A stretch of DNA of 64,000 nt, from NCBI GenBank assembly GCA_963969365.1, contig OZ017757.1:806001-870000 (forward strand), written 5' to 3'. The notes below the pieces were generated by a model that saw only the letters and a list, made by a program, of their open reading frames with translations, did no database searches and was not told where the DNA came from. This document shows positions 1 to 64,000 of this stretch, one piece after another (within the stretch, counting starts at the first letter, position 1; every line of letters starts with the position of its first letter). The DNA is from Asterochloris sp. CNOR1. Taxonomy: Eukaryota > Chlorophyta > Trebouxiophyceae > Trebouxiales > Trebouxiaceae. The translations under genes were made by a program, and so were the position numbers.

Positions 1-2410
1 AGCAATCTGGTCAGGCAGGTGCAGGAGCAGTGCTAGGCAGCTCTTTTTCCGATCCTTGAGGACAGGTGATGCTGCTGCTTCACTTTACACACTGGGATCA
101 AAAGCCTGCAGCCGGCCCACCTTCAGCCAACTGCAGCACAAAGGGCCAGCTGCTGTACAAGTTTGTGCGGGGGTTCAGGGAGGCAGTGCCAACCGCCCAC
201 AAGGCAGCTGGCAGGCCATCCCTTGGCAACTCAGCCCCCTGCGTCTGAGTGCGCTCCCCAAAGCCAAACAGCCGCGTCCTATTGGACACGCTTAAGGTGG
301 TCTCAAGATACTGCTCCTGCGCCACAGAGATGGGGCTGATTCACAGGGCTCCCTGGAGTGCATGGCTGCCGCCACTGAAGGCGCATGCACAACTGGCCTA
401 GCCCTCAAGGTAGAGAGGACCATCATCTGACCTGCCATCTGGAAGGTTGGTAGGACGGGCGCATGGTGCAGCCCTACCAGCAGGGAAGCTTTCTTTGGCA
501 ATCAGGCTGTATTCAGGCACGGTTGCGCACTTTGTGCTGCACGTTACTGGGGAGCCCACCTTAAACACAAGCCTGTGTCCTGCGGAATCGAAGACAGCTG
601 GGGATGCCCTGTCGGCACCTTTTCGTTTCACAGTGACGCTGAAGGGCGCTTCTTCATGGCTCATGTCATACAGCGGCTCTGCGTGCTCAGGTCCTGGATT
701 CTGCAGGGCTGCAGGACAACAGGAAAGGCTGAACAAGCAGCCTCACGCTCAGTGCTGATATCATGCAGCAGCCACGAATGCTCAGGCCCTGAATTCTAGA
801 CGTCTGCAGGACAAGAGCAGAGGCCAAGCAGGGTGCCAAACGCCCTTGCACTCAGTCTGATCCTGGCCCCCCCATACTGCGCTAAGTTCCAGCCTGTTCT
901 AGTGTAGCCATATCCCCTGGCGTTGCTGGACGACCAGGAGTGCACTAGGCAAGACCCTTGTTGGCACCCATGCAAGTTCCCCAAGGGCCACAGCTACATG
1001 GTGTCGTGCCAAAGGCCTCCAAAGGAGAAAGCTGGACATGCCACATACCCAGACCATGCAGCTAGAATGGCTTGCCAGCTGCATGAGCTACATTTTGCCT
1101 GGCCTGACAACCAGAGACAGCGCTGTGACTCACCAGAGTGCTTTGTGACAGTTGATGTCTCAGCGGGAGGCAATACCCGATCATGGAAGTCACCAGGGGT
1201 CTGCAGCTGCTGTGAAAGCTGCCACATTTGTTGCGGCAGACCATGCATTGCTCCGATAAAAGCCCCACTGCTGCCCTCCCTGATTGCAATCAGGAGACAA
1301 CTGCTTCACTTACTGAAGTCCCCAGTTGGCCACAGCTGCTGTGCCAGCTGCGTGACCTGCCAGCGCTGCCCTGCTCTGTCGCTGATGGTCAGGCGTAGGA
1401 TGTCAGGGCGATAAGTGAGCGCAGAGACTGCCAGAGTATCCACATCGGGGCCCAGCTCCGGCTGTGTCGCTGCTGTGCTGCGCAGCTCACCCTGCCAGTG
1501 CTGACCTGCAAGCCCGGAGGTGCATAAGGGGTACCAGCTGGGCTGTGCACTAACACCCCTATATCTAGGTCAGAGCTTGAGTGAGGGTCTGTGGTGGCCA
1601 TGCTGCTCAGCTGTCCTGCCAGTGCAGACCTCTGTGGCCAAGATGGGGATGAGTGGCACCCAAGCTGTGCTATGCGACCTTCCTTGTCAGGCCCAGCTCA
1701 GGCTGCAATGTAGATGTCGTGAGCAGCTTGCCCTGCTAGTGCTGATCTGCATGGCATGAGCTGAGACACTGCTGGCCGTAATGTGAAGGTGTCTCTGCCC
1801 ACACGCGCCTGCTTGAGGCATGATCAGACTGTTCTTAAGGTTATGGTGCTGGCAGCTAGGGCTGCCAGTGCTTATCTGAAAACCCATGCACACCTGCAGT
1901 GGCATCACATGTTGTGGACATGCACACTCCTTTACCACATGCGGTCTCTGCAGCCTTTGCAAGGCCTGTAGCTCCTTGCCAGAAGCAGTGCAGACCACAC
2001 AATGCACTGCGTACCCCCCTGCATTGCTGGCACTGCAGTGAGGAAACATGCCTTGCAACACTGAGTGCACCAGCTGGTAGTCGCTCCGGCCATTGTTCGC
2101 ATAGAAGCAGTCAGCCAGGTCAATGTGAGGATCTCCAGTCTCCAGGGGATCCCAGCAGCAGCCCTGTGTACGGCAATTGTCTTCGAGGATGTCTGGCGGG
2201 CCTGCAGCAGGTTGTGTGACAGTGGCAGCGCCTGGCACTCCCAGATCAGTACAAAATCACAGTCTGCAGATCAGACAGCCAAGGCTCTACAAGAGCTGAA
2301 CGCCTGTCAAGCTCACCGCAGCTCTTCCTGGGACCATGTCTACTGCACTGCTGGGCTGCAGTGAGTGTCCAGGTGACGCCCCAGGCAGCTAGCAACCACC
2401 AGCCAGCCAT
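1..2410 (-). CDS. GH31 alpha-glucosidase with N-terminal trefoil domain, partial
   Basis: Secreted or lysosome/ER-type alpha-glucosidase of glycoside hydrolase family 31. The ATG at 2410 opens a hydrophobic signal peptide (MAGWWLLAAWGVTWTLTAA). A P-type trefoil domain is split over exon 1 (2317-2410, CSRHGPRKSCG) and exon 2 (about 2052-2201, NCRTQGCCWDP then DCFYANNG). A third exon near 1353-1446 gives YRPDILRLTISD, the start of the GH31 beta-sandwich. An exon at about 563-700 gives EPLYDMSHEEAPFSVTVKRK, and one at about 117-314 gives RLFGFGERTQTQGAE followed by NPRTNLYSSWPF, a hallmark of the family. The last two join in frame. The catalytic barrel lies beyond base 1. Exon borders are my reading. 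Acid alpha-glucosidase (which carries a trefoil) fits better than glucosidase II, but substrate is not decided here. Confidence 0.75.
1340..1880. repeat. Degenerate tandem repeat of about 120 bases in GH31 introns
   Basis: The phrase CTGCCAGTGCTGATCTGCA recurs with changes near 1488, 1612, 1731 and 1861, at spacings of about 120-130 bases. The copies are well diverged. The array overlaps the GH31 exon near 1353-1446, so it may be an old intronic expansion. Confidence 0.35.
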
Positions 2411-2959
2411 GTTTTGACTTTCAAGGAAGAAGGAAAGCTGCATTCGAGCCATTTGACGTTGCGGCAATACTCCCCTGCGGTCACTGGCTGGTCACCAGCC
2501 ACTGGTGTACTGAGCATCAGATCACAAATATGCTGCCATCTACAGCTTTGCTGCCCTGTCCCAAGAGCACAATGGAGCACAACTGGATGGGGAATGCCTG
2601 GACACGAAAGCGCAAGGCTCGCAAGCTGTCTGACACAAATGAAGCACTGTTGATGCAGCTCAGGTGGCAGAGCCACCAAAGCTGAGCAGGCTTAGCATGA
2701 GGCCCATTGGAACAGATGGTAGGCTCAAAGATGGTGAGGCCTGCATTCACAAGCCCACAGACAGCCATTGCATAGGACAAAGAAGTTCCCGATGCCGATG
2801 CCTGTCCAGAGCTGTTGCAACTGAGAGCAGCATGAGTGGGTGTGTGTAATCATCACCTCCTCGTGGCCCATCGGCCCATGGGAAGAGGCAGCGGCCTGTG
2901 CTCGCGATGCGTGCATACGTAGTGCCTGCAGGACATTGCAGGCGGCTACAAGCCTTGTT
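2411..2959. promoter_or_regulatory. Intergenic region between divergent GH31 and TAPT1-like genes
   Basis: About 550 bases between the GH31 start (-) and the proposed TAPT1-like start (+). It should hold both promoters. No clear TATA box or repeated motif is visible, and open frames here do not resemble known proteins. Confidence 0.3.
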
Positions 2960-5900
2960 ATGCCTGCAGAGAATAATGGCCTGAGGCGGCCCCCACAGCG
3001 GTCAAACAGTGATGCCGGCGCGGCTGCTGAGGCTGCTGCCAGCCGCCTAGGGCGTGGCTCCAATGGGGCAGCAGAGCCCCCAGCAAATGGCCTGCCAAAG
3101 CAGTGCAGCCCTCAAAGGCTGGCTGCTGGACCCCCAGCAGGTGTGTCTGCTTTTGTTTCAGGGGCTGACCTCCCTGTTGTATCGAAGTGTTACAAGGTTG
3201 CTGTGTTCCCCATGCCTTGCTGAGTTGGCCCAGCCAAGCAGCGCGGTCCCTAGAGGCTGGCTGCTGGCTCCTTCACCAGATGTTGCCCTGTCACCTTTCT
3301 GCATGTGCTTTCAGCATGGGGCAGCACTGCTACTATGCTCCAGCCTGGCCACAAACTGCCTGAATACTGCTGTCCACAGCAAGGGCTGCTGTCAGCACAG
3401 CAGATTGGCTTTCAGTGCCACTGTCTTTGGCGCTGCTTATGGACTTGCGCCTGTCAGATAAGGGCACTTGCTGACCGTAGGTAGCACAGGGGGGAACTTG
3501 CTGATTTCCGCATCTTTGTGTGAATAAGCGCATCTGGCGCTGCAAACCCTATTGGTGTCATCCGCTGGTAGCGGCAAAGCAGAGCGCCAGCTCAGCGCAG
3601 ATCAGCTGTATGACCTGATTTGCGTGGCCATATTTGGCGCTGCCATGCTCATTCTGTACAGCCCCGACGTGGGTGTGCTGTACTCCTGGATCAAGGACCT
3701 GACTCAGGGTGAGGCATGAGGGGCGCACTGTTGAGAGGCACTCGGGGCTTGATGCACTTGTTTTGTCACCCGCGCCGAGCCAGTTCTTGCAGCTCAGCGG
3801 CAGCCCAAAGTAAAATGGAAGGCTTGAGACTGGCTCCATGGGATCCCTGCTGCCCTGTCGCGCTTGCACTTGACAGACCAGTGCACATGTCTGCCTTGCG
3901 CTTTTGCACGGCCATCTCTGTGTGGGGGTGTTGTGAGAGATCCGAGCAGCGCGTCTGCCCGCAAGTATCAGGCGGCTGCCGCCGCCTAGGGCGCCCATAT
4001 GACTCCAGCTGGCTTCAGTGACAGGATGCTGCTCAATGTTGACCAGCACTGTGGCCGATTATTTGACGCTCATGAGCTTGCCTAAGATGGCAGTGGCCCT
4101 CAAAGGACTCACATGAAGCTCGCTTGGTGGCCTGCATGCATCTAACATCTCCATGCAAGTGACGTGCCATGCCATCTGCAGAATTTCTCAAGCTTCACGT
4201 CATCTATACCGCTGTGGAGATCTTGACAAAGTGAGCAGCCTGATGATTGCTGTGTAAAGCCACTCTTTTGGTATCTTGCTGCCGCTTCATGATGCTGACG
4301 ATATGCACCATGTTTGTTCCAGATCACGATGAAGATGTTTGCACATGACTACGTGCCGCTGTGCATCATGCAGCATGAGCTCCTGAGGTGTTGAGCCCTT
4401 GACCTTGTGTGCTGCCAGACTTTGCCATAGCATGCTTACGCACCCTGGCACCTTCACCTGCAGATCTTTTGCTCCTTTGGCATTGACTGCCTAGAGGCTC
4501 TGTCAGGTACCTGCACCATGCACCTCAGCAAGCGGCGCAGCAGGCAAGTGCCGTATTTTTGCTCTGCATCACCAGGATCACATATCCCATCAGCGCGGCA
4601 GTCGGCAAATGCCATGCTTTGATTCCGCCGGCAACCTTGTGGAGATCACAGGTGGGCTGCTCATGCTTCTGCATCCGTTGATCAAGTGATGAGGAGATGA
4701 TCAGAGGTCTGCATGGCCGCTCATCTGTCGACATAGAAGGTGTGAATTGTTGCTGGGTCTCTATGTATTTGCAGGCACAGGGCCCGTTGGGCATCGACCG
4801 TCCTGTCTTGATGCAACCACAGGCATGCTCTCGCCCCCCCCAAGACAGCAGCACTCCGGTCCACTGGCCTGGGTTGCTGCAGCCAGCACCCCAAGACCGT
4901 GTCCCTCTCCTGCTGCAGGCACAGGATTGCAGCGCTTTGACAGCAGCAATCTGTTCAGAATGACCTGCTCTGACATTGTGGAGCGTTTCCAACTGCTGGT
5001 CTCCCCCTCCTTTGTCCTCATGGATGACATGGACAAATCAGGTGAGACTCAAGTCAAACTACATAGTGTCTCTTCAAGCAAAGCACAGTGATGAGCGCAT
5101 TTGCAGCAGGATTCAGGCCTCAGGCTTGGCGGCAGCACCAAGCTTGCACATGAAGGCTGATTGACAAAATGCTTGGCAAAGGCAGTCAGCTGCCAGCGAG
5201 GCAGTGGCTACATGTCCACATGCACGACCCGCTGTGAGCACATGTGTGCTTGACATGTTGTCTCCTGGCATTTGCCCCACAGCAGCTTCATCATCAGTCC
5301 GCAAGCTGTTGACAACCATGCTGCCCAGGATGCTCTGCCACGAGCGTCAATTTGTGGGGGTGGGGCATGAAGCTGACTGAAAGCCACGCTGTGCTCATGT
5401 CCTTGCCTTCAGGTGCTGGCATGTTCAACCTACCTGCAGAGATGCTCTCCTTCACGCCTGCTGCTCAGGTTGTCCCACCTGCCTGCAGGCTGCCGGGTGA
5501 GCAAGGCCAAGCTGCTGCAGCGCCATTTCTGCATCTTTGCCAGTCGGCGCTGGTTGCCTTGCTCCACACTAGCTGCTCAGAATGCTCAGCCAGGTTGCAG
5601 GCCTTTGGGCGCACAATGCCCGAGCTGCTGCTTCTCCCGCCAGTTTGGGATGCTGCGTGCTTAGACAAAGCGCAGCAAGCATCACTGCGTCATGCAGGCT
5701 GCTTGAGGCTCTCCGGCTGGGCAGCTGCAGTGCTGCGCCTGCGCCCAGGCCTGGGGGCGTTGGTGACCCCTGCTGTCTGCTCAGAACGCTTAGCCTGCCA
5801 GCAGGCTCTTGGGTGCCTCAGGACACTTCTCCTCCTCCGCTGCGCTAGGGTCCTTGCCTGTGGGCGCTGGGTGCCTGGAATCATTCTCCTCAGGACCTAC

Positions 5901-6900
5901 ATCCCAACTTTGCAGTACATCCAGGCTTGATGAAATGATCTAAGCCAGTGAGCCCACCTGCAGGCCGCTGGGTGCCTACCGCAGAGCTGCTGCGACGCTG
6001 CATGTACATCTTTGCAGCTGAGATGGTTTTCAACTTGATCAAGCATGCGGTGATGGGGAGATTTGACGAAATCTGCCCAGGGGTGTTTTGAGAGGTCAAG
6101 AAGGTTGGAGTGCTGCATGTGATCGCTTGGGATGTCTGATCACTGGGCAGCACAGACGTGCACCTGCTTGGTAACTGCCTTCACGCTGGCAGGCATGCTC
6201 TACTCAGTACGTGGAACCTGTTTGGCTCCTGCCTGGTAAAACACATGCGGTGTATTACAGTATCGGCCTGCAGCGCCTGCAGAGGACCCAGAGCATTTGG
6301 CAATGTTTTGCTGGAAGTCAAGTGCTGTCCCTCTGGGGACAGCCGCTGGTGAACTTACCTCTGATGCATGGCTGAAGCTGCATAGCCTCACCAGAATGGC
6401 TGGAATGCACAATGTATCTGCATTTGCGCACGCCGGCTGCATGCCATAACGCTCCATTGTGTTACCACCAAGCATGTCAGACACCCTGAACTGCAGTGGA
6501 CTCCACATCTCCTCCCTGCAGTACATATGCGCTGCAGCTCTTGCTCCGAGAAAGAGAGGCTCAGCGCATCTTTGTGACCTACTGTGCAGCCAGGGGCTCC
6601 TAGCAGCCCCCAGCTGGCTGGCAGCACAAGCTGCTGCATGTGGCAGGCTGCAGCTGCCTCCCTATTTGGGTGGCAATCAGTGTCCTCAGAGCAGCCTTAG
6701 GCTTCCTCTTGAAGTACTCAACAACTTTGTACACCCATCACTATCAGCAGTCGTTCCGTATGCCAGGCAGAAATCATTGTGTCAAACAGGCAGACATTGG
6801 CCCAGTGAAGAGTCCAATATTGTCAATCGTCTTGCACCTCAGTGGTGTCCCCGCCTCACTTTGGCAGTTGCTCAGTCGCTTAGGATTGCTGTGATGTCAA
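2960..6900 (+). CDS. TAPT1/Emp65-family multi-pass membrane protein
   Basis: TAPT1 (DUF747) proteins are ER or ciliary-base membrane proteins. Several exons match the family in order: about 3560-3708 (SADQLYDLICVAIFGAAML, a membrane segment), 4180-4229 (FLKLHVIYTAVEIL), about 4465-4505 (IFCSFGIDCLEAL), about 4940-5040 (FRMTCSDIVERFQLLV, the best conserved block of the family), about 6021-6085 (EMVFNLIKHAVMGRFDEI), and a late hydrophobic stretch near 6660-6715 (PIWVAISVLRAALGFLL). The start at 2960 is a guess: it opens a basic, disordered leader rich in Ala, Ser and Arg. The expected N-terminal block of the family between 3100 and 3560 is not recognisable. One junction (near 4229) does not keep phase with a standard donor, so either my exon edges are wrong or the gene is damaged. 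Confidence 0.6.
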
Positions 6901-7080
6901 GCACACTGCCCTGCCACTGTTGAAGGATGGCATGCCGCCTGACAAGCAGCCTCTGATCCTGGTGGCCACCATGGTCTGCAAGTCTGCATAGCAGGCTCTC
7001 AACAGCGGCCTGCCAGGCAGCTCTGCTCTGTGCTGACAACCGCTGAATGGGCTCTCCAGCTGCAGCTTCTCAAACACTCT

Positions 7081-10000
7081 TCAGTCCTGCACTCGACTAC
7101 ACAGGCCCAGCAGTCTCACAAGGGCTGAAATGAAGTCTTCCCGGTCCATGAGCTGGATGCGAGCCACTACATCGCTGCTGGGCCTTCGCAGCAGCCAGAC
7201 TGCCTCCATACAGGAGTGCAGCTGGTGGGCAGCTTGAGGCCTGGCAACATGGTTGCAGCATTGCTTCACCAGCGATGAGAGGGCACACACTGCTCGCTGC
7301 TGGATGATCTCCACCTGCAGCCACAGCAAGTGTCGCTGAGATCTCAGGGCGCAGCAGGATGGAACAGCAGCAAGTGCTGCAGAGTGCAGTTCCAGTTCTG
7401 CCTTGCCAGGTACTGTGAGGTGTTTGGCCTGTCATGTCATATGCTGCATACACGGTGCATGCCAGCATGCTCAGGCTTGCCATTAACGGGACTCACTCAA
7501 ATGTCTGGCAACGTGCTCATGTGCCTGAGGGCACCCACTGCATGCCAGCACGTCTCAAGCTCTCCAGCATCTAGCCTGCTGACTAGCACTGGGATGGCAG
7601 CAGCCCTCCTCAGGGCTTTCTTCTGCAGCCATGCAACAATCTTAGGCTGGGACATGGCGGCGGCTTAGCACCCTTACCCCTGACTGTGGCCTGGCAGACA
7701 GCTTAGGGCTCAGTCTCTACAAATAGGCAACATCCTCTGGCTGAGTAGGCTGCGACATCAGAAGAGCTGAACATCAGTGCCCCTGGCCGCTATCCCTCTG
7801 ACGAACTGGCATGCTGCACACTACGCTACTGTCGAGCCTGCTTGGGAGCTAATCTGCATGCTCGCCTTTGCTGTCAACCAAGCTGTGCTGGGGCCTCAAA
7901 GGTGACTGAGTGCAGCAAAGAGCAGCCATGTGCCTCCACCAAAGCTGTCTCAGGTGATGGCCAGGCTGCCCTGACCTGCAGCTGCGTTTGAAAAGACAAA
8001 GGCAGACCCTGCATGACACCAGAACAGCACCTCAACCAACAAAGTCAGAAGGTGAAGCCACCTACCTGCTGGTCATTGTGGCAGCAGCCAGCACCTGCAG
8101 GGCCCAGGCTGCTGCTGTTTGTCCTCTGCTGCCTCCCTCCCGCAGCAACTTGACGAGAGCTGGGATTGCGCCCAGGGAACACACCTCACACTGCACAGTA
8201 GGCCCCAGTGCCCTGTAGACCAGCCAAGCTTCACAAGGGACAAGATAAGGGCTGGAGTTGCACACTGTGAGCACATCTTTGAATGCACAGAAGACAGCAC
8301 TATTGAACATGGCCGACAAGCCATCAAGCAGCTGTGCGAAGATACATGAGGACTGGATCTAAGCGTAGTTAGCACTCTCCTGACTACACAGCAGACAGCA
8401 AGAGGTGTGGCAGTGTTCAAAGCAGGCAGCGCCTTAGGCCTCAGATGGCACAGAAACAGCAGTGGGCAACAGGTGTTGGAAGGCCTGCAATTGCTGCTGC
8501 TCAGGGATCATGCCTGCAACACAAAGACACCTCACAGCTTTGCATGGGTTGGCAAGAGATGCCACAGGTATGCTGGCAACCCCTGCGAGGCTGTGAGACA
8601 TATTCCTTGATGCCTTGCATTCATGCCTTGCATAACTGCACCATCAGCAGCAGGCTGTCTGCACAGGTTATCTGCTGGGCCCAGCAACCTGCCAAACAGC
8701 CTGTACATGAATGAGCTGGCAGCCTTTCAGCTTTGCAGCGCAGCTGACAGTCAGTCGGCTGCGCCAGCTGCCAGCGGCATTCCTTCAACACACAAATCTC
8801 CCCTGCCACCAGCAGCATTGCTGCCTCACATGTCATTGGGGCCAGCAACAGTCTATGCAAAATGGTCGGGTTGCGGCCCACCTTGCAGTGGTGCAGCTGT
8901 GAGGGGGTCGGCCAGCACGAGAGCAGTGTCCCCCAAATACACTCGCCTGTTTTGTTGCCCAGCTCAAGTGCCACCAGCAGCAGCACTGCCTTTGCATGCT
9001 ATCCTGGACCTTGGAATCCAAGCAACTAGGACTGGCACCGCCCCAACATGACAGAACCACGGCCTAGGAGCTCACAACACAGCTTGCGTGGCCCTGCAGC
9101 TTTGCCACCCTCCTGACAATTTGGCAGGTGCGCCGTCATTGCCAAGCACGCCTGCAATACAACACATCTTCCACGCTCGGCCCCACATGTGCCACCAGCA
9201 GGACCGCCGCTGCGAATGTCAATTCTTGGCCTAGCCATCTACAACACAACCTGTACAGCCCCATTGACGTGCAGCCGACCTGGCAGTCTCGCAGCCGCGC
9301 CAGACTGGCCAGCATGGCAGCAGCGTTTCCTCGAACAAACTCATCCACCCCGCTGCCCCTTACAGATGCCACCAGCAGCGGCGCTGCCCCTGCCCGCAGC
9401 AGCACGGCTGCATGGCGCGGCTCCACCTTACACAGCATCTGCATCCTGCTGCACGCCATTGCCTGCGCCATGGAGCACCCTGCAGCCACGATCTCATCTT
9501 GTTGTCATTGTGATTTTGGTGTTGCAGAAGTATGTGCAGCAGCCTGTAGGCCGCAAAGACACACGCTGCGGCAACAGTGGTGCGGCCTGAAGGCTTCATG
9601 CAGATGTCGAAGATCACAAAGCTGACATGTGTGACTCGTGTCAGCATCTCAGCAAGCAGGAGCTGGCCTCAACAACAACAGATAATTGCATTTGTGCAGG
9701 GCGCCTCCTTAATCTCACAGAGTAAGCTCAGGGTTGACTTACTTCAGCTTGGCACCCATCACAGGAATCAAACCCAGTAAGAACAGCCCGAGATCATTGT
9801 GCAGCATTTACCTTGCCCCTCTTGCTGTATACATGGACTTGCCTGCCTGCAGAGTAGCCACTAGGGCAGGAGCGAGCCCCAGCGACACCAGCTCAAAAGT
9901 GGTTGTCTGCATTGATGGCCAAGCTGACCACTGCTGCATTGGCAGCGCGAGCTGCTCTCGGCCCTCTGTGGTGCATCAGGTCCAGCAGCAGCTCCACACA

Positions 10001-12640
10001 CCCCTCAGCCTTGAAACACTGATGGGTGCAGGGGTTCTCAGCCAGGACTGCCAGCAGATAGGCACCCTGCAAGCAGACAGCAAGGGTCAATGTGTTTTGC
10101 ATGTTTTGCTTGAAGTGCTGGCATGACAGGCAAGAATCCCTTGGCAGGCAAGCCGGCAGGAAGCCTTGACCAGTCTGCTGATGGGTACAACAAGGCCTTT
10201 GAGGCCTTGAAAGACAGCCCCAGCACGGCACTGCTCGCAGCTAGCAGCACCGCTGCAGTCGCACAGCAGAAAGGCGTCCTGCATGCCACTTGCCTGTGCC
10301 GAGGCACAGCTTGAAGCGTGCATGCATTGACAGCTAGGTATGTGAAGGACAGGGGCATCAAGGCTACACCCAACGGCACACGTCAAGACGGCTGGAGTGT
10401 CTGTCAGAGCTCTATTGCCCCATCTCTTATGCGGGCAGGCCGCTTCACATTGCCAGTAGGTATGTACCTGTTGCAGGGATGACACACTGGATGCACCTCT
10501 GAGGCAAGCAGATCATGCCCAGATGCCAGCAAGCCTCTAAGCCCGGGGGCAGCCCCCTCACACAATGTGCTGCTTGCAGCTCTCGCTCTGCGAGGTCAGA
10601 CGCCAGAGCACAGCTGCAGCCCTCCCTGACGGGCCTGCAGGCATCAGCAGTGCATTGCAGCAGCTGACTGGGCTCAAAGGGTTGAATGCCTCCCTTACTC
10701 AGGGGGGGCTAGAGCTCAGCTGCAGCCCTCTGTGCAGGGCCTGCACAGTGACCATCAAGCCGCCTCTGCACCTCGGGTACATCCCTTGCTGTGAGGCTAG
10801 AAGCCATAGCACAGCAGAGGCATCTCACACTTTCGGAGGCTACGCCTTCCAAAGCAGCACAATTGCAGCCCTCCCTGCAAGCCCTGCACAGACCAGCAAG
10901 CCCTACTACTACACTGCGCATCTGAGAGCGGGTTGCCCTGCAGGCATCCTGTGCGGGCAGGCAGCTACAGCACAATTGCACGCCCACCAGACACAGCAGT
11001 CAGTGGTGGCCTGGCTAATCAGGGCAATGCAGCCATCAGAAAGGCTGACCTTGATCCGACAGTCCAGACTGCACGACACCAGCACCAGAGTGCTGCTGCC
11101 ATAAACTGCGCAGGCATGTAGCTTCACTCTGACAGCATGCAGAGAAGACCTGCCCAAACGGTGTCATGCAGCTTCTCACCGACAGCACTTTGCATGCAAC
11201 CAGCAAACAGAGGCCAGCTATGCCAGCAGCCTCGGCAGCCCGCTGCCTGTCATGGTGATGATTGTTCGCTTTTAGTTCATGTGTGCATCCAAATTGGCCA
11301 TATGGCAGGCTCACCTGATGCATCAAAGGCGTGCAGCTGGACCAGCAGGGCCTGCAGCATGCCGCCCTCCAGGAAGGCTCCCATGCAGGCAGCCTCAGCC
11401 GTCAGCAGGCACAGCAGGTTGCAGGCCAGCACAGCGGTCCTTTGAGCGCTGCTGTTGCGTGCCCCTGAATAGTCCAGAAGGGTGACCAGCTGAGGCAGTG
11501 CCCCCAGCTTCACCACCTGACGCCAATACTGACTGGATCAGCTGTCCCAACACTGGCTCAGCCATGCAGGCAGGCAGTGCAGCTGTGCCCTGCGCCATAA
11601 TAGGCGTGCAGCTGCCACCCTGCCTGCAGCAAATTGAGGCTGCAGTCAGGGTGGCCCACTAATATTGCCTGCAGCACAGGACTTTGCATGGCCTGCCGCA
11701 TCCTGACTGGTACGCCCTAAGGGGGAAAACGCAGGCATGATGTACAGCAGTGCCCATCTGGCAGCGCCCACCTGCAGCAGGTCAGCACGTTTCTGCCATG
11801 TCAGCGCCCCTGCCACAGCACATTCTGCAGCCTCTGCAGTCGCTACCAGCCCCATTGTCTGGTACCCAGCTGCTGGTGGGCTGCCTGCTATGGGTTGCTG
11901 CCACACTGTGCCTGCAGCGCCCCCTGCTGGCGGGCTGGGGTATACAGCTGGATTGTGCTGAAAGGTTGGACCCTCCTGCAGGCTGCCCTCTGCAGCAGCT
12001 GCAGCTGGGGCCACACTACTGGCATGTGCCTGCTGCATCTCAGCAGGAGAGATGGCCTGCTACCGCTGCAGCTGCCAGGCTGGGCCGCACGCTGCCCTGT
12101 GCAAGCTGCTGCAAGCGCTGGGGCCTTGCCACCGGCCAGCCTGGGATTAAGGGTGGGGCAGCCTCTGCTGCAGCCTCACAGGCCATGGTCCAGTGCAGGA
12201 TGGCACACAGGGCAGCCTGCCTGTCGCTGGCAGTCCCTGTCCTAATGGCAGAGATGAGCTGAGGTTTGCGCTGGCAGCCTGAATGATCACCCTCGACAGG
12301 CAGCTGCAAGAAACACAAAGTAGAGTCGCCAATGATGCGGCCATCTGGTGCAGGCACAGCAAGGCATGCCCAATGGCACCATGCATGCAGATGCAGCAAC
12401 CTAAGCAGTGGCTGCAGTATAGGCTGATGGACTGCAGCGTAAGCCCAGATACACCTTGCCACTAGCAACTGCTGATGCAGGCTGAAGGGAGCATTCTGTG
12501 CCATCTTCGGTGCCTGCGCTGGCATCTTAAGCGCTTCATGAACCCTTCTGACCCATTCAGGTTGCATGGCCTGGCAGTGCACGAGGTCTCGCAGCACATG
12601 GCCCCTGAGACCCCGACACCTGTGCACAGCTGTTGATGGG
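7081..12640 (-). pseudogene. Armadillo-repeat protein gene, copy 1, damaged
   Basis: Repeated blocks of the form LGA-PALV-LL followed by A-ALA-L show ARM repeats: near 11315-11518 (LGALPQLVTLLDYSG), 9895-10080 (EGCVELLLDLMH), 9200-9489 (LLRAGAAPLLVASV) and 8100-8250 (LGAIPALVKLLREGG). A C-terminal exon ends at 7081. The 5' exon near 12460-12627 carries VHCQAMQPEWVRRVHE. Compared with copy 2 (54076-57760), copy 1 has a 2-base deletion near 10559 that brings in TGA at once, one extra base near 9896 that stops the frame after NADNHF, and lacks 786 bases at about 11781. Unless splicing avoids these sites, the product is broken. ARM proteins are scaffolds; no partner is indicated. The start codon was not found. 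Confidence 0.6.
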
Positions 12641-12918
12641 ATGTTGAGACCTGCAAGACGGTGCCCTACGCTTGAAACGCTGGCAACCCTAACGCGGCGT
12701 GTCTAGCATTCTGACAGGCCATTTGGTTGGCTCACAGATGTTGCAGTGCAGGAGGGGATTGGGTGACCTAAGGTGGATTTACAACCAGTCAAACCCTCAA
12801 ACGCGTGCCAGTTGCCGCTCCGCACAGCTGTCATGACAACACTGATCAGTGTTGGGCGTTTGATGATGTAAGCTGGTCCTTACCACCCAGCATCCAGAGA
12901 AGGCGGTCAATCAGCTAT

Positions 12919-15900
12919 ATGCATATTTGGCTTGTGCTGGGCCTGCTCTGCTGCGGTGCCTTCAGCACCGTGCAAGGGATAGCATGGCCTTTTTCTTCCA
13001 GAAACAGCGCTGATAAAGTGCCTCCCGCTGCGACTGAGCCTGATCAGCAATACACAGCAGATCGGCAGAGCCACCAACAGCCACGTGCCAGGCTGGCGCA
13101 TAGCGGCGTGATCGCAGTGGTGTTCCACCAGGTGAGCCTGGGGCCACTGCATTTTCACATCTGAGCCTTGTACTGTCACGCCAAGCGGTAACACATGAAG
13201 GGCTTCTCACCACAGAGCCCAGCAGCTGCGCTTGCTCTGCTTGAAAAGCAGAGCTGAGGCTGCTGATTTACGGGCAGGCTGCTCACGTGGAAGCCATGTG
13301 CAGGATGCGAACGCCAGCAGGTTGTTGAACTGCTACTTCGAAAGGGACCTCAAGGGCCAAGCCGGAGGCGTAATTGATGAGGTCGTCTGGGTTGTGGATG
13401 CCTCCCCAGAGGCTGAGCAGGTGAGGCCAGGAGACTGTCAGCTACATCTGGCAAGTTACTGCCTCAGTCGAACTGGGCAAGCATGGTGGCAGCAGGGCCA
13501 TAATGCTGAAGCTCCCTGCTTCCAAGAGGGGGTTCAAAAAATGGCCATCAGCGTACGCATCTGCATCGCAGCATGATCTACTCAGTAAGCTTAGGATTTT
13601 GCGGGAAGCTGGGGTGTTAGAGGTGCGAGATCAGCTGCCAGCTGCGCTCATGGCTACCTCCTGAGATGTGCTGGTGGGTAGTGTGTCCATTGCTAGATTG
13701 CGGTGAAGCAAGGGGTAGCGCTCCACAACAACTCCTGGACACAGCAACATGCAGCAGGTGGCATAAGAGTGCTGGTTTCTGAGTGCACCTGCTCTGCTGA
13801 TATCTAAGTACGCCCTATGCACCTCATGCAGCATGGCAGGGCTGTCTGACTCACGGAGGACTCCCTGCTGTGGCACTGGGTTGCCACCTACCTCATGTGC
13901 AGCTGCTCAGCATGTCAAACAATCTTGCGCCGTACCCAATGCAATCATTGCAAATAGCTTGAGACAAAGAAGTAGTCATTCCTGCCTGCTTCCAGGTTTA
14001 TGAAGTGTTGACTTCCAATGTAGCATGTTTCCTGACATGCTGACTGCTTCCAGTATGCTGGCCCAGACAGACATAGTTGAGAGCGCCTCTAGAGCCATTG
14101 CCTCAAGTTCTCAACACTGGACCGGCTACTGATAATCGTCACTTGCATCTGCAGCAGGGCCTGTGTCTGCATAACTCAGCTGCTTGCGGCAGGGGCATGC
14201 TGGCCAAGACAGACACACTTCAGAGGCGTCCCGAGTACTGCCTTAGATACTCAAGGCTGGACCAGTTGCTGCTGATCCTCTTTTGCTTGTTCAGCAGGGC
14301 CTGTGTCCAAACCTGCCACAGTCAACAATCTCATTGCCTACAGGAGCACCCAGAGGTGGACCAGATGCTGATGGCACACCCTCGCATCTACAGCAAGGCC
14401 TTTGCCCAAGGCAGCAGCCACTCCGCAAAGTGGAAGGCGGTCTCAGTCAGTCAGGAAAAACTGTACATCTATGTAAGCGCGAATGGCTGTACTCCTTGTG
14501 CTGGTGCCTGCAGGGCCCTGTATAACGGCCTGTTGGTGTGCATCTACATGGTGTGCATCTACATGGGTTCATGCAGCTTGTAAACCACGCTTGACCAGAT
14601 AAGGAGTGCCTGAAGCATGGTCACCTCAGTGTGTGTGGAGCAGGAAAGCAGCATGGTGCAGGCCTCTTCTGCACTTTGTTGAAAGTCAGCCGCAAGCAGC
14701 TCTGACAATGTCTCCGCTTTGCAAAAGGGCTGCTAAAGCCCCATTCCCTTTCAACATATGCCTCCCGGCCGCAGTTTGACAACCAGATCAGCTTCATACA
14801 GAAGGGAGCCCTGAAGGCCTTGATAAATGAGAAGGTGTGTCACTGTGCATCACACAGCTTGAAGCCTATAGCATCATGGCTGGGCAAGTTGTTGATTTGT
14901 CTAAGCCTCTCCCTGATCAGAGCGGCGGCGGCGCCAGGCTGCAGGCAGGGCAGGTCGCTGTGCTTTTAGCCTGTGCTCTGCCTGCGTTCAAACATTTGCA
15001 ATACCCTAGCAGCTTGCCCTGCATATTGCTTGGCCGAGGTCACTGCCGTTGGCGTGCCCGTGCCATAGGCATGCAGCCCACAACCACCTGTCGGGCTCAA
15101 GGCTAAGAGTCACAACAGTGGACCAGCCAAACCACCTCTGGCCAAAGATTATTGACCCTGTCTGCTGAAGCTCACTCCTGCCAATGCGCACACCGATAGT
15201 GACCATATTGCAAACAGCAAAGCTGCCTCCAGTACCAATGCAGACACTACACCTCTGCATGTCTGCTGCAGGTTGGCCATAGCAATTTCCTCTATGTCAG
15301 TGCCAATGTGATAAACCACCAGTCCCTTGTGGCTGCACATATGCACCTTGGGGCCCTGACTGCCCTGAGTGGGTCACACAGCAAGTGGGCGGCTCAAAGG
15401 GACGAATGCCTGGTCAACATCAGCAGCTGGGCTAGGCAATGGACATGCGCCGCCCTGGTGCATGCGAGGTGCGCTAGGGAAGTGCCACTTGCTGAGCCTG
15501 CAAAGATGAGGGTTCGACCACTTGCATTGCAATTTCAGAACCGCTGGGCCAGCACCTGGCAGCAAGCGCTCCAGGGGGCCAAGCGCAATAGTGTGCTGTT
15601 TGCAGGCTCGCATGTGCTGGAGTTCGTGTTGCTCATTGCACTTGCCTGATGCGGGTATACTTCCCGGCTGCCTTTGAAGCTTTGCTGGATCAGTCTGTGT
15701 CAGCATAGAGCAGCTGAGTGCCAACAGCTTAGTTGTCGACTGGACAATGCACTGCCCTGATGCACAGGGTGTTGGCTGATCATGCTGAAGAATGCTTTGG
15801 GCCTTGCTGCACCTGCTCGCCTTGCTGCTCGCTCCAGGGGCAAGCCCTGGCAGGGCGGCAACCTCAGGAGGGTCACAGGCTGCACTGACAGTGTTTGCTC

Positions 15901-16380
15901 ACCTGATCTAGTCCCACAGCCTGCTCTGTCCCATGCTGGCCTGTCTGCGCAGCAGTCCCGACTTCTCCTGAGCCAGGAGTGTGGCTTTTGCATGTCCAGG
16001 TGAAGATCTTGCTGCCGCCACGACCCAGGGCTTGCTGTGTGTGCAGGTTCCTAGTTGACCTGAGGGAGGGGCACACAGACAAGTATGACATGAACCACTG
16101 GGACTTCCACGCTGAGAGTCTGGAGGCGGTCTGGGACCCAGTCCTGTTCCTGTTCCATGGACGTGACTTCCCGGCAATTCAGTCTCATGATCATTCTGCT
16201 GAGATATCACAGCGTTCAGAAGAGACGCAGAGACACTCAGGCTGTGTGGGGCAAGCCATAGCAGCCTTGTTTGCCTATCCCGGACAGAAGGACCGCTTGC
16301 AGCGGAACACGAGGATATTGCAGGAATACCAGGCACTGGCTGGGTACTCCGCGCCACTATGCTCAAGCTGGCCTCCGTGA
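12919..16380 (+). CDS. Secreted glycosyltransferase-like protein, copy 1
   Basis: Six exons splice in frame: 12919-13131, 13304-13420, 14344-14472, 14775-14834, 15272-15468 and 16047-16380, about 350 residues. The start gives a signal peptide (MHIWLVLGLLCCGAFSTVQG). The order of blocks matches an uncharacterised glycosyltransferase-like family of fungi and algae: GGVIDEVVWVVDA, then IYSKAFAQGSS, LYIYFDNQISFI, FLYVSANVINHQSL, a W-rich block, and a final A-LFAYPGQKDRLQ before a Cys near the end (CSSWPP). In that family the third block reads YIKIDDD and binds metal and sugar nucleotide; here it is FDNQ. No frameshift is seen. The gene is divergent from the armadillo gene. Activity is uncertain because of the changed motif. 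Confidence 0.6.
14055..14305 (+). repeat. Intronic tandem duplication of about 141 bases
   Basis: The segment from ATGCTGGCC to CAGCAGGGCCTGTGTC occurs twice, starting at 14055 and 14197. The homologous intron of copy 2 has only one (about 59082-59190). It arose after the segmental duplication or was lost from copy 2. Confidence 0.7.
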
Positions 16381-17147
16381 TTGTTATATCTCATGCTCAA
16401 TGATTTGGGACCTGTAGGCAGCATGGCCAGTAGAGATGATCAGCTTGACTTCTCTCTGGCCTGTGATTACAACAACTTGGATGCGAGCCGCTTGCATGCT
16501 CTTCTTGTCCTTGCCTCCTGCATCAGCTGTGTAAGTAATCCACGCTGGGTGGGTCTGACTGATTTAGATATGCATGGCACCAACGTTTGGGCTACTTGCG
16601 TGCATTTACTTGGCCTCTTCAGCCCTGTGATCGCAATGGACAAAACCGCAACTGGAGCTAGCTATAGAGCTAGCTAGCTGCAGTCGCTCACCAGTACTGA
16701 GCTTGTGTTGGGGCGGTCACCAAGGTGGTGAAGGTGCGCAAAGCGAGGCGGGTGGTCTCGTGGTGATGTCGGATGCTGAGGTGGGCAACCTCATGTTCAG
16801 GCGTCGCCCGCAGCCCTGGTGCCTCAGGTTGACTGAACACTGGCCATGGACCTGCATGTTGCACAGCACAATATGTCCCATTGCAAATGAGTCTTACATG
16901 GGTCAATTCTTGACCACCATGTGCATTGGCCAATGGTGTCTTGCACATCCAGAAGCGTGGCTGCTCGCCAGCAGGCTTCCTGCTGGTGCAGCTGTCCAGA
17001 TGTACTCTCAGTAATCAATTGGTGACTTGGTTTGACGTGTTACTCATGGTTGCACGTACACCCTCCTGGAGTATCGTGCACAGCAGGTTGGCATGGGGCA
17101 GGACAGAGATTCATAGCTTGTGAGCCTGTTGCTTCTTCTGCATGCAT

Positions 17148-17179
17148 GCGCTTGTGCAACTGCGCAGTTGCACAAGCGC
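17148..17179. repeat. Perfect 32-base palindrome
   Basis: Left arm GCGCTTGTGCAACTGC is followed at once by its reverse complement. Imperfect pairing of CATGCA with TGCATG continues the stem outward. Could form a hairpin in RNA of either strand. Confidence 0.95.
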
Positions 17180-17759
17180 GGCTGCATGTAAGCAAGCTGC
17201 CGTTGTCGTCAGCCAATTACTTGCGGCCCGCAGTGCTACTGCTGGCTGAAGTGCCGCGGCTGCTGGGCAAAGGATACTTGCGGGCTGCTTGTTGGCCCCT
17301 GGACATGGCCAGGTGCATCTATTTAGATGATGAGCACTAGGTGCAGGCTTTCTGCAGCAGCACAAATGAACTGCTCTGAAGCTGCCTGTAGCGAGAAGCA
17401 ACGCTGGACATCCATCGACGCTACACTGCCCTGGGTGGAGAAGAGAACATGCGCTTCACATCAGTAAGTGCATGCTGCTCTGTGTATTACACTGCAGAGA
17501 TTCAAAATGCAGATGCCATCATGTAAGGACGCATCATTCCTGCTGAAATTATCCAGGCCTGAACAGCATCTGCACGTGCCTTGCATGCTGCATTACACAC
17601 TGCATGGCGACTGGCAACCCTGACCAGCTAGGACAGAGATGACCCTCAGCAAGGAACTAAATTCGACGGCAAGCATTTCATGACCAGGCTGGCCTTAAGG
17701 CTTGTGACAAGCTTGTGATGGCAAAGTCCACAGAAGTAGCAGCAGCCGGCTTCTCTTTA

Positions 17760-17789
17760 CCTTGGACAATGGGCGCCCATTGTCTAAGG
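17760..17789. repeat. 30-base palindrome with one mismatch pair
   Basis: Left arm CCTTGGACAATGGGC faces GCCCATTGTCTAAGG; one pair differs (a G-U pair in RNA). It lies 150 bases past the stop of the Mnn1-type gene. Confidence 0.9.
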
Positions 17790-17939
17790 CAAGCAGAAAG
17801 TCATTGGAGCCATGGCTGGCCAGCTGATTTGACGCTAGCATACATGCATGCAATCACACCATACATGTCATATGACTCCATTCTGTCGTTTGCCTTCCCA
17901 GGGTGTTCCATGCCAAGCTCTGAATTGGCCACTGCGTGG

Positions 17940-19709
17940 TCAGTTCACTTTGTTGTACAGTTCTTCGAAGAAAGCATATGAGGTGCGGATGGCAGAATTC
18001 AGGTGGGGCCAGTAGTTCAATGGCAGCATACGTAAGCCGTCGTGGGCTTTGCCTGAAATCTCTCGAATGCATGCCATTGCGGTTTGTACACCCGGACAAT
18101 CCTGGGCTGCATTCACAAAAGCATCTGCCGGCCATGACGCTATGAACCCACTCCGTCCCTCCATCACCTCAATGGTGGTTGCAATTGGGGCAAATTGGTT
18201 AGCTGAAAGGGCTTGGACTGGCAGATGTGTGGTTCGTAGGTAACGTTTTGATGTGGGCTCAAACTTTGCAACTCCGGCCAATCGATGAAAGAAAAGGGGA
18301 TGCGCCACTGGATACTCTTGAACTGCCCCTGTCAACAAAAATCTATTGCGGAGTTCTTCCTGCATGACATGATGTAAAGATTAGCCACTTGGAGGGGGGA
18401 CCTCAATGATTATCAAGCTGAGTGGAGAACCACCAAGGACAGGACAGCCAGGGCAAGGCTCATCCACCTTGATCTCGATGTCACCAGGGGCTTGCAAAGC
18501 AGGCATAGCGCCGCCTGGCACCTGTGTGCAGAACATGACAGGCTCTGGTCGGTGACATGCTTGATTGCAGGGGTCAGTAGCCATTGAGGTGCTCAAAGAG
18601 GTTCAAGTGACCTCTACGTCTGTTGCCAAAGGACAGCTGGTGCTTAGTCTTGCTGACCTGATAGTAACTGTGGTGCTGGCTGCTAAGAGCAAAGCCCAGG
18701 CGGAACACATCTTTGTCTCCATAGACATAACGATACATGATATCATGATGGCTTGTTAAGAACCAAATGTGCTCCAATGCCCTCCAGTGTCTTGCCCTGC
18801 ATCCAAAGACCAATATTGTGCCCTTCGCTGCTGTTGAGTTGGATCCTCCAAAGCTAGCCGTTGGGCTGCAGATGCAGACCTGTCAAGCACCATCTGACCG
18901 CTCTCAGCTTCAAAGTACTTTGGGTCCTTCCATGGAGGATGAAGTCCAAAGATTTCGTAGGCATAGTCATTGACATGCCTGTCATGATGAAAGTCTGGCC
19001 AGAAGATGTTGCCATGGTGCCTGCATAGAGATTGTTCTAGGAGAGGTGGGATGGAAGCGGACCCTGTTGCTTAAGGTGTGCTGGAGTCATGTGTAGCTTT
19101 CCCAAAGAAAATCATGTGGTGGCACTTGCCTATATGTGGAGCTGTCAAATATGAATGAAGGATCGCGGAGCGCCATATTGTCGCTGTCAAGGAAGATTAT
19201 CTCTTTGAAAGTCGAAGTGTACACCGCATACACCTTGATTGCAAACCCTGAGAGGGGGATCTGCCTGTGGTAAGTTGGCTGTGTCCGCATGTCAAGATTC
19301 ACAAACTGGACGTCTGGCACATGCTCCTGCAGAGCTAAGGATTGTCAGTGCACAAGGAGAGCCGGCATGAAGGCGTTCAACTGTTTACCTGTATTAGTTT
19401 CAACATGGCCCGGTCTGGGTTGTCAGACCCCACATAAGCAAGCTCAATGGGCAGCGTGCTTCCACAGAACTCTCGCAGCATTCTGAGACCCACGTATGCC
19501 ATTGTGAGCTGAGAGGTAGAGCCGGCCGTTGTAACAATGCCCTGAGATTGTTGTCCGTGAAGGAGTGGCGGGTACGCTTCTGAGCCCTCCAAATGCTGCT
19601 GCAGAGCTGCCAAGGCATCTCGCATGACATCTCCCTCATCGCCAGCGCACGATCGCGCGACGAGGAGCATCAGGCTCACGGCAAAGAGCATGGCGGGTAG
19701 CTTCAACAT
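17940..19709 (-). CDS. Mnn1-type alpha-mannosyltransferase (Mannosyl_trans3 family)
   Basis: Golgi-type transferase that adds mannose to glycans. Six exons join in frame: 19389-19709, 19130-19326, 18880-19020, 18658-18796, 18402-18521 and 17940-18359, about 445 residues. The start gives a signal peptide or anchor (MLKLPAMLFAVSLMLLVARS). Family blocks in order: YVGLRMLREF, GFAIKVYAVYTSTF, the DxD motif IIFLDSDNMALRDP, NIFWPDFHHD, EAESGQMVLDR, YVYGDKDVFRLGFAL and a late HPLFFHRLAGVAKF. The intron after 19130 has a GC donor (AG|GCAAGT), and intron 5 is only 42 bases. The gene looks intact. The linkage it makes cannot be told from sequence. Confidence 0.85.
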
Positions 19710-20041
19710 GTGGCAGTGAAGGTGTGGATTGTCAAAGTGCTCCTTACGGTGACACTCGATTCAAATGTGGCCCACAGTGAGCGGGACTCAGTTTGAAAAA
19801 TGAAATTAGTGTCATGCAATGAGAGATGCCCTCACTGCCGGCAGACTGCTGTTGTACTGTCATGCCGCAGCTGTCGCAGCTCGTCCAGAGCGAGGAAGTG
19901 CATCTGTTTTGCCACCAAGCACTGCAGAACTGCCAATCGGAACCGTTGCTGAGATTGCTTGCTCGGAGCATTCATTGCATTTGAGCAGCCGCAGAGGGGC
20001 TCGGCGATCTTTTTCCCCACTGATCAGGACTGCCGGAGAGC
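19710..20041. promoter_or_regulatory. Upstream region of the Mnn1-type gene
   Basis: Holds the promoter of the mannosyltransferase (-). No motif stands out. The next possible start on the other strand is at 20042. Confidence 0.3.
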
Positions 20042-20200
20042 ATGCCGTCAGAGGTTCAGAGCGCCTTTGACGTTTTGCTTGAGGCCTTGGTCACCAGTGA
20101 GAAGAGATGGAAGTTTGCCATGCAGGCACTAAGACACAAAGTAGGAGCCACCATGCAGCCTTGCAGGGACACAGCAACTATCGAGCACAGCGACTTATGA
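20042..20200 (+). CDS. Small open frame, unrecognised
   Basis: An ATG opens a 52-residue frame rich in helix formers (MPSEVQSAFDVLLEALVTSE). It could be the first exon of a gene divergent from the mannosyltransferase, but no continuing exon was found. Confidence 0.2.
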   Translation: MPSEVQSAFDVLLEALVTSEKRWKFAMQALRHKVGATMQPCRDTATIEHSDL

Positions 20201-20263
20201 TGTTCAGCACCTGTGTCATCCTGGTACGTGTACTACTCATGCAGGCCAGGTTGAGTGGCCTGT

Positions 20264-20295
20264 ATCAGACAGGACATCCATATGTCCTGTCTGAT
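20264..20295. repeat. Inverted repeat, 14-base arms and 4-base loop
   Basis: ATCAGACAGGACAT, loop CCAT, then ATGTCCTGTCTGAT, a perfect stem. No coding feature nearby explains it. Confidence 0.95.
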
Positions 20296-20299
20296 CAGC

Positions 20300-21130
20300 A
20301 GCTTTGAATGTGCACCTGATGTCCAATGAGCCTGTGTGCGTCAACCCTGCTGGCCTGGGGAAGGCGTGCGGGGTGTTATATTATGTAAAGTCAGTCATGC
20401 AGCGTCAGGTACGGTGGCACTATTGCAGGTTGCTGCAGGGGCTGCAAGGAATGACATTGGCAGCAGTGAGTTCAGTTGGCCGCCCTGTAGCCACCGCACA
20501 GTGCAAGACAGTCTGACTGGCAAATCAAGGCTGCTCTGCAGTGCCAATCACCCAGGTCAAGACCAAAGACGTGAGCGCCGGCAGAGCAACAGACCCCATG
20601 TACCGGAAGCCCTGCCAGCAACAGCTTGGCAATAACCTGCTGCAGCATCCTCGGCAGCCAGCTGCTGCAGGGTGAGGCGCACATATAACTAGTGAGGCGC
20701 CAGCTGAAGTGTGCATCAGGCGGCCAGGCTCCTGTGGGCAGACAGGAGGACACTGGCATGACAGGTACTGAAGGCAGAACTCGCCCAGCTCTAGCAGCTG
20801 CAGCCTTCACGCTGCCATACACGCCACGCAGGCCCTCCCGCTGCAGGACAGCGGCAAGGGCGCGCCAGACAGATTGGCCATGTAACTGCAGCAGGTGCAT
20901 TAACTTGGGTCATCAGCTGTGCTTGTGCTTGGCAGCTGTGCTTGGCATCAGCTTCCACTGGCATCAGCTTCCAGCTAAGTCCTAAGTCAGCCCGGCATCT
21001 CTAAAGTGTAGACGCCGCGGGGCAGTGTGGAGTTGCCAGGCGTGCAGACCCATGGGGCCGGCCTCTATGCAGTGCTGTGCAAGGGCGCCCAGGGGCGCAG
21101 CTCCATAGTGACAGCCGGCGCACAGAGCCG
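20300..21130. other. Stretch without a recognisable gene
   Basis: A minus-strand frame near 20760-20900 reads QREGLRGVYGSVKAA, faintly like a mitochondrial-carrier loop. The rest of such a carrier is absent, so I do not call a gene. Confidence 0.3.
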
Positions 21131-21139
21131 CACGCCTGC

Positions 21140-22090
21140 AGGCGTGTGGCAGCCTATTGCATCTGCAGGCCCGCACAGACCCACACGCCTGTTGGCGCTG
21201 GGCAGCTTCCTGAACCTGCAGAGCTCCAGAGAGCACCACAGCTGCTGGCTTTGGGCAGTCTTATGCGCCTGCAGGTTCCCGCATACCCACACACCTACTG
21301 GCGCTGAGCAGCCTCGTGCACTTGCAGTGCCTCACATACCCACACACCTGTTGGCGCCGGGCAGCCTACTGCACCTGCAGTGCCTTGCGTACCCACGTGC
21401 CTGTTGGCGCTTAGCAGCCTCGTGCACCTGCAGAGCTCCAGAGAGCAGCGCAAGTGCTGGCTTTGAGCAGTCTTCTTCTCCTGCAGATCTCCAGAGAGTA
21501 GCACACCTACTGGCGCTGAGCAGCCTCGTGCACTTGCAGTGCCTCGCATACCCACACACCTGTTGGCGCCGGGCAGCCTCCTGCACCTGCAGTGCCTTGC
21601 TTACCCACGTGCCTGTTGGCGCTGAGCAGCCTCGTGCACCTGCAGAGCTCCAGAGAGCAGCACATGTGCTGGCTTTGAGCAGTCTTCTTCTCCTGCAGAT
21701 CTCCAGAGAGTAGCACAGCTGCTGGCTTTGGGCAGTCTCATGCACCTGCAGTGCCTCCCATACCCACACACCTGTTGGCGCTGAGCAGCCTCATGCACCT
21801 GAAGTGCCTTGCTTACCCACGTGCCTGTTGGCGCTGAGCAGCCTCGTGCACCTGCAGAGCTCCAGAGAGCAGCACATGTGCTGGCTTTGAGCAGTCTTCT
21901 TCTCCTGCAGATCTCCAGAGAGTAGCACAGCTGCTGGCTTTGGGCAGTCTCATGCACCTGCAGTGCCTCCCATACCCACACACCTGTTGGCGCTGAGCAG
22001 CCTCATGCACCTGAAGTGCCTTGCTTACCCACGTGCCTGTTGGCGCTGAGCAGCCTCGTGCATCTGCAGAGCTCCAGAGAGCAGCATGTC
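21140..22090. repeat. 53-base satellite with 212-base higher-order repeat
   Basis: About 18 tandem units of 53 bases. Two unit types differ: one carries CAGAGCTCCAGAGAGCAG and one carries TACCCACACACCTGTTGGCG. Four units (212 bases) form a higher-order repeat: the start TGCAGAGCTCCAGAGAGCAG recurs at 21429, 21641, 21853 and 22065, exactly 212 apart, and the units at 21641 and 21853 are almost identical. Because 53 is not a multiple of 3, long frames are open by chance in several phases on both strands; I do not treat them as genes. Confidence 0.9.
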
Positions 22091-22394
22091 TGCTGAAGCC
22101 ATGCAACTCTGCTTGCATGCTTCATGTTGACGCCAACGCCTGCTGCTGCTGCAAGCAGATATAATTTGCAGACACAGCAGGTACACAGCTTGCTGAATGT
22201 TTCACGAGCTTGGCACTGTGCCAGACAACTATAGGCCTCAGCCGTGTAACACGTCAGAGCAGAGCTGATTATGATGGGCAGCTGAGCCAAGGCAGAGCAC
22301 TCTTGGGTGTTCTCTGGGCGCAAAGTCAAGCAGCCTGCTGGCAGCTGCACCAGCATTATTTAACAGCACTCTGCGCGAGCCACCACGCTGCGCT

Positions 22395-25300
22395 TCATTT
22401 CACATAATGATTGTAGAAAAAGAAGCCATCCTCCACTGGGTCTGGCTGGATGTAGACAGGCCGTATGATCTGGTCTACATCAATGACGTCATAGTAGGGC
22501 ACCTCTGGGCCCCCACGGCGCGCCTTGGTGGTTGCCCACATGAGGTGCTGCATTGTCAGGCTGCCTGTGCGCCTGTTGCGCCTGCCAGCAGCATCATACC
22601 ACCGCACAAAGGCGACTGGAACCTCCCGCCCTGACAGGTTTGCCCTGTAGCTGAACAGCAACCTGAGCTGTGCAAACCAGGGCTGCTCGCCCTGACCCCT
22701 GCAGCACGTCAGCGTCTTTTGGCCAACACTGCATTCTCAGGGTGTTACACAACAGCTTGTGATGCCCAACGGCTGTCAACACTCGGCTGCCAACAGGGTC
22801 ATCTCTTGCGGCTGTACTTGTGCAGGAGTGGCATCAGGCCACAGTCGTGAGCTCCACATAGGCAATGTCTGCAAGCCCTGTAGCTTGCTCAGCAGCCAGA
22901 CCCAGCAAGCTGTCCTGCTGCAGTTTGCCTATGTTGGGCTAAGCTGCAGGCCCAGCGCCAGGCCAAGCTGCAGTGTGCCTGCCTGCAATCTACGGACCCT
23001 GTGCTGAGCTGCCAGCCTGCTCGGTCTTCCAACAGCGCGGCACAAAGAGCGGCCTGCTCCCTGGCAGCAGCAGGTGTTGCCATGCAACAGCATCGCTGCC
23101 CACCTGACGGCCACATCATTAAAAGCGGGTCTTGCAGAGCGGCCAAAGCAAGGCACAGCTCTCAGCGTCGCCCCCACCAGGGCATCGCCCAGCCGCCGCT
23201 CAAAGACGATGCCAAGAGCCGATGCCACCTTGATCTGCAGGCAAGCAGACCACTTAGTCCTATTGGGCATATTTGACCTCCAAGGCACCTAAGCTGTAGC
23301 GGCAAATGGGCTCAGTCAGGCTGGCACACCATGGGATCATTCAGCTTTGGCAGCTCCTCCAGCGAGGTACCATCGGGGTTGCTCTTGTCGCGCTCTGGGT
23401 AGTCAGCCAGGTGCAGTGCCATTGCCCTGAAGAGGTGTTCCAGCTCTGGCTGACGCTGCAGCAGTGCTGCCACCTCTGCAGTGCGACCTGACACTCGTGG
23501 GCGCAGGGACCCATAGTCCATCCTGCGGTGCCGGCTGGTGAGGTGTGGCTGGCCAGTCTGCAGTGCCTTCTGTGCCTGGAGACAGGGTACACCTTAAGCA
23601 GAGTGCATGCACAGCTGCTGCTGTGGCGCAGCCCCAGGGGGCGGCCTCAGCCTGGGCCGGGGACAAGGCACAGCCTGAGCAGAGTGCATGCACAGCTTCT
23701 GCTCTGGCGCAGCCCCAGGGGGCGGCCTCAGCCTGGGCAGGAGACCAGGCACAGCCTGAGCAGAGTGCATGCACAGCTTCTGCTGTGGCGCAGCCCCAGG
23801 GGGCGGCCTCAGCCTGGGCAGGAGACCAGGCACAGCCTGAGCAGAGTGCATGCACAGCTTCTGCTGTGGCGCAGCCCAGGGGGCGGCCTCAGCCTGGGCA
23901 GGAGACAAGGCACAGCCTGAGCAGAGTGCATGCACAGATGCCATTCTCTAGCAACCATGGAAGTGGGTGGGGGGCCATCGAGCTGCCTGACTGGTTTTTG
24001 GGGGAATTTTGTCCCGCCAGGCGCTCTGTGGGGGGCGTGGGCCCGCATTGCATTCTGAACAGGGGCAAGGCTTACCACACTTGTGGCCTTCACATCCTGT
24101 TCCTTGTGCATGTCCTCCAGTCCTTGACGCACCCCGTCCACCCTCCTGAGCTGGTTGCTGATCTGTGCAGGTGCACTGGGCAATGTCAGCACATCGCCAG
24201 CTACTGAGGCGTCCATGTGGGCATGACACGTTGCGCTCAGCTGGCAGAAAAATGCCAGCTCCAGGCATGCACAGCCTGTCCAGGGAAAGCTGCAAACATA
24301 GGAGTGGACAATGCTGAGCAGCCGCCAAAGCACCTTTGCCAATGGCACTGGGACAATCCTAGGATTTGGCTCTGTGGCTATGCCCAACCACATGCAGGCT
24401 TGTCCTGGCATGCAGAAGGGAGCAGCCTTTCATTGCCCTGCAACCCACCTGAGACGTCAGGGAGCCTTTGTGGTTGTTCGTGAAATGCTTGGCTGCCTTG
24501 AAGTCAATGTGGCTGCGCTCGACAAAGGAGGCGTTGGCCACTGCCACATTGCCAAACTCTCTGATCAAGTCCTCATACTTGTACATGTCCCAGAATTTTG
24601 GAAAGGCCCAGGACTTGCCTGGCAGCGCAACCGCAGCATCATGGAACCTGCAGCCCGCACATCTCAGAGCTTGTGTGTGTAAAACGCGTGCACATGGCAG
24701 CCCTGCAGCACAGCGCCTGGGGAGTCGGGAACTCCTGGTCATCCCCAATAGGCAGCCCCTGCATGCACTTGTCTGTTGCGTTTGTTTGTTCACATGTTTT
24801 GAGCTGCAACCGTTGCGGGAGGCTGAGCTGCCCAGGTCTGCATACCGGTACCTTTCTGCAAAGCACCACAACCCAGAAGCTACAATATGGGACAACAGGC
24901 AGAGGAACTGGAGAGCCACAAGAACAGGTGACCAAGACCTTGCAATGAGCCATGCTGCAGTGCAGCAGCCAGCATCTAGAAGAATGGCAATCAAGTTTCA
25001 CTACTGCAACAACTCTCTACTGGAGTTGGCCACAGGGAGTTGCTGCTGCAAGGTGATTTGCCACAAGTTGCCAGCCCACCTGATCCTCGCCTCACGAAGG
25101 GCGTCCAGGCTGGCCTGTGTGTGCAGCCGCATGTGCCGAAGGTCCACCCACTCCAGCAGAGCTGCATCAACATGGGCTTTGTAGGTGGCACGGCGAGGGC
25201 CTTCGTCCTTTTGCATGTCATGCAGCGTGAAGCTGCCCTGGGGATGCAGACAGTCAGCAGTCCAAACAGCATGCAAGCATGCCTGAGCAAGGCCGACCAC

Positions 25301-28300
25301 ATGGCGATACCACGCAGAATTGTACCTGCTGCTGGGCCTGCGTGGGCGCTGCTGCCCACAGCGCCCACACACATGACTGGTTGTGGTCAGCTGGCTCGAC
25401 GCTGCTGTCATGCATGCAGGCCGCAGACACCGCTGAGCAGCCCTACCTGTGAAGGCTGCGATGTAGGGCTCCATGTCAACCAAGCCGACCAGGCACACAG
25501 GCATGCAAGCCCCCAGGCTGTGCCTCTGGGCAGCTGTGATGTATTTGGCCGCGAGACGCTTTGCCAAAAGGTGCAGCTCCATGAAGGATGGCACCAGCTT
25601 CAAGCGCTCCTGGATGTCTTCGTGCTGGCTGCTGTTCTGCAGCGCGGTCTCAGTGAGGTCCAGCAGGTGCTTCAGCAGCCCTGAGCTTGTGTTGTGCATT
25701 GCGTCAGGGAAGATGAGGCGGTGGCAGTCCGTGCTGGTATTGAAGCCATCCAGGCATGTCTGCGGAAGACAGAGCAAGTGGGCTCTACCGCTGCAAGATG
25801 GTGCCCGCGCGAAATCAAGGAGAGAGGGCTTACCATCGTAGGTGCGTGCAGGGAGTACACATCAAGCCGTCTGGCGGCCTTTGCATGCTTGCCCTGATGC
25901 ATGAGGTCCTGGGCCTCACCAATCACCTGCAGACACAGCCAGTAAATCTAAACCACGAATCAGCCAAGGCCAGCATTCAGCAGACAACGTTCTCAAGTCC
26001 AGACTGGGAGATCCTAAGGCGTTCTGAGCAGCCTGCCCCTGCACACCGCGGCTACCCAAGCCTGTCATCTGGAAGATTGTGGCTGTTCATCTCACCTTTC
26101 GCATCTCTGCTGCGGTCCTTGGTGGGAACTCTTTGCTGAAATTGTGCATCTCATTCCTGGGCACGAGGTCCCAGGTGTCACAGAAACTTGCCGGGAAGTG
26201 CTTGAAATTAGGCAGAGCATTGGCTCCCTTGCGGTCTGCTATCCAGAACGCCAGCACTGGGTAGCAGATGCGCACTTGGCCATCAGAACCAGAGAAAGGT
26301 GAAGGCCTGCACAGTGCATGACGGCACCTGGCACCAGTGATTTGCGGGCCAGGCCAGTGTAATACTCCTCCTTCACAGCGCCACCCACAAGCACAGACAG
26401 CAGAAGCACCCTCAGGCACACAGGTTCACCCTGAGGAAAGCTGCACTGGAGAGCGTCAGACGCAGCGAGAGGGCTTACTGGTGGCTGGTCCGCTTCCACG
26501 GCGCCAGAATGATCTTCATACTGGCAGTGTCTATCTTCCGCTGAAGGTCGGAAAGTGTGCTGCACACCGCAGAGAGAAATCAGCTCAGGGTGCATGATGC
26601 AGCAACAGACTGCAGAGGAGCAAGGGGACATTGGCAGACGACCGATCTGCACACCCAGCATCCTTCACGTCGTCAAGGCCACTGCCTGGAAAGCTGCTGG
26701 CGTCAATGGTTGGGAGGAGGGCGATGCGGCGGTAGCCATCCCGTGACATCATGTGTCCTGAAGGATGCAGGAGGCAGGAGATGCAGACTGGGTGAAACTT
26801 TCTGTCACCATGACGCTCCAGGACAGACACATCATTGTAGCCCGCCCAGGGCAGGACATGGGTGCCGCCGAGACGAGCCTGCACAGCACACAACCTCTGC
26901 CAGTTGTGCATTCAGTTGGGTGGCCAGCAGCATCAAACTGCCAAAATGCAATGTCTCAGCCCACAGCTGGACCAATGCAGGCTGCAGCTGTCACGTCGTG
27001 GGGCTTGCAGGGAGCACCTGGTTGCGCTCCAGCCAGTCTGCATCCTGACAAGAGCTCCATGCTCTCTCCCCAGTGTCCATGATAGTGCGTGCTGCATCCC
27101 ACTGGAGAGGCCCAGCCTGCACAAGCAGTGGACTTCCAACAGGCACGTTGCAGTGCAGGACAACATGATGACTGCCACAAAGTTGCAGGCCGATGATCGG
27201 GGCAGGCTACATGGCTACGTGGCCGCCATGGCAGGTGGGCGCACAGCTCCCTCACCTTCTTACTGCGCGCAAGCTCGCAAAGGGCCTCAATGGAACTGCG
27301 GTACTTGAAGGTGAAGTTGTAGTTACGGTTGCAAAAGGAAAGTGGGACTGCCCCTGTGTCCCAAGCCTGCAGCATCAGACAGCCATGCAGTGCATCGCAT
27401 GCCGGCCAGCTGTCAGCCACATGGTGTCTTTGGTCACATTGGGTTCAGAGCAAGATTGAGGCCACCAACTGACTGTCCCACACCTCGCGATGTTGAAAAC
27501 CCCTGGGTCCATTGTCAGAGCAGAGGCAGTGCATATGTACACCCTCGGCAACAGCTTGCCTCATCAGGGAAAGCCAGTCGGCCACAGGCAGACAACTTTG
27601 CCAATCACAACACTTACTGCAAGCAAGCAAGCAAGCAGGCAGACAAGCCACCAAGACCTGCACACACAGCTGGATAGCTTGCTGGAGGTGGGCTAGAGCA
27701 GGCCAGGCAACCCTCCCCTCAGAGCATGATACTCCTTGCATGCAAGACGGACTCCAACGCAAGACAGGTGAGTGCAGAAGAGGGGCTCACCTGGGCACCA
27801 GCACCATCCAGGAAGGCATTGAACTCTGCCCCATTCCTCCACTTGATGTTCTGGACGCTGAAGCCAGGTCAAGGCTTGCTCTGGGCAGGTTTGCAGCCTC
27901 GAATCTCCCAGTGACTGGATCCAACACCAGTGGCTGCTGATCAGGCGCCTGCTCAATGTCTATCTGCATGTCTAAACATGGCTGCTCAGCTGTCCAATCA
28001 TCAGGATGTGGCGGCTGCTGCTGCTGCTGCCTATCTGGCTGTGAAGCACCTGCCCCTCGGGCTGGCTGCTCATCAAGCTGATGAGCGCCTGCCTCCTGAG
28101 CAGGCTGCTCGTCATAGCGCTGCATGTCAAAGTCCAAGGGGTCCCACAGCGCAGGGTCCTCTGATGCAGGCGCCGGGTGCTGCTGCTCTGCGGCGGGTTG
28201 CGGCCGAGCTCCTGTCAGCCGAGGACGCACATTACGCGCGGGCGGCGCGTTTCCCAGACAGGCCTGAGAGCGCTTGTGCGCACGGAGGGCAAGTTCACTT

Positions 28301-28344
28301 CGGAAAAACTTCATGGGGCAGTGCCGACACCAGTGAGACTCCAT
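22395..28344 (-). mobile_element. Plavaka/CACTA-like transposase gene
   Basis: Long multi-exon gene on the minus strand. Exon 1 (27793-28344) starts MESHWCRHCPMKFF, a Cys2-His-Cys zinc finger, followed by an acidic, Gln-rich linker. Later blocks follow the order of Plavaka transposases: YRSSIEALCELARSKK near 27260, GGTHVLPWAGYNDVSVLERH near 26840, QVRICYPVLAFWIADRKG near 26250, FPDAMHNTSSGLLKHLLDL near 25680, CLVGLVDMEPYIAAF near 25470, YEDLIREFGNVAVANASF with ERSHIDFKAAKHFTNNHKG near 24480-24580, and the C-terminal VIDVDQIIRPVYIQPDP before the stop at 22395. Stops between blocks fall in probable introns, so the gene may be intact. Terminal inverted repeats were not found by eye. Assignment rests on remembered family patterns, not a search. 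Confidence 0.55.
23597..23945. repeat. 81-base minisatellite, four units and a part
   Basis: GAGTGCATGCACAG recurs at 23601, 23682, 23763, 23844 and 23924. The last spacing is 80 because one C is lost. The array sits between two conserved blocks of the transposase gene, probably in an intron. The 81-base length keeps all frames open. Confidence 0.95.
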
Positions 28345-28799
28345 GAGGGGTGCGGGCAGTCAGCGGTCGCGGTGGGTGGTCAAAGCAAAGGGGACCTGCA
28401 GGCAAATGCATGCATGAGCAGTGCTGCCAGCCAGCCACGCAGTCTCAATGTCATGGCAGTGGAGCTTGAGCTGGGCTGAAGCACAGTAAGGACTCACAGA
28501 AGGTCTCGCAGAGAGTCTTGCCAACTGCCCCCGCATTCCAGAAAAATCAGCAGGAGCTCACTGGTGTCCAGGAGGTCCAGTCCTGTGAAGCTTCACAGCC
28601 CTCCCTGCATCATGAGATTGACTGGGTTGTGGCCTGCCAGCGGCCTGCCAGCTGGTTGCACAGGCAGGGCCCCAGCAAGCCAAGCCGCTGCATGGGACAC
28701 TGAGCACGGCAGCAGCTGTTGCTTGGTCTGTTGAGTGCACCCTGCAGCAAACAGAACAGCGTCCCACGCAGCAACGCATGTTGCCTGCCCTGCATCCCA

Positions 28800-29096
28800 C
28801 TATGAGGCATACAAATCAAGAACCTTGTGCTGCTGCAAGTCTACCTTGCAAATTCTTCCGTAGGTCAGAAAAGTGAGACTGAAGCCTGCACTGCAGCACA
28901 ACTTGCACTTCCACTCCTTGCCTGCATGATCATTTGCCTGACACTTTCCCCCCAGACACCTCTCAGAACTTCCCTTGAAGTTCTTCTTCTTCTGTAGCCG
29001 ATCGTGAGCCGGGAGCGTGAAGAGAGCATGCCGCCGAGAGCGAAAAGACGCGGGCCCGCCATGCTGCGCCCCAGGAGTGTCAGAAGCAGGATGCAT
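28800..29096 (-). CDS. Small Cys-rich open frame, possible BED-type finger remnant
   Basis: From the ATG at 29096 a frame of about 98 residues holds a basic stretch (RLQKKKNFKG) and then EWKCKLCCSAGF, which recalls the start of a BED-type zinc finger. No second pair of ligands is clear. It lies just upstream of the transposase gene and may be a fragment of another element. Confidence 0.25.
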   Translation of the reverse strand: MHPASDTPGAQHGGPASFRSRRHALFTLPAHDRLQKKKNFKGSSERCLGGKCQANDHAGKEWKCKLCCSAGFSLTFLTYGRICKVDLQQHKVLDLYAS

Positions 29097-29689
29097 CCTC
29101 AAGGCCCTGGCACAAGCGGGAATACGCCATCAACTCCTGCAAGTGTCTTTAACTTCAATCTCAGGATGTACCCTTGTACATCCAGGCCTGCAGAGCGCTG
29201 TCTCTCACACTGCTCCTGTGGCTGCAGGGCCAAACAAGCAGATCTGCTGACAGTGGAGGCCCTGGGGGTGATGATGTGGTAGGGCCCCTACTTGAAGCAG
29301 CAGCTCTCTATCTGTCCCTGCCAACCTGGCACCTCCATGATCTGTGCTCCCCTGCTTGACATGCGTCTGAACCTTGCAGACCTCCCCCAACCAATCTGGT
29401 GTGGCTGCATGCCGCGCTGGCCGACTGGCTGCAGTTGGAGTGCCAGACCTGCCTACCCTCCCAGTGGAGATGTCTGCATCACGTACGGGACTGCCTCCTC
29501 ACTGCAGCTCGTCATTGGTGGTTGGCAGACAGACTGCTGCCAGACTGACTTTTGCCGCCTCTCAGGGCCTGAAGAGACGCCTTGTATGCACAGACGGTCA
29601 CCGTCCCCTATGGTCGAGCTTGCTCGCAGTTGGCTGTCAGTGCTGTAACGTCAAGTCCATCCCTGCTAGCCCCTGACACGCCTGTCCTG

Positions 29690-32104
29690 TGCAGAGATAG
29701 CTGATATCGAGCCCGGCATTGCCGCCATCATCACAATGGGCAACAAGCAACTGCAGGCCACTAAGGTGGCGATTGGCATATTGGCTGAACTGCTGGCAGT
29801 CAGCAAGGGCTCCAAGGAGGGCAGTCCTCCGCCGCACCAAGCCAGAGGCATGGTGAGGTTGTGCAAGAGCTCACAGTTGCCGCATGCAGCACCCTGGCAT
29901 GTTGGCTGCTCCCCAGTCTAGTCTGGAGTGCAGGGCATGGAGGCAATGCTGCTGGAATGCGGGGCTACTTGCGGGTGGAATGCTGGGCCTCGCTCCCTGC
30001 AGCTCGTCTGGTAGCTTCCTGTCTCTGCTGCACCATGGCTGGCATGCACTGTACCGCCTACCACAGCGCTAGGAGGATTTGATGTGCTTCAACGCACTGC
30101 TGCAGGGAGGCCGTGCAGGCCGCGCGAGCGACAACCTGGACCTGGTGAGCTGCTGGCTCTGTGGCACTGTCATCCTTGGTGAAGGAAAGTGTGCAGTGCA
30201 CCAGTTCAAGCTGCACAGCACTGCCGCTGTGCGCTTACATGCTGCAATGTCTGGCCAGCATTCGAGGGTGTCATCAATGAGCTTCAGCTGTGCGCCAGCT
30301 GCACATTGTGTCCCTAGAGGCGCTTATCACGCCAGTACTGCCATGCCTTGCAATCGCGTGCAGGATGCGGCAGCCTTTTCCAGGGTCTGCCAGGCCCACA
30401 TGCACAATCACACCATGTTCCCAGCAGAGCATGACTATGCAGTCATGGCAGCCAGGCATCTGGGCTTCGAAGACGTCACAGAAGCAAAGCAGTCAGACTT
30501 TGAGAAGTTCGCCGCAGTCAAGGACCTGGTGAGCGCATTCGCCATGTTGCTCCTGCCACAATGCTGCCAGATGCTGTTTGCCTTGAAGACCATCGTCCCC
30601 CTGTGCATGCCTGCGGCAAGCAGTGGTGCTTGGCCAGCGCCGCACTGGCCTTGCAGATGCAGTACGTACATGAGTGCATGCCAGCCGTCCATTGCCACCA
30701 GACGCAGCAGCCTCTGCACTCGCAATCAGTGCTGGCCCACCTTTGATCCAGGCATTCTGTGGTGCAGGGTGCTAGCAGAGCGCGCCAGCACCGCAGCAAC
30801 CTCAACAAGGCTGTGAGGGAGAGCGTTCTGGGCTGCTTTGCGTGAACATCGCCAGCCAACATCAAAAAATATGGCAAACCACCATATCGTCACTCAGATG
30901 ATGACCTGGTGCCCGACTTTGACAGGCAGGACCATAATTTTGAAGGTGAGCAACCCTCTCCTTCGTTACCCTGTCCCTGCTTGATGGCAGCTGTTGGTGT
31001 TGCCTACCCCCAAGTATGTACAGCGTCAGAGGGCTGTGGCCAGTGTTCAGTACTGGCCTGCGTGGAGGCCTGCTGCCATGGCCTGCCGCTGTGACATCCC
31101 AATGCTGGCTTGCACACCTGCCTGCTGGGCCTGAGGGTGGAGTAGAGATCCAGCTTGTCACTGCATCACCTGGTGATGCTGTTCAAGGCACCCAACGGCC
31201 CTGCCCTGAGCTGCTTCTGTATGTACAGCATACCCCGAGCCCATGCAGAACATGTGGTCCGCCATCGTCTGAGGGCTGGCATGGTTGCTCTGATGAATTT
31301 GCTGGTGCAGCCCTGCTTGTCAGCCCTCGAAGTGCTTCTGCTGCAGATGCGAGGTACAAGACAGCAGCCGCCAGCAGCGACCAGGAGGCCAAGCCCTACA
31401 CCTTTGGGCCATTCAGAGAGGTGGTGGTCCAGTCCATGAAGCTTGACGCAGACGACACTGGCCAATACCCTGTGCCGCCAGCAGCTCTGGCATATCCGGA
31501 CTTGGTGGTGAGCTGGGGAGGTTTTCAACCTCCCTGCCTTGCTCTGTTTGTGTCTGCACCGTGTGATGCATTGCCGAGCGGGACGCGTGTAGTGCTGTCC
31601 CACGCCTTGCGCCTGCCGCTTGGGGCACCCAGCAGCAGGGCATTGTGCAGCTGTGCATGAGGCCACTTTTTGTGTCTGGGCTGGACACTGCCAGCACCTC
31701 ATGGGGTTGAAGGATTCCATCTGTCACCAGCCTGACCATGTACTTGGCCTCTACACTGACAGTCTGCTCTTCTGCTGACCATTTGTGGTGTGCGCATCTG
31801 GGCAGCATGGGAAGTGGGCTGGACAGTGCTGCAATCAGCGGCGGTCCCTGACATTGTCTGTGCTGCTGTTGTAGGTCCAGCAGATGTTGCTGTCACAGCA
31901 GACGTACCGCTTCCACATGCCACAGCGCGACAGCGACCAGAAGGAGCAGCGGCAGGTCTATGACAAGCTGCTGTTGGACACGAAAGGCGACCTGAAGAAA
32001 TCAAGCTATTTTGTGGCATGCATCCTGGAGGACGGCTGTGACCCAAGAACCCCGGCACCTTCCACGGCAGGACACGCTGCGGCTGCTGGCGGCCAGCAGG
32101 GCTG
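29690..32104 (+). CDS. Multi-exon gene of unknown function
   Basis: Successive open stretches look like exons with good splice borders: near 29696-29850 (IEPGIAAIITMGNKQLQATK), 30081-30145 (FNALLQGGRAGRASDNLDL), 30385-30528 (AEHDYAVMAARHLGFEDV), 30860-30945 (KPPYRHSDDDLVPDFDRQ), 31350-31508 (YTFGPFREVVVQSMKLDADD) and 31876-32104 (QQTYRFHMPQRDSDQKEQ). The last ends in a stop at 32104. I do not recognise the family. It has no signal peptide or membrane segment that I can see. Start and exact exons are uncertain, and some may belong to a second gene. It could be a cargo gene of the element to its left, but that is a guess. Confidence 0.35.
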
Positions 32105-32869
32105 ACTCAGGTGGGCATGCAGCAAGTGCAGCAGTTGCGCAGAGTATGGCATGGTGGCAGAGCCTGTCAAATTGCAGCTCACAGCAGGCGCCAACAAATG
32201 GGCTTCTGGCAGCTGGCAGACCATCGCTTTGGTGCCTGTTGGAATGCCTGGCTGCTGCACTGCATGCAGTGCTCTTGTGCACTTGTGCGTTGCAGCCACA
32301 TCAGCGCGCGTCTTCCGTCACTGACCCGCAGCAACCTGATCCTGACAGTGCTGTGCTGCAGGTCTGCACCCAGACAGAGATGAGGCACCTTCAAGCACAT
32401 GACAGCACCGCCCCAGCTGGAGACTGTGCAGTCCAAGTCGTGTTTTGCCTTTTTTGTAGCCATCAGACCCTCGATCTTCTGCTCAAACAGCCTTGTGCGC
32501 TGCTTCTGTGCCTCAGCCCAGCCCGCGTTTGCCTGGCCGCGTGTGCATGCAGCTGGAGGAGCTTGGCGTGGCTGAGGACACAGCGGCAGCACTCCAGTGT
32601 TTCGACTTTAGCTTAGCCTTTACCAGCCTGCTGTGAAGCAGCCTTCTGCCATTTCAGCTGAGCCTGTGTGTACATCTGGGTGCAAGTCTGGCTGAAAACA
32701 CTGTAAAAGCTGCCAGCAGTGTGAGGCAGGACCAGTTGGCACCACACTGTGAAGACATGCCAGCAATACAGATCTTCACTACACCCGCAGCTGTATAACT
32801 CCCAGCGCTTGATGCAGCTGCATGCCTATGTGCCTGTTGTCATTGGCAATGTGGTGCTGGAAGACAGCA
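32105..32869. other. Stretch without a recognisable gene
   Basis: Frames open on both strands here resemble no family I know. Probably 3' flank of the gene before it. Confidence 0.3.
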
Positions 32870-33330
32870 GGGGTGCCACCCTGTGTGCAAACTGCAGGCC
32901 CATGGGGCTACGCGCAAGCCCCAGCCCAACAGCTCTGCTCAAGTTCAGCACGCGCGCCACCCTGCGCAGAAGCTGCCGGCCCATAGAGCTGTGTGCAAAC
33001 TGCAGGCCCATGGGGCTACGCGCCAGCCCCAGCCCAACGGCTGTGCTTGAGCTCAGCACACGCGTCACCCTGTGCGCAAGCTACAATGTTGTGGGTTCAT
33101 GCGCAAGCCCCAGCCCAACGGCTCTGCTTGAGTTCAGCACGCTCGCCATCCTATACAGAAGCTACAGACCCTTAGAAAAGCGCGCAGGCTGCAGGGCAGC
33201 GAAGTTGTATGCAAGCTGCAATCTCGTGGGTCCATGCGCAAGCCCCAGCCCAGCAGCTCTACTTGAGTCCAGCACGCGCGCCACCCTGTGCAGGGGCTGC
33301 AGCCCCACGCATTCGCGCGGAGGTACACCT
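32870..33330. repeat. 27-base minisatellite
   Basis: GCGCAAGCCCCAGCCCA recurs at 32912, 33020, 33101 and 33236. The spacings (108, 81, 135) are all multiples of 27. Between them are more diverged 27-base units. On the plus strand this reads as a 9-residue repeat (for example MGLRASPSP, TALLKFSTR, ATLCANCRP) inside a 273-codon open frame. No homologue is known to me, so coding use is open. Confidence 0.8.
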
Positions 33331-33899
33331 GTGATTTGGGGTCTAGGACTCCATGCAGGTGCGCTGTGTGGGCGGTCCCATGGCGTCCACACTTTAGAGG
33401 CGGCCTCTGTACTGGCTTATGAAAGGCAGCAGCTCTGCTCTTGCTGTACTGCATACAGTGTTGGTACCACAGCAGCTGTTTACACAGCGGCAATCCTCGG
33501 TGGGAGGGCTGGGAGCAAGCTTAATGTCCAGACTGCCATGTGGTGTGCTGCCTCCACAACACCCCCCTGAAGGCATTCTCAGCATCCACAGAGCCACATG
33601 CACTCATCATCCTCAAAGGACTTCCTGGCGGGCACATTCAGCCCAGGGTTGAAGGCCCTGGTGTGCTGAGTTTGTTGCACAAGGCAATCTCACATGAGTT
33701 GCATCATGGTCAGTCATAGGTGCAACCTTGCTGCTTTGCTGTTGGCCACCCTGTCAAGCTGACCTTCTTCCCGGCTGCAGTTCATGGAAGATGTCAAGGC
33801 CGCAGTCGCAGGCTGCTTCTCTGGCCCCTGAGCTTGAGCAGCCTGTGACATGGCAACTGGGTGCCACATCAGACCTGCTGCTGGCTGGCGCCGTGGGGC

Positions 33900-34930
33900 T
33901 GCTTAGTGCATGGCCGCAAAAGTGGGATGTGGACTGCAGACATCCATCACCCACTCCACCACCAGCCACCACCACCACCACCACCAGAGGTTGCAGTGTG
34001 GCCCAGTAATGAGCCTTCCCTTCACAGCACGGTGCGGTAGCCGCAGGCTACATGGGCTGCATCATGTTAGTTGGCTGAGGTCACTGCGGCCAAGAAATCA
34101 GTCTAAAGGTGCCGTTTTGTTGAAGTGGACTTCGGGAGTCCCAACACCTGTGCTGCATGTTTGAGGCGACATTGCAACTCTTCCATGCAGCAAAGCTGGC
34201 AGGCTGCAGTGCTTACATACATGCAACAGCATAGCAAACTTGCAAAGGTGCCTCTGCACTGCAGGCAGCCCCCACCCTCTGACACACGCAACCTTAGGCG
34301 GATGGCAGCTCATCATGAAGCTTGAAAGGTGCCAAGACAGATGCTTCACCTCGGTAGCATCCACCGTTGCTTGTAGCTGCATCTTCTGATTGCAGCTCTG
34401 ACCTTTCAAAAATGACAAGCACCCACAATGCTATTTAAGATGATAATTGCAGCCGGCTGTCTTGACTGCTTTCAGCCTTGATATTCATGCACCTTCAGGC
34501 CGTGCCAGCTGAGCCACTCTCAGAGTACGAGCGGGGCCTTCAGGCAACGTTATGCGTAGAGATGCAGCAATGGCAGAGCTTGCTGCCCCATTCAATGAGC
34601 TTGCAAGCAACCAGAACGCAGCTCGTGCCGCCAAAGAGGGCAAGCAGCATCGCATTGGCCGCAATTTCCCTGAGGAACTGTTTCGTGTGGTTGTGGTGCA
34701 CCACCTGCTGTGCACAGTCATAGTACAGTTGGCTGCCTCCAGCATCAACTGCAATTGATGCAGTCATGTGCAAATTGTTGCCAGCCAACCCTGACGCCTT
34801 TGTCTTGCAGGCAGTTGCAGCCTCTGATCACACCTTGCGCAGGCAGAAGGTGGCTCAGACCAGCGCTGTGAGGGGCATCAGCGCTTATGATGCCATAAGC
34901 TGATGCACAATTTGATGCAAGCAATGACGC
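33900..34930 (+). pseudogene. Decayed element gene, paralogue of 38310-39130
   Basis: Near 34505-34650 the plus strand reads SEYERGLQATL and then, one frame over, AAMAELAAPFNELASNQ. This suggests a broken copy of the short plant/algal motif YE-R-x-x-I-x-x-N-x-x-x-L. Flanking phrases match the locus at 38310-39130 (GCATGGCCG with GTGGGAT; CAACAGCATAGCAAAC against AACAGCATGGCAAAC; CTGCAGGCAGCCC). The two loci are therefore copies of one family. Confidence 0.4.
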
Positions 34931-35900
34931 CGTACATCTATTGCTTGTAGCTGTCTCAGCCGGAACTGGGCAGCACTAGCTCTAGCAAAGTACCTTTTCG
35001 GCATTGCCTGGTCTGCTTCTACAATCAGCTGAAACCGTGCCATGTGTGCCTACAGCAGCTACCTGTAAGGTGTGCCCACGTGGATCCAGCTGCCCACAGG
35101 GCCAGTTGCCAGGCTCCCTGCTTGTTTGCTGTGAAGCACTTATTCCACACTGACTCCCCATTAAATATAAAATAAATTATTTCTTGTCCACCTTTGACAC
35201 ATAACCTTGCCACCTTTTGAGGTGTGCTCAGCTGCTTGACAGTCTCCTGCAGTCCTGATCGGGGTTGAGAGTGCCAGCTCATCATGCCTCCAGTAAAAAT
35301 GTGAGTTCTGGGGCCTGCAGCTTCTGGGGCATGGCAGTGGCAAAAGAGTAGGTGCTGGCTGTAGCAGCTGAGGCCTGCAGTGACCCAGCTGTACCACAAA
35401 TTCGATAGACCTTCTGGCTGCGGCAAAGGAAGGATGGGCAGATGCAACAAGACACAGTCTGGCTTACTGACTGCAATCAGAGTTTTGGCGACAGTGTGGG
35501 TCAAGACTCGGATTGTGATCCCCGCCTCCACAGGGCATCTTGCCCTGCAGCCTAATTCACAGCTGCCTAATGGTATTGAAGGCAGCCCGTAGCACACTTA
35601 CGTGGGTGCTGGAAAGCGAAAGCTGCTTCTAAAATGCTTGGCAGTCAACAATTCACAATAATGTGGTTAACACGACCAGACCTTGCTGCCAGCGCGTCAG
35701 CAACTGCTTTGTTGCACAGGACCTCGTGTTTAAGGGTTCACAGCAAATGGCAGTTTGCACAGGACCTGAGCTGTTGGTCTCTGATATGGTCCCTGCTATG
35801 CAGATGCCACGCTAGCGCTGCGAGCCCTGCCACTATCAGCGCTGATGCAGTCCAAGCTGTATACATATCACATACATTCAGCATATAAAAGCCTGTCAGG
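34931..35900. other. Stretch without a recognisable gene
   Basis: A 190-codon minus-strand frame (35025-35597) has no family pattern I can name and no splice support. I see no other signal. Confidence 0.3.
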
Positions 35901-35903
35901 GCT

Positions 35904-36160
35904 ATGTATGCAGAGCCCCTGCATACATGATGCATACATAGCTCTGACATTGTTAGGGGCAAAAATCTGCAGGCTTTAACAGCCCCTGCAAACATGGTGA
36001 GGCAGAAGTCTTGAGGCCTGGGAGTCAGGCAAAGCTCCTAGGTCTGCCACAGCTGTGGACTTTTGGTGATTCCCTCCTGGAGGTCATCATTAGAGCTTGG
36101 CTGCCTGCCACTCACTAAGGCAAAGGGTGGAGCTGCTAAGAAGCAAAAGCAGGACAGGGC
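35904..36160. repeat. Hairpin-bearing dispersed repeat, copy 1
   Basis: A perfect hairpin (ATGTATGCAG, loop AGCCC, CTGCATACAT; 35904-35928) is followed by a block from 35983 with AAGCTCCTAGGT, CCACAGCTGTGGA, CCTGGAGGTCA, AGAGCTTGGCTG and GGTGGAGCTGCT. The same block follows the hairpin of copy 2 at 36853. Confidence 0.8.
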
Positions 36161-36316
36161 CCCTGTGCAGCCAAAAAAACAATGCAAGCGCGAAGATCAG
36201 CAAAGCAGACCCTACAAACTCACTGTGACTGCACCCAGTTCACCGCACAGTGCAGTCACTGCACTAGCAGACTAATCTGCACACTTTATGCACACTTTCA
36301 GCACACATATACAATC

Positions 36317-36336
36317 GTGTGCAGGGCCCTGCACAC
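36317..36336. repeat. Perfect 20-base palindrome
   Basis: GTGTGCAGGGCCCTGCACAC. Shares the TGCAG core with the two hairpins beside it, with different outer arms. Confidence 0.95.
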
Positions 36337-36797
36337 TTTAGTGCCACACAAGTAAGCTTGCCTTAAGAGGCACAGAGCCCCTGACATCCTGACAGCGTCT
36401 GATGCCGGCCCTTCAGCTCAGAGCTGCTTGCCAGGGTGGGACAGGGCCTGGGCTCTTGTCTCGATTACAGGCAGTGCCTGGGTACAGGAGAACATATTGA
36501 GCAGTGCCGGCTGTGGCACCAGCCAGCATGTGGGCATTACCTGACTCCATCTGGTCTCATGGTGACATCCTGCAGCAGGGAGTCCACCTCGAAAGACTTG
36601 ACAGAGAGCCGCTCAGGCTGAGCATTACGGTGCAACAGCAGATCAGGCCAGCCCACCTGAACACAATGAGAAGGAGGAGCAAGGCACAGGAGAACAGGGC
36701 CTGCCTGCACCTCAGCTGCTCCACAGCTAAATCGCACCAGCAGACCAAGCTGCATTTATTATGGACCCACTCAGCACCCATGAGCGTTGACAGGCAT

Positions 36798-36998
36798 ATG
36801 GGTGCAGGGGCTCTGCACCCATTATGCAAAAAGCTATGGGGCACAGAGCCCCTGCAAATATAATGAGGCATTCACAAAAGCTCCTAGGTTGGTCGGCCAC
36901 AGCTGTGGAGTTCCTGCGATGTATCTCCTGGAGGTCAACTAGAGCTTGGCTGACTTGACATGGCAAAGGGGTGGAGCTGCTGATGAGCAGAAGCAGGA
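36798..36998. repeat. Hairpin-bearing dispersed repeat, copy 2
   Basis: Hairpin ATGGGTGCAG, loop GGGCT, CTGCACCCAT at 36798-36822, then a block from 36853 to 36998 matching copy 1. The loop is the reverse complement of the loop in copy 1. Confidence 0.8.
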
Positions 36999-37523
36999 CT
37001 CTGGAGACTCAAAGAGGACCCTGGACTATGTAGATGTCAGCCTTCAATAGTCCCAGCCATGAATAGTCCCAGCTTGAAGATACAGCCAGTCCCTGCTGCA
37101 GGGACAGCATGTCAGCAATGGCAAAACACTCACACCTAGGCAGGGTGTTCGGCTGCTGCCTGGTCAGGATGAAATCCTCACTGATACAGGTCAAACTCCA
37201 GGCCAGTTTCTTAGTGCTGGCCAGGCCTCATGGGCTAGGCTTCAGCTGCAGCTGCCGCCTGAAAACATGCCAGCATGCGCAGATGCTGGTCGCTGCGGGG
37301 CATGCCTGGGGCTCATCAGACGCTTGGGGAGGGCTGCCTGGCCTGCGCTGCACAGGCGATGGGTGCTTTGCAGGAGCGACAGCATGCACAGTGGCTGCCC
37401 GCTGCTGCTCAGGTGGCCTGGTTGGCACCAGCACCCTGCTCGCAGATAACTACTGTTGGCCTGACCCCGCCCCCTTTCTGCTTGCTACTGGCAGCTGCCT
37501 GACCTGTGCAGCTGGACAGGCCT

Positions 37524-38231
37524 GTCATGCACCTGGCGCAACCTGCTGGATGGCTTGACTCTGTACCTGGGCTGCACAAGCACCAGGGCCTCACCCAGCC
37601 GTTGCTGGAGAAGTACCTGAGCCCCACCAACTTCAGCCAGTTCATGGCCTTCCAGCTGGCCAGGAGCTGTGGCGCAGTCCACGTAGAGCGCCAGGTGCGT
37701 TGCAGTCCAAAGTTCAGCTCAGCTTGCACACCTTACTCAGCCCTCTGCCTGCCTGCCATGCACTGCCTGCTCAAGAGCCGCCACAGGCCTGCCTGCCCCA
37801 GCATTGCAGGCAATCGCTGAGCAGCAGCCTCACCGCTGCAGGTCGGCATTGCCCGCAAGGTAGTGGACCTCATGTCAGCTCAGCAGCAGGGATTGCCTGT
37901 GCCCAGGCAGCAGCTGCTCAGCTGGTATAGCAGCCTCAACAAGCAAGTGGGCACTGTCAGCAAGATGAGGGACCCAGGGCTGCTGATGCAACAGGGCAAG
38001 TGGGTTGACGCCCGCAAGTTTGTGGCACTCTCGGAGCAGGTAAGGCTGGCTGCACTAGAGCAGCTGCCCCAGCCTGTGGCAGCATTGTCACCAGAGGCAG
38101 CCAGAGCTGTGCATGATGCAGCCCTCCTCTGCTCTATGCTGGGGCACCTGGCCCCTGTCAGGTTGAACGTCTTGCGCACGAGCGGGTGTTGCCCTCACAA
38201 CGCCCCGCACCTGTCAATGCTAGAATGCTGA
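37524..38231 (+). CDS. Recombinase-like protein fragment (algal element family)
   Basis: Two neighbouring exons: about 37512-37694 (EKYLSPTNFSQFMAFQLARS) and about 37842 onward (QQLLSWYSSLNKQVGTVSK, then GKWVDARKFVALSEQ, HDAALLCSMLGHLAPVRLNV and Cys pairs). The layout resembles the N-terminal part of integrase/recombinase-like proteins that are multicopy in green algae. The block MLGHLAPVRLNVLRTSGCC corresponds to a conserved hydrophobic stretch ending in Arg and Cys. No tyrosine-recombinase catalytic core is visible downstream, so this looks like a relic. Confidence 0.35.
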
Positions 38232-38696
38232 GCCCTTTGCCTGCCTTGCAGTCAACTCAAACATTTGACAAAGCATGATGAGCCTCAGTTCAATGAGGGT
38301 GAAGGCCCCTTATTGCATGGCCGTAAGGTGGGATATCTACTTCAGACTCCGCCACAGAGCTTGCAGTGCTGCTCATGAGTGAGTGCTTCCCTTTACAGCA
38401 CTGTGAGGCGGCGGTTGGGCTGATGAGTATGTGAGTGCTGGCCACAGTGCCCTGCAAATTGCTGCAGGGTGTTGGCAGAGATGGGGCGCAGATTGCCAGA
38501 CAGACAGCTGCTAGGGGTCGTCGTGGTAGGGGCAGCAGTCTTGGCAGGGGCAGACGATGCACAGTGCCTGCTTAGGTGCATTCAAGATGATCGCCTGCTG
38601 TGCTTGAAGCCTCTCCTGTGCGCATGAGGCCCTCCATGCTTGAGTCTAACAAGCGAGGGCGGTGCCCCTTGAACTTCAGAAGCTGCTAGCTGCCCC

Positions 38697-38987
38697 ATGG
38701 CATCGCTTGTGCAAATGCAGGCTACTCAGTTAATGTCAAAGTATGAGAGGCTTCGCTTAGCCAAACTTGCAGAAAATGAAGCAACGTTGCAGCCAGTCAA
38801 AGCAAGGCTGGCTGCTCTGCAGAGCCAGCAGGCTCCCCAGCTGACTGACGATGGGCCTGCCACGGGCTCAAACGCGGGGCGCGGTGGCAACAAGGGCAAG
38901 AAGCGCCCCCATGGACAAGAACAAATCCACAGGTGCCCTTTCGTCGCAGTTGTGCCTGGTCCAGGCAGCTCTGGACCTCTTGCATGA
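38697..38987 (+). CDS. Small protein with YERLR-type motif and basic tail
   Basis: The ATG at 38697 opens a 96-residue frame. Residues about 14-40 read MSKYERLRLAKLAENEATL, a short coiled-coil-like motif often seen in plant and algal element-linked and B3-type proteins. A Gly/Lys-rich tail follows (RGGNKGKKRPHGQ), perhaps for nuclear entry or nucleic acid binding. A related, broken copy lies near 34500. Confidence 0.4.
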   Translation: MASLVQMQATQLMSKYERLRLAKLAENEATLQPVKARLAALQSQQAPQLTDDGPATGSNAGRGGNKGKKRPHGQEQIHRCPFVAVVPGPGSSGPLA

Positions 38988-39907
38988 GGCAAAGCTGGCG
39001 GTGTGCAATGCCTAGTGTCTGTAACAGCATGGCAAACCTGTAACGGTCCTCTGTACTGCAGGCAGCCCGACCTTCTGAACGCAGTCTCTGTTGGCAGCCG
39101 GCGGCTCTCAATGCCCAAGCAGCTGGTGTATTGAGCAATGTGCGCAGTCAGTAGAGTTTGAGCTAGCTAGCCGCTAATGATGTTCTCTTGTGTTGCTTGT
39201 ACAGACGCCCTGCCATGTATGCTGCTGGCTCCAATGTGGTCTGACCCAAACACATGGTCTGTACATACTGTAAACACCCTGCAGGCTGCACATACCTTGC
39301 ACATACATTTGCAGTACTGCAAAGGTAGCATCTTTGATGCTTCTGGTGTGCGTGCACCACCTTAGAGCTGCACAGTTCGCTGTGCAAGCAGGTGCAGGAG
39401 GCAGGGCAAGTGCTTGAGGTGAACTACTGCATGGCCTGCAGTCAATGTGACTCGTGTCAAATTGCCTCCCTGTGCCACCTGCTACAGGACATCCACTGAC
39501 ACGTTGAGGCTCTCGCCAGCCCTGTCTGGTCTTTCTCCTGTCCATAAGAAGGCTATGCCTGTATGATCAGAGTCTTGACATGCTCAGTCACTAGCTTTGC
39601 CCTGCAGGCACACCTGAGCCTTTATGCAAGCAGGCGCAGACGGCAAGCCACGGCAAGCCATGTATCGAACTCAAAACCCCTTTAGCCAACTTGGACTTGA
39701 TGAGGGCAGCGTAAAACAGCTTGTCTGATTGCTGAAAGCTCTGCTAGCCCTGCCTGACCTGCAGGCAGTATCAAGACCCTTCGCAACCCAGCTGCACCCC
39801 AGAGAAGTGGGCAGGGGCTTGCATATTATCAGGAGCTGAGGGTTTCATGATGATGGCGTGCAGGCACTTCTGAGACCCTCTGCGAGCAAGCACAGCAGGC
39901 TGGGCAC

Positions 39908-40189
39908 ATGCTGGACTTGGACTACTGCCTGATTTGTCCCTTCCGGCTCGGCACCTACCAATCAGGCAGCCATGGGGGGGTCATCTTCAGGCGAGGCTTC
40001 TTCCAGGAGCGCGACGCGGTGGTCATCCAGGAGTGCATCACCAGAACTGAAACAAGTGCGCGTGCCAACGACGTTGTGCTCACGGAGTGCATCTGGAGGG
40101 CTGCCGAGATGGGAGTTACCACAAAGCCAGCAAGGTCTCCCTGGCAGACACGTCATAACAAATTGCACTCCAAGAGGTTCTCACTCTGA
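39908..40189 (+). CDS. Glycosyltransferase-like fragment, weak
   Basis: The frame reads GVIFRRGFFQERDAVVIQEC and later ANDVVLTECIWRAAEMG. A GG-(V/I)-F block followed by a (D/N)D-V-x-L-T block is typical of the C-terminal half of several GT-A fold transferases, such as fringe-like ones. No DxD exon was found upstream. It may be a relic. Confidence 0.3.
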   Translation: MLDLDYCLICPFRLGTYQSGSHGGVIFRRGFFQERDAVVIQECITRTETSARANDVVLTECIWRAAEMGVTTKPARSPWQTRHNKLHSKRFSL

Positions 40190-40915
40190 TCAGGGATTGG
40201 GTGGATGGTGCCAGGGGAGGCTGTCAATCTGCAGTTGCAAGGTGTGCTTGAGCAAGGGTCAGAACACTATCAAGATAGTGCCCCATCATGCAATGGTGTT
40301 TGTCTGCCCAATACAGCTTGACACAGTCACTAGCCGACTCGTGCTCTGTGCAAGGGTGGGGAGGACAAGTCAGGGGATGGATCTGTCCATGCGCAAGGCA
40401 TCTTCACTTCAGCAGCCGTTGCATGCACTGGCAGTTTACAGCCTTGCAACACATGGTTGTCACACCAACAGCGCAGACACGGTACACAACCCTGTCCTGA
40501 TTTGTGGCAGGCAAGTCTACTTAGCTGCCCTTCTGATGCACGTGCATGTGAGGATGAGATTGCTGAATGGCACATAGTGGGCACACTGGCACTTGTCAGT
40601 TAAACCACATCAACTGCTGGTCAGCCAAGGCATGAATATGTCTGTCAATTGCGCATGCACACAGCGTGCGCTCACACATTCATGTCAGCGAATTACCACA
40701 AACTGTTACGCTGGCATCAGGTGATGAGCTGGATTTGTAGCAAAGCGCTAGCTCTTGCCTCCTACTAGCGGCCAAGCCATTTGTATTGGTCTGAAGGCCC
40801 TGTTAAAATATTGATATTGTTGAGGGCTCCTCTAGGGGCTGCTGCTGACAATACATGAAAGACAGTGAACATGCAGTCATGATGCACTCAGTTTGTCATG
40901 CAGCAAAGGGCAGGA
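40190..40915. other. Stretch without a recognisable gene
   Basis: AT-richer than its surroundings near 40800-40900. No coding pattern or strong repeat is visible. Confidence 0.3.
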
Positions 40916-42235
40916 TTACCAATTACCAGCTGTTGCTATGCGCACCCGACTGGCAGCATGCTTGTGCATTCCAGTTAGGTTGTGCGCTAAGTTGCCGGTT
41001 GCCTGTTGCTGCTTGATTTTGTTTGAGCATATGGCCAGCTGGTCGTTGAATAAACATGGCGAAAACCAGCTGCCGTGGGGCCACAGCCTAATCACTTGCC
41101 CTGCCACCACATGGGTGCCGGCAATGTTGTCCCAGCAGTGGTTGTAGTTGCTGAAGCCAACATATTTGCAGACTGCATCGCTGATGACTGGTGGCCCTGT
41201 CATTTGCAGCACGCTGTCTGCATGTGACACGTTCAGGGCACGCCACGTGACCTCCTGGATCATAAGTTCCCAGAAATGCACGCCAGAACGTGACGCCATC
41301 GCAAAATTGTTGGCGATCCCCCCAGCGGTGCCTTGCAGCACCATGTCAGCCCCCATGATGAGGTCGTCTGCTGGCCTAAAGCAGTCGATGTCAGCATCAA
41401 GGTACATCCCGCCTATTCTGCAGCACCATCTGGGAAAGCTTCAATGCTTGGCGCAGTCGGAAGGCATGTGCCTGACAGCAAACCATCTGCTTGCACCTAG
41501 TCATGGCTATGCGGAGACAGGTGCCTCTTGTGGCAGCATCAGTGCAAGACGTAGGATTCAGCCCTACAGCATATCCTGAGCTTCATTGTGCCCATCTCAC
41601 CTGTGCATGATGAGGTATCTGCTGAAGTCAGACTGCGTCGCTGGCCAGTGCATGTCTCTGAAGGTGTTGGTGCTCTCGGGGTAGTCTGACTCTAGCAATC
41701 TTTCAACCTCTTCCCTGCTCCAATACATGTGCACCCAGTGCCTGCAATGTTTGGCTAGCTCATTGGCCGGCTCATCTTCTGAGCAGAGGCCTGCAGTGTT
41801 GTGCTAGTATGCTCACTATGGGGCAAGTTGCAATGTATGGGATGCATGCTGGCTTTGTGGTTGCAGTGCAGGATCAAGTTGGGCTGGCCTAAGTTAGTGG
41901 CGATGTTGCTGTAGGGCATTGTACCAAAGCTACAATTGCTTGAGTAGTGACACTATTGCTGCAATGGCAGGCTGTGTGTGCGTTTGACTGTAGCACTTGT
42001 GGCATGTGCACAGGTGCAGGCATTGGCAATCTGCAGACTCACTGGTAGTGGTATTGACATATACGAATGTAGGTATCGTCGACTTTGCCATCATCAATGG
42101 CTTGGCTGAGGGTCTCAGAGTCACTTATGTATACCCTGTGCAAAATGTGAGGAATATGGCCTGGAGGCTTGCACAGCTCATGCTTGAGCTGATGCATATC
42201 TCCTTGCACAATGAGGTGCGCAAAGCGCTGTGCCA
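40916..42235 (-). CDS. GT32 (Och1-like) glycosyltransferase
   Basis: Type II Golgi-type transferase with a DxD sugar-binding domain. Exons: about 42058-42235 (PPGHIPHILHRVYIS, the IPKIIHR-type opening), 41601-41741 (HWVHMYWSREEVERL to SDFSRYLIMHR) and 40916-41417 (IGGMYLDADIDCFRP, the family signature, then NNFAMASRSGVHFWELMI). The last junction keeps phase. The donor at about 42058 is not a strong one. No in-frame ATG precedes the first exon, so the true 5' end lies upstream, perhaps in the membrane segment at 42602-42730 (see the transporter). A second family member is at 52592-53740. Confidence 0.75.
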
Positions 42236-42601
42236 GGGGCAATGTGTGGCACCTGCAGCCAACAGAGGGCTTTCTACAGCACGTAGCAGACATTGCGCTG
42301 CCATTTGCTTGGCCTAGATGGAGAGGCTTGTCACAAACAGCAGGGGTGCAACAGCACTGTGCTTGGAGCCAAAAGTCTGTATTACAACATAGGTGGTGTG
42401 CCTCACGCACGGCATGCTGCTCATGGTCACCAGAGAAACAGCATGTGTCTCACTCTTTGGCTCCACTCCAGGAGGAAGGGGGTGCCGCTGAGGGGTTGAC
42501 GATGAAACCTGCTGAGCCTGAGCACATTTGCAAGCGTGGCGTGAGGCTTGAACAGCTGCAGAAGTCCTTGTAGCAGGCACCAGTGCAATGAGTCTCACCT
42601 G

Positions 42602-44880
42602 ACAGGAGGCATATGCATGCACCGAGAGCAAACCACGTCAGCCCCCAGGCCAAACTTTTGCAGAGGTTGCTCAGCTGATCTTTCTGCTCATCTTTGCCAT
42701 CCCGTTTCACACCTGCACATAGCCATTGGTGTGTCCTCAACCTGCTCAGCCTTGGTTCACAGGGTACAACCTCACCTTCTTGCAGATGGGCTTGAAGATA
42801 ATGCTGTCCCTCAGGGTCAAAACTGCTGCAGTGCTGCATGTTGGCCACTGCAAAGCGGCCAGAGTCCTTGCTGTTGGTCAACTGCTGCATCTTGACATGG
42901 CTGAACCAGGCAAAGCCACAGATGGAAGCTAGAAACCCTATGCCCTGCAAGCAGTGCTCAGGTCTTAAGCACTGCTGGCCAGTCACCAAGAGTCCGAGGC
43001 GAGTGAGCCTTCTTTTGCAAAGCCCTGACCTGTAGGGGCGTCACAACCTCCTTCAAAGAGAGCATACCGATGCTAACCACAACTGCACCCTTGAAGGTGC
43101 CAGCCACCTGCAAGGTGCAATGTTCTCAGCTGAGGCATGATCATGGGCTGTGGACATATCAAGACATGTCTGCAAGCAGCAGCTTGAGTACCTTTAGTGT
43201 GGTTGAGGATGCCAGAATCACGACAGCATAGGTTAAGCTATTCACCGCAAAGCCAAGTGCAGCTGCTAGGGCAAAGAGGAGTGGCATGCTGGCCATGATG
43301 GACCAAGCGTCTGAGGCTTGCATCTGGGGCAATTCCCAGGTGACTATGCCAAGGAGCAGCCAGATGACACACGCAGGCGCCAAGTACATCAATCCCTCTA
43401 CTGCAGGCATGACGAAGGTACCTTGGATGTACGCAAATAAATGCACAGAGCAGTGCAGACTGCAGAGGGGGAGCTGCCAGACAGACCTGTCATGAGGACC
43501 AAGCAATGTCAACCTGGACTGGCCTCACGGGTTGCAACATGCAAAACAGTGGAGTCTCACTAGGGTGGAAATTGTGTTTGACGAGCACCAGCTGGGTGAG
43601 GACCACTTTTGTGGCCTCAGCAACTTCAGCTGCAGCCATACACGCCAGACCCCGCCAGCTGAGGTTGATCTCGTCATAGGATGCAATGGCTGTGCCAGCG
43701 GTGATCACAAACACGGCGCCCATAAGCTGCCTTGTTGGCGTCTCCAAGCGAGCAACAAAGAGGGCAAACATGACGTTGACAGGAGAGAATGCCTGCAAAG
43801 CAATTTCACAGGGCTCATGTTGGCAGCGGCATCTTCGAGAGCCCCGCTGATGGATGTTGCATGCACGCGGACGTGCAAATGCTCAGTAATGAAGGCCAGC
43901 CAGCATGCGCTGCCACCAACAGTGTCCCTTGTTGGCCAGCAGTTCAGGCACCTGACATGCTCACCTTGAGGATTTGGATGAAGCTCATAGACAGATAGAG
44001 GTAGCTCAAATTCCCAAAGAATAACGACAGGGCCATGCTAAGCCCGACTGGCATGACGTGTGTGGCATAATCTTTGGCCGTCATGGGTGTTCTGGAAGGG
44101 ACCAGATTGAAGACCTGCACCAGACACCTACCAACTCTGTGAGTGAGTGTCCTTTGACTATGCTGCAACACCTTTTGGCCAGGCGAACTATGTTTGGTGG
44201 CTTAGCAATACATGTAGCGGTCTCATGAGCAGCCCTGTTGCAATGCACCTCACCTTGCATGTCAAGAAGCTTGCAATTGCGCTGAACGCCATGCCAAGGC
44301 CAGAAAGCGTCATGGGGTACTGGAAGCCCACATATGACAGCAGGTACTTATTAAGCACCACCAGACCCGAGGAGAGACACATCCAGCTGAGTCTGCATGG
44401 CAAAGAGGAACCACTCCCTGTGCAATTTGTATGTCAATAGCCAAGGATGTCTGCCATGCTTCTGAGTCAAACAAAGACTGCATGGGACCAGAACACCGGT
44501 ACAAGACCAGCGCTCACATGGCCCATGATGCAAGCGCCAGCCTTCCCCATGTCCTGCAGGAGCAGTGCAGCCTGCTTGGTTTGCCACATCTGCAGACCAC
44601 TGCATGTGCTTTGCTGCGCGGATCATGTGGATGTTGCTGTTCATGGGCGATTAGATTTTCAGCCACCGTCTTCTCGCTGAAGTCCCCGCTGGACCTTCCT
44701 CCTTCGCAAGAACTCGCTTATCTGCAAGCTGCCCGTCCATCTTGCCAAGGTGTCCAGTGGTGGCAGGCCGCTCAGGCTGCGTCCTGGCAGCAGATCCCCT
44801 CTGGTCAGAACGTGTTCACTTTTCTTTCTTTGTCGCTTGGAAAGGAAAGCTTCATATTGTGGGAAAGATATGGGCGTCAT
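42602..44880 (-). CDS. Nucleotide-sugar/triose-phosphate transporter family protein
   Basis: Multi-pass carrier of the drug/metabolite transporter superfamily; likely brings sugar nucleotides into the Golgi. Exons: a possible first exon from the ATG at 44880 with a basic N-terminus, about 44254-44393 (SSGLVVLNKYLLSYVGFQYP), 43967-44117 (LFFGNLSYLYLSMSFIQILK), about 43530-43793 (AFSPVNVMFALFVARLETPT, FVITAGTAIASYDE), 43197-43402 (EGLMYLAPACVIWLLLG), 43032-43110 (VAGTFKGAVVVSIGML) and 42773-42949 (GIGFLASICGFAWFSHVKM). The NKYLL, FIQILK and TFKG blocks are typical. The frame then runs on without a stop through LAWGLTWFALGACICLLSG at about 42602-42660, an extra membrane segment. Confidence 0.8.
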
Positions 44881-46204
44881 AAGAAACGATGAGTCAACAA
44901 TGAGGCAGGCCCTCATATGTGCGCACAGATTCGACATGGTCTTAGTAGCTGCGCAGAACTAGCCACAGTGCTGGCTGGCATCAGGGACAAAAGAGACAGG
45001 TTGATCCCAGCAGACAAGCAAGCTTCTTGAGAGTTGTGGCCTGATTTCAAATCCCGCTGATGTGAACATATTTCTTCACCTTTCTTTGTGCTCGAGGATT
45101 CACAGTGGCATGCTTCACACACCATGCGATGAGGCAGATGAAGACCTTGCAATTCAGTTGATCGACAACCCTCTTTTGTGGATTGGCTACATGTGTACAA
45201 AGCCCCAGTGCAATTTTGTTAGCGACTGCGGCGGCCATGCCCGTGAGCGCATCTTGGGCAGCAGACAACCTCATGATATGCTTGACCCCATGTAGGCTTA
45301 CATGTTGGGCATGACACATACATGTGTCAACCTGTCTGCCATCTGCAGACAGCTGTCTGCACCTAGACCATTGTGAGACGATACTGTCTGCGCAGACCCT
45401 GATTGAGAGGCCACCCCCATGGACAGCACCGGTGGGCACCAGGTACCTGGGACGTCGACCATAAGTCATTGGAGTGGGAAGATAAAAGATTCACATGTCG
45501 CCGGCTTTGGGCACCAGTCTGCCTACAGGAGGTTGTAGCAGCTGCGCTGGCAGGTGCTTTTGAAGATGATCAGCTGTTGTCTGCCAGGTGTGCAGAACTT
45601 AAAGGCCAGGTGGTATTATGTGGTGTAAGCACTGCAGGCGCTGCCTGTGTGGTAAGAGAGGACCCAAGTGGGTGCACCCGGATGGCAACATATGCATGGG
45701 CTACATGGTGCTGCTCACCTCTACAGGCTATTGCAGGGTGTCTGCAACACATGCAGCAGATGAGACCATGAGTCAATGCAGACCCGGGCTCATCTGCTCA
45801 TTGACTCACACAGGCCCACAACAGCCGCCAGCTTACGCACTCGCAGGCCGAGCGTGGTCTGCGACTTGCTGCAGATTTGAGATGTGGCGCTTAGCCTCAA
45901 GCACAGACACGTGCAGACAGGAGACGAGTGGAGAGAAACAAGTTCGAAATAACATGAATCACCACACCTCACACAAGTTTTGAAAACACGTCGTGCGCAT
46001 CGTGCGTTTCATGGTCACCGTGTGTGACGCGTGTCAGGCAGCAACTGACCATACAAGCTGCAATTCCAAACATCGCCCTGCAGATGGCTTACAACCTCAG
46101 CAGTAGGCAGGCAGAGCTGCCATCTGGACACTAGCAAGCTGAGTGGTGCACCTCCATGCACACTTTCACTTGTCCTGAAAGCCGGGCCTACAACAGACAA
46201 GCAG
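44881..46204. promoter_or_regulatory. Intergenic region between divergent transporter and exostosin genes
   Basis: About 1.3 kb between two starts pointing apart. Frames here match nothing I know. Both promoters should lie inside. Confidence 0.3.
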
Positions 46205-49200
46205 ATGCAGGCTGGAGACAGGAACCTTCTGAGAAGGATGTGCTTGCAATTGTTGATGCTTGCTCTGGCAGGCAGTGCCCTGTTTTGGGCAGGTCACATC
46301 TCTTCACTGCCAGACACAACCCAAGCAGCCAGAGCTCATCTCAACTGGCACCCTCAGGGTCAGTCAGCGTGGTCTGAGCAGCAGCAGACACTGTTACCGT
46401 TCAGGGGCTCACCCATTTGACGTGGCGTTGCAGGCCAAGCTCATGGTGGTGCAGTGCGGCAGACAGCAAGTCTGGCCAGAAGAGGTGGACTGGACAGTAT
46501 TCAAGCGCTGCCTAGCTGCAGCCCGCCATGCAGCTGGCCGCACACATCCTGATGTTGTTGTTGTCCTAAATGTTGTTGTCCTGTATTTCTAGAGGTGGCA
46601 GACGGTGCGCTGTCACCAGCTGCTGGCGGCACTGTCTGGCCCACAATTTACATATATCCTGAGCGTTTTGTGAACTGTAGCTTGGACCCAAGATTGCTAC
46701 AAGGCATCTATGCTGATGAGCAGTTGGTACCTGCAGCCATTCGCAACAGCCCCTACGTCACTGCTGACCCCCAGATAGCACATCTCTTCCTGGTGGACAA
46801 TTGGCTTTACTGCTGCGAAGCTCATCCGGATGCGGCTGAACTGGGTGGGTGATGCACTCCTATAACATGTAGCTAACTTCAGGCTGGTTGGCGTAGCACG
46901 TTGGCGGCTGATTTGGTTGTCAGCCAGCTGTTGGCAGGCTGTGTTGGCTGCTCCTGTGCAATGTAGTTGCATTGTTGCCCCTCCTGGCGCGTTAGCAGCT
47001 TGGCCTGGCACATGCTTGGCCTGATGACAGGCAGCCAGCTGTTGATATTGGAGCCAGGCTGGATCAGCTTGCCCCAAGCACGATGTCTTTGTGATGGCTG
47101 TGCATGTCTGCCTACAGGTCTGCTGGCAATTTACAGCATGGTCAGGTCTGCCCTGAAATACATTCAGGAGGAGCACCCCTGGTGGCAGCGCAACAATGGC
47201 TCTGACCATCTTTGGATCTGGACTCAGGTCAGCAACAGCCTCCAGCTGCTGGGCACCCACTGCGTGACGCTGCAAATAAAGGCAACGTCCTGAGAGAGTC
47301 CTGCAGACAATGTGCTTGCTGTTGCACTTGCTCAAGCAGCCACTTGTGAGCCAAGCTTCAGCTGGCGCAGCTGGGTAGCGGCTGTCAGGCCCTAGGCCAA
47401 TGTGCAGATGCATCTGCAAGCAGTGCTGCAGGGTGCTGGAGGCAGCACATGGTCGGCAGTGACAAAATTGATGTGGCCAGACGCCATCTGCATGAGCTGA
47501 CAACTGAAGGCACCTTGAGTGTGAGTGCGGCAACAGCAGCTTGGAGCCTGCCCCAATTGGCATGCAGGACCACAGCTGTTGCAGTATTGCACCAATCTGA
47601 GATGTCTTCTCCATTTACAGTTTGAGCAGCAAACCTGCTCCCTGCATGCAGGACCATGGGTACTGTGGGTCTGCACCTGCTGAGGAGGTGGTGGCAGAGG
47701 TGGCTGCCTCCAGGCACCTGGTGCACTGGGGATTGATGACCGCAGAGCGGACATGCTCTCTGGAGGAGCATCTGGAGCACTATGGCTGCCCGTATGACAA
47801 GGTTCTGCAGCACGCCCCAGAGCAGCATGCAGCGCTGTACCCCAGGACTGTGTTGCCATGCTTTGTCCCCACCAAGGACACAGTCATTCCCAGCAGTGTA
47901 TCTGACCACCTCCATCCTGAATTGCTAAAGCCCGAGGTAGGCACTCTGTTACCGCGCCTCCTGCAGCTCTGTTGAGATCATGCATGTCATGGACTGGCAA
48001 GAGAAGCTCCTAGCTGCAGCGGTGTGGCTTGGACCTGCTCCGGCCCTGCACGGGATTCAACATCACCTTCACCACAACATTCTGTGCTGCAGGCTGAAAA
48101 CCGGACAACCACCTTATTCTTTGCTGGCGGCATTCAGGTGCGCAGGGCAGAGCAGGAGCCTCTGGGTTCTGCCTATTGCATGCCATTGGTCTGTCTGCCA
48201 CTCAGCTATGTCCCACAACACCTCTGCTGCAGAATGGTGATCACAGCTACTCTCGAGGTGTGCGGCAAATAGTCTGGCACATGTTCCGCAACCAGTCTAG
48301 AGAGGCAACCAGCAAGGCTTTGTCTTACTAGGCCTGCCCTGCTCCTGCCCCCGAGGTGCCCAGGGCCCAGCCTTGCTTCAAAGTTGCCAGCAGATATCGC
48401 AACTAGTTGGATGCTTGCAGGCTTCCTGCTGATCAATTGAGATGAGGAGGGGCTGGACGCCAGTCATGAGGACCACATGCAGCAGGCACACTTCTGCCTG
48501 GCTGCCACTGGGGCAGGGTGGGGCGTGCGGTTCAAGCTGGCAGTGCTAAATGGCTGCATCCCACTGGTCATTGCTGATCACGTTGAGGTGAGAGCTGCAT
48601 CATCAAGGTCGTGAATCCCCAGGCCTGGCAATGCCTGCAGCTAAGCATTGTCAGCCAGGGACGTGATGCTGCCGCAATGCCATGTAAGGTTAAGCTGCCT
48701 GCAAGCCAGGGCCCAGCTGCTTATGTGGGTCGCAGCTGCTGCTATGAGCTGCAGGTGAACAGCAGCATCTGAGCCCTTTTCTGTCCTGACTGCAGATGGA
48801 CTTTGAGGACGTGCTGCCCTACCATCAATTTGCACTGAGAATGCCCTCTCATGCCATCTACAAGCTGCCCACCATTCTGGAGAGAGTACTGAACACTCCC
48901 GGCAAGGTGGACAGCATGAGGGCTGCCCTCACCTGCGTCTGGCGCTATTTTCTCTGGCGGCAGCCAGACGGGCGCGCTCTAGAGGCGCTCATGTGTTCAT
49001 TGCATCAGAAGTTGACATCAGGCCGCCTGAGCCCCCGTATGAGCATGGAGACCTGCCACCTGGAGTGCTCCCCCCTACCCCAGGGTGAGCAGTCCCCCTC
49101 AGCTGCAAAGTTGCTGCTTTTTGAAGCTGATGAATACCCTAAGACCTGTCTGAAGCTGACAACATTGTTCTGCACGCTGCCAGAGACGCCTCTTGCAAAC

Positions 49201-49239
49201 TGCAGAAGTGGTGGGCATGGGCATTTGCTGACTCCTTAA
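46205..49239 (+). CDS. Exostosin-type (GT47) glycosyltransferase
   Basis: GT47 enzymes build wall or proteoglycan polymers in the Golgi. The ATG at 46205 gives a signal anchor (RMCLQLLMLALAGSALFW). Exons in order: about 46593-46845 (TIYIYPERFVNCS, ADPQIAHLFLVDN), 47119-47228 (WWQRNNGSDHLWIW), about 47626-47937 (VLPCFVPTKDTVIPSS), about 48094-48138 (NRTTTLFFAGGIQ), about 48233-48330 (YSRGVRQIVWHMFRNQS), about 48440-48588 (HFCLAATGAGWGVRFKLAVL with GCIPLVIADHVE) and 48796 onward (MDFEDVLPYHQFALRM). These are the standard GT47 blocks. One stop near 48439 requires an acceptor just after it, so that exon edge is unsure. A 26-base palindrome overlaps the end of the last frame. Confidence 0.8.
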
Positions 49240-49281
49240 GGAGTCAGCAACATCCTTAAGGAGTCAGCAACAAGCTTGTTG
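49225..49281. repeat. 26-base perfect palindrome with partial repeat and second palindrome
   Basis: Left arm TTGCTGACTCCTT meets its reverse complement at 49237/49238. The right half (CCTTAAGGAGTCAGCAA) is repeated 16 bases on, and flows into a 16-base palindrome GCAACAAGCTTGTTGC. Possible 3'-end hairpin of the exostosin mRNA. Confidence 0.95.
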
Positions 49282-50489
49282 CGCTCTTTCAGAGCCTGTT
49301 TTGCCCAGATAAGTGCTGGATACATGAGCAAAGTAGGCTCTTTAATGCTGAGGACACAATCATAAGATGCACACATGCTGTCATGGTCCGTCTTCCTGTG
49401 CCGGGTCCCTGGAGGTAACATTCTGTTGCGCTGAGGCCTAGGCTGCAGCAGCAGGCCTGCTGTGCCGCCAGAGCAGGCAAGGTTGACTAAGCTAAGAAGG
49501 CCTTTATAGTCTGCAACAACACAGTGAATGTATGTACATACAGACCAGCAGCCTCCCCATATCATACATCAGCTATGCAAAGCGTCGTTTCTTACTTATA
49601 TGGCTATATTGATGCGCATCAACATTGGTATCTGTGGAAGCCATGCAACCAGCAGATGAGGCACAGACCAATGATGTTAGGGTCTTAGTGTCCCAGACAC
49701 AAGAAGTTGCTGCTACTGCTACGCAGCTGCGGAGGCCTTCTGCTGTTCACTGATGTTGTTGGAAGCATCATGTAGTAGGTGCTCCTGTTTGCATTGGTCC
49801 CTTACATGGGCAGGGTGCACTACACATAGAATGCGGGACTGATGCCACAGCCTGTGGCCATTGGCAGTGCATGAGAGGTAATGGTAGGCGCCAAAGCATC
49901 AAGAGCACCACGTCCCTTTGTAGCATGTGACGCTCAGACCAAATTTCCATAGATATGACAGCTGAGGTACCAGTCCTCCTGCATTTCTGAGATTAGGTGC
50001 CTGCCAACGCAAACGCGCTATGCATTCTTTGTGCACATGCGCCTCCTGGGATACTGCAGCTGAGACATTTTTGAGGCCTCCCCTAGGGTGCCAGCTGGCT
50101 GGTTGCCATTTGAGGCAGTAAGGAGCAGTGCAGAGCTTCAAGACAATGCCAACATAGCATGCCAGGTTGTACTTAAGGTTCCCTTGTAAGGCGGGGAAAG
50201 CTTGTGAGGATCAAATCTGGCTGCTTCCAGATCAAACATTATAAGGCAATGCGTCTAGCACCCTGCAACCAGATGGCTTATATTTATAGTTTGCAGCCTC
50301 ACGGTTCATGGAATTGGTTACCAGAACACTCACCTAGCCCAAGGGTCTAACCATGACAGCTGAAACCTGAATTGGCTCGTGAGGCTCGCCAACCCTGCTG
50401 GTGGTGTAGCTGAAGCACACCTGCGGCAGAAGGAGCAGCGGTGTGGGTGCCCTGTCATTGACTGATTGCTCTGATCAGTAGAGGGGGGC
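49282..50489. other. Intergenic region between convergent genes
   Basis: Lies between the exostosin (+) and DUF707-like (-) 3' ends. No gene or RNA gene could be supported. A tRNA-like phrase near 50190 was rejected. Confidence 0.4.
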
Positions 50490-52145
50490 TCAGTTGACCA
50501 GCTTCGCGGTCTCTGCAGATTTCGCCACCAATCCATCAACAAACTCAGCAGCGGCTGCATTTGCCTGCTGTTTGTGGTCCAACATCTCACACTTAGGACC
50601 AACCTTTGATGTGAAGGTGCTGGATAGTCCATGGTCCTCAGGAAGTGCCCAGAATGGACCATTTCCCAGCAATGAGAGCTGACAGATCTGGTCAACAATT
50701 GCAATGCTGGCTTTGCCCAACCTCAGCCCCCATATATCGTCATCACCTACACAACAGGCAGGGACAGAAGTTTCAGCGCCCTGTAAAAGCAGTACACTTG
50801 CTTCCATAGAAGCAATGCTTCTGGTGCGGGTGAAGCATCCTCCAGTGGCTGGCGAGGCATCAATCTGAAAGAGGGATACTGACTCCCCGGTCTATCACCT
50901 GGTTGATTCTGCTGCAGGGTGGGCACAACAACGTCCAGCAGAAACTCCATGCTGAAGGTTGGCACGGTCACATTCACCCAGCCAACATGTCTCAGGGCTG
51001 AGGCAGGCTGTTGAAACATGAAACTGCCAGGGGTGCAAGGGCTGGATGGGCTGCATGGCATGGGTTGCACAAGGTCCAGACTGAAACGGGACTGAAAGTC
51101 GAACAACAGGCTGATGGAGGCTGCAGTTAGAGCCATGTCGTCATCTGGAATGTACACCTGCAATTTGCAAGGTGCAGTGGTGCAGACTGTTCCTGAGGCT
51201 CTAACCAGCATGGGGCAACATGTTGACCAGCAACATGTCAGTATGGCTCACCTGCTTGTAGTGGGGTCTGTAACACTGCTCAAAAGCAGGGTTTGTCAAG
51301 AACTGGAGAACCATCTGCCACTTGCCGCCCTGTGCCTGCTCAACATGCACACATTGTGCACATTCAACATCCTGAGAGCCATTTAGAATGACTGCCAGGT
51401 CCCAGTTGGCTGTTTCAAAGCCAGTCAGCCAACCAGACAGCTGAGAGATGTCTCTGGCACTTGCAATGACCAAGTTGGAACGATTCAGAGTACAGGTGCC
51501 TGCAGGCAAGACCTCCACTCAGGAACATGCTCAGGATGATGGGTCTGCCATGCCAAAGCAGACTAGCTTGAGAGCAAGCACACATGGCCTGCATAAATGG
51601 CACCTCATGCCGCACTTGTGTCTGCTGCAGCTGCCGGCAAGTACGGAGGCCTTGCGCTTCAAAATAATGGCCGTCACTCCAAAATACCCAGGGCACTGCA
51701 CCTTGTGAGGCAGCTGAATCTGTCAAAGCATTGTACCGACCTCCAAGATGGTGTGGGGAGGCCTGCAACACAAGGACATTTCCTAATGCCAGTTTCACCC
51801 TGATGCCAGGTGCACACTGTGACCACTTGTAAGCACTGCCATGTCAGGTTGTGATGCCAGTCTGAAGCTGATGGTCATGCCGCCATGATTCAGCACCAAC
51901 CCAACTCCGCCTGTCTGACTTACTAGCAGCATGAGACCAAACCCAAAAAGGCTCAGCGCCAAGCACCCAAGGCAAGCTCGCAGGGCTGTGCTGCTGAGGA
52001 GCGCCAAAGATTCAGATCCATACGAGAGGAGACCCTGGGACTCCAGCCGAGCTTCCTCTGGGTCTGCTCTGACCCATACGGTGCTGGCTGCCCTTGAGTA
52101 CTCAGGGTCAAATGAGCCTCCATTTTGCGTCTCTGATGTGAGCAT
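50490..52145 (-). CDS. DUF707-like type II membrane glycosyltransferase
   Basis: The ATG at 52145 starts a short cytosolic part and then a membrane anchor (ACLGCLALSLFGFGLMLLVS), typical of Golgi transferases. Exons: 52145 to about 51800; about 51620-51795 (VKLALGNVLVLQAS); about 51250-51500 (RNLIIA-like RSNLVIASARDISQLSGWL, GGKWQMVLQFL); about 50896-51158 (VYIPDDDMALTA, LDLVQPMPCSP, VGWVNVTVPTFSM); and 50490-50750 (GLRLGKASIAIVDQICQL, then an Ala-rich tail). The PDDDM motif, the Q-P block and the late IAIVD block match DUF707 proteins, which have a transferase-like fold and no proven reaction. It shares its upstream region with the second GT32 gene. Confidence 0.7.
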
Positions 52146-52591
52146 ATCAGCAGCACCCCCTGACAACTGTTGTCACGGAGTCGGCCACGGCGCAGAGGCT
52201 TGTTAAGAGGGCCAGAACGCGTTCATTTCCTTTTACATATACATTACTACACTAATGTACCTTGGAGTTCTTGCGATCCTCCCGTCTGCTGCAGCGTCAG
52301 GGTTGCGCAATGTCGCTCACACCAGGTACTGTGTTGTCTTGGTCCCATGCCCGGTCGTTGGCCCCCGGACTTTAAATCGAGTCTCTCTCTCTCTGGCCGC
52401 CGCGCCAAGCCATTCGGTCCGTCTGATCAGGCGTTCAGACAGAGCTCGACTGTGCAAGGTCAGCCATCCATCTGTTGTCTTTACTTTGTTTTCGGTGAAT
52501 GCACAGCTGCTACAGTCCTTCGACAGCCAGCCAACGTGCAGCACGACTGAGCCTGCTCACTGCGTTGCAACTGCAGGAGCACTTTACCCAC
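52146..52591. promoter_or_regulatory. Bidirectional promoter region
   Basis: About 450 bases between the DUF707-like start (-) and the second GT32 start (+). It has a (CT) run at 52382-52393 and an AT-rich stretch near 52228-52260 (TTTTACATATACATTAC). Confidence 0.4.
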
Positions 52592-53740
52592 ATGGCAGGG
52601 ATAGATCTTGACTTTGCTGGAAAGGGATGGCTAGTCACAGCTCTCCTGTGCATTGCCTGCACGCTCACAGGTGCTCCTGCTATTGCAGCACCTGGTGGCG
52701 TCAGCTGCTGTCTAAAGTTCTGATGGTGATGTTGCGCTCTCTGCAGTCTGGGACCTGAGTATGTGCAGCATGTGCCAGGCCACTGACAAGGCGCCGCTCT
52801 CAAGCCATGTGCAGGACATCTTTGCAGCGTGAGTTGGAGCTGATGTCAAAGGGTGACATGTGCATGCGGCAGCACAATACATGGCTGTGGAACCAGTTGA
52901 GGTGGACGCAGTCAAATGGCAGCACAGCAAGGCCTGACTGAGTACATTCTGCACTGCCCTGCCATGGAGGTGTCTGGCATCATGTCAGCCTGCCTGACAC
53001 AGCCTGCCAGGCATTGTTGCCCAATAACAGCACAGCCACAGCTTACAGTGACAGTGTCAATGTCAGTCACATTCAAACCACCCTGCCCATGCTTCTGCAG
53101 CTGCAGCCTGGCAAAGCAGCTATTTGGTTGCACCACTTTCACAGCTTGATACTCCCTGCACACATGTGCTTCTTGCAGCCAACCAAGGCAGCTCTCCTGA
53201 GGCAGCAGGTTTACAGCTTGATGCTGATCTGTACACGCTCAGGCTCACGTACAGCAGAGGCAGCGCAGCCCCAGAAGCCTCAGCCTCATGCAGCTGCCCG
53301 GGTGGGAGGGGGGGGGGGGGGGGGGGTGATGCCATGAGGGCTGGACTTTACTTGACAGCCCAGCACTAAACTGTGCTGCGTGCACTTGACCCCCCGACAG
53401 CCTGCTGGCTAACATGATCTCAGTGCGCAACCTGTGTTCCCATACAGCCTGCCAAGGAGGGCTGCCATACAGGCCATTGCGCAATGCCTCACACCACTCC
53501 GTGCTGCCTGCAGCCTGCCTCGGACAGCTGCCCATTCTGGTCTGGCGGACCAGCTGCAGCGCATCATGATCCGGGGTACCGTGCAGCAGCTCAAGCATGA
53601 GATGAGCAAGCCACCTGGCAGCATCCCCCACATCATGAACTGGGTCTACTACGGGCCTGAGGGGACCCTGTTTCGTGCCTTCAAGTCTGGGCGCATGAAG
53701 AATCAGAGCATGAATTCCTGCCTCCAGGCTCACAGGTGAC
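52592..53740 (+). CDS. GT32-family glycosyltransferase, second gene, cut at the gap
   Basis: The ATG at 52592 gives a signal anchor (GKGWLVTALLCIACTLT). Exon 2 (about 52747-52829) joins in phase (VWDLSMCSMCQATDKAPLS). Later exons include SDSVNVSHIQTTLPMLL near 53040 and, at about 53450-53738, RGTVQQLKHEMSKPPGSIPH, which matches QGDMHQLKHELCKPPGHIPH of the GT32 gene at 42200. Here the usual H-R after IPHI is N-W (IPHIMNWVYYG). The exons with the DxD motif are absent: the frame reaches a donor at 53739 and the next 335 bases run into the assembly gap. It may be truncated by the duplication or just unassembled. Confidence 0.6.
53308..53326. repeat. Run of 19 G
   Basis: Uninterrupted G run in or beside an intron of the second GT32 gene. 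Such runs cause sequencing slippage, so its length may be wrong. Confidence 0.95.
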
Positions 53741-53875
53741 TGGGAGAATTGGCCGCATTATGGCCTTGCTGTGACAGGGTGCGATCTGTGCAGGGCGCTG
53801 CCAGAACTGCAGCCTGGGAGCACCACCCACAATTGTGAATGCGCCACCACGTCCTGAATGACAGATGAATGGTAG

Positions 53876-54075
53876 NNNNNNNNNNNNNNNNNNNNNNNNN
53901 NNNNNNNNNNNNNNNNNNNNNNNNNNNNNNNNNNNNNNNNNNNNNNNNNNNNNNNNNNNNNNNNNNNNNNNNNNNNNNNNNNNNNNNNNNNNNNNNNNNN
54001 NNNNNNNNNNNNNNNNNNNNNNNNNNNNNNNNNNNNNNNNNNNNNNNNNNNNNNNNNNNNNNNNNNNNNNNNNNN
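53876..54075. other. Assembly gap, 200 N
   Basis: Exactly 200 N, the usual size of a scaffold gap of unknown length. It separates the broken GT32 gene from duplication copy B. Confidence 0.98.
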
Positions 54076-57000
54076 CTAGGAGTTCCACAATTGTGTGAAG
54101 CTACACGCTGCAGCTTGGCACCCAGCACAGGAACTGAACGTGGTAACAAAAGCCTGAAGTACTTGTGCAGCATATACCTTGCCCCTATTGCTGTATGCAA
54201 GGACTTGCCTGCCTGCAGAGTAGCCACCAGGGCAGGAGCAAGCCCAAGTGACACCAGCCCAAAGTGGTTGTCTGCATTGGCGGCCAAGCTGACCACTGCT
54301 GCATTGGCAGCACGAGCTGCTCTCGGCCCTCCTTGATGCATCAGGTCCAGAAGCAGCTCCACACACCCCTCAGCCTTGAAACATTGATGGGTGCAGGGGT
54401 TCTCGGCCAGGACTGCCAGCAGATAGGCACCCTGCAAGCAAACAGCAAGCGTCAATGTGCATGCGCTGGTCCAGGTGCTGCAATGATACACGACAATCTT
54501 GGGAGGCAAGGCAGCGGAAAGCCTTGGCTAGTCTGTTGCTGGCGCCACCAAGTCCTTTGATTTTGGGGGAGAGCTATCCCCAGCACAGCACCGCCCGCAG
54601 CGAGCAGCACCGCTGTTGCCATGCTTGTAACGTGCATGCTCTGTCCTGCTGAGGCATGGGCTGAAGCGTGCATGCATTGTCAGCCAGATGTGTCAACAAC
54701 AGGGCCCGAATCCTAATGTATTCATGGCTCCACCTGCTGGTCAAGACATCTGCAAAGCCCGTCAATGTCCTACAGCCTCACCTTGGTTTTGGGCAGGCCG
54801 CTGCAAACTGCCAGCAGGCACGTATCTGTCACAGGGATGACACAGTGGCCGCACCTCTGAGGCAAGCAGATCGTGCCCGGATGCCAGCAAACTTCTTAGC
54901 CCTGAGGCGGCCCCCTCACGCACGATGTCCAACTTGCAGCTCTCGCTCTGGGAGGCCAGACGCCAGAGCACAGCTGCAGCTCTCCCTGCTGGGCCTGCAG
55001 ACATCAGCAGTGACAGGATCAAGCCGCATCTACACGTGAGGTGAGGTACATCTCTTGCTATGAGAGGCCAGGGGCCACACTACAGCTGCAGCCCTCCCTG
55101 CCAGCCCTGCAGGTTACACACAGGGAACTTTGTTGCTGCAGTGGTTGTGAGTGGTGTTTCTTCCTTGAAGAGGCCAGGCGCCACAGCATAGCCGCGTCTG
55201 CCGCCCAGGCATGATCACTGCGCCTGTCAAGCAGCAGCACAGCCACAGCCCTCCCTGCAGGCACCAGCAGTGCATCACTGTGAGCACTACTACTACAATG
55301 CACATCTGAGCGAGAAGGTCGCCCTGCAGGCATCTTGTCGGACCAGGCTTCTGCAGCATAACTGACCGCCCGCCAGTCCTACACTTGCAACCTTGTAGTA
55401 CATGCACTGCCAGCTGCGCCAGCAGCCTTAGCAGTGGGCCGTCTGTCATCAAGACATCTGACCATACAGTCAGTGTGCATCTCCTCTGGCCATGTAGCAG
55501 GCTCACCTGATGCATCAGAGGCATGCAGCTGGGCCAGTAGGCCCTGCAGCATGCCACCCTCCAGGAAGGCACCCTTGCAGACAGGCTCAGCTGCCACGAG
55601 GCACAGCAGGTTGCAGGCCAGCACAGCAGTCCGCTGGGCGCTGCTGCTGCGTGCCCCTGAATAGTCCAGGAGGGCGACCAGCTGAGGCAGTGCCCCCAGC
55701 TCCACCACCTACGGCCATTTCTGAATGAGTCAGCTGTCTTCAGGCTGGCCCAGGAGATTATGCAGGCGGTGGAGCAAAACGCGAGGACCATTTAAGGCAG
55801 TGCCCCCAGCTCCATAACCCACAGCCAACATGACTGCATCAGCTTCTTCCAGAGCGGCTCAGCCATTCATGCAGGCAATGGAGCAGCCTTGCCCTGCGCC
55901 ATGGAGGAGTGTACAGCAGCCACCCTGCCTGCAGCAGGTTGGGGCTGCAGTCTGGGCGGCTTACTCAAATTGCCTGCAGCACAGGAGTTTGCAAGGCCTG
56001 CAGCACCCCGACTGCTACATCCTGAATGGAAGCAAGCAGGGACTATGCACAGCAGGGCCTGTCTGGCGAAGCCCACCTGCAGCAGGCGGTCTGGGTGGGC
56101 GGCTTGCTTGCTGCACATGACGAGCTGCAGGATGGCTGCCAGAGCTGCCTGCCGCAGGCTGCCAGGGCCCTGCAGCAGGCGCACCAGAGCCGCCAGAGCG
56201 CCAGTGGCAGCTGCTGCCTGCCCCAGGGCCGGCTGGCACGCGGCAGCCCGGCTCAGAGCTGTGGCAGCAAACCAGGCAGCAGGGAGGCCATCTGGCTGTG
56301 ATGCTGCAAGAAGCGCCACCAACTGCTGGAGAGCAGGGCCAGTGCTCAGTGCCTGCGCCGCTGGCAGCAGGCCCGCTAACCTGCAGTCAGGACAAACCGC
56401 CAGCAGTCACCCTGTGTGCACAGTCAGGACAAACCGCCAGATCAATTTCAGGTGCGTGCTCTGCAACTGCTGTGCAAGTGCAAGCCTGCCAAACTGCAGG
56501 GACCGTTGGCAGGCTTGGTGCCTCATGAACGCAGCCGGCCCTTCTAGATGCTGCCTTTGCACTGCATGAGGCTGATGCAGCCACTGTGTCCTCCTGGTCC
56601 AGGGCATTAGGAACTGCTGACTCCACTTGAGCTGTGCCAGAGTCCTTGCAGACCAACTGCATGGTCTCAATGGCTTGGGAAAAGGTCTCTCGCTGCAGCT
56701 GCACAGCATGCCCCACACAGGCAAATTACCACCCCACCAAAGCCTTGACAGGCCATCCACCTGCACAGCGTTTCGGTCGCCAGTGCATGGCAGCTGCCTG
56801 GCGCGCACTGCAGCATGTGCAGCATGCCCCACACAGCTGCCTGGACGTCGCAGTCTGCCTGGCTCCAGCAGGCTCTGCCGCCTATATCTGCTGCAACATC
56901 AGCACTCTCTGCCACTGCACTGTCTGCGGCCTTCACACTCGCTGCCAGCCCCAGCATCTGGTGCCCAGCTGCTGACAGGCTGCCTGATGTGGGTTGCTGC

Positions 57001-57760
57001 CACACTGTGCCTGCGATGCCCCCTGCTGGCGGGCTAGGGTACACTGGTGGGGTCTGCTGAGGGGTTGGACCCTCCTGGAGGCCGCCCTCTGCAGCAGCTG
57101 CAGCTGGAGCCAGGAAAGTGGCATGTGCCTTTGGCTTCTCAGCAGGGGAAATGGCCAGGGGCAGCGCTGCCCCCTCTGTAGCTGCCAGGCTGGGGTGCAC
57201 GCTGCCCTGAGCAAGCTGCTGTGAGGGCTGGGGCCTTGCCACTAGGCAGCCTGGAGCTGAGGCTGGGCCAGCTTCGGCTGCAGCCTCACAGGCCATGGCC
57301 CAGTGCAGGATGGCACGAAGAGCAGCCTGCCTCTCGCTGGCGGTCCCTGTTCTAAAGGCAGAGATGAGCGATGTTTAGCAGATGGCAGCCTGAATGAAAA
57401 CAGGCTGCCTGAAGGCCATAAAAAATGGGTTCACACAGCTGCCCAGAAGACGTGACAGCTTCACAGAAGAGGTACTGCAGCGCATGCCTCGTTGCAGATT
57501 GCCTTGCAGATGCAGGAAACTCAGCAGTGGCTAGAGTTGTGCAGCGTGTGCCGGTGGGCTGCACTGTAGTACAAGCCAGACGCACCTTGCCAGTTGCAGC
57601 TGCTGATGGAGGCTGAAAGGCGCATTCTGTTGAGCCTTGGGTGCCTGCGCTGGCCTCTGAAGCACCTCATGCACCCCTCTGACCCAGTCAGGTTTCATGG
57701 CCTGGCAGTGCACGAGGCCTCGCAGCATATGGGTGCTGAGACTCCGGCACCTGGGCACAG
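54076..57760 (-). CDS. Armadillo-repeat protein gene, copy 2, 3' end missing
   Basis: Same exons as copy 1, in the same order: near 57590-57740 (VHCQAMKPDWVRGVHEVL), 56670-57300 (RQAALRAILHWAMACEAAA, then a Pro/Ala-rich linker with PPVYPSPPAGG), 56075-56322 (TGALAALVRLLQGPGSLRQA, absent from copy 1), 55510-55708 (LGALPQLVALLDYSG), about 54860-55005 (CKLDIVREGAASGLRSLL) and 54150-54440 (EGCVELLLDLMHQGGPRAA, then LGLAPALVATLQAGK). Here the sites that are frameshifted in copy 1 are open. The 3' exons matching 7081-9500 fall in the gap or are lost. ARM scaffold of unknown partner. The start codon was not found. Confidence 0.6.
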
Positions 57761-60700
57761 CTGTTGAGAGCGTGTGGAGGCCTGCAACATGTTGCCCTGC
57801 ACGTGAAGGAATGCTTGGCAATCCCGACGTGGTATGCCTGGCGTTCAGTAGCCCCATTTGGTTAACTCCCACCGGCGATGCAATGCAAGATGGTAAGTTT
57901 GGGTGACCTACAGGGGTCCAGTAAACCCCGACGCGTCCTGTACAACAGTCGAGCCCAGCTGGTCCCCACGCAGCTAGCGGGGTCAGTCTTGGAGGCCTGT
58001 TGTAAGCTGTTCCTGACGTTCTTTCAATTTCCCCCCAGAATGTGGGCCCAGCACTTTGAGAAAACTGTCAATCAGCTGATGCAGACTTGGTTTGTGCTAG
58101 GCCTGCTTTGCAGCAGTGCCTTCAGCACCATTTATGGGGCAGGATGGCCCTTTACTTCCAATGACCGGATCAACAATCTGCCTGTCGCCGTGACAGAGCC
58201 AAAGCAGCGGTATGCAGCAGATCTGCATACCCATCATCAGCTAAGCGCTAGGCTGGAGCACAAAGGCGTGACCGTAGTGGTGTTTCACCAGGTGTGGCCT
58301 TTCAACATTCACAAGTCATGGTCTGTCAAGCCAAGCAGTGAGGCGCAGAGTGCTGCTCAGCACATAGGCTTCAACCTTTGCTGCTTCGGCAGCATGTGGG
58401 CGACTTTGATCTGGCGGCAGGCTGCTCACTTGGAAGCCATGTGTAGGACGCCGAAGCCAGCAGGGTACTGAATTGCTACCTGGAGAGGGACCTCAAGGGC
58501 CGTGCTGGCGGAGTAATTGATGAGGTCATCTGGGTGGTGGATGCATCCCCACAGGCTGAGCAGGTGAGCCACCGAGGCTGTCAGCTACACTGGGCTAGGC
58601 ACTGTCTTGGTTAGAAGTAGGCTTGCATGGTGCCAGCTGTGATGCTGAAGCTTGCTGCTGTTTGATGCACAGAATTAGCTGATGAGTACGCTCTCGGCAC
58701 ACACCTGCTGAGGTAGCTGAAATGAGATGACCGCTCAAGTGCTGAATTGCAGTCAAAGAAGGTGCAGCAGTCCACAGCACCTGCTGGGTGCGCCCAGATG
58801 CAGCAGGTGGCAACTCAGTGCCACAGCAAGAGGTGCTTCATGAGTCAAACAGCCTGCCATGCTGCACGATGTGCACGAGGCATGCTGAGACGCAAGCAGA
58901 GCAGAACTTGCGCCACATGAGGCCGCTCAGCATATCATCACTCTGCACAATGCCAAATGCAGCTATTGCCAAAAATTTGTACAACTGAAGCAGTCAATTC
59001 TGCCCCTCTCCAGGCTGTATGCTCGAAGCATTCATGCGCAATAGCATGTCACCTAAACAGATGGCTGCTTCTGGCAGGGGTATGCTGGCCTAGACAGAAA
59101 TGCTTGAGAGCACTCCAGAGCGTCACTTCTGACATCCAACGCTGGACCAGCTGCTGATGATGCTCCCTTGCATCTACAGCAGGGCCTGTGTCCAAGCCTC
59201 ACGTGGCTCACCAGTCTCATTGCCTGCAGGAGCACGCAGAGGTGGATCAGATGCTGATGGCACACCCTGGCATCTACAGCAAGGCCTTTGCCCAGGGCAG
59301 CAGCCACGCTGCAAAGTGGAAGGTGGTCGGAGTCCGCCAGGACAGGCTGTACATCTATGTGAGCGCTTGGTGGCTGTCCCCTTTGTGCTAATGCCTGCTG
59401 GCTGTGCATTTTTGTGATGGCCTGTTAGTTGTGCATCCACATGTCTGTATGCAGCCCGCAAAAGATCCCTGTACCAGCTAAAGAGTGCCTGAGACATAGT
59501 GGTCTTGGTGCACGAGTGGTGAGCAGGAAACCAGCATGGTGCAGGCCTCATTTGCGCCGCTGAAGGTCTGCTGCAAGCAGCTCTGTCGAGGCCCCCAGTC
59601 TCTGGACAGTCTGCCAGAGCACTCTTCAGTGTCCTCCTGTGTCTGCAGCGTGTGTGTCCTGACTGCAGATTGACAACCAAATTAGCTTCATACAGAAGGG
59701 AGCCCTGAAAGCCATGGTTGATGACAAGGTGTGTAAATATGAAGCCTGTCTTCCAGGCAAGCCTGATGTAGGAGCAAGTTTCCACCTGTGCTCTCTGTGC
59801 ATCTCCCTGGGTCAGAACGGCGCAGGCGCCAGTGCCAGGCTGGGCAGGCATGCCACCGTGCGCTTTGTTCTGTGCCCTGCATCAAAACAACCTGTAACAA
59901 CATGTGCCTTGCACATGGCTTGGCCAAGGCCACCATTTGTTTGTCTGCTTGTGACATGGGTGTGCAGCCCTGCCGCCATTGCATCCTCAGGCTCAAGGGG
60001 TAGGGGGCCTATAAGAAACCAGCTCGATGACCACCTGCGCCTGGGCATGCCTGCACAGGCCCTCTGTCTAAATCCCACTCCATGCCAGCTTGCAGACCAG
60101 TTGTGGTTTCCTACAACCAGCAAGCTTGGCCCAGGCATTGTCCATGACCCACATACTCCTCTGCAGGTGGACAACAACAGTTTTCTCTACATCAGTGCCA
60201 ATATTATCAACACCCAGTCCTTTGTGGCTGCCCATGTGCGCCTTGGGGCCCTGACTGCCCTGAGCGGGTCAGACAGCAAGTGGGCGGCCCAGAGGGACGA
60301 GTGCCTGGCCAGTGCCAGCAGCTGGGCCAGCCAGTGGCAGTGCGCGGCTCTGTTACACGCCAGGTGCGCTCAGGAAGTGGCACTGGCTGAGCCTGAATAG
60401 ACAGGGCCAACTGGTCGCTCTGTGCAATGTGACAGCCTTGCAACCCACTCCACCTCAGCCAGCCCCTGGCAGCATGTGAGTGCTCCAGGCGAAAACTCGT
60501 CTGGCTAGGTGCTGTCGCAGCCTCAAGTGCACAGGAGTTCAATTTGCTGTTTGTCCATGCCTGGTGCGGTATACTTGCCAGCTGCCTTGGGAGCCTTGCT
60601 GGATCAGTCTGTGTAAGCATTGAGCAGCTGATTCCATGCCGACTGGCAGTGCACTGCCTTGATGCACAGGGTGTGAGCTGATCACGCTGAAGAGTACCTT

Positions 60701-61430
60701 ATGGACGCCTTGCTGCACCTGCCTGCCTTGCTGCCCACTCCTGGGGCAAGCCCTGGCAGTGCGCTTATGCCAGCAATGTCATGAGGGTCACAGGCTGCCC
60801 TGACAAGGTCAGCTCTTCTGCTGGACCCACAGCCTGCTCTGTACCATGCTGGCCTGCCTGCACAGCAGTCCTGGCCTCTCCTCAGCCAGGAGTGTGGCCT
60901 TTGCATGTTCAAGTGATTTTGTTACGCCATGACCCAGGGCTTGCTGTGTGTGCAGGTTCCTGGCTGACTTGAGGGAAGGGCGCACAGACAAATATGACAT
61001 GCACCGCTTGGACTTTCACGCCGAGAGTCTGGAGACTGCCTGGGACCCAGTCATGTTCCTGTTTCATGGCCATGACTTTCAGGCAATTCAGTCGCATGAT
61101 CACTCTGCTGAGATCTTGAAGCACTCAGAACAGACGCAGAGACACTCAGGCTGTGTGGGGGCGGCCATTGCGGCCCTGTTTGCCTACCCCGGACAGAAGG
61201 ACCGCTTGCAGCAGAACACAAGGATTTTGCAAGAGTACCAGGCACTGGCGGAATACTCCATGCCTGTATGCTCCAGCTGGCCCCCCTGAGGGTTAGACAT
61301 GCTCACTAATCTGATGCCACTCTGGCAGCATGGCCAGTGAATTCACTTGGCATTTCAGAGCTTACATTGCAAGAACACTGCAAGCCGCTTTGCGCTCTTC
61401 CTGTCTCGCCTGCTGCAACAGTTGAGTGCT
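54085..61430. repeat. Segmental duplication, copy B
   Basis: Direct copy of about 9740-16530. The left edge coincides with the gap. The right edge is near 61430, where likeness to 16530 fades. It contains 786 bases (56080-56866) that copy A lacks. Confidence 0.9.
58079..61289 (+). CDS. Secreted glycosyltransferase-like protein, copy 2
   Basis: Six exons match copy 1 and splice in frame: 58079-58291, 58447-58563, 59230-59358, 59669-59728, 60167-60363 and 60956-61289. Signal peptide MQTWFVLGLLCSSAFSTIYG; the start at 58079 lines up with copy 1, though an in-frame ATG at 58039 is also open. Blocks: GGVIDEVIWVVDASPQAEQ, IYSKAFAQGSSHAAKWK, LYIYIDNQISFIQKGALK, FLYISANIINTQSFVAAH, YDMHRLDFHAESLETAW, AALFAYPGQKDRL. 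As in copy 1 the expected DDD is DNQ, so this change came before the duplication. No disabling change is seen. Confidence 0.6.
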
Positions 61431-62289
61431 TGACACCTGCTGGGTCAGACTAATTCCGACATGGGAGTGCTGTCTGTGATGATTTTTGTGTCTGCCTCTC
61501 CAGCGCTGTGAGCGCAGTTGGCTGGCTGCAGCTGCTCTTCAGAAGCTAGAGAGGGCACCGGCTCACTGGCCAGTGCAGCTGGCAGCAAAGCCGCGGTCCA
61601 CGCATGCATGCATGGACCGCCATGGCCAGGCCAGTCCAGATCTATCAAGAAACAGCAGCAGGGACTCCTCCCGGGAGGCTGTGCAGCCTCTGCATTGGCA
61701 GGCTGTCCCCCATGGGCTTCGTGTCAGAGCTTTGTGACCTGCCAGGCAAAAGGGGGCACACACAGCTGGGCGGCACATGTGCTGTATAGCTGTAAGCTTT
61801 TGTAAAGCTGCTTGTGCCAGATGTCTGGCCAGCTTGGGCTTGACTTGCACCTGCCGCCCCTGGGCAGACTTTTATGCTTGCAACAGACTGCGTCCTTGAC
61901 CTTACAACTGCAAGGTAATGTTATTGCTTGCAGGTTGGGCGACAGATGTTGTCTGTGCTACCAGCAGCTCCATGTAGGCTCTCATGTGGTTTCTGACTAT
62001 GTGAGTGCTGCAAAGCACAGGCACCGGATAGTTGTCTAAGCTGTACAAAGCAGCTCTTAGCAGCAGTCTGTGCAGATGACACCTAAGTGTTTGGAACATG
62101 CTGCTATTGTTGATGAGGCCAATGCACAACAAGCTTAATCACGAGCTTGGATGCATGTTGCAGAATCACACTTCGTCAAAGGGCCTCAGCGGCACACAAG
62201 CGCCTGATGGGCCACAATCCAGGCTCCTCATGAGCTGGAGGACCGTGAGCACCACAGCGCAATGGCCCAAGGTGGAAAGTCAGAGAGCA
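61431..62289. other. Intergenic region between convergent genes
   Basis: No gene recognised. It holds a near-perfect palindrome at 61593-61620. Confidence 0.4.
61593..61620. repeat. 28-base palindrome with one mismatch pair
   Basis: GCGGTCCA and TGGACCGC flank CGCATGCATGCA; one pair (C against A) fails. It lies between two convergent genes. Confidence 0.95.
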
Positions 62290-64000
62290 TCACTTGTCAA
62301 TTTTCGCCTGTTTGGTGAAGCCAAATTTCATCAAGTTGCTTTTCTGTGTAGGAGCTGTATCTGCAACTTTGCGTTTCTTGCCAGCCTCGCTTTTGTTGGG
62401 AGACCCTGCCCCTGTTCCATCAGGGTTGAAGCCCATGGCCCTCAAAAATACCTCATAAGCTGCCTTGGGCACAGAGCCTCCTGATGCCTGCGCACTAACA
62501 TCACCAGCTGTGAGCAACCATCTATGAAGAACCTCACCCCAACACTGCAGGACTCCAGTCGCAGATGTGCAGGTCAAAGGTGGCATTGCTGCAACACAGG
62601 TTGCAACACAGACAACCTCGAAGGCTGCCGCCGAAAGGATGCCACACATCAGTTTCGTGCCAGGACTCTGCTTTCCAAAACACGAGGTGGTACATAGACT
62701 GCAGGTCCTCGACAGTGCTGCTGCAGTATAGATGCTGTTGCACACAAACACAGTCCCAGATTTCCAAACATCCGACTGAACCTGTGCGTGTCCTCTAGCA
62801 AAGTTGTCGCCTAGCTGCTCGCGCAGGCCCTCCTCTCTGGCAGCAAACTCCTTAAAGATGGCTATCAGATCGATGTCTTCTTCCGGATTAGACTGCACAG
62901 TCATATTTATGGTCAGCATGCGGTTCAAAGATTGCTACATAGCCCCCGTTGTTCTTACCAGGTTCGCCAAGGGTAGTTCGCACAGCATGTAGTTGATGGA
63001 CTTCACCATGGTCAAGTGAGCCCGCCGCACATTGCTATGATGGGAACATCCTCGACAGCATCAGGCAAGACAGGCACTGCAGTCCTTTCCTCTTGACAAG
63101 TAGATGCTCTTTTGAAGTTAGTGTGCATGGCATGTAGTAGTGAACTTGCCAAGCCGGAGCTTGAGTAGGCTCATGGCTGCCTCCACATGGTGACCCTGAC
63201 ATGGTTGACGCATGCCAGTACTGTGCCTGCCTGGGACAGCTTTTGCAGCAGCTGCCTGCCCACTGTCTGTAGTGACTGCAGTGAGACTTTGCTGTGCACA
63301 GCCCATGGTGACCCCCACACCCTGTCCTTGGCAATGCAAGCAGAGAAGTGGATGCTTGCAGACCCGCGTGTGCAGCTGTCAATCAGTGAGGGCCTGCCAT
63401 GATGTGAGCAGGCCCTCACACAAAACAACTCCAGACTGCCTTCCTCACCCTGTGCTTAGCAATGCGGGCAGAGAAGTTGACGCGCTCTGGAATGTAGCCC
63501 GTGTTGGCCACCTGCACGCACAGCCAGCAACAGCAGTGAAGCTAGACACTTTGCCTTCGTCTGCACAGTGATACCCACTTGCATGGACGAAGGCAAACCG
63601 TCCACTGAGGAACCATGCAGCTTGTTAAGCACAAGGCAGGAGCCCAATATATTCAAGAAGAGGGCACACAGCCTTTTGAAGGGTATGAACAAATCATGCA
63701 GCCATGGTGATACAGTAGGTCATGGACACAGACACTGACTCTGAAAACCCTCAGCACCAGACACTGAGAGCTCATGTCCTTGGGACAGGGCACCACCTCA
63801 AACCAACCCCTGCAGGATGACAATGCATGCAGCTGATGCCCAGCACAGTGTCCAAGTCCCAAGGCAAAGCTTTAGACAAGAGGGTGCAACATGCTGCAGG
63901 GCGCAGGTTCATGCCAGCAATTGCTCACCATCACAAACTGCAGGTTCTTGCCCTTGAGGCTGCTGCACCATCGGGAAGCGATGACTGGATGGATCTGAGC
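62290..64000 (-). CDS. DHH-type phosphoesterase-like protein, C-terminal part
   Basis: DHH/DHHA1 proteins cleave phosphodiesters in short nucleic acids or dinucleotides. Readable exons: near 63930-63995 (SLKGKNLQFVM), about 63590-63690 (FLNILGSCLVLNKLHGS), 63449-63511 (VANTGYIPERVNFSARIA), 62782-62892 (REQLGDNFARGHAQ) and 62290-62487 (ASGGSVPKAAYEVFLRAMGF). The last two join to give FARGHAQASGG, the GH-x-x-A-x-GG signature of the DHHA1 domain. The tail has a classical nuclear signal (GKKRKVAD) and ends TKQAKIDK. The 294-base intron 62488-62781 is open in frame, so its retention would still give protein. The catalytic DHH half lies beyond the window. Confidence 0.5.

What the first reader, a model, noticed from the sequence alone, without database searches (positions are those of the whole stretch)
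1..61289. Dense neighbourhood of secretory glycan genes
Within 61 kb I read a GH31 glucosidase, an Mnn1-type transferase, two GT32 genes, a nucleotide-sugar transporter, an exostosin GT47, a DUF707-like membrane protein, two copies of a secreted transferase-like gene and a GT-like relic. Family calls rest on motifs in the sequence. That they work together is inference from position. Algal nuclear genes are not usually clustered by pathway, so this may be an undescribed wall or glycoprotein gene cluster.
Basis: partly seen in the sequence, partly recalled or inferred. Interest (0 to 1): 0.75.

Follow-up and report, generated by a model that had tools for sequence, protein, structure and literature searches.

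The report
Duplicated sugar-chain gene island in alga
Part of one chromosome of an alga carries an unusual crowd of genes for building and trimming sugar chains, much of it copied in place, which may be where the cell varies the sugars it makes for export, although whether these genes work together has not been shown.

Summary
The crowding is real and larger than reported. The window is the right-hand part of a ~220 kb island (about C12:645-868 kb) with eight clear glycan-enzyme families (GH31, GT32, GT47, PF11051 Mnn1-type, TPT transporter, Cas1-type acyltransferase, processive GT2, UDP-sugar epimerase), two marginal ones (GT77-like, FkbM) and two without any Pfam match. The island's divergent GT32 family has 11 of 11 genome matches inside it. 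41.5% of the island lies in internal duplications of 300 bp or more, against 0% of the examined flanks. Co-expression could not be tested. Closest known: the small outlier chromosome of Ostreococcus; this one is internal to an ordinary chromosome. Best reading: a duplication-driven locus that diversifies secreted or surface glycans.

The parts
1..2410 (-). 5' part of a secreted GH31 alpha-glucosidase (signal peptide, trefoil, N-terminal domain); the gene continues left to about C12:799.1k; a second copy lies inverted at C12:744-756k
   Evidence: dN/dS 0.14 between the copies
3573..6091 (+). DUF747/TAPT1-like gene or fragment; copy at about -127 to -123 kb; probably a passenger, not a glycan gene
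   Evidence: (PF05346 3.2e-16)
9286..12273 (-). Armadillo-repeat-like gene copy 1, carried in the same duplicated block as secreted gene X
   Evidence: PF00514 0.0023, below cut-off
12919..16170 (+). secreted gene X, copy 1 (family found only in this window in this genome)
17940..19709 (-). PF11051 (Mnn1-type) gene with signal peptide (by eye); one of two PF11051 matches in the genome
22395..28163 (-). Plavaka-type transposase-like gene
   Evidence: PF18759 3.8e-7
39902..40111 (+). fragment of a small repeated family (other copies near -10.8 kb and -102 kb); fringe/GT31-like by eye and recall only
   Evidence: no Pfam hit
40949..42122 (-). GT32 gene of the island's own family, DXD present
42765..44553 (-). 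nucleotide-sugar transporter, TPT type (N-terminal exon uncertain, perhaps to 44684)
46625..49084 (+). GT47 exostosin-type gene copy (start approximate), probably decaying: in-frame stop at 48438-48440; sister copy at -155.6 to -152.5 kb
50894..51422 (-). half copy of the two-domain 'DUF707-like' family
53521..53718 (+). first exon of the GT32 family, inside a 94%-identical 3.9 kb inverted duplicate (50036-53875) that ends at the gap; later exons not seen, possibly in the gap
53876..54075 (.). scaffold gap of 200 N; everything to its right is joined across it
54877..57206 (-). ARM-repeat-like gene copy 2
58004..61064 (+). secreted gene X, copy 2
9742..16532 (+). duplicated block A (ARM + X), direct copy of 54108-61427, 70-86% identical in pieces
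54108..61427 (+). duplicated block A' (ARM + X)

Best explanation
A ~220 kb glycan-enzyme island inside an ordinary chromosome of an alga, grown by repeated local and inverted segmental duplication. It most likely works as a diversifying locus for secreted or surface glycans. The transporter and the UDP-sugar epimerase would supply sugar donors in the Golgi; GT32, PF11051, GT47, GT77-like and processive GT2 enzymes would assemble chains; the Cas1/RWA-type acyltransferase and possibly the FkbM methyltransferase would decorate them; the secreted GH31 would trim alpha-glucosyl residues outside the cell. Duplication, divergence and loss of members would alter the resulting surface. Shown: gene content, families confined to the island, duplication, purifying selection between most compared copies. 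Inferred: that they act on one class of glycan, that this is the cell surface, and that selection favours variation.
For: Eight glycan families over their Pfam cut-offs in the interval, plus two marginal. GT32 family: 11 of 11 genome matches in C12:659.7-847.4k. X: 7 of 7 matches in the window. 'DUF707-like': 7 of 9 matches in the island, 2 of 9 on C11. Internal duplication 41.5% of the island against 0.0 in both examined flanks. Pfam sample to the right: 8 of 9 sequences hit ordinary cellular domains, none a glycan family. dN/dS 0.13-0.38 in 10 of 11 copy comparisons. In a relative, X and two Mnn1-type exons lie on contigs of one length, 561372; two different GT32 copies on one of 296437.
Against: No expression, glycan or true synteny data. 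Several members are partial or broken (window GT47, the half 'DUF707-like' copy, stops in 3 of 11 GT32 matches, stops inside two of the three Cas1 matches, which may be introns). The -98 kb GT32 copy gave no Pfam hit as joined. Non-glycan genes are interspersed. The GT47 pair has 2 synonymous and 13 non-synonymous changes, which fits decay as well as selection. Other Mnn1-type and X relatives sit on contigs of other lengths (2587662, 2715144). With only the eight clear families counted, chance is not negligible if the genome has 300 or more glycan loci.
Confidence: 0.47

Rival explanations
1. A duplication-prone, transposon-containing stretch that by chance started with a few glycan genes; copying made it look like a cluster and there is no joint function.
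For: 41.5% of the island is internally duplicated; DUF747 and ARM-like genes were copied along with the glycan genes; broken and partial copies; Plavaka-type transposase. Eight families in some 221 kb interval reached by chance in 0.8% of runs at 240 loci, 4% at 300, 24% at 400.
Against: Duplication cannot place unrelated families together; with each family's island copies counted once, 5 of 7 Pfam families in one 221 kb interval gave P 7e-5.
Confidence: 0.33
2. One reading: one dedicated, co-regulated pathway cluster for a single wall polymer or glycoprotein glycan.
For: Broad tool kit: donor supply, transporter, several transferases, acyl and perhaps methyl decoration, secreted hydrolase.
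Against: Interspersed unrelated genes, broken members and nine loci of one GT32 family argue against a lean pathway cluster; nothing ties the enzymes to one product.
Confidence: 0.14
3. A mating-type or other low-recombination region, in which glycan genes are passengers.
For: Inverted duplications, decaying copies and a transposon are usual in such regions (general knowledge).
Against: No RWPxRK motif in six frames over the 334 kb (a motif split by an intron would be missed); no other sex gene was searched for.
Confidence: 0.04
4. Remains of an integrated giant virus rich in glycan genes.
For: Giant viruses of algae carry such genes (PMC9614988 and PMC4691112, search listings only).
Against: Intron-rich genes; three scans of viral contigs with GT32, Mnn1-type and X confirmed no relative (close relatives only).
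Confidence: 0.02

Closest known systems
Small outlier chromosome (SOC) of Mamiellales, e.g. Ostreococcus tauri chromosome 19 (PMC5082852, passages read)
   Same: Enriched glycosyltransferases together with FkbM methyltransferase, epimerases/dehydratases and triose-phosphate-type transporters; about 180 kb with large inverted repeats; recent GT and TPT paralogues; transposon-related genes
   Different: Here it is internal to a 2.76 Mb contig (0.65-0.87 Mb) of a 56 Mb intron-rich genome; GC differs by only 1.1-1.7 points from the flanks; no expression or virus data; the most copied family is a GT32
Conserved gene neighbourhoods of green algae (PMC7826186, passages found by term search)
   Same: Functionally related, non-homologous genes lying close together in algae
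   Different: Most of those found by its first criterion are 2-4 gene groups conserved over several species; the main text had no occurrence of 'glycosyl', 'carbohydrate' or 'cell wall'; this island is far larger and duplicated
Tandem arrays of one glycosyltransferase family
   Same: Local copies of GT32, GH31, GT47, X
   Different: At least eight unrelated families share the interval

Membership tests
Mamiellales small outlier chromosome | enrichment of glycosyltransferases with epimerase and sugar transporter | tested here: met
   no full count of the genome's transferases was possible
Mamiellales small outlier chromosome | methyltransferases including FkbM | tested here: inconclusive
   one FkbM match at E 1.9e-4, 22.0 bits against a cut-off of 22.7
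Mamiellales small outlier chromosome | large inverted repeats | tested here: met
   pieces of -61.9..-39.6 kb lie inverted at 2.4..-28.0 kb
Mamiellales small outlier chromosome | a separate small chromosome | tested here: not met
   interior of contig C12, 2,760,497 bases; ordinary genes to the right
Mamiellales small outlier chromosome | clearly lower GC than the genome (recalled) | tested here: not met
   56.1% against 57.2% (right) and 57.8% (left)
Mamiellales small outlier chromosome | expression switch in virus-resistant lines | not testable with these tools
   no RNA-seq
Metabolic/pathway gene cluster | several non-homologous enzyme genes close together beyond chance | tested here: met
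   (7e-5 for searched families); weaker in the choice-free bound
Metabolic/pathway gene cluster | co-expression | not testable with these tools
   no expression data
Metabolic/pathway gene cluster | conserved grouping in relatives | tested here: inconclusive
   one shared contig length for X and Mnn1-type, one for two GT32 copies; other relatives on contigs of other lengths
GT32 (PF04488) | profile match and DXD motif | tested here: met
   window copy 1.2e-10, -146 kb copy 9.6e-9; GGMYLDADID; in the -146 kb copy the join GGIYLDT-DIECY is an inferred splice; the -98 kb copy gave no hit
PF11051 Mannosyl_trans3 (Mnn1-type) | profile match over cut-off | tested here: met
   123.6 bits against 22
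GH31 | profile match and catalytic WIDMNE motif | tested here: met
DUF707 (PF05212) | profile match | tested here: not met
   protein 5: 0 families at E<=1; none in the genome, but nothing rang in the controls either
Glycosyltransferase (secreted gene X) | match to any transferase profile or solved structure | tested here: not met
   none for copy 2

The most novel reading that the evidence does not exclude
An autosomal counterpart of the Ostreococcus viral-immunity chromosome: a self-duplicating reservoir of Golgi glycan enzymes, with a GT32 family of its own, by which another algal lineage keeps changing its surface glycans against viruses, grazers or symbiotic partners.
Probability: 0.25. 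Interest if true: 0.85.

Novelty: new variant of a known kind. Interest (0 to 1): 0.6.

Why it matters
If the island is a diversifying glycan locus, it would show that the SOC-type arrangement need not be a separate chromosome, and it would offer a concrete set of candidate genes for differences in glycans between strains of the kind reported for N-glycans within Chlorella (PMC7383745, start of abstract only). It makes a test simple: expression and variation of one interval in sister strains.

Tried and rejected
Ab initio gene finding trained on long ORFs missed the Mnn1-type gene and was replaced by a model seeded from that gene. Exon-wise Pfam searches of the genome are insensitive: PF03016 and PF03151 missed the window's GT47 and transporter, so genome counts are lower bounds. 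Viral origin: three scans without a confirmed relative. Mating-type idea: no RWPxRK. Species: regional GC of 56-58% and 56.4 Mb do not fit Trebouxia sp. A48 (69.1 Mb, 49.7% GC; PMC12712428, passages); a search naming Asterochloris listed nothing I could use; the alga is left unnamed. Photosynthetic eukaryote: 31 chlorophyll a/b-binding exon matches; that it is a green alga was not tested. Structure prediction was not used, because spliced models are not contiguous in the DNA. After the filing check I lowered the best explanation from 0.50 to 0.47 and raised the neutral rival from 0.30 to 0.33, because the families clearly over their cut-offs number eight, not nine or ten.
Full report
What was checked. 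The window is C12:806001-870000 of G000, 56,383,464 bases in 21 contigs. I read it with 170 kb to the left and 100 kb to the right. It comes from a photosynthetic eukaryote: 31 exon matches to the chlorophyll a/b-binding family. Genes have many short exons; in the two genes I checked exon by exon, introns are GT-AG with one GC-AG. Negative coordinates lie in the left flank (C12 position = 806000 + x).

Inside the window. GH31 (-6.9 kb to 2410, minus) has, by eye, a signal peptide, a trefoil domain and the nucleophile motif GLWIDMNE (the last across an inferred splice); its nearest solved relatives by sequence are maltase-glucoamylase, a plant alpha-glucosidase and lysosomal alpha-glucosidase, ahead of ER glucosidase II. 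The PF11051 gene (17940-19709, minus) reads through with a signal peptide; E 1.3e-35; it is one of two matches of that family in the genome. The transporter (42765-44553, minus) matches PF03151 at 1.2e-21 over profile positions 8-289 of 291. A GT32 gene (40949-42122, minus) matches PF04488 at 1.2e-10 once its DXD exon is read (0.014 without it). GT47 (about 46.6-49.1 kb, plus) matches PF03016 at 2.5e-19 but carries an in-frame stop in a conserved exon where its 92%-identical sister at -155 kb has a sense codon; it may be a pseudogene, or be spliced around that place. The 50.9-51.4 kb piece and the 40 kb fragment are partial copies. The 53.5 kb GT32 piece is a first exon whose duplicated block ends at a 200 N gap, so its remaining exons may be unassembled. 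The secreted gene X exists twice, in a duplicated block with an ARM-repeat-like gene; no profile or solved structure matches copy 2.

Beyond the window. To the left Pfam supports a Cas1-type 10-TM acyltransferase (1.2e-9; two of its three genome-search matches have a stop inside, perhaps introns), a UDP-sugar epimerase (2.8e-36; solved relatives are mostly UDP-glucose and UDP-GlcNAc 4-epimerase types) and a processive GT2 (1.1e-11). Marginal are an FkbM methyltransferase segment (1.9e-4, 22.0 bits against a cut-off of 22.7) and a GT77-like gene (0.0057, below cut-off; 7.1e-4, over cut-off, with two stops inside the matched stretch). There is a second GH31, a second GT47, and GT32 loci near -146, -141, -116, -98, -70, -47, -39 and -20 kb; the -98 kb copy gave no Pfam hit. 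A query with the family's main exon gave 11 matches in the genome, nine loci, all 11 on C12:659.7-847.4k; 3 of the 11 carry a stop. The five PF04488 matches over the genome lie elsewhere, on C9, C11, C12:1.72M and C14. The 'DUF707-like' family gave 9 matches, 7 in the island and 2 on C11. X gave 7 of 7 in the window.

Borders. Blastn of the 334 kb against itself (pieces of 300 bp or more, more than 1.5 kb apart) covers 41.5% of -161..62 kb, 43.1% of the window's first 61.3 kb, and 0.0 of -170..-161 and of 62..164 kb. The borders were set after reading the genes and dots, and the left control is only 9 kb long. For a Pfam control I sent ten sequences: one from the left flank and nine from 62 kb rightwards, out of 25 groups there; eight of those nine matched (SPX, LRR, LSM, cyclophilin, UBX/SEP, SSRP1, flavodoxin, DUF3591), none a glycan family; the other and the left one matched nothing. 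The comparison is not symmetrical, since in the island I sent the groups that looked like glycan genes. Coding segments of the whole right flank were read by eye without a glycan gene being seen.

Is it more than chance? Merging neighbouring hits and counting the island once, seven Pfam families with hits in the genome (PF01055, PF04488, PF03016, PF11051, PF07779, PF03407, PF03151; 28 loci) were placed at random 100,000 times; five or more families fell within some 221 kb in 7e-5 of runs, and the genome-wide searches find five there (the PF03016 hit in the island is below its cut-off). Dropped from this count: PF05212, which had no hit, and the families sought with island proteins. A bound that does not depend on the choice, for equal-sized families: eight families in some 221 kb interval is reached in 0 of 3,000 runs at 180 loci, 0.8% at 240, about 4% at 300, 6% at 320, 24% at 400 and 96% at 600; ten families in 0 runs at 180 and 240, 0.05-0.1% at 300-320, 0.6% at 400 and 18% at 600. 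Published counts of glycosyltransferases alone are 52-77 in the five green algae in the passage I read (PMC3797821), so 400 or more glycan loci seem unlikely, but this genome was not counted. Elsewhere the searched families lie at most two to an interval (C11: 'DUF707-like' and GT32 about 95 kb apart), as random placement predicts (mean maximum 1.94).

Are the copies alive? dN/dS between copies is 0.14 for GH31, 0.13-0.37 in five GT32 comparisons sharing one copy, 0.31 for X, 0.27 and 0.38 for the two halves of the 'DUF707-like' gene (the second with one stop), 0.29 for DUF747; the GT47 pair has 2 synonymous and 13 non-synonymous changes, ratio about 2. Only aligned coding segments were compared, so stops seen are mostly outside them. 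Most copies were thus under purifying selection for much of their history; GT47 was not, recently. dS of 0.18-1.24 in these pairs makes alleles or assembly doubles unlikely; the GT47 pair (dS 0.016) and the near-identical blocks (3' half of GH31 96%, 50-53.9 kb block 94%) are not judged by this.

Relatives. Three protein searches were allowed. GT32 relatives (9 proteins) include two on a contig of length 2742779 that are 99.5-100% identical to our copies (probably the same species) and two different copies on one of 296437. X relatives (3 proteins): one 99.5% identical, two nearer to copy 1 than to copy 2. Mnn1-type relatives (5 proteins): one 99% identical; two different copies of exon 1 on a contig of length 561372, the same length as that of one X relative; two on one of 2587662. 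In our genome X copy 1 and the Mnn1-type gene are neighbours. If equal length means the same contig, which is likely but not shown, this linkage is kept at 69-75% (X) and 72-75% (Mnn1-type) protein identity. Other relatives lie on contigs of other lengths, so conservation is open.

How it may work. From the families' established roles: epimerase and transporter supply Golgi sugar donors; GT32, PF11051, GT47, GT77 and GT2 enzymes extend chains; Cas1/RWA-type enzymes O-acetylate; FkbM enzymes methylate; a secreted GH31 removes alpha-glucosyl units. That they act on one glycan class at the surface is inference. Recurrent duplication with both retained and dying copies suggests turnover rather than a fixed pathway.

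Compared with what is known. The small outlier chromosome of Ostreococcus tauri has the same kinds of genes, an inverted-repeat region of about 180 kb and transposon-related genes, and more than half of its genes are over-expressed in virus-resistant lines (PMC5082852, passages). This island fails two defining features, being a separate small chromosome and having markedly lower GC (the latter recalled), so it is not filed as an SOC; it may work like one. Eight answered searches of the paper library listed, among the rows shown, no paper on such an island inside an ordinary algal chromosome; that library is partial.

Noticed in passing
window 53876-54075: A 200 N scaffold gap lies exactly at the end of a 94%-identical duplicate; the order of everything to its right rests on scaffolding, and the rest of a GT32 copy may be missing there.
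   Followed up: partly
C12:744-756k and 797-808k: The two inverted GH31 copies are 74-86% identical in the 5' part and 96% in the 3' part, as if gene conversion had acted on one end.
   Followed up: no
window 21121-22086 and 23578-23937: Tandem arrays with units of 53/159/212 and 81 bases beside and within the Plavaka-type transposase-like gene.
   Followed up: no
window 30082-32616: Coding-like segments with no Pfam match, perhaps part of a mobile element.
   Followed up: partly
C11:1408-1413k and C11:1503.5k: The only 'DUF707-like' matches outside the island lie about 95 kb from a canonical GT32 match.
   Followed up: no
C2:1733.5-1736.7k and 1742.3-1745.4k: Two GH31 loci with identical scores 8.7 kb apart, a fresh tandem duplication or an assembly double.
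   Followed up: no
about -129 to -121 kb and window 2.5-8.5 kb: DUF747/TAPT1-like gene and its surroundings copied about 130 kb apart, 69-92% identical in pieces.
   Followed up: partly
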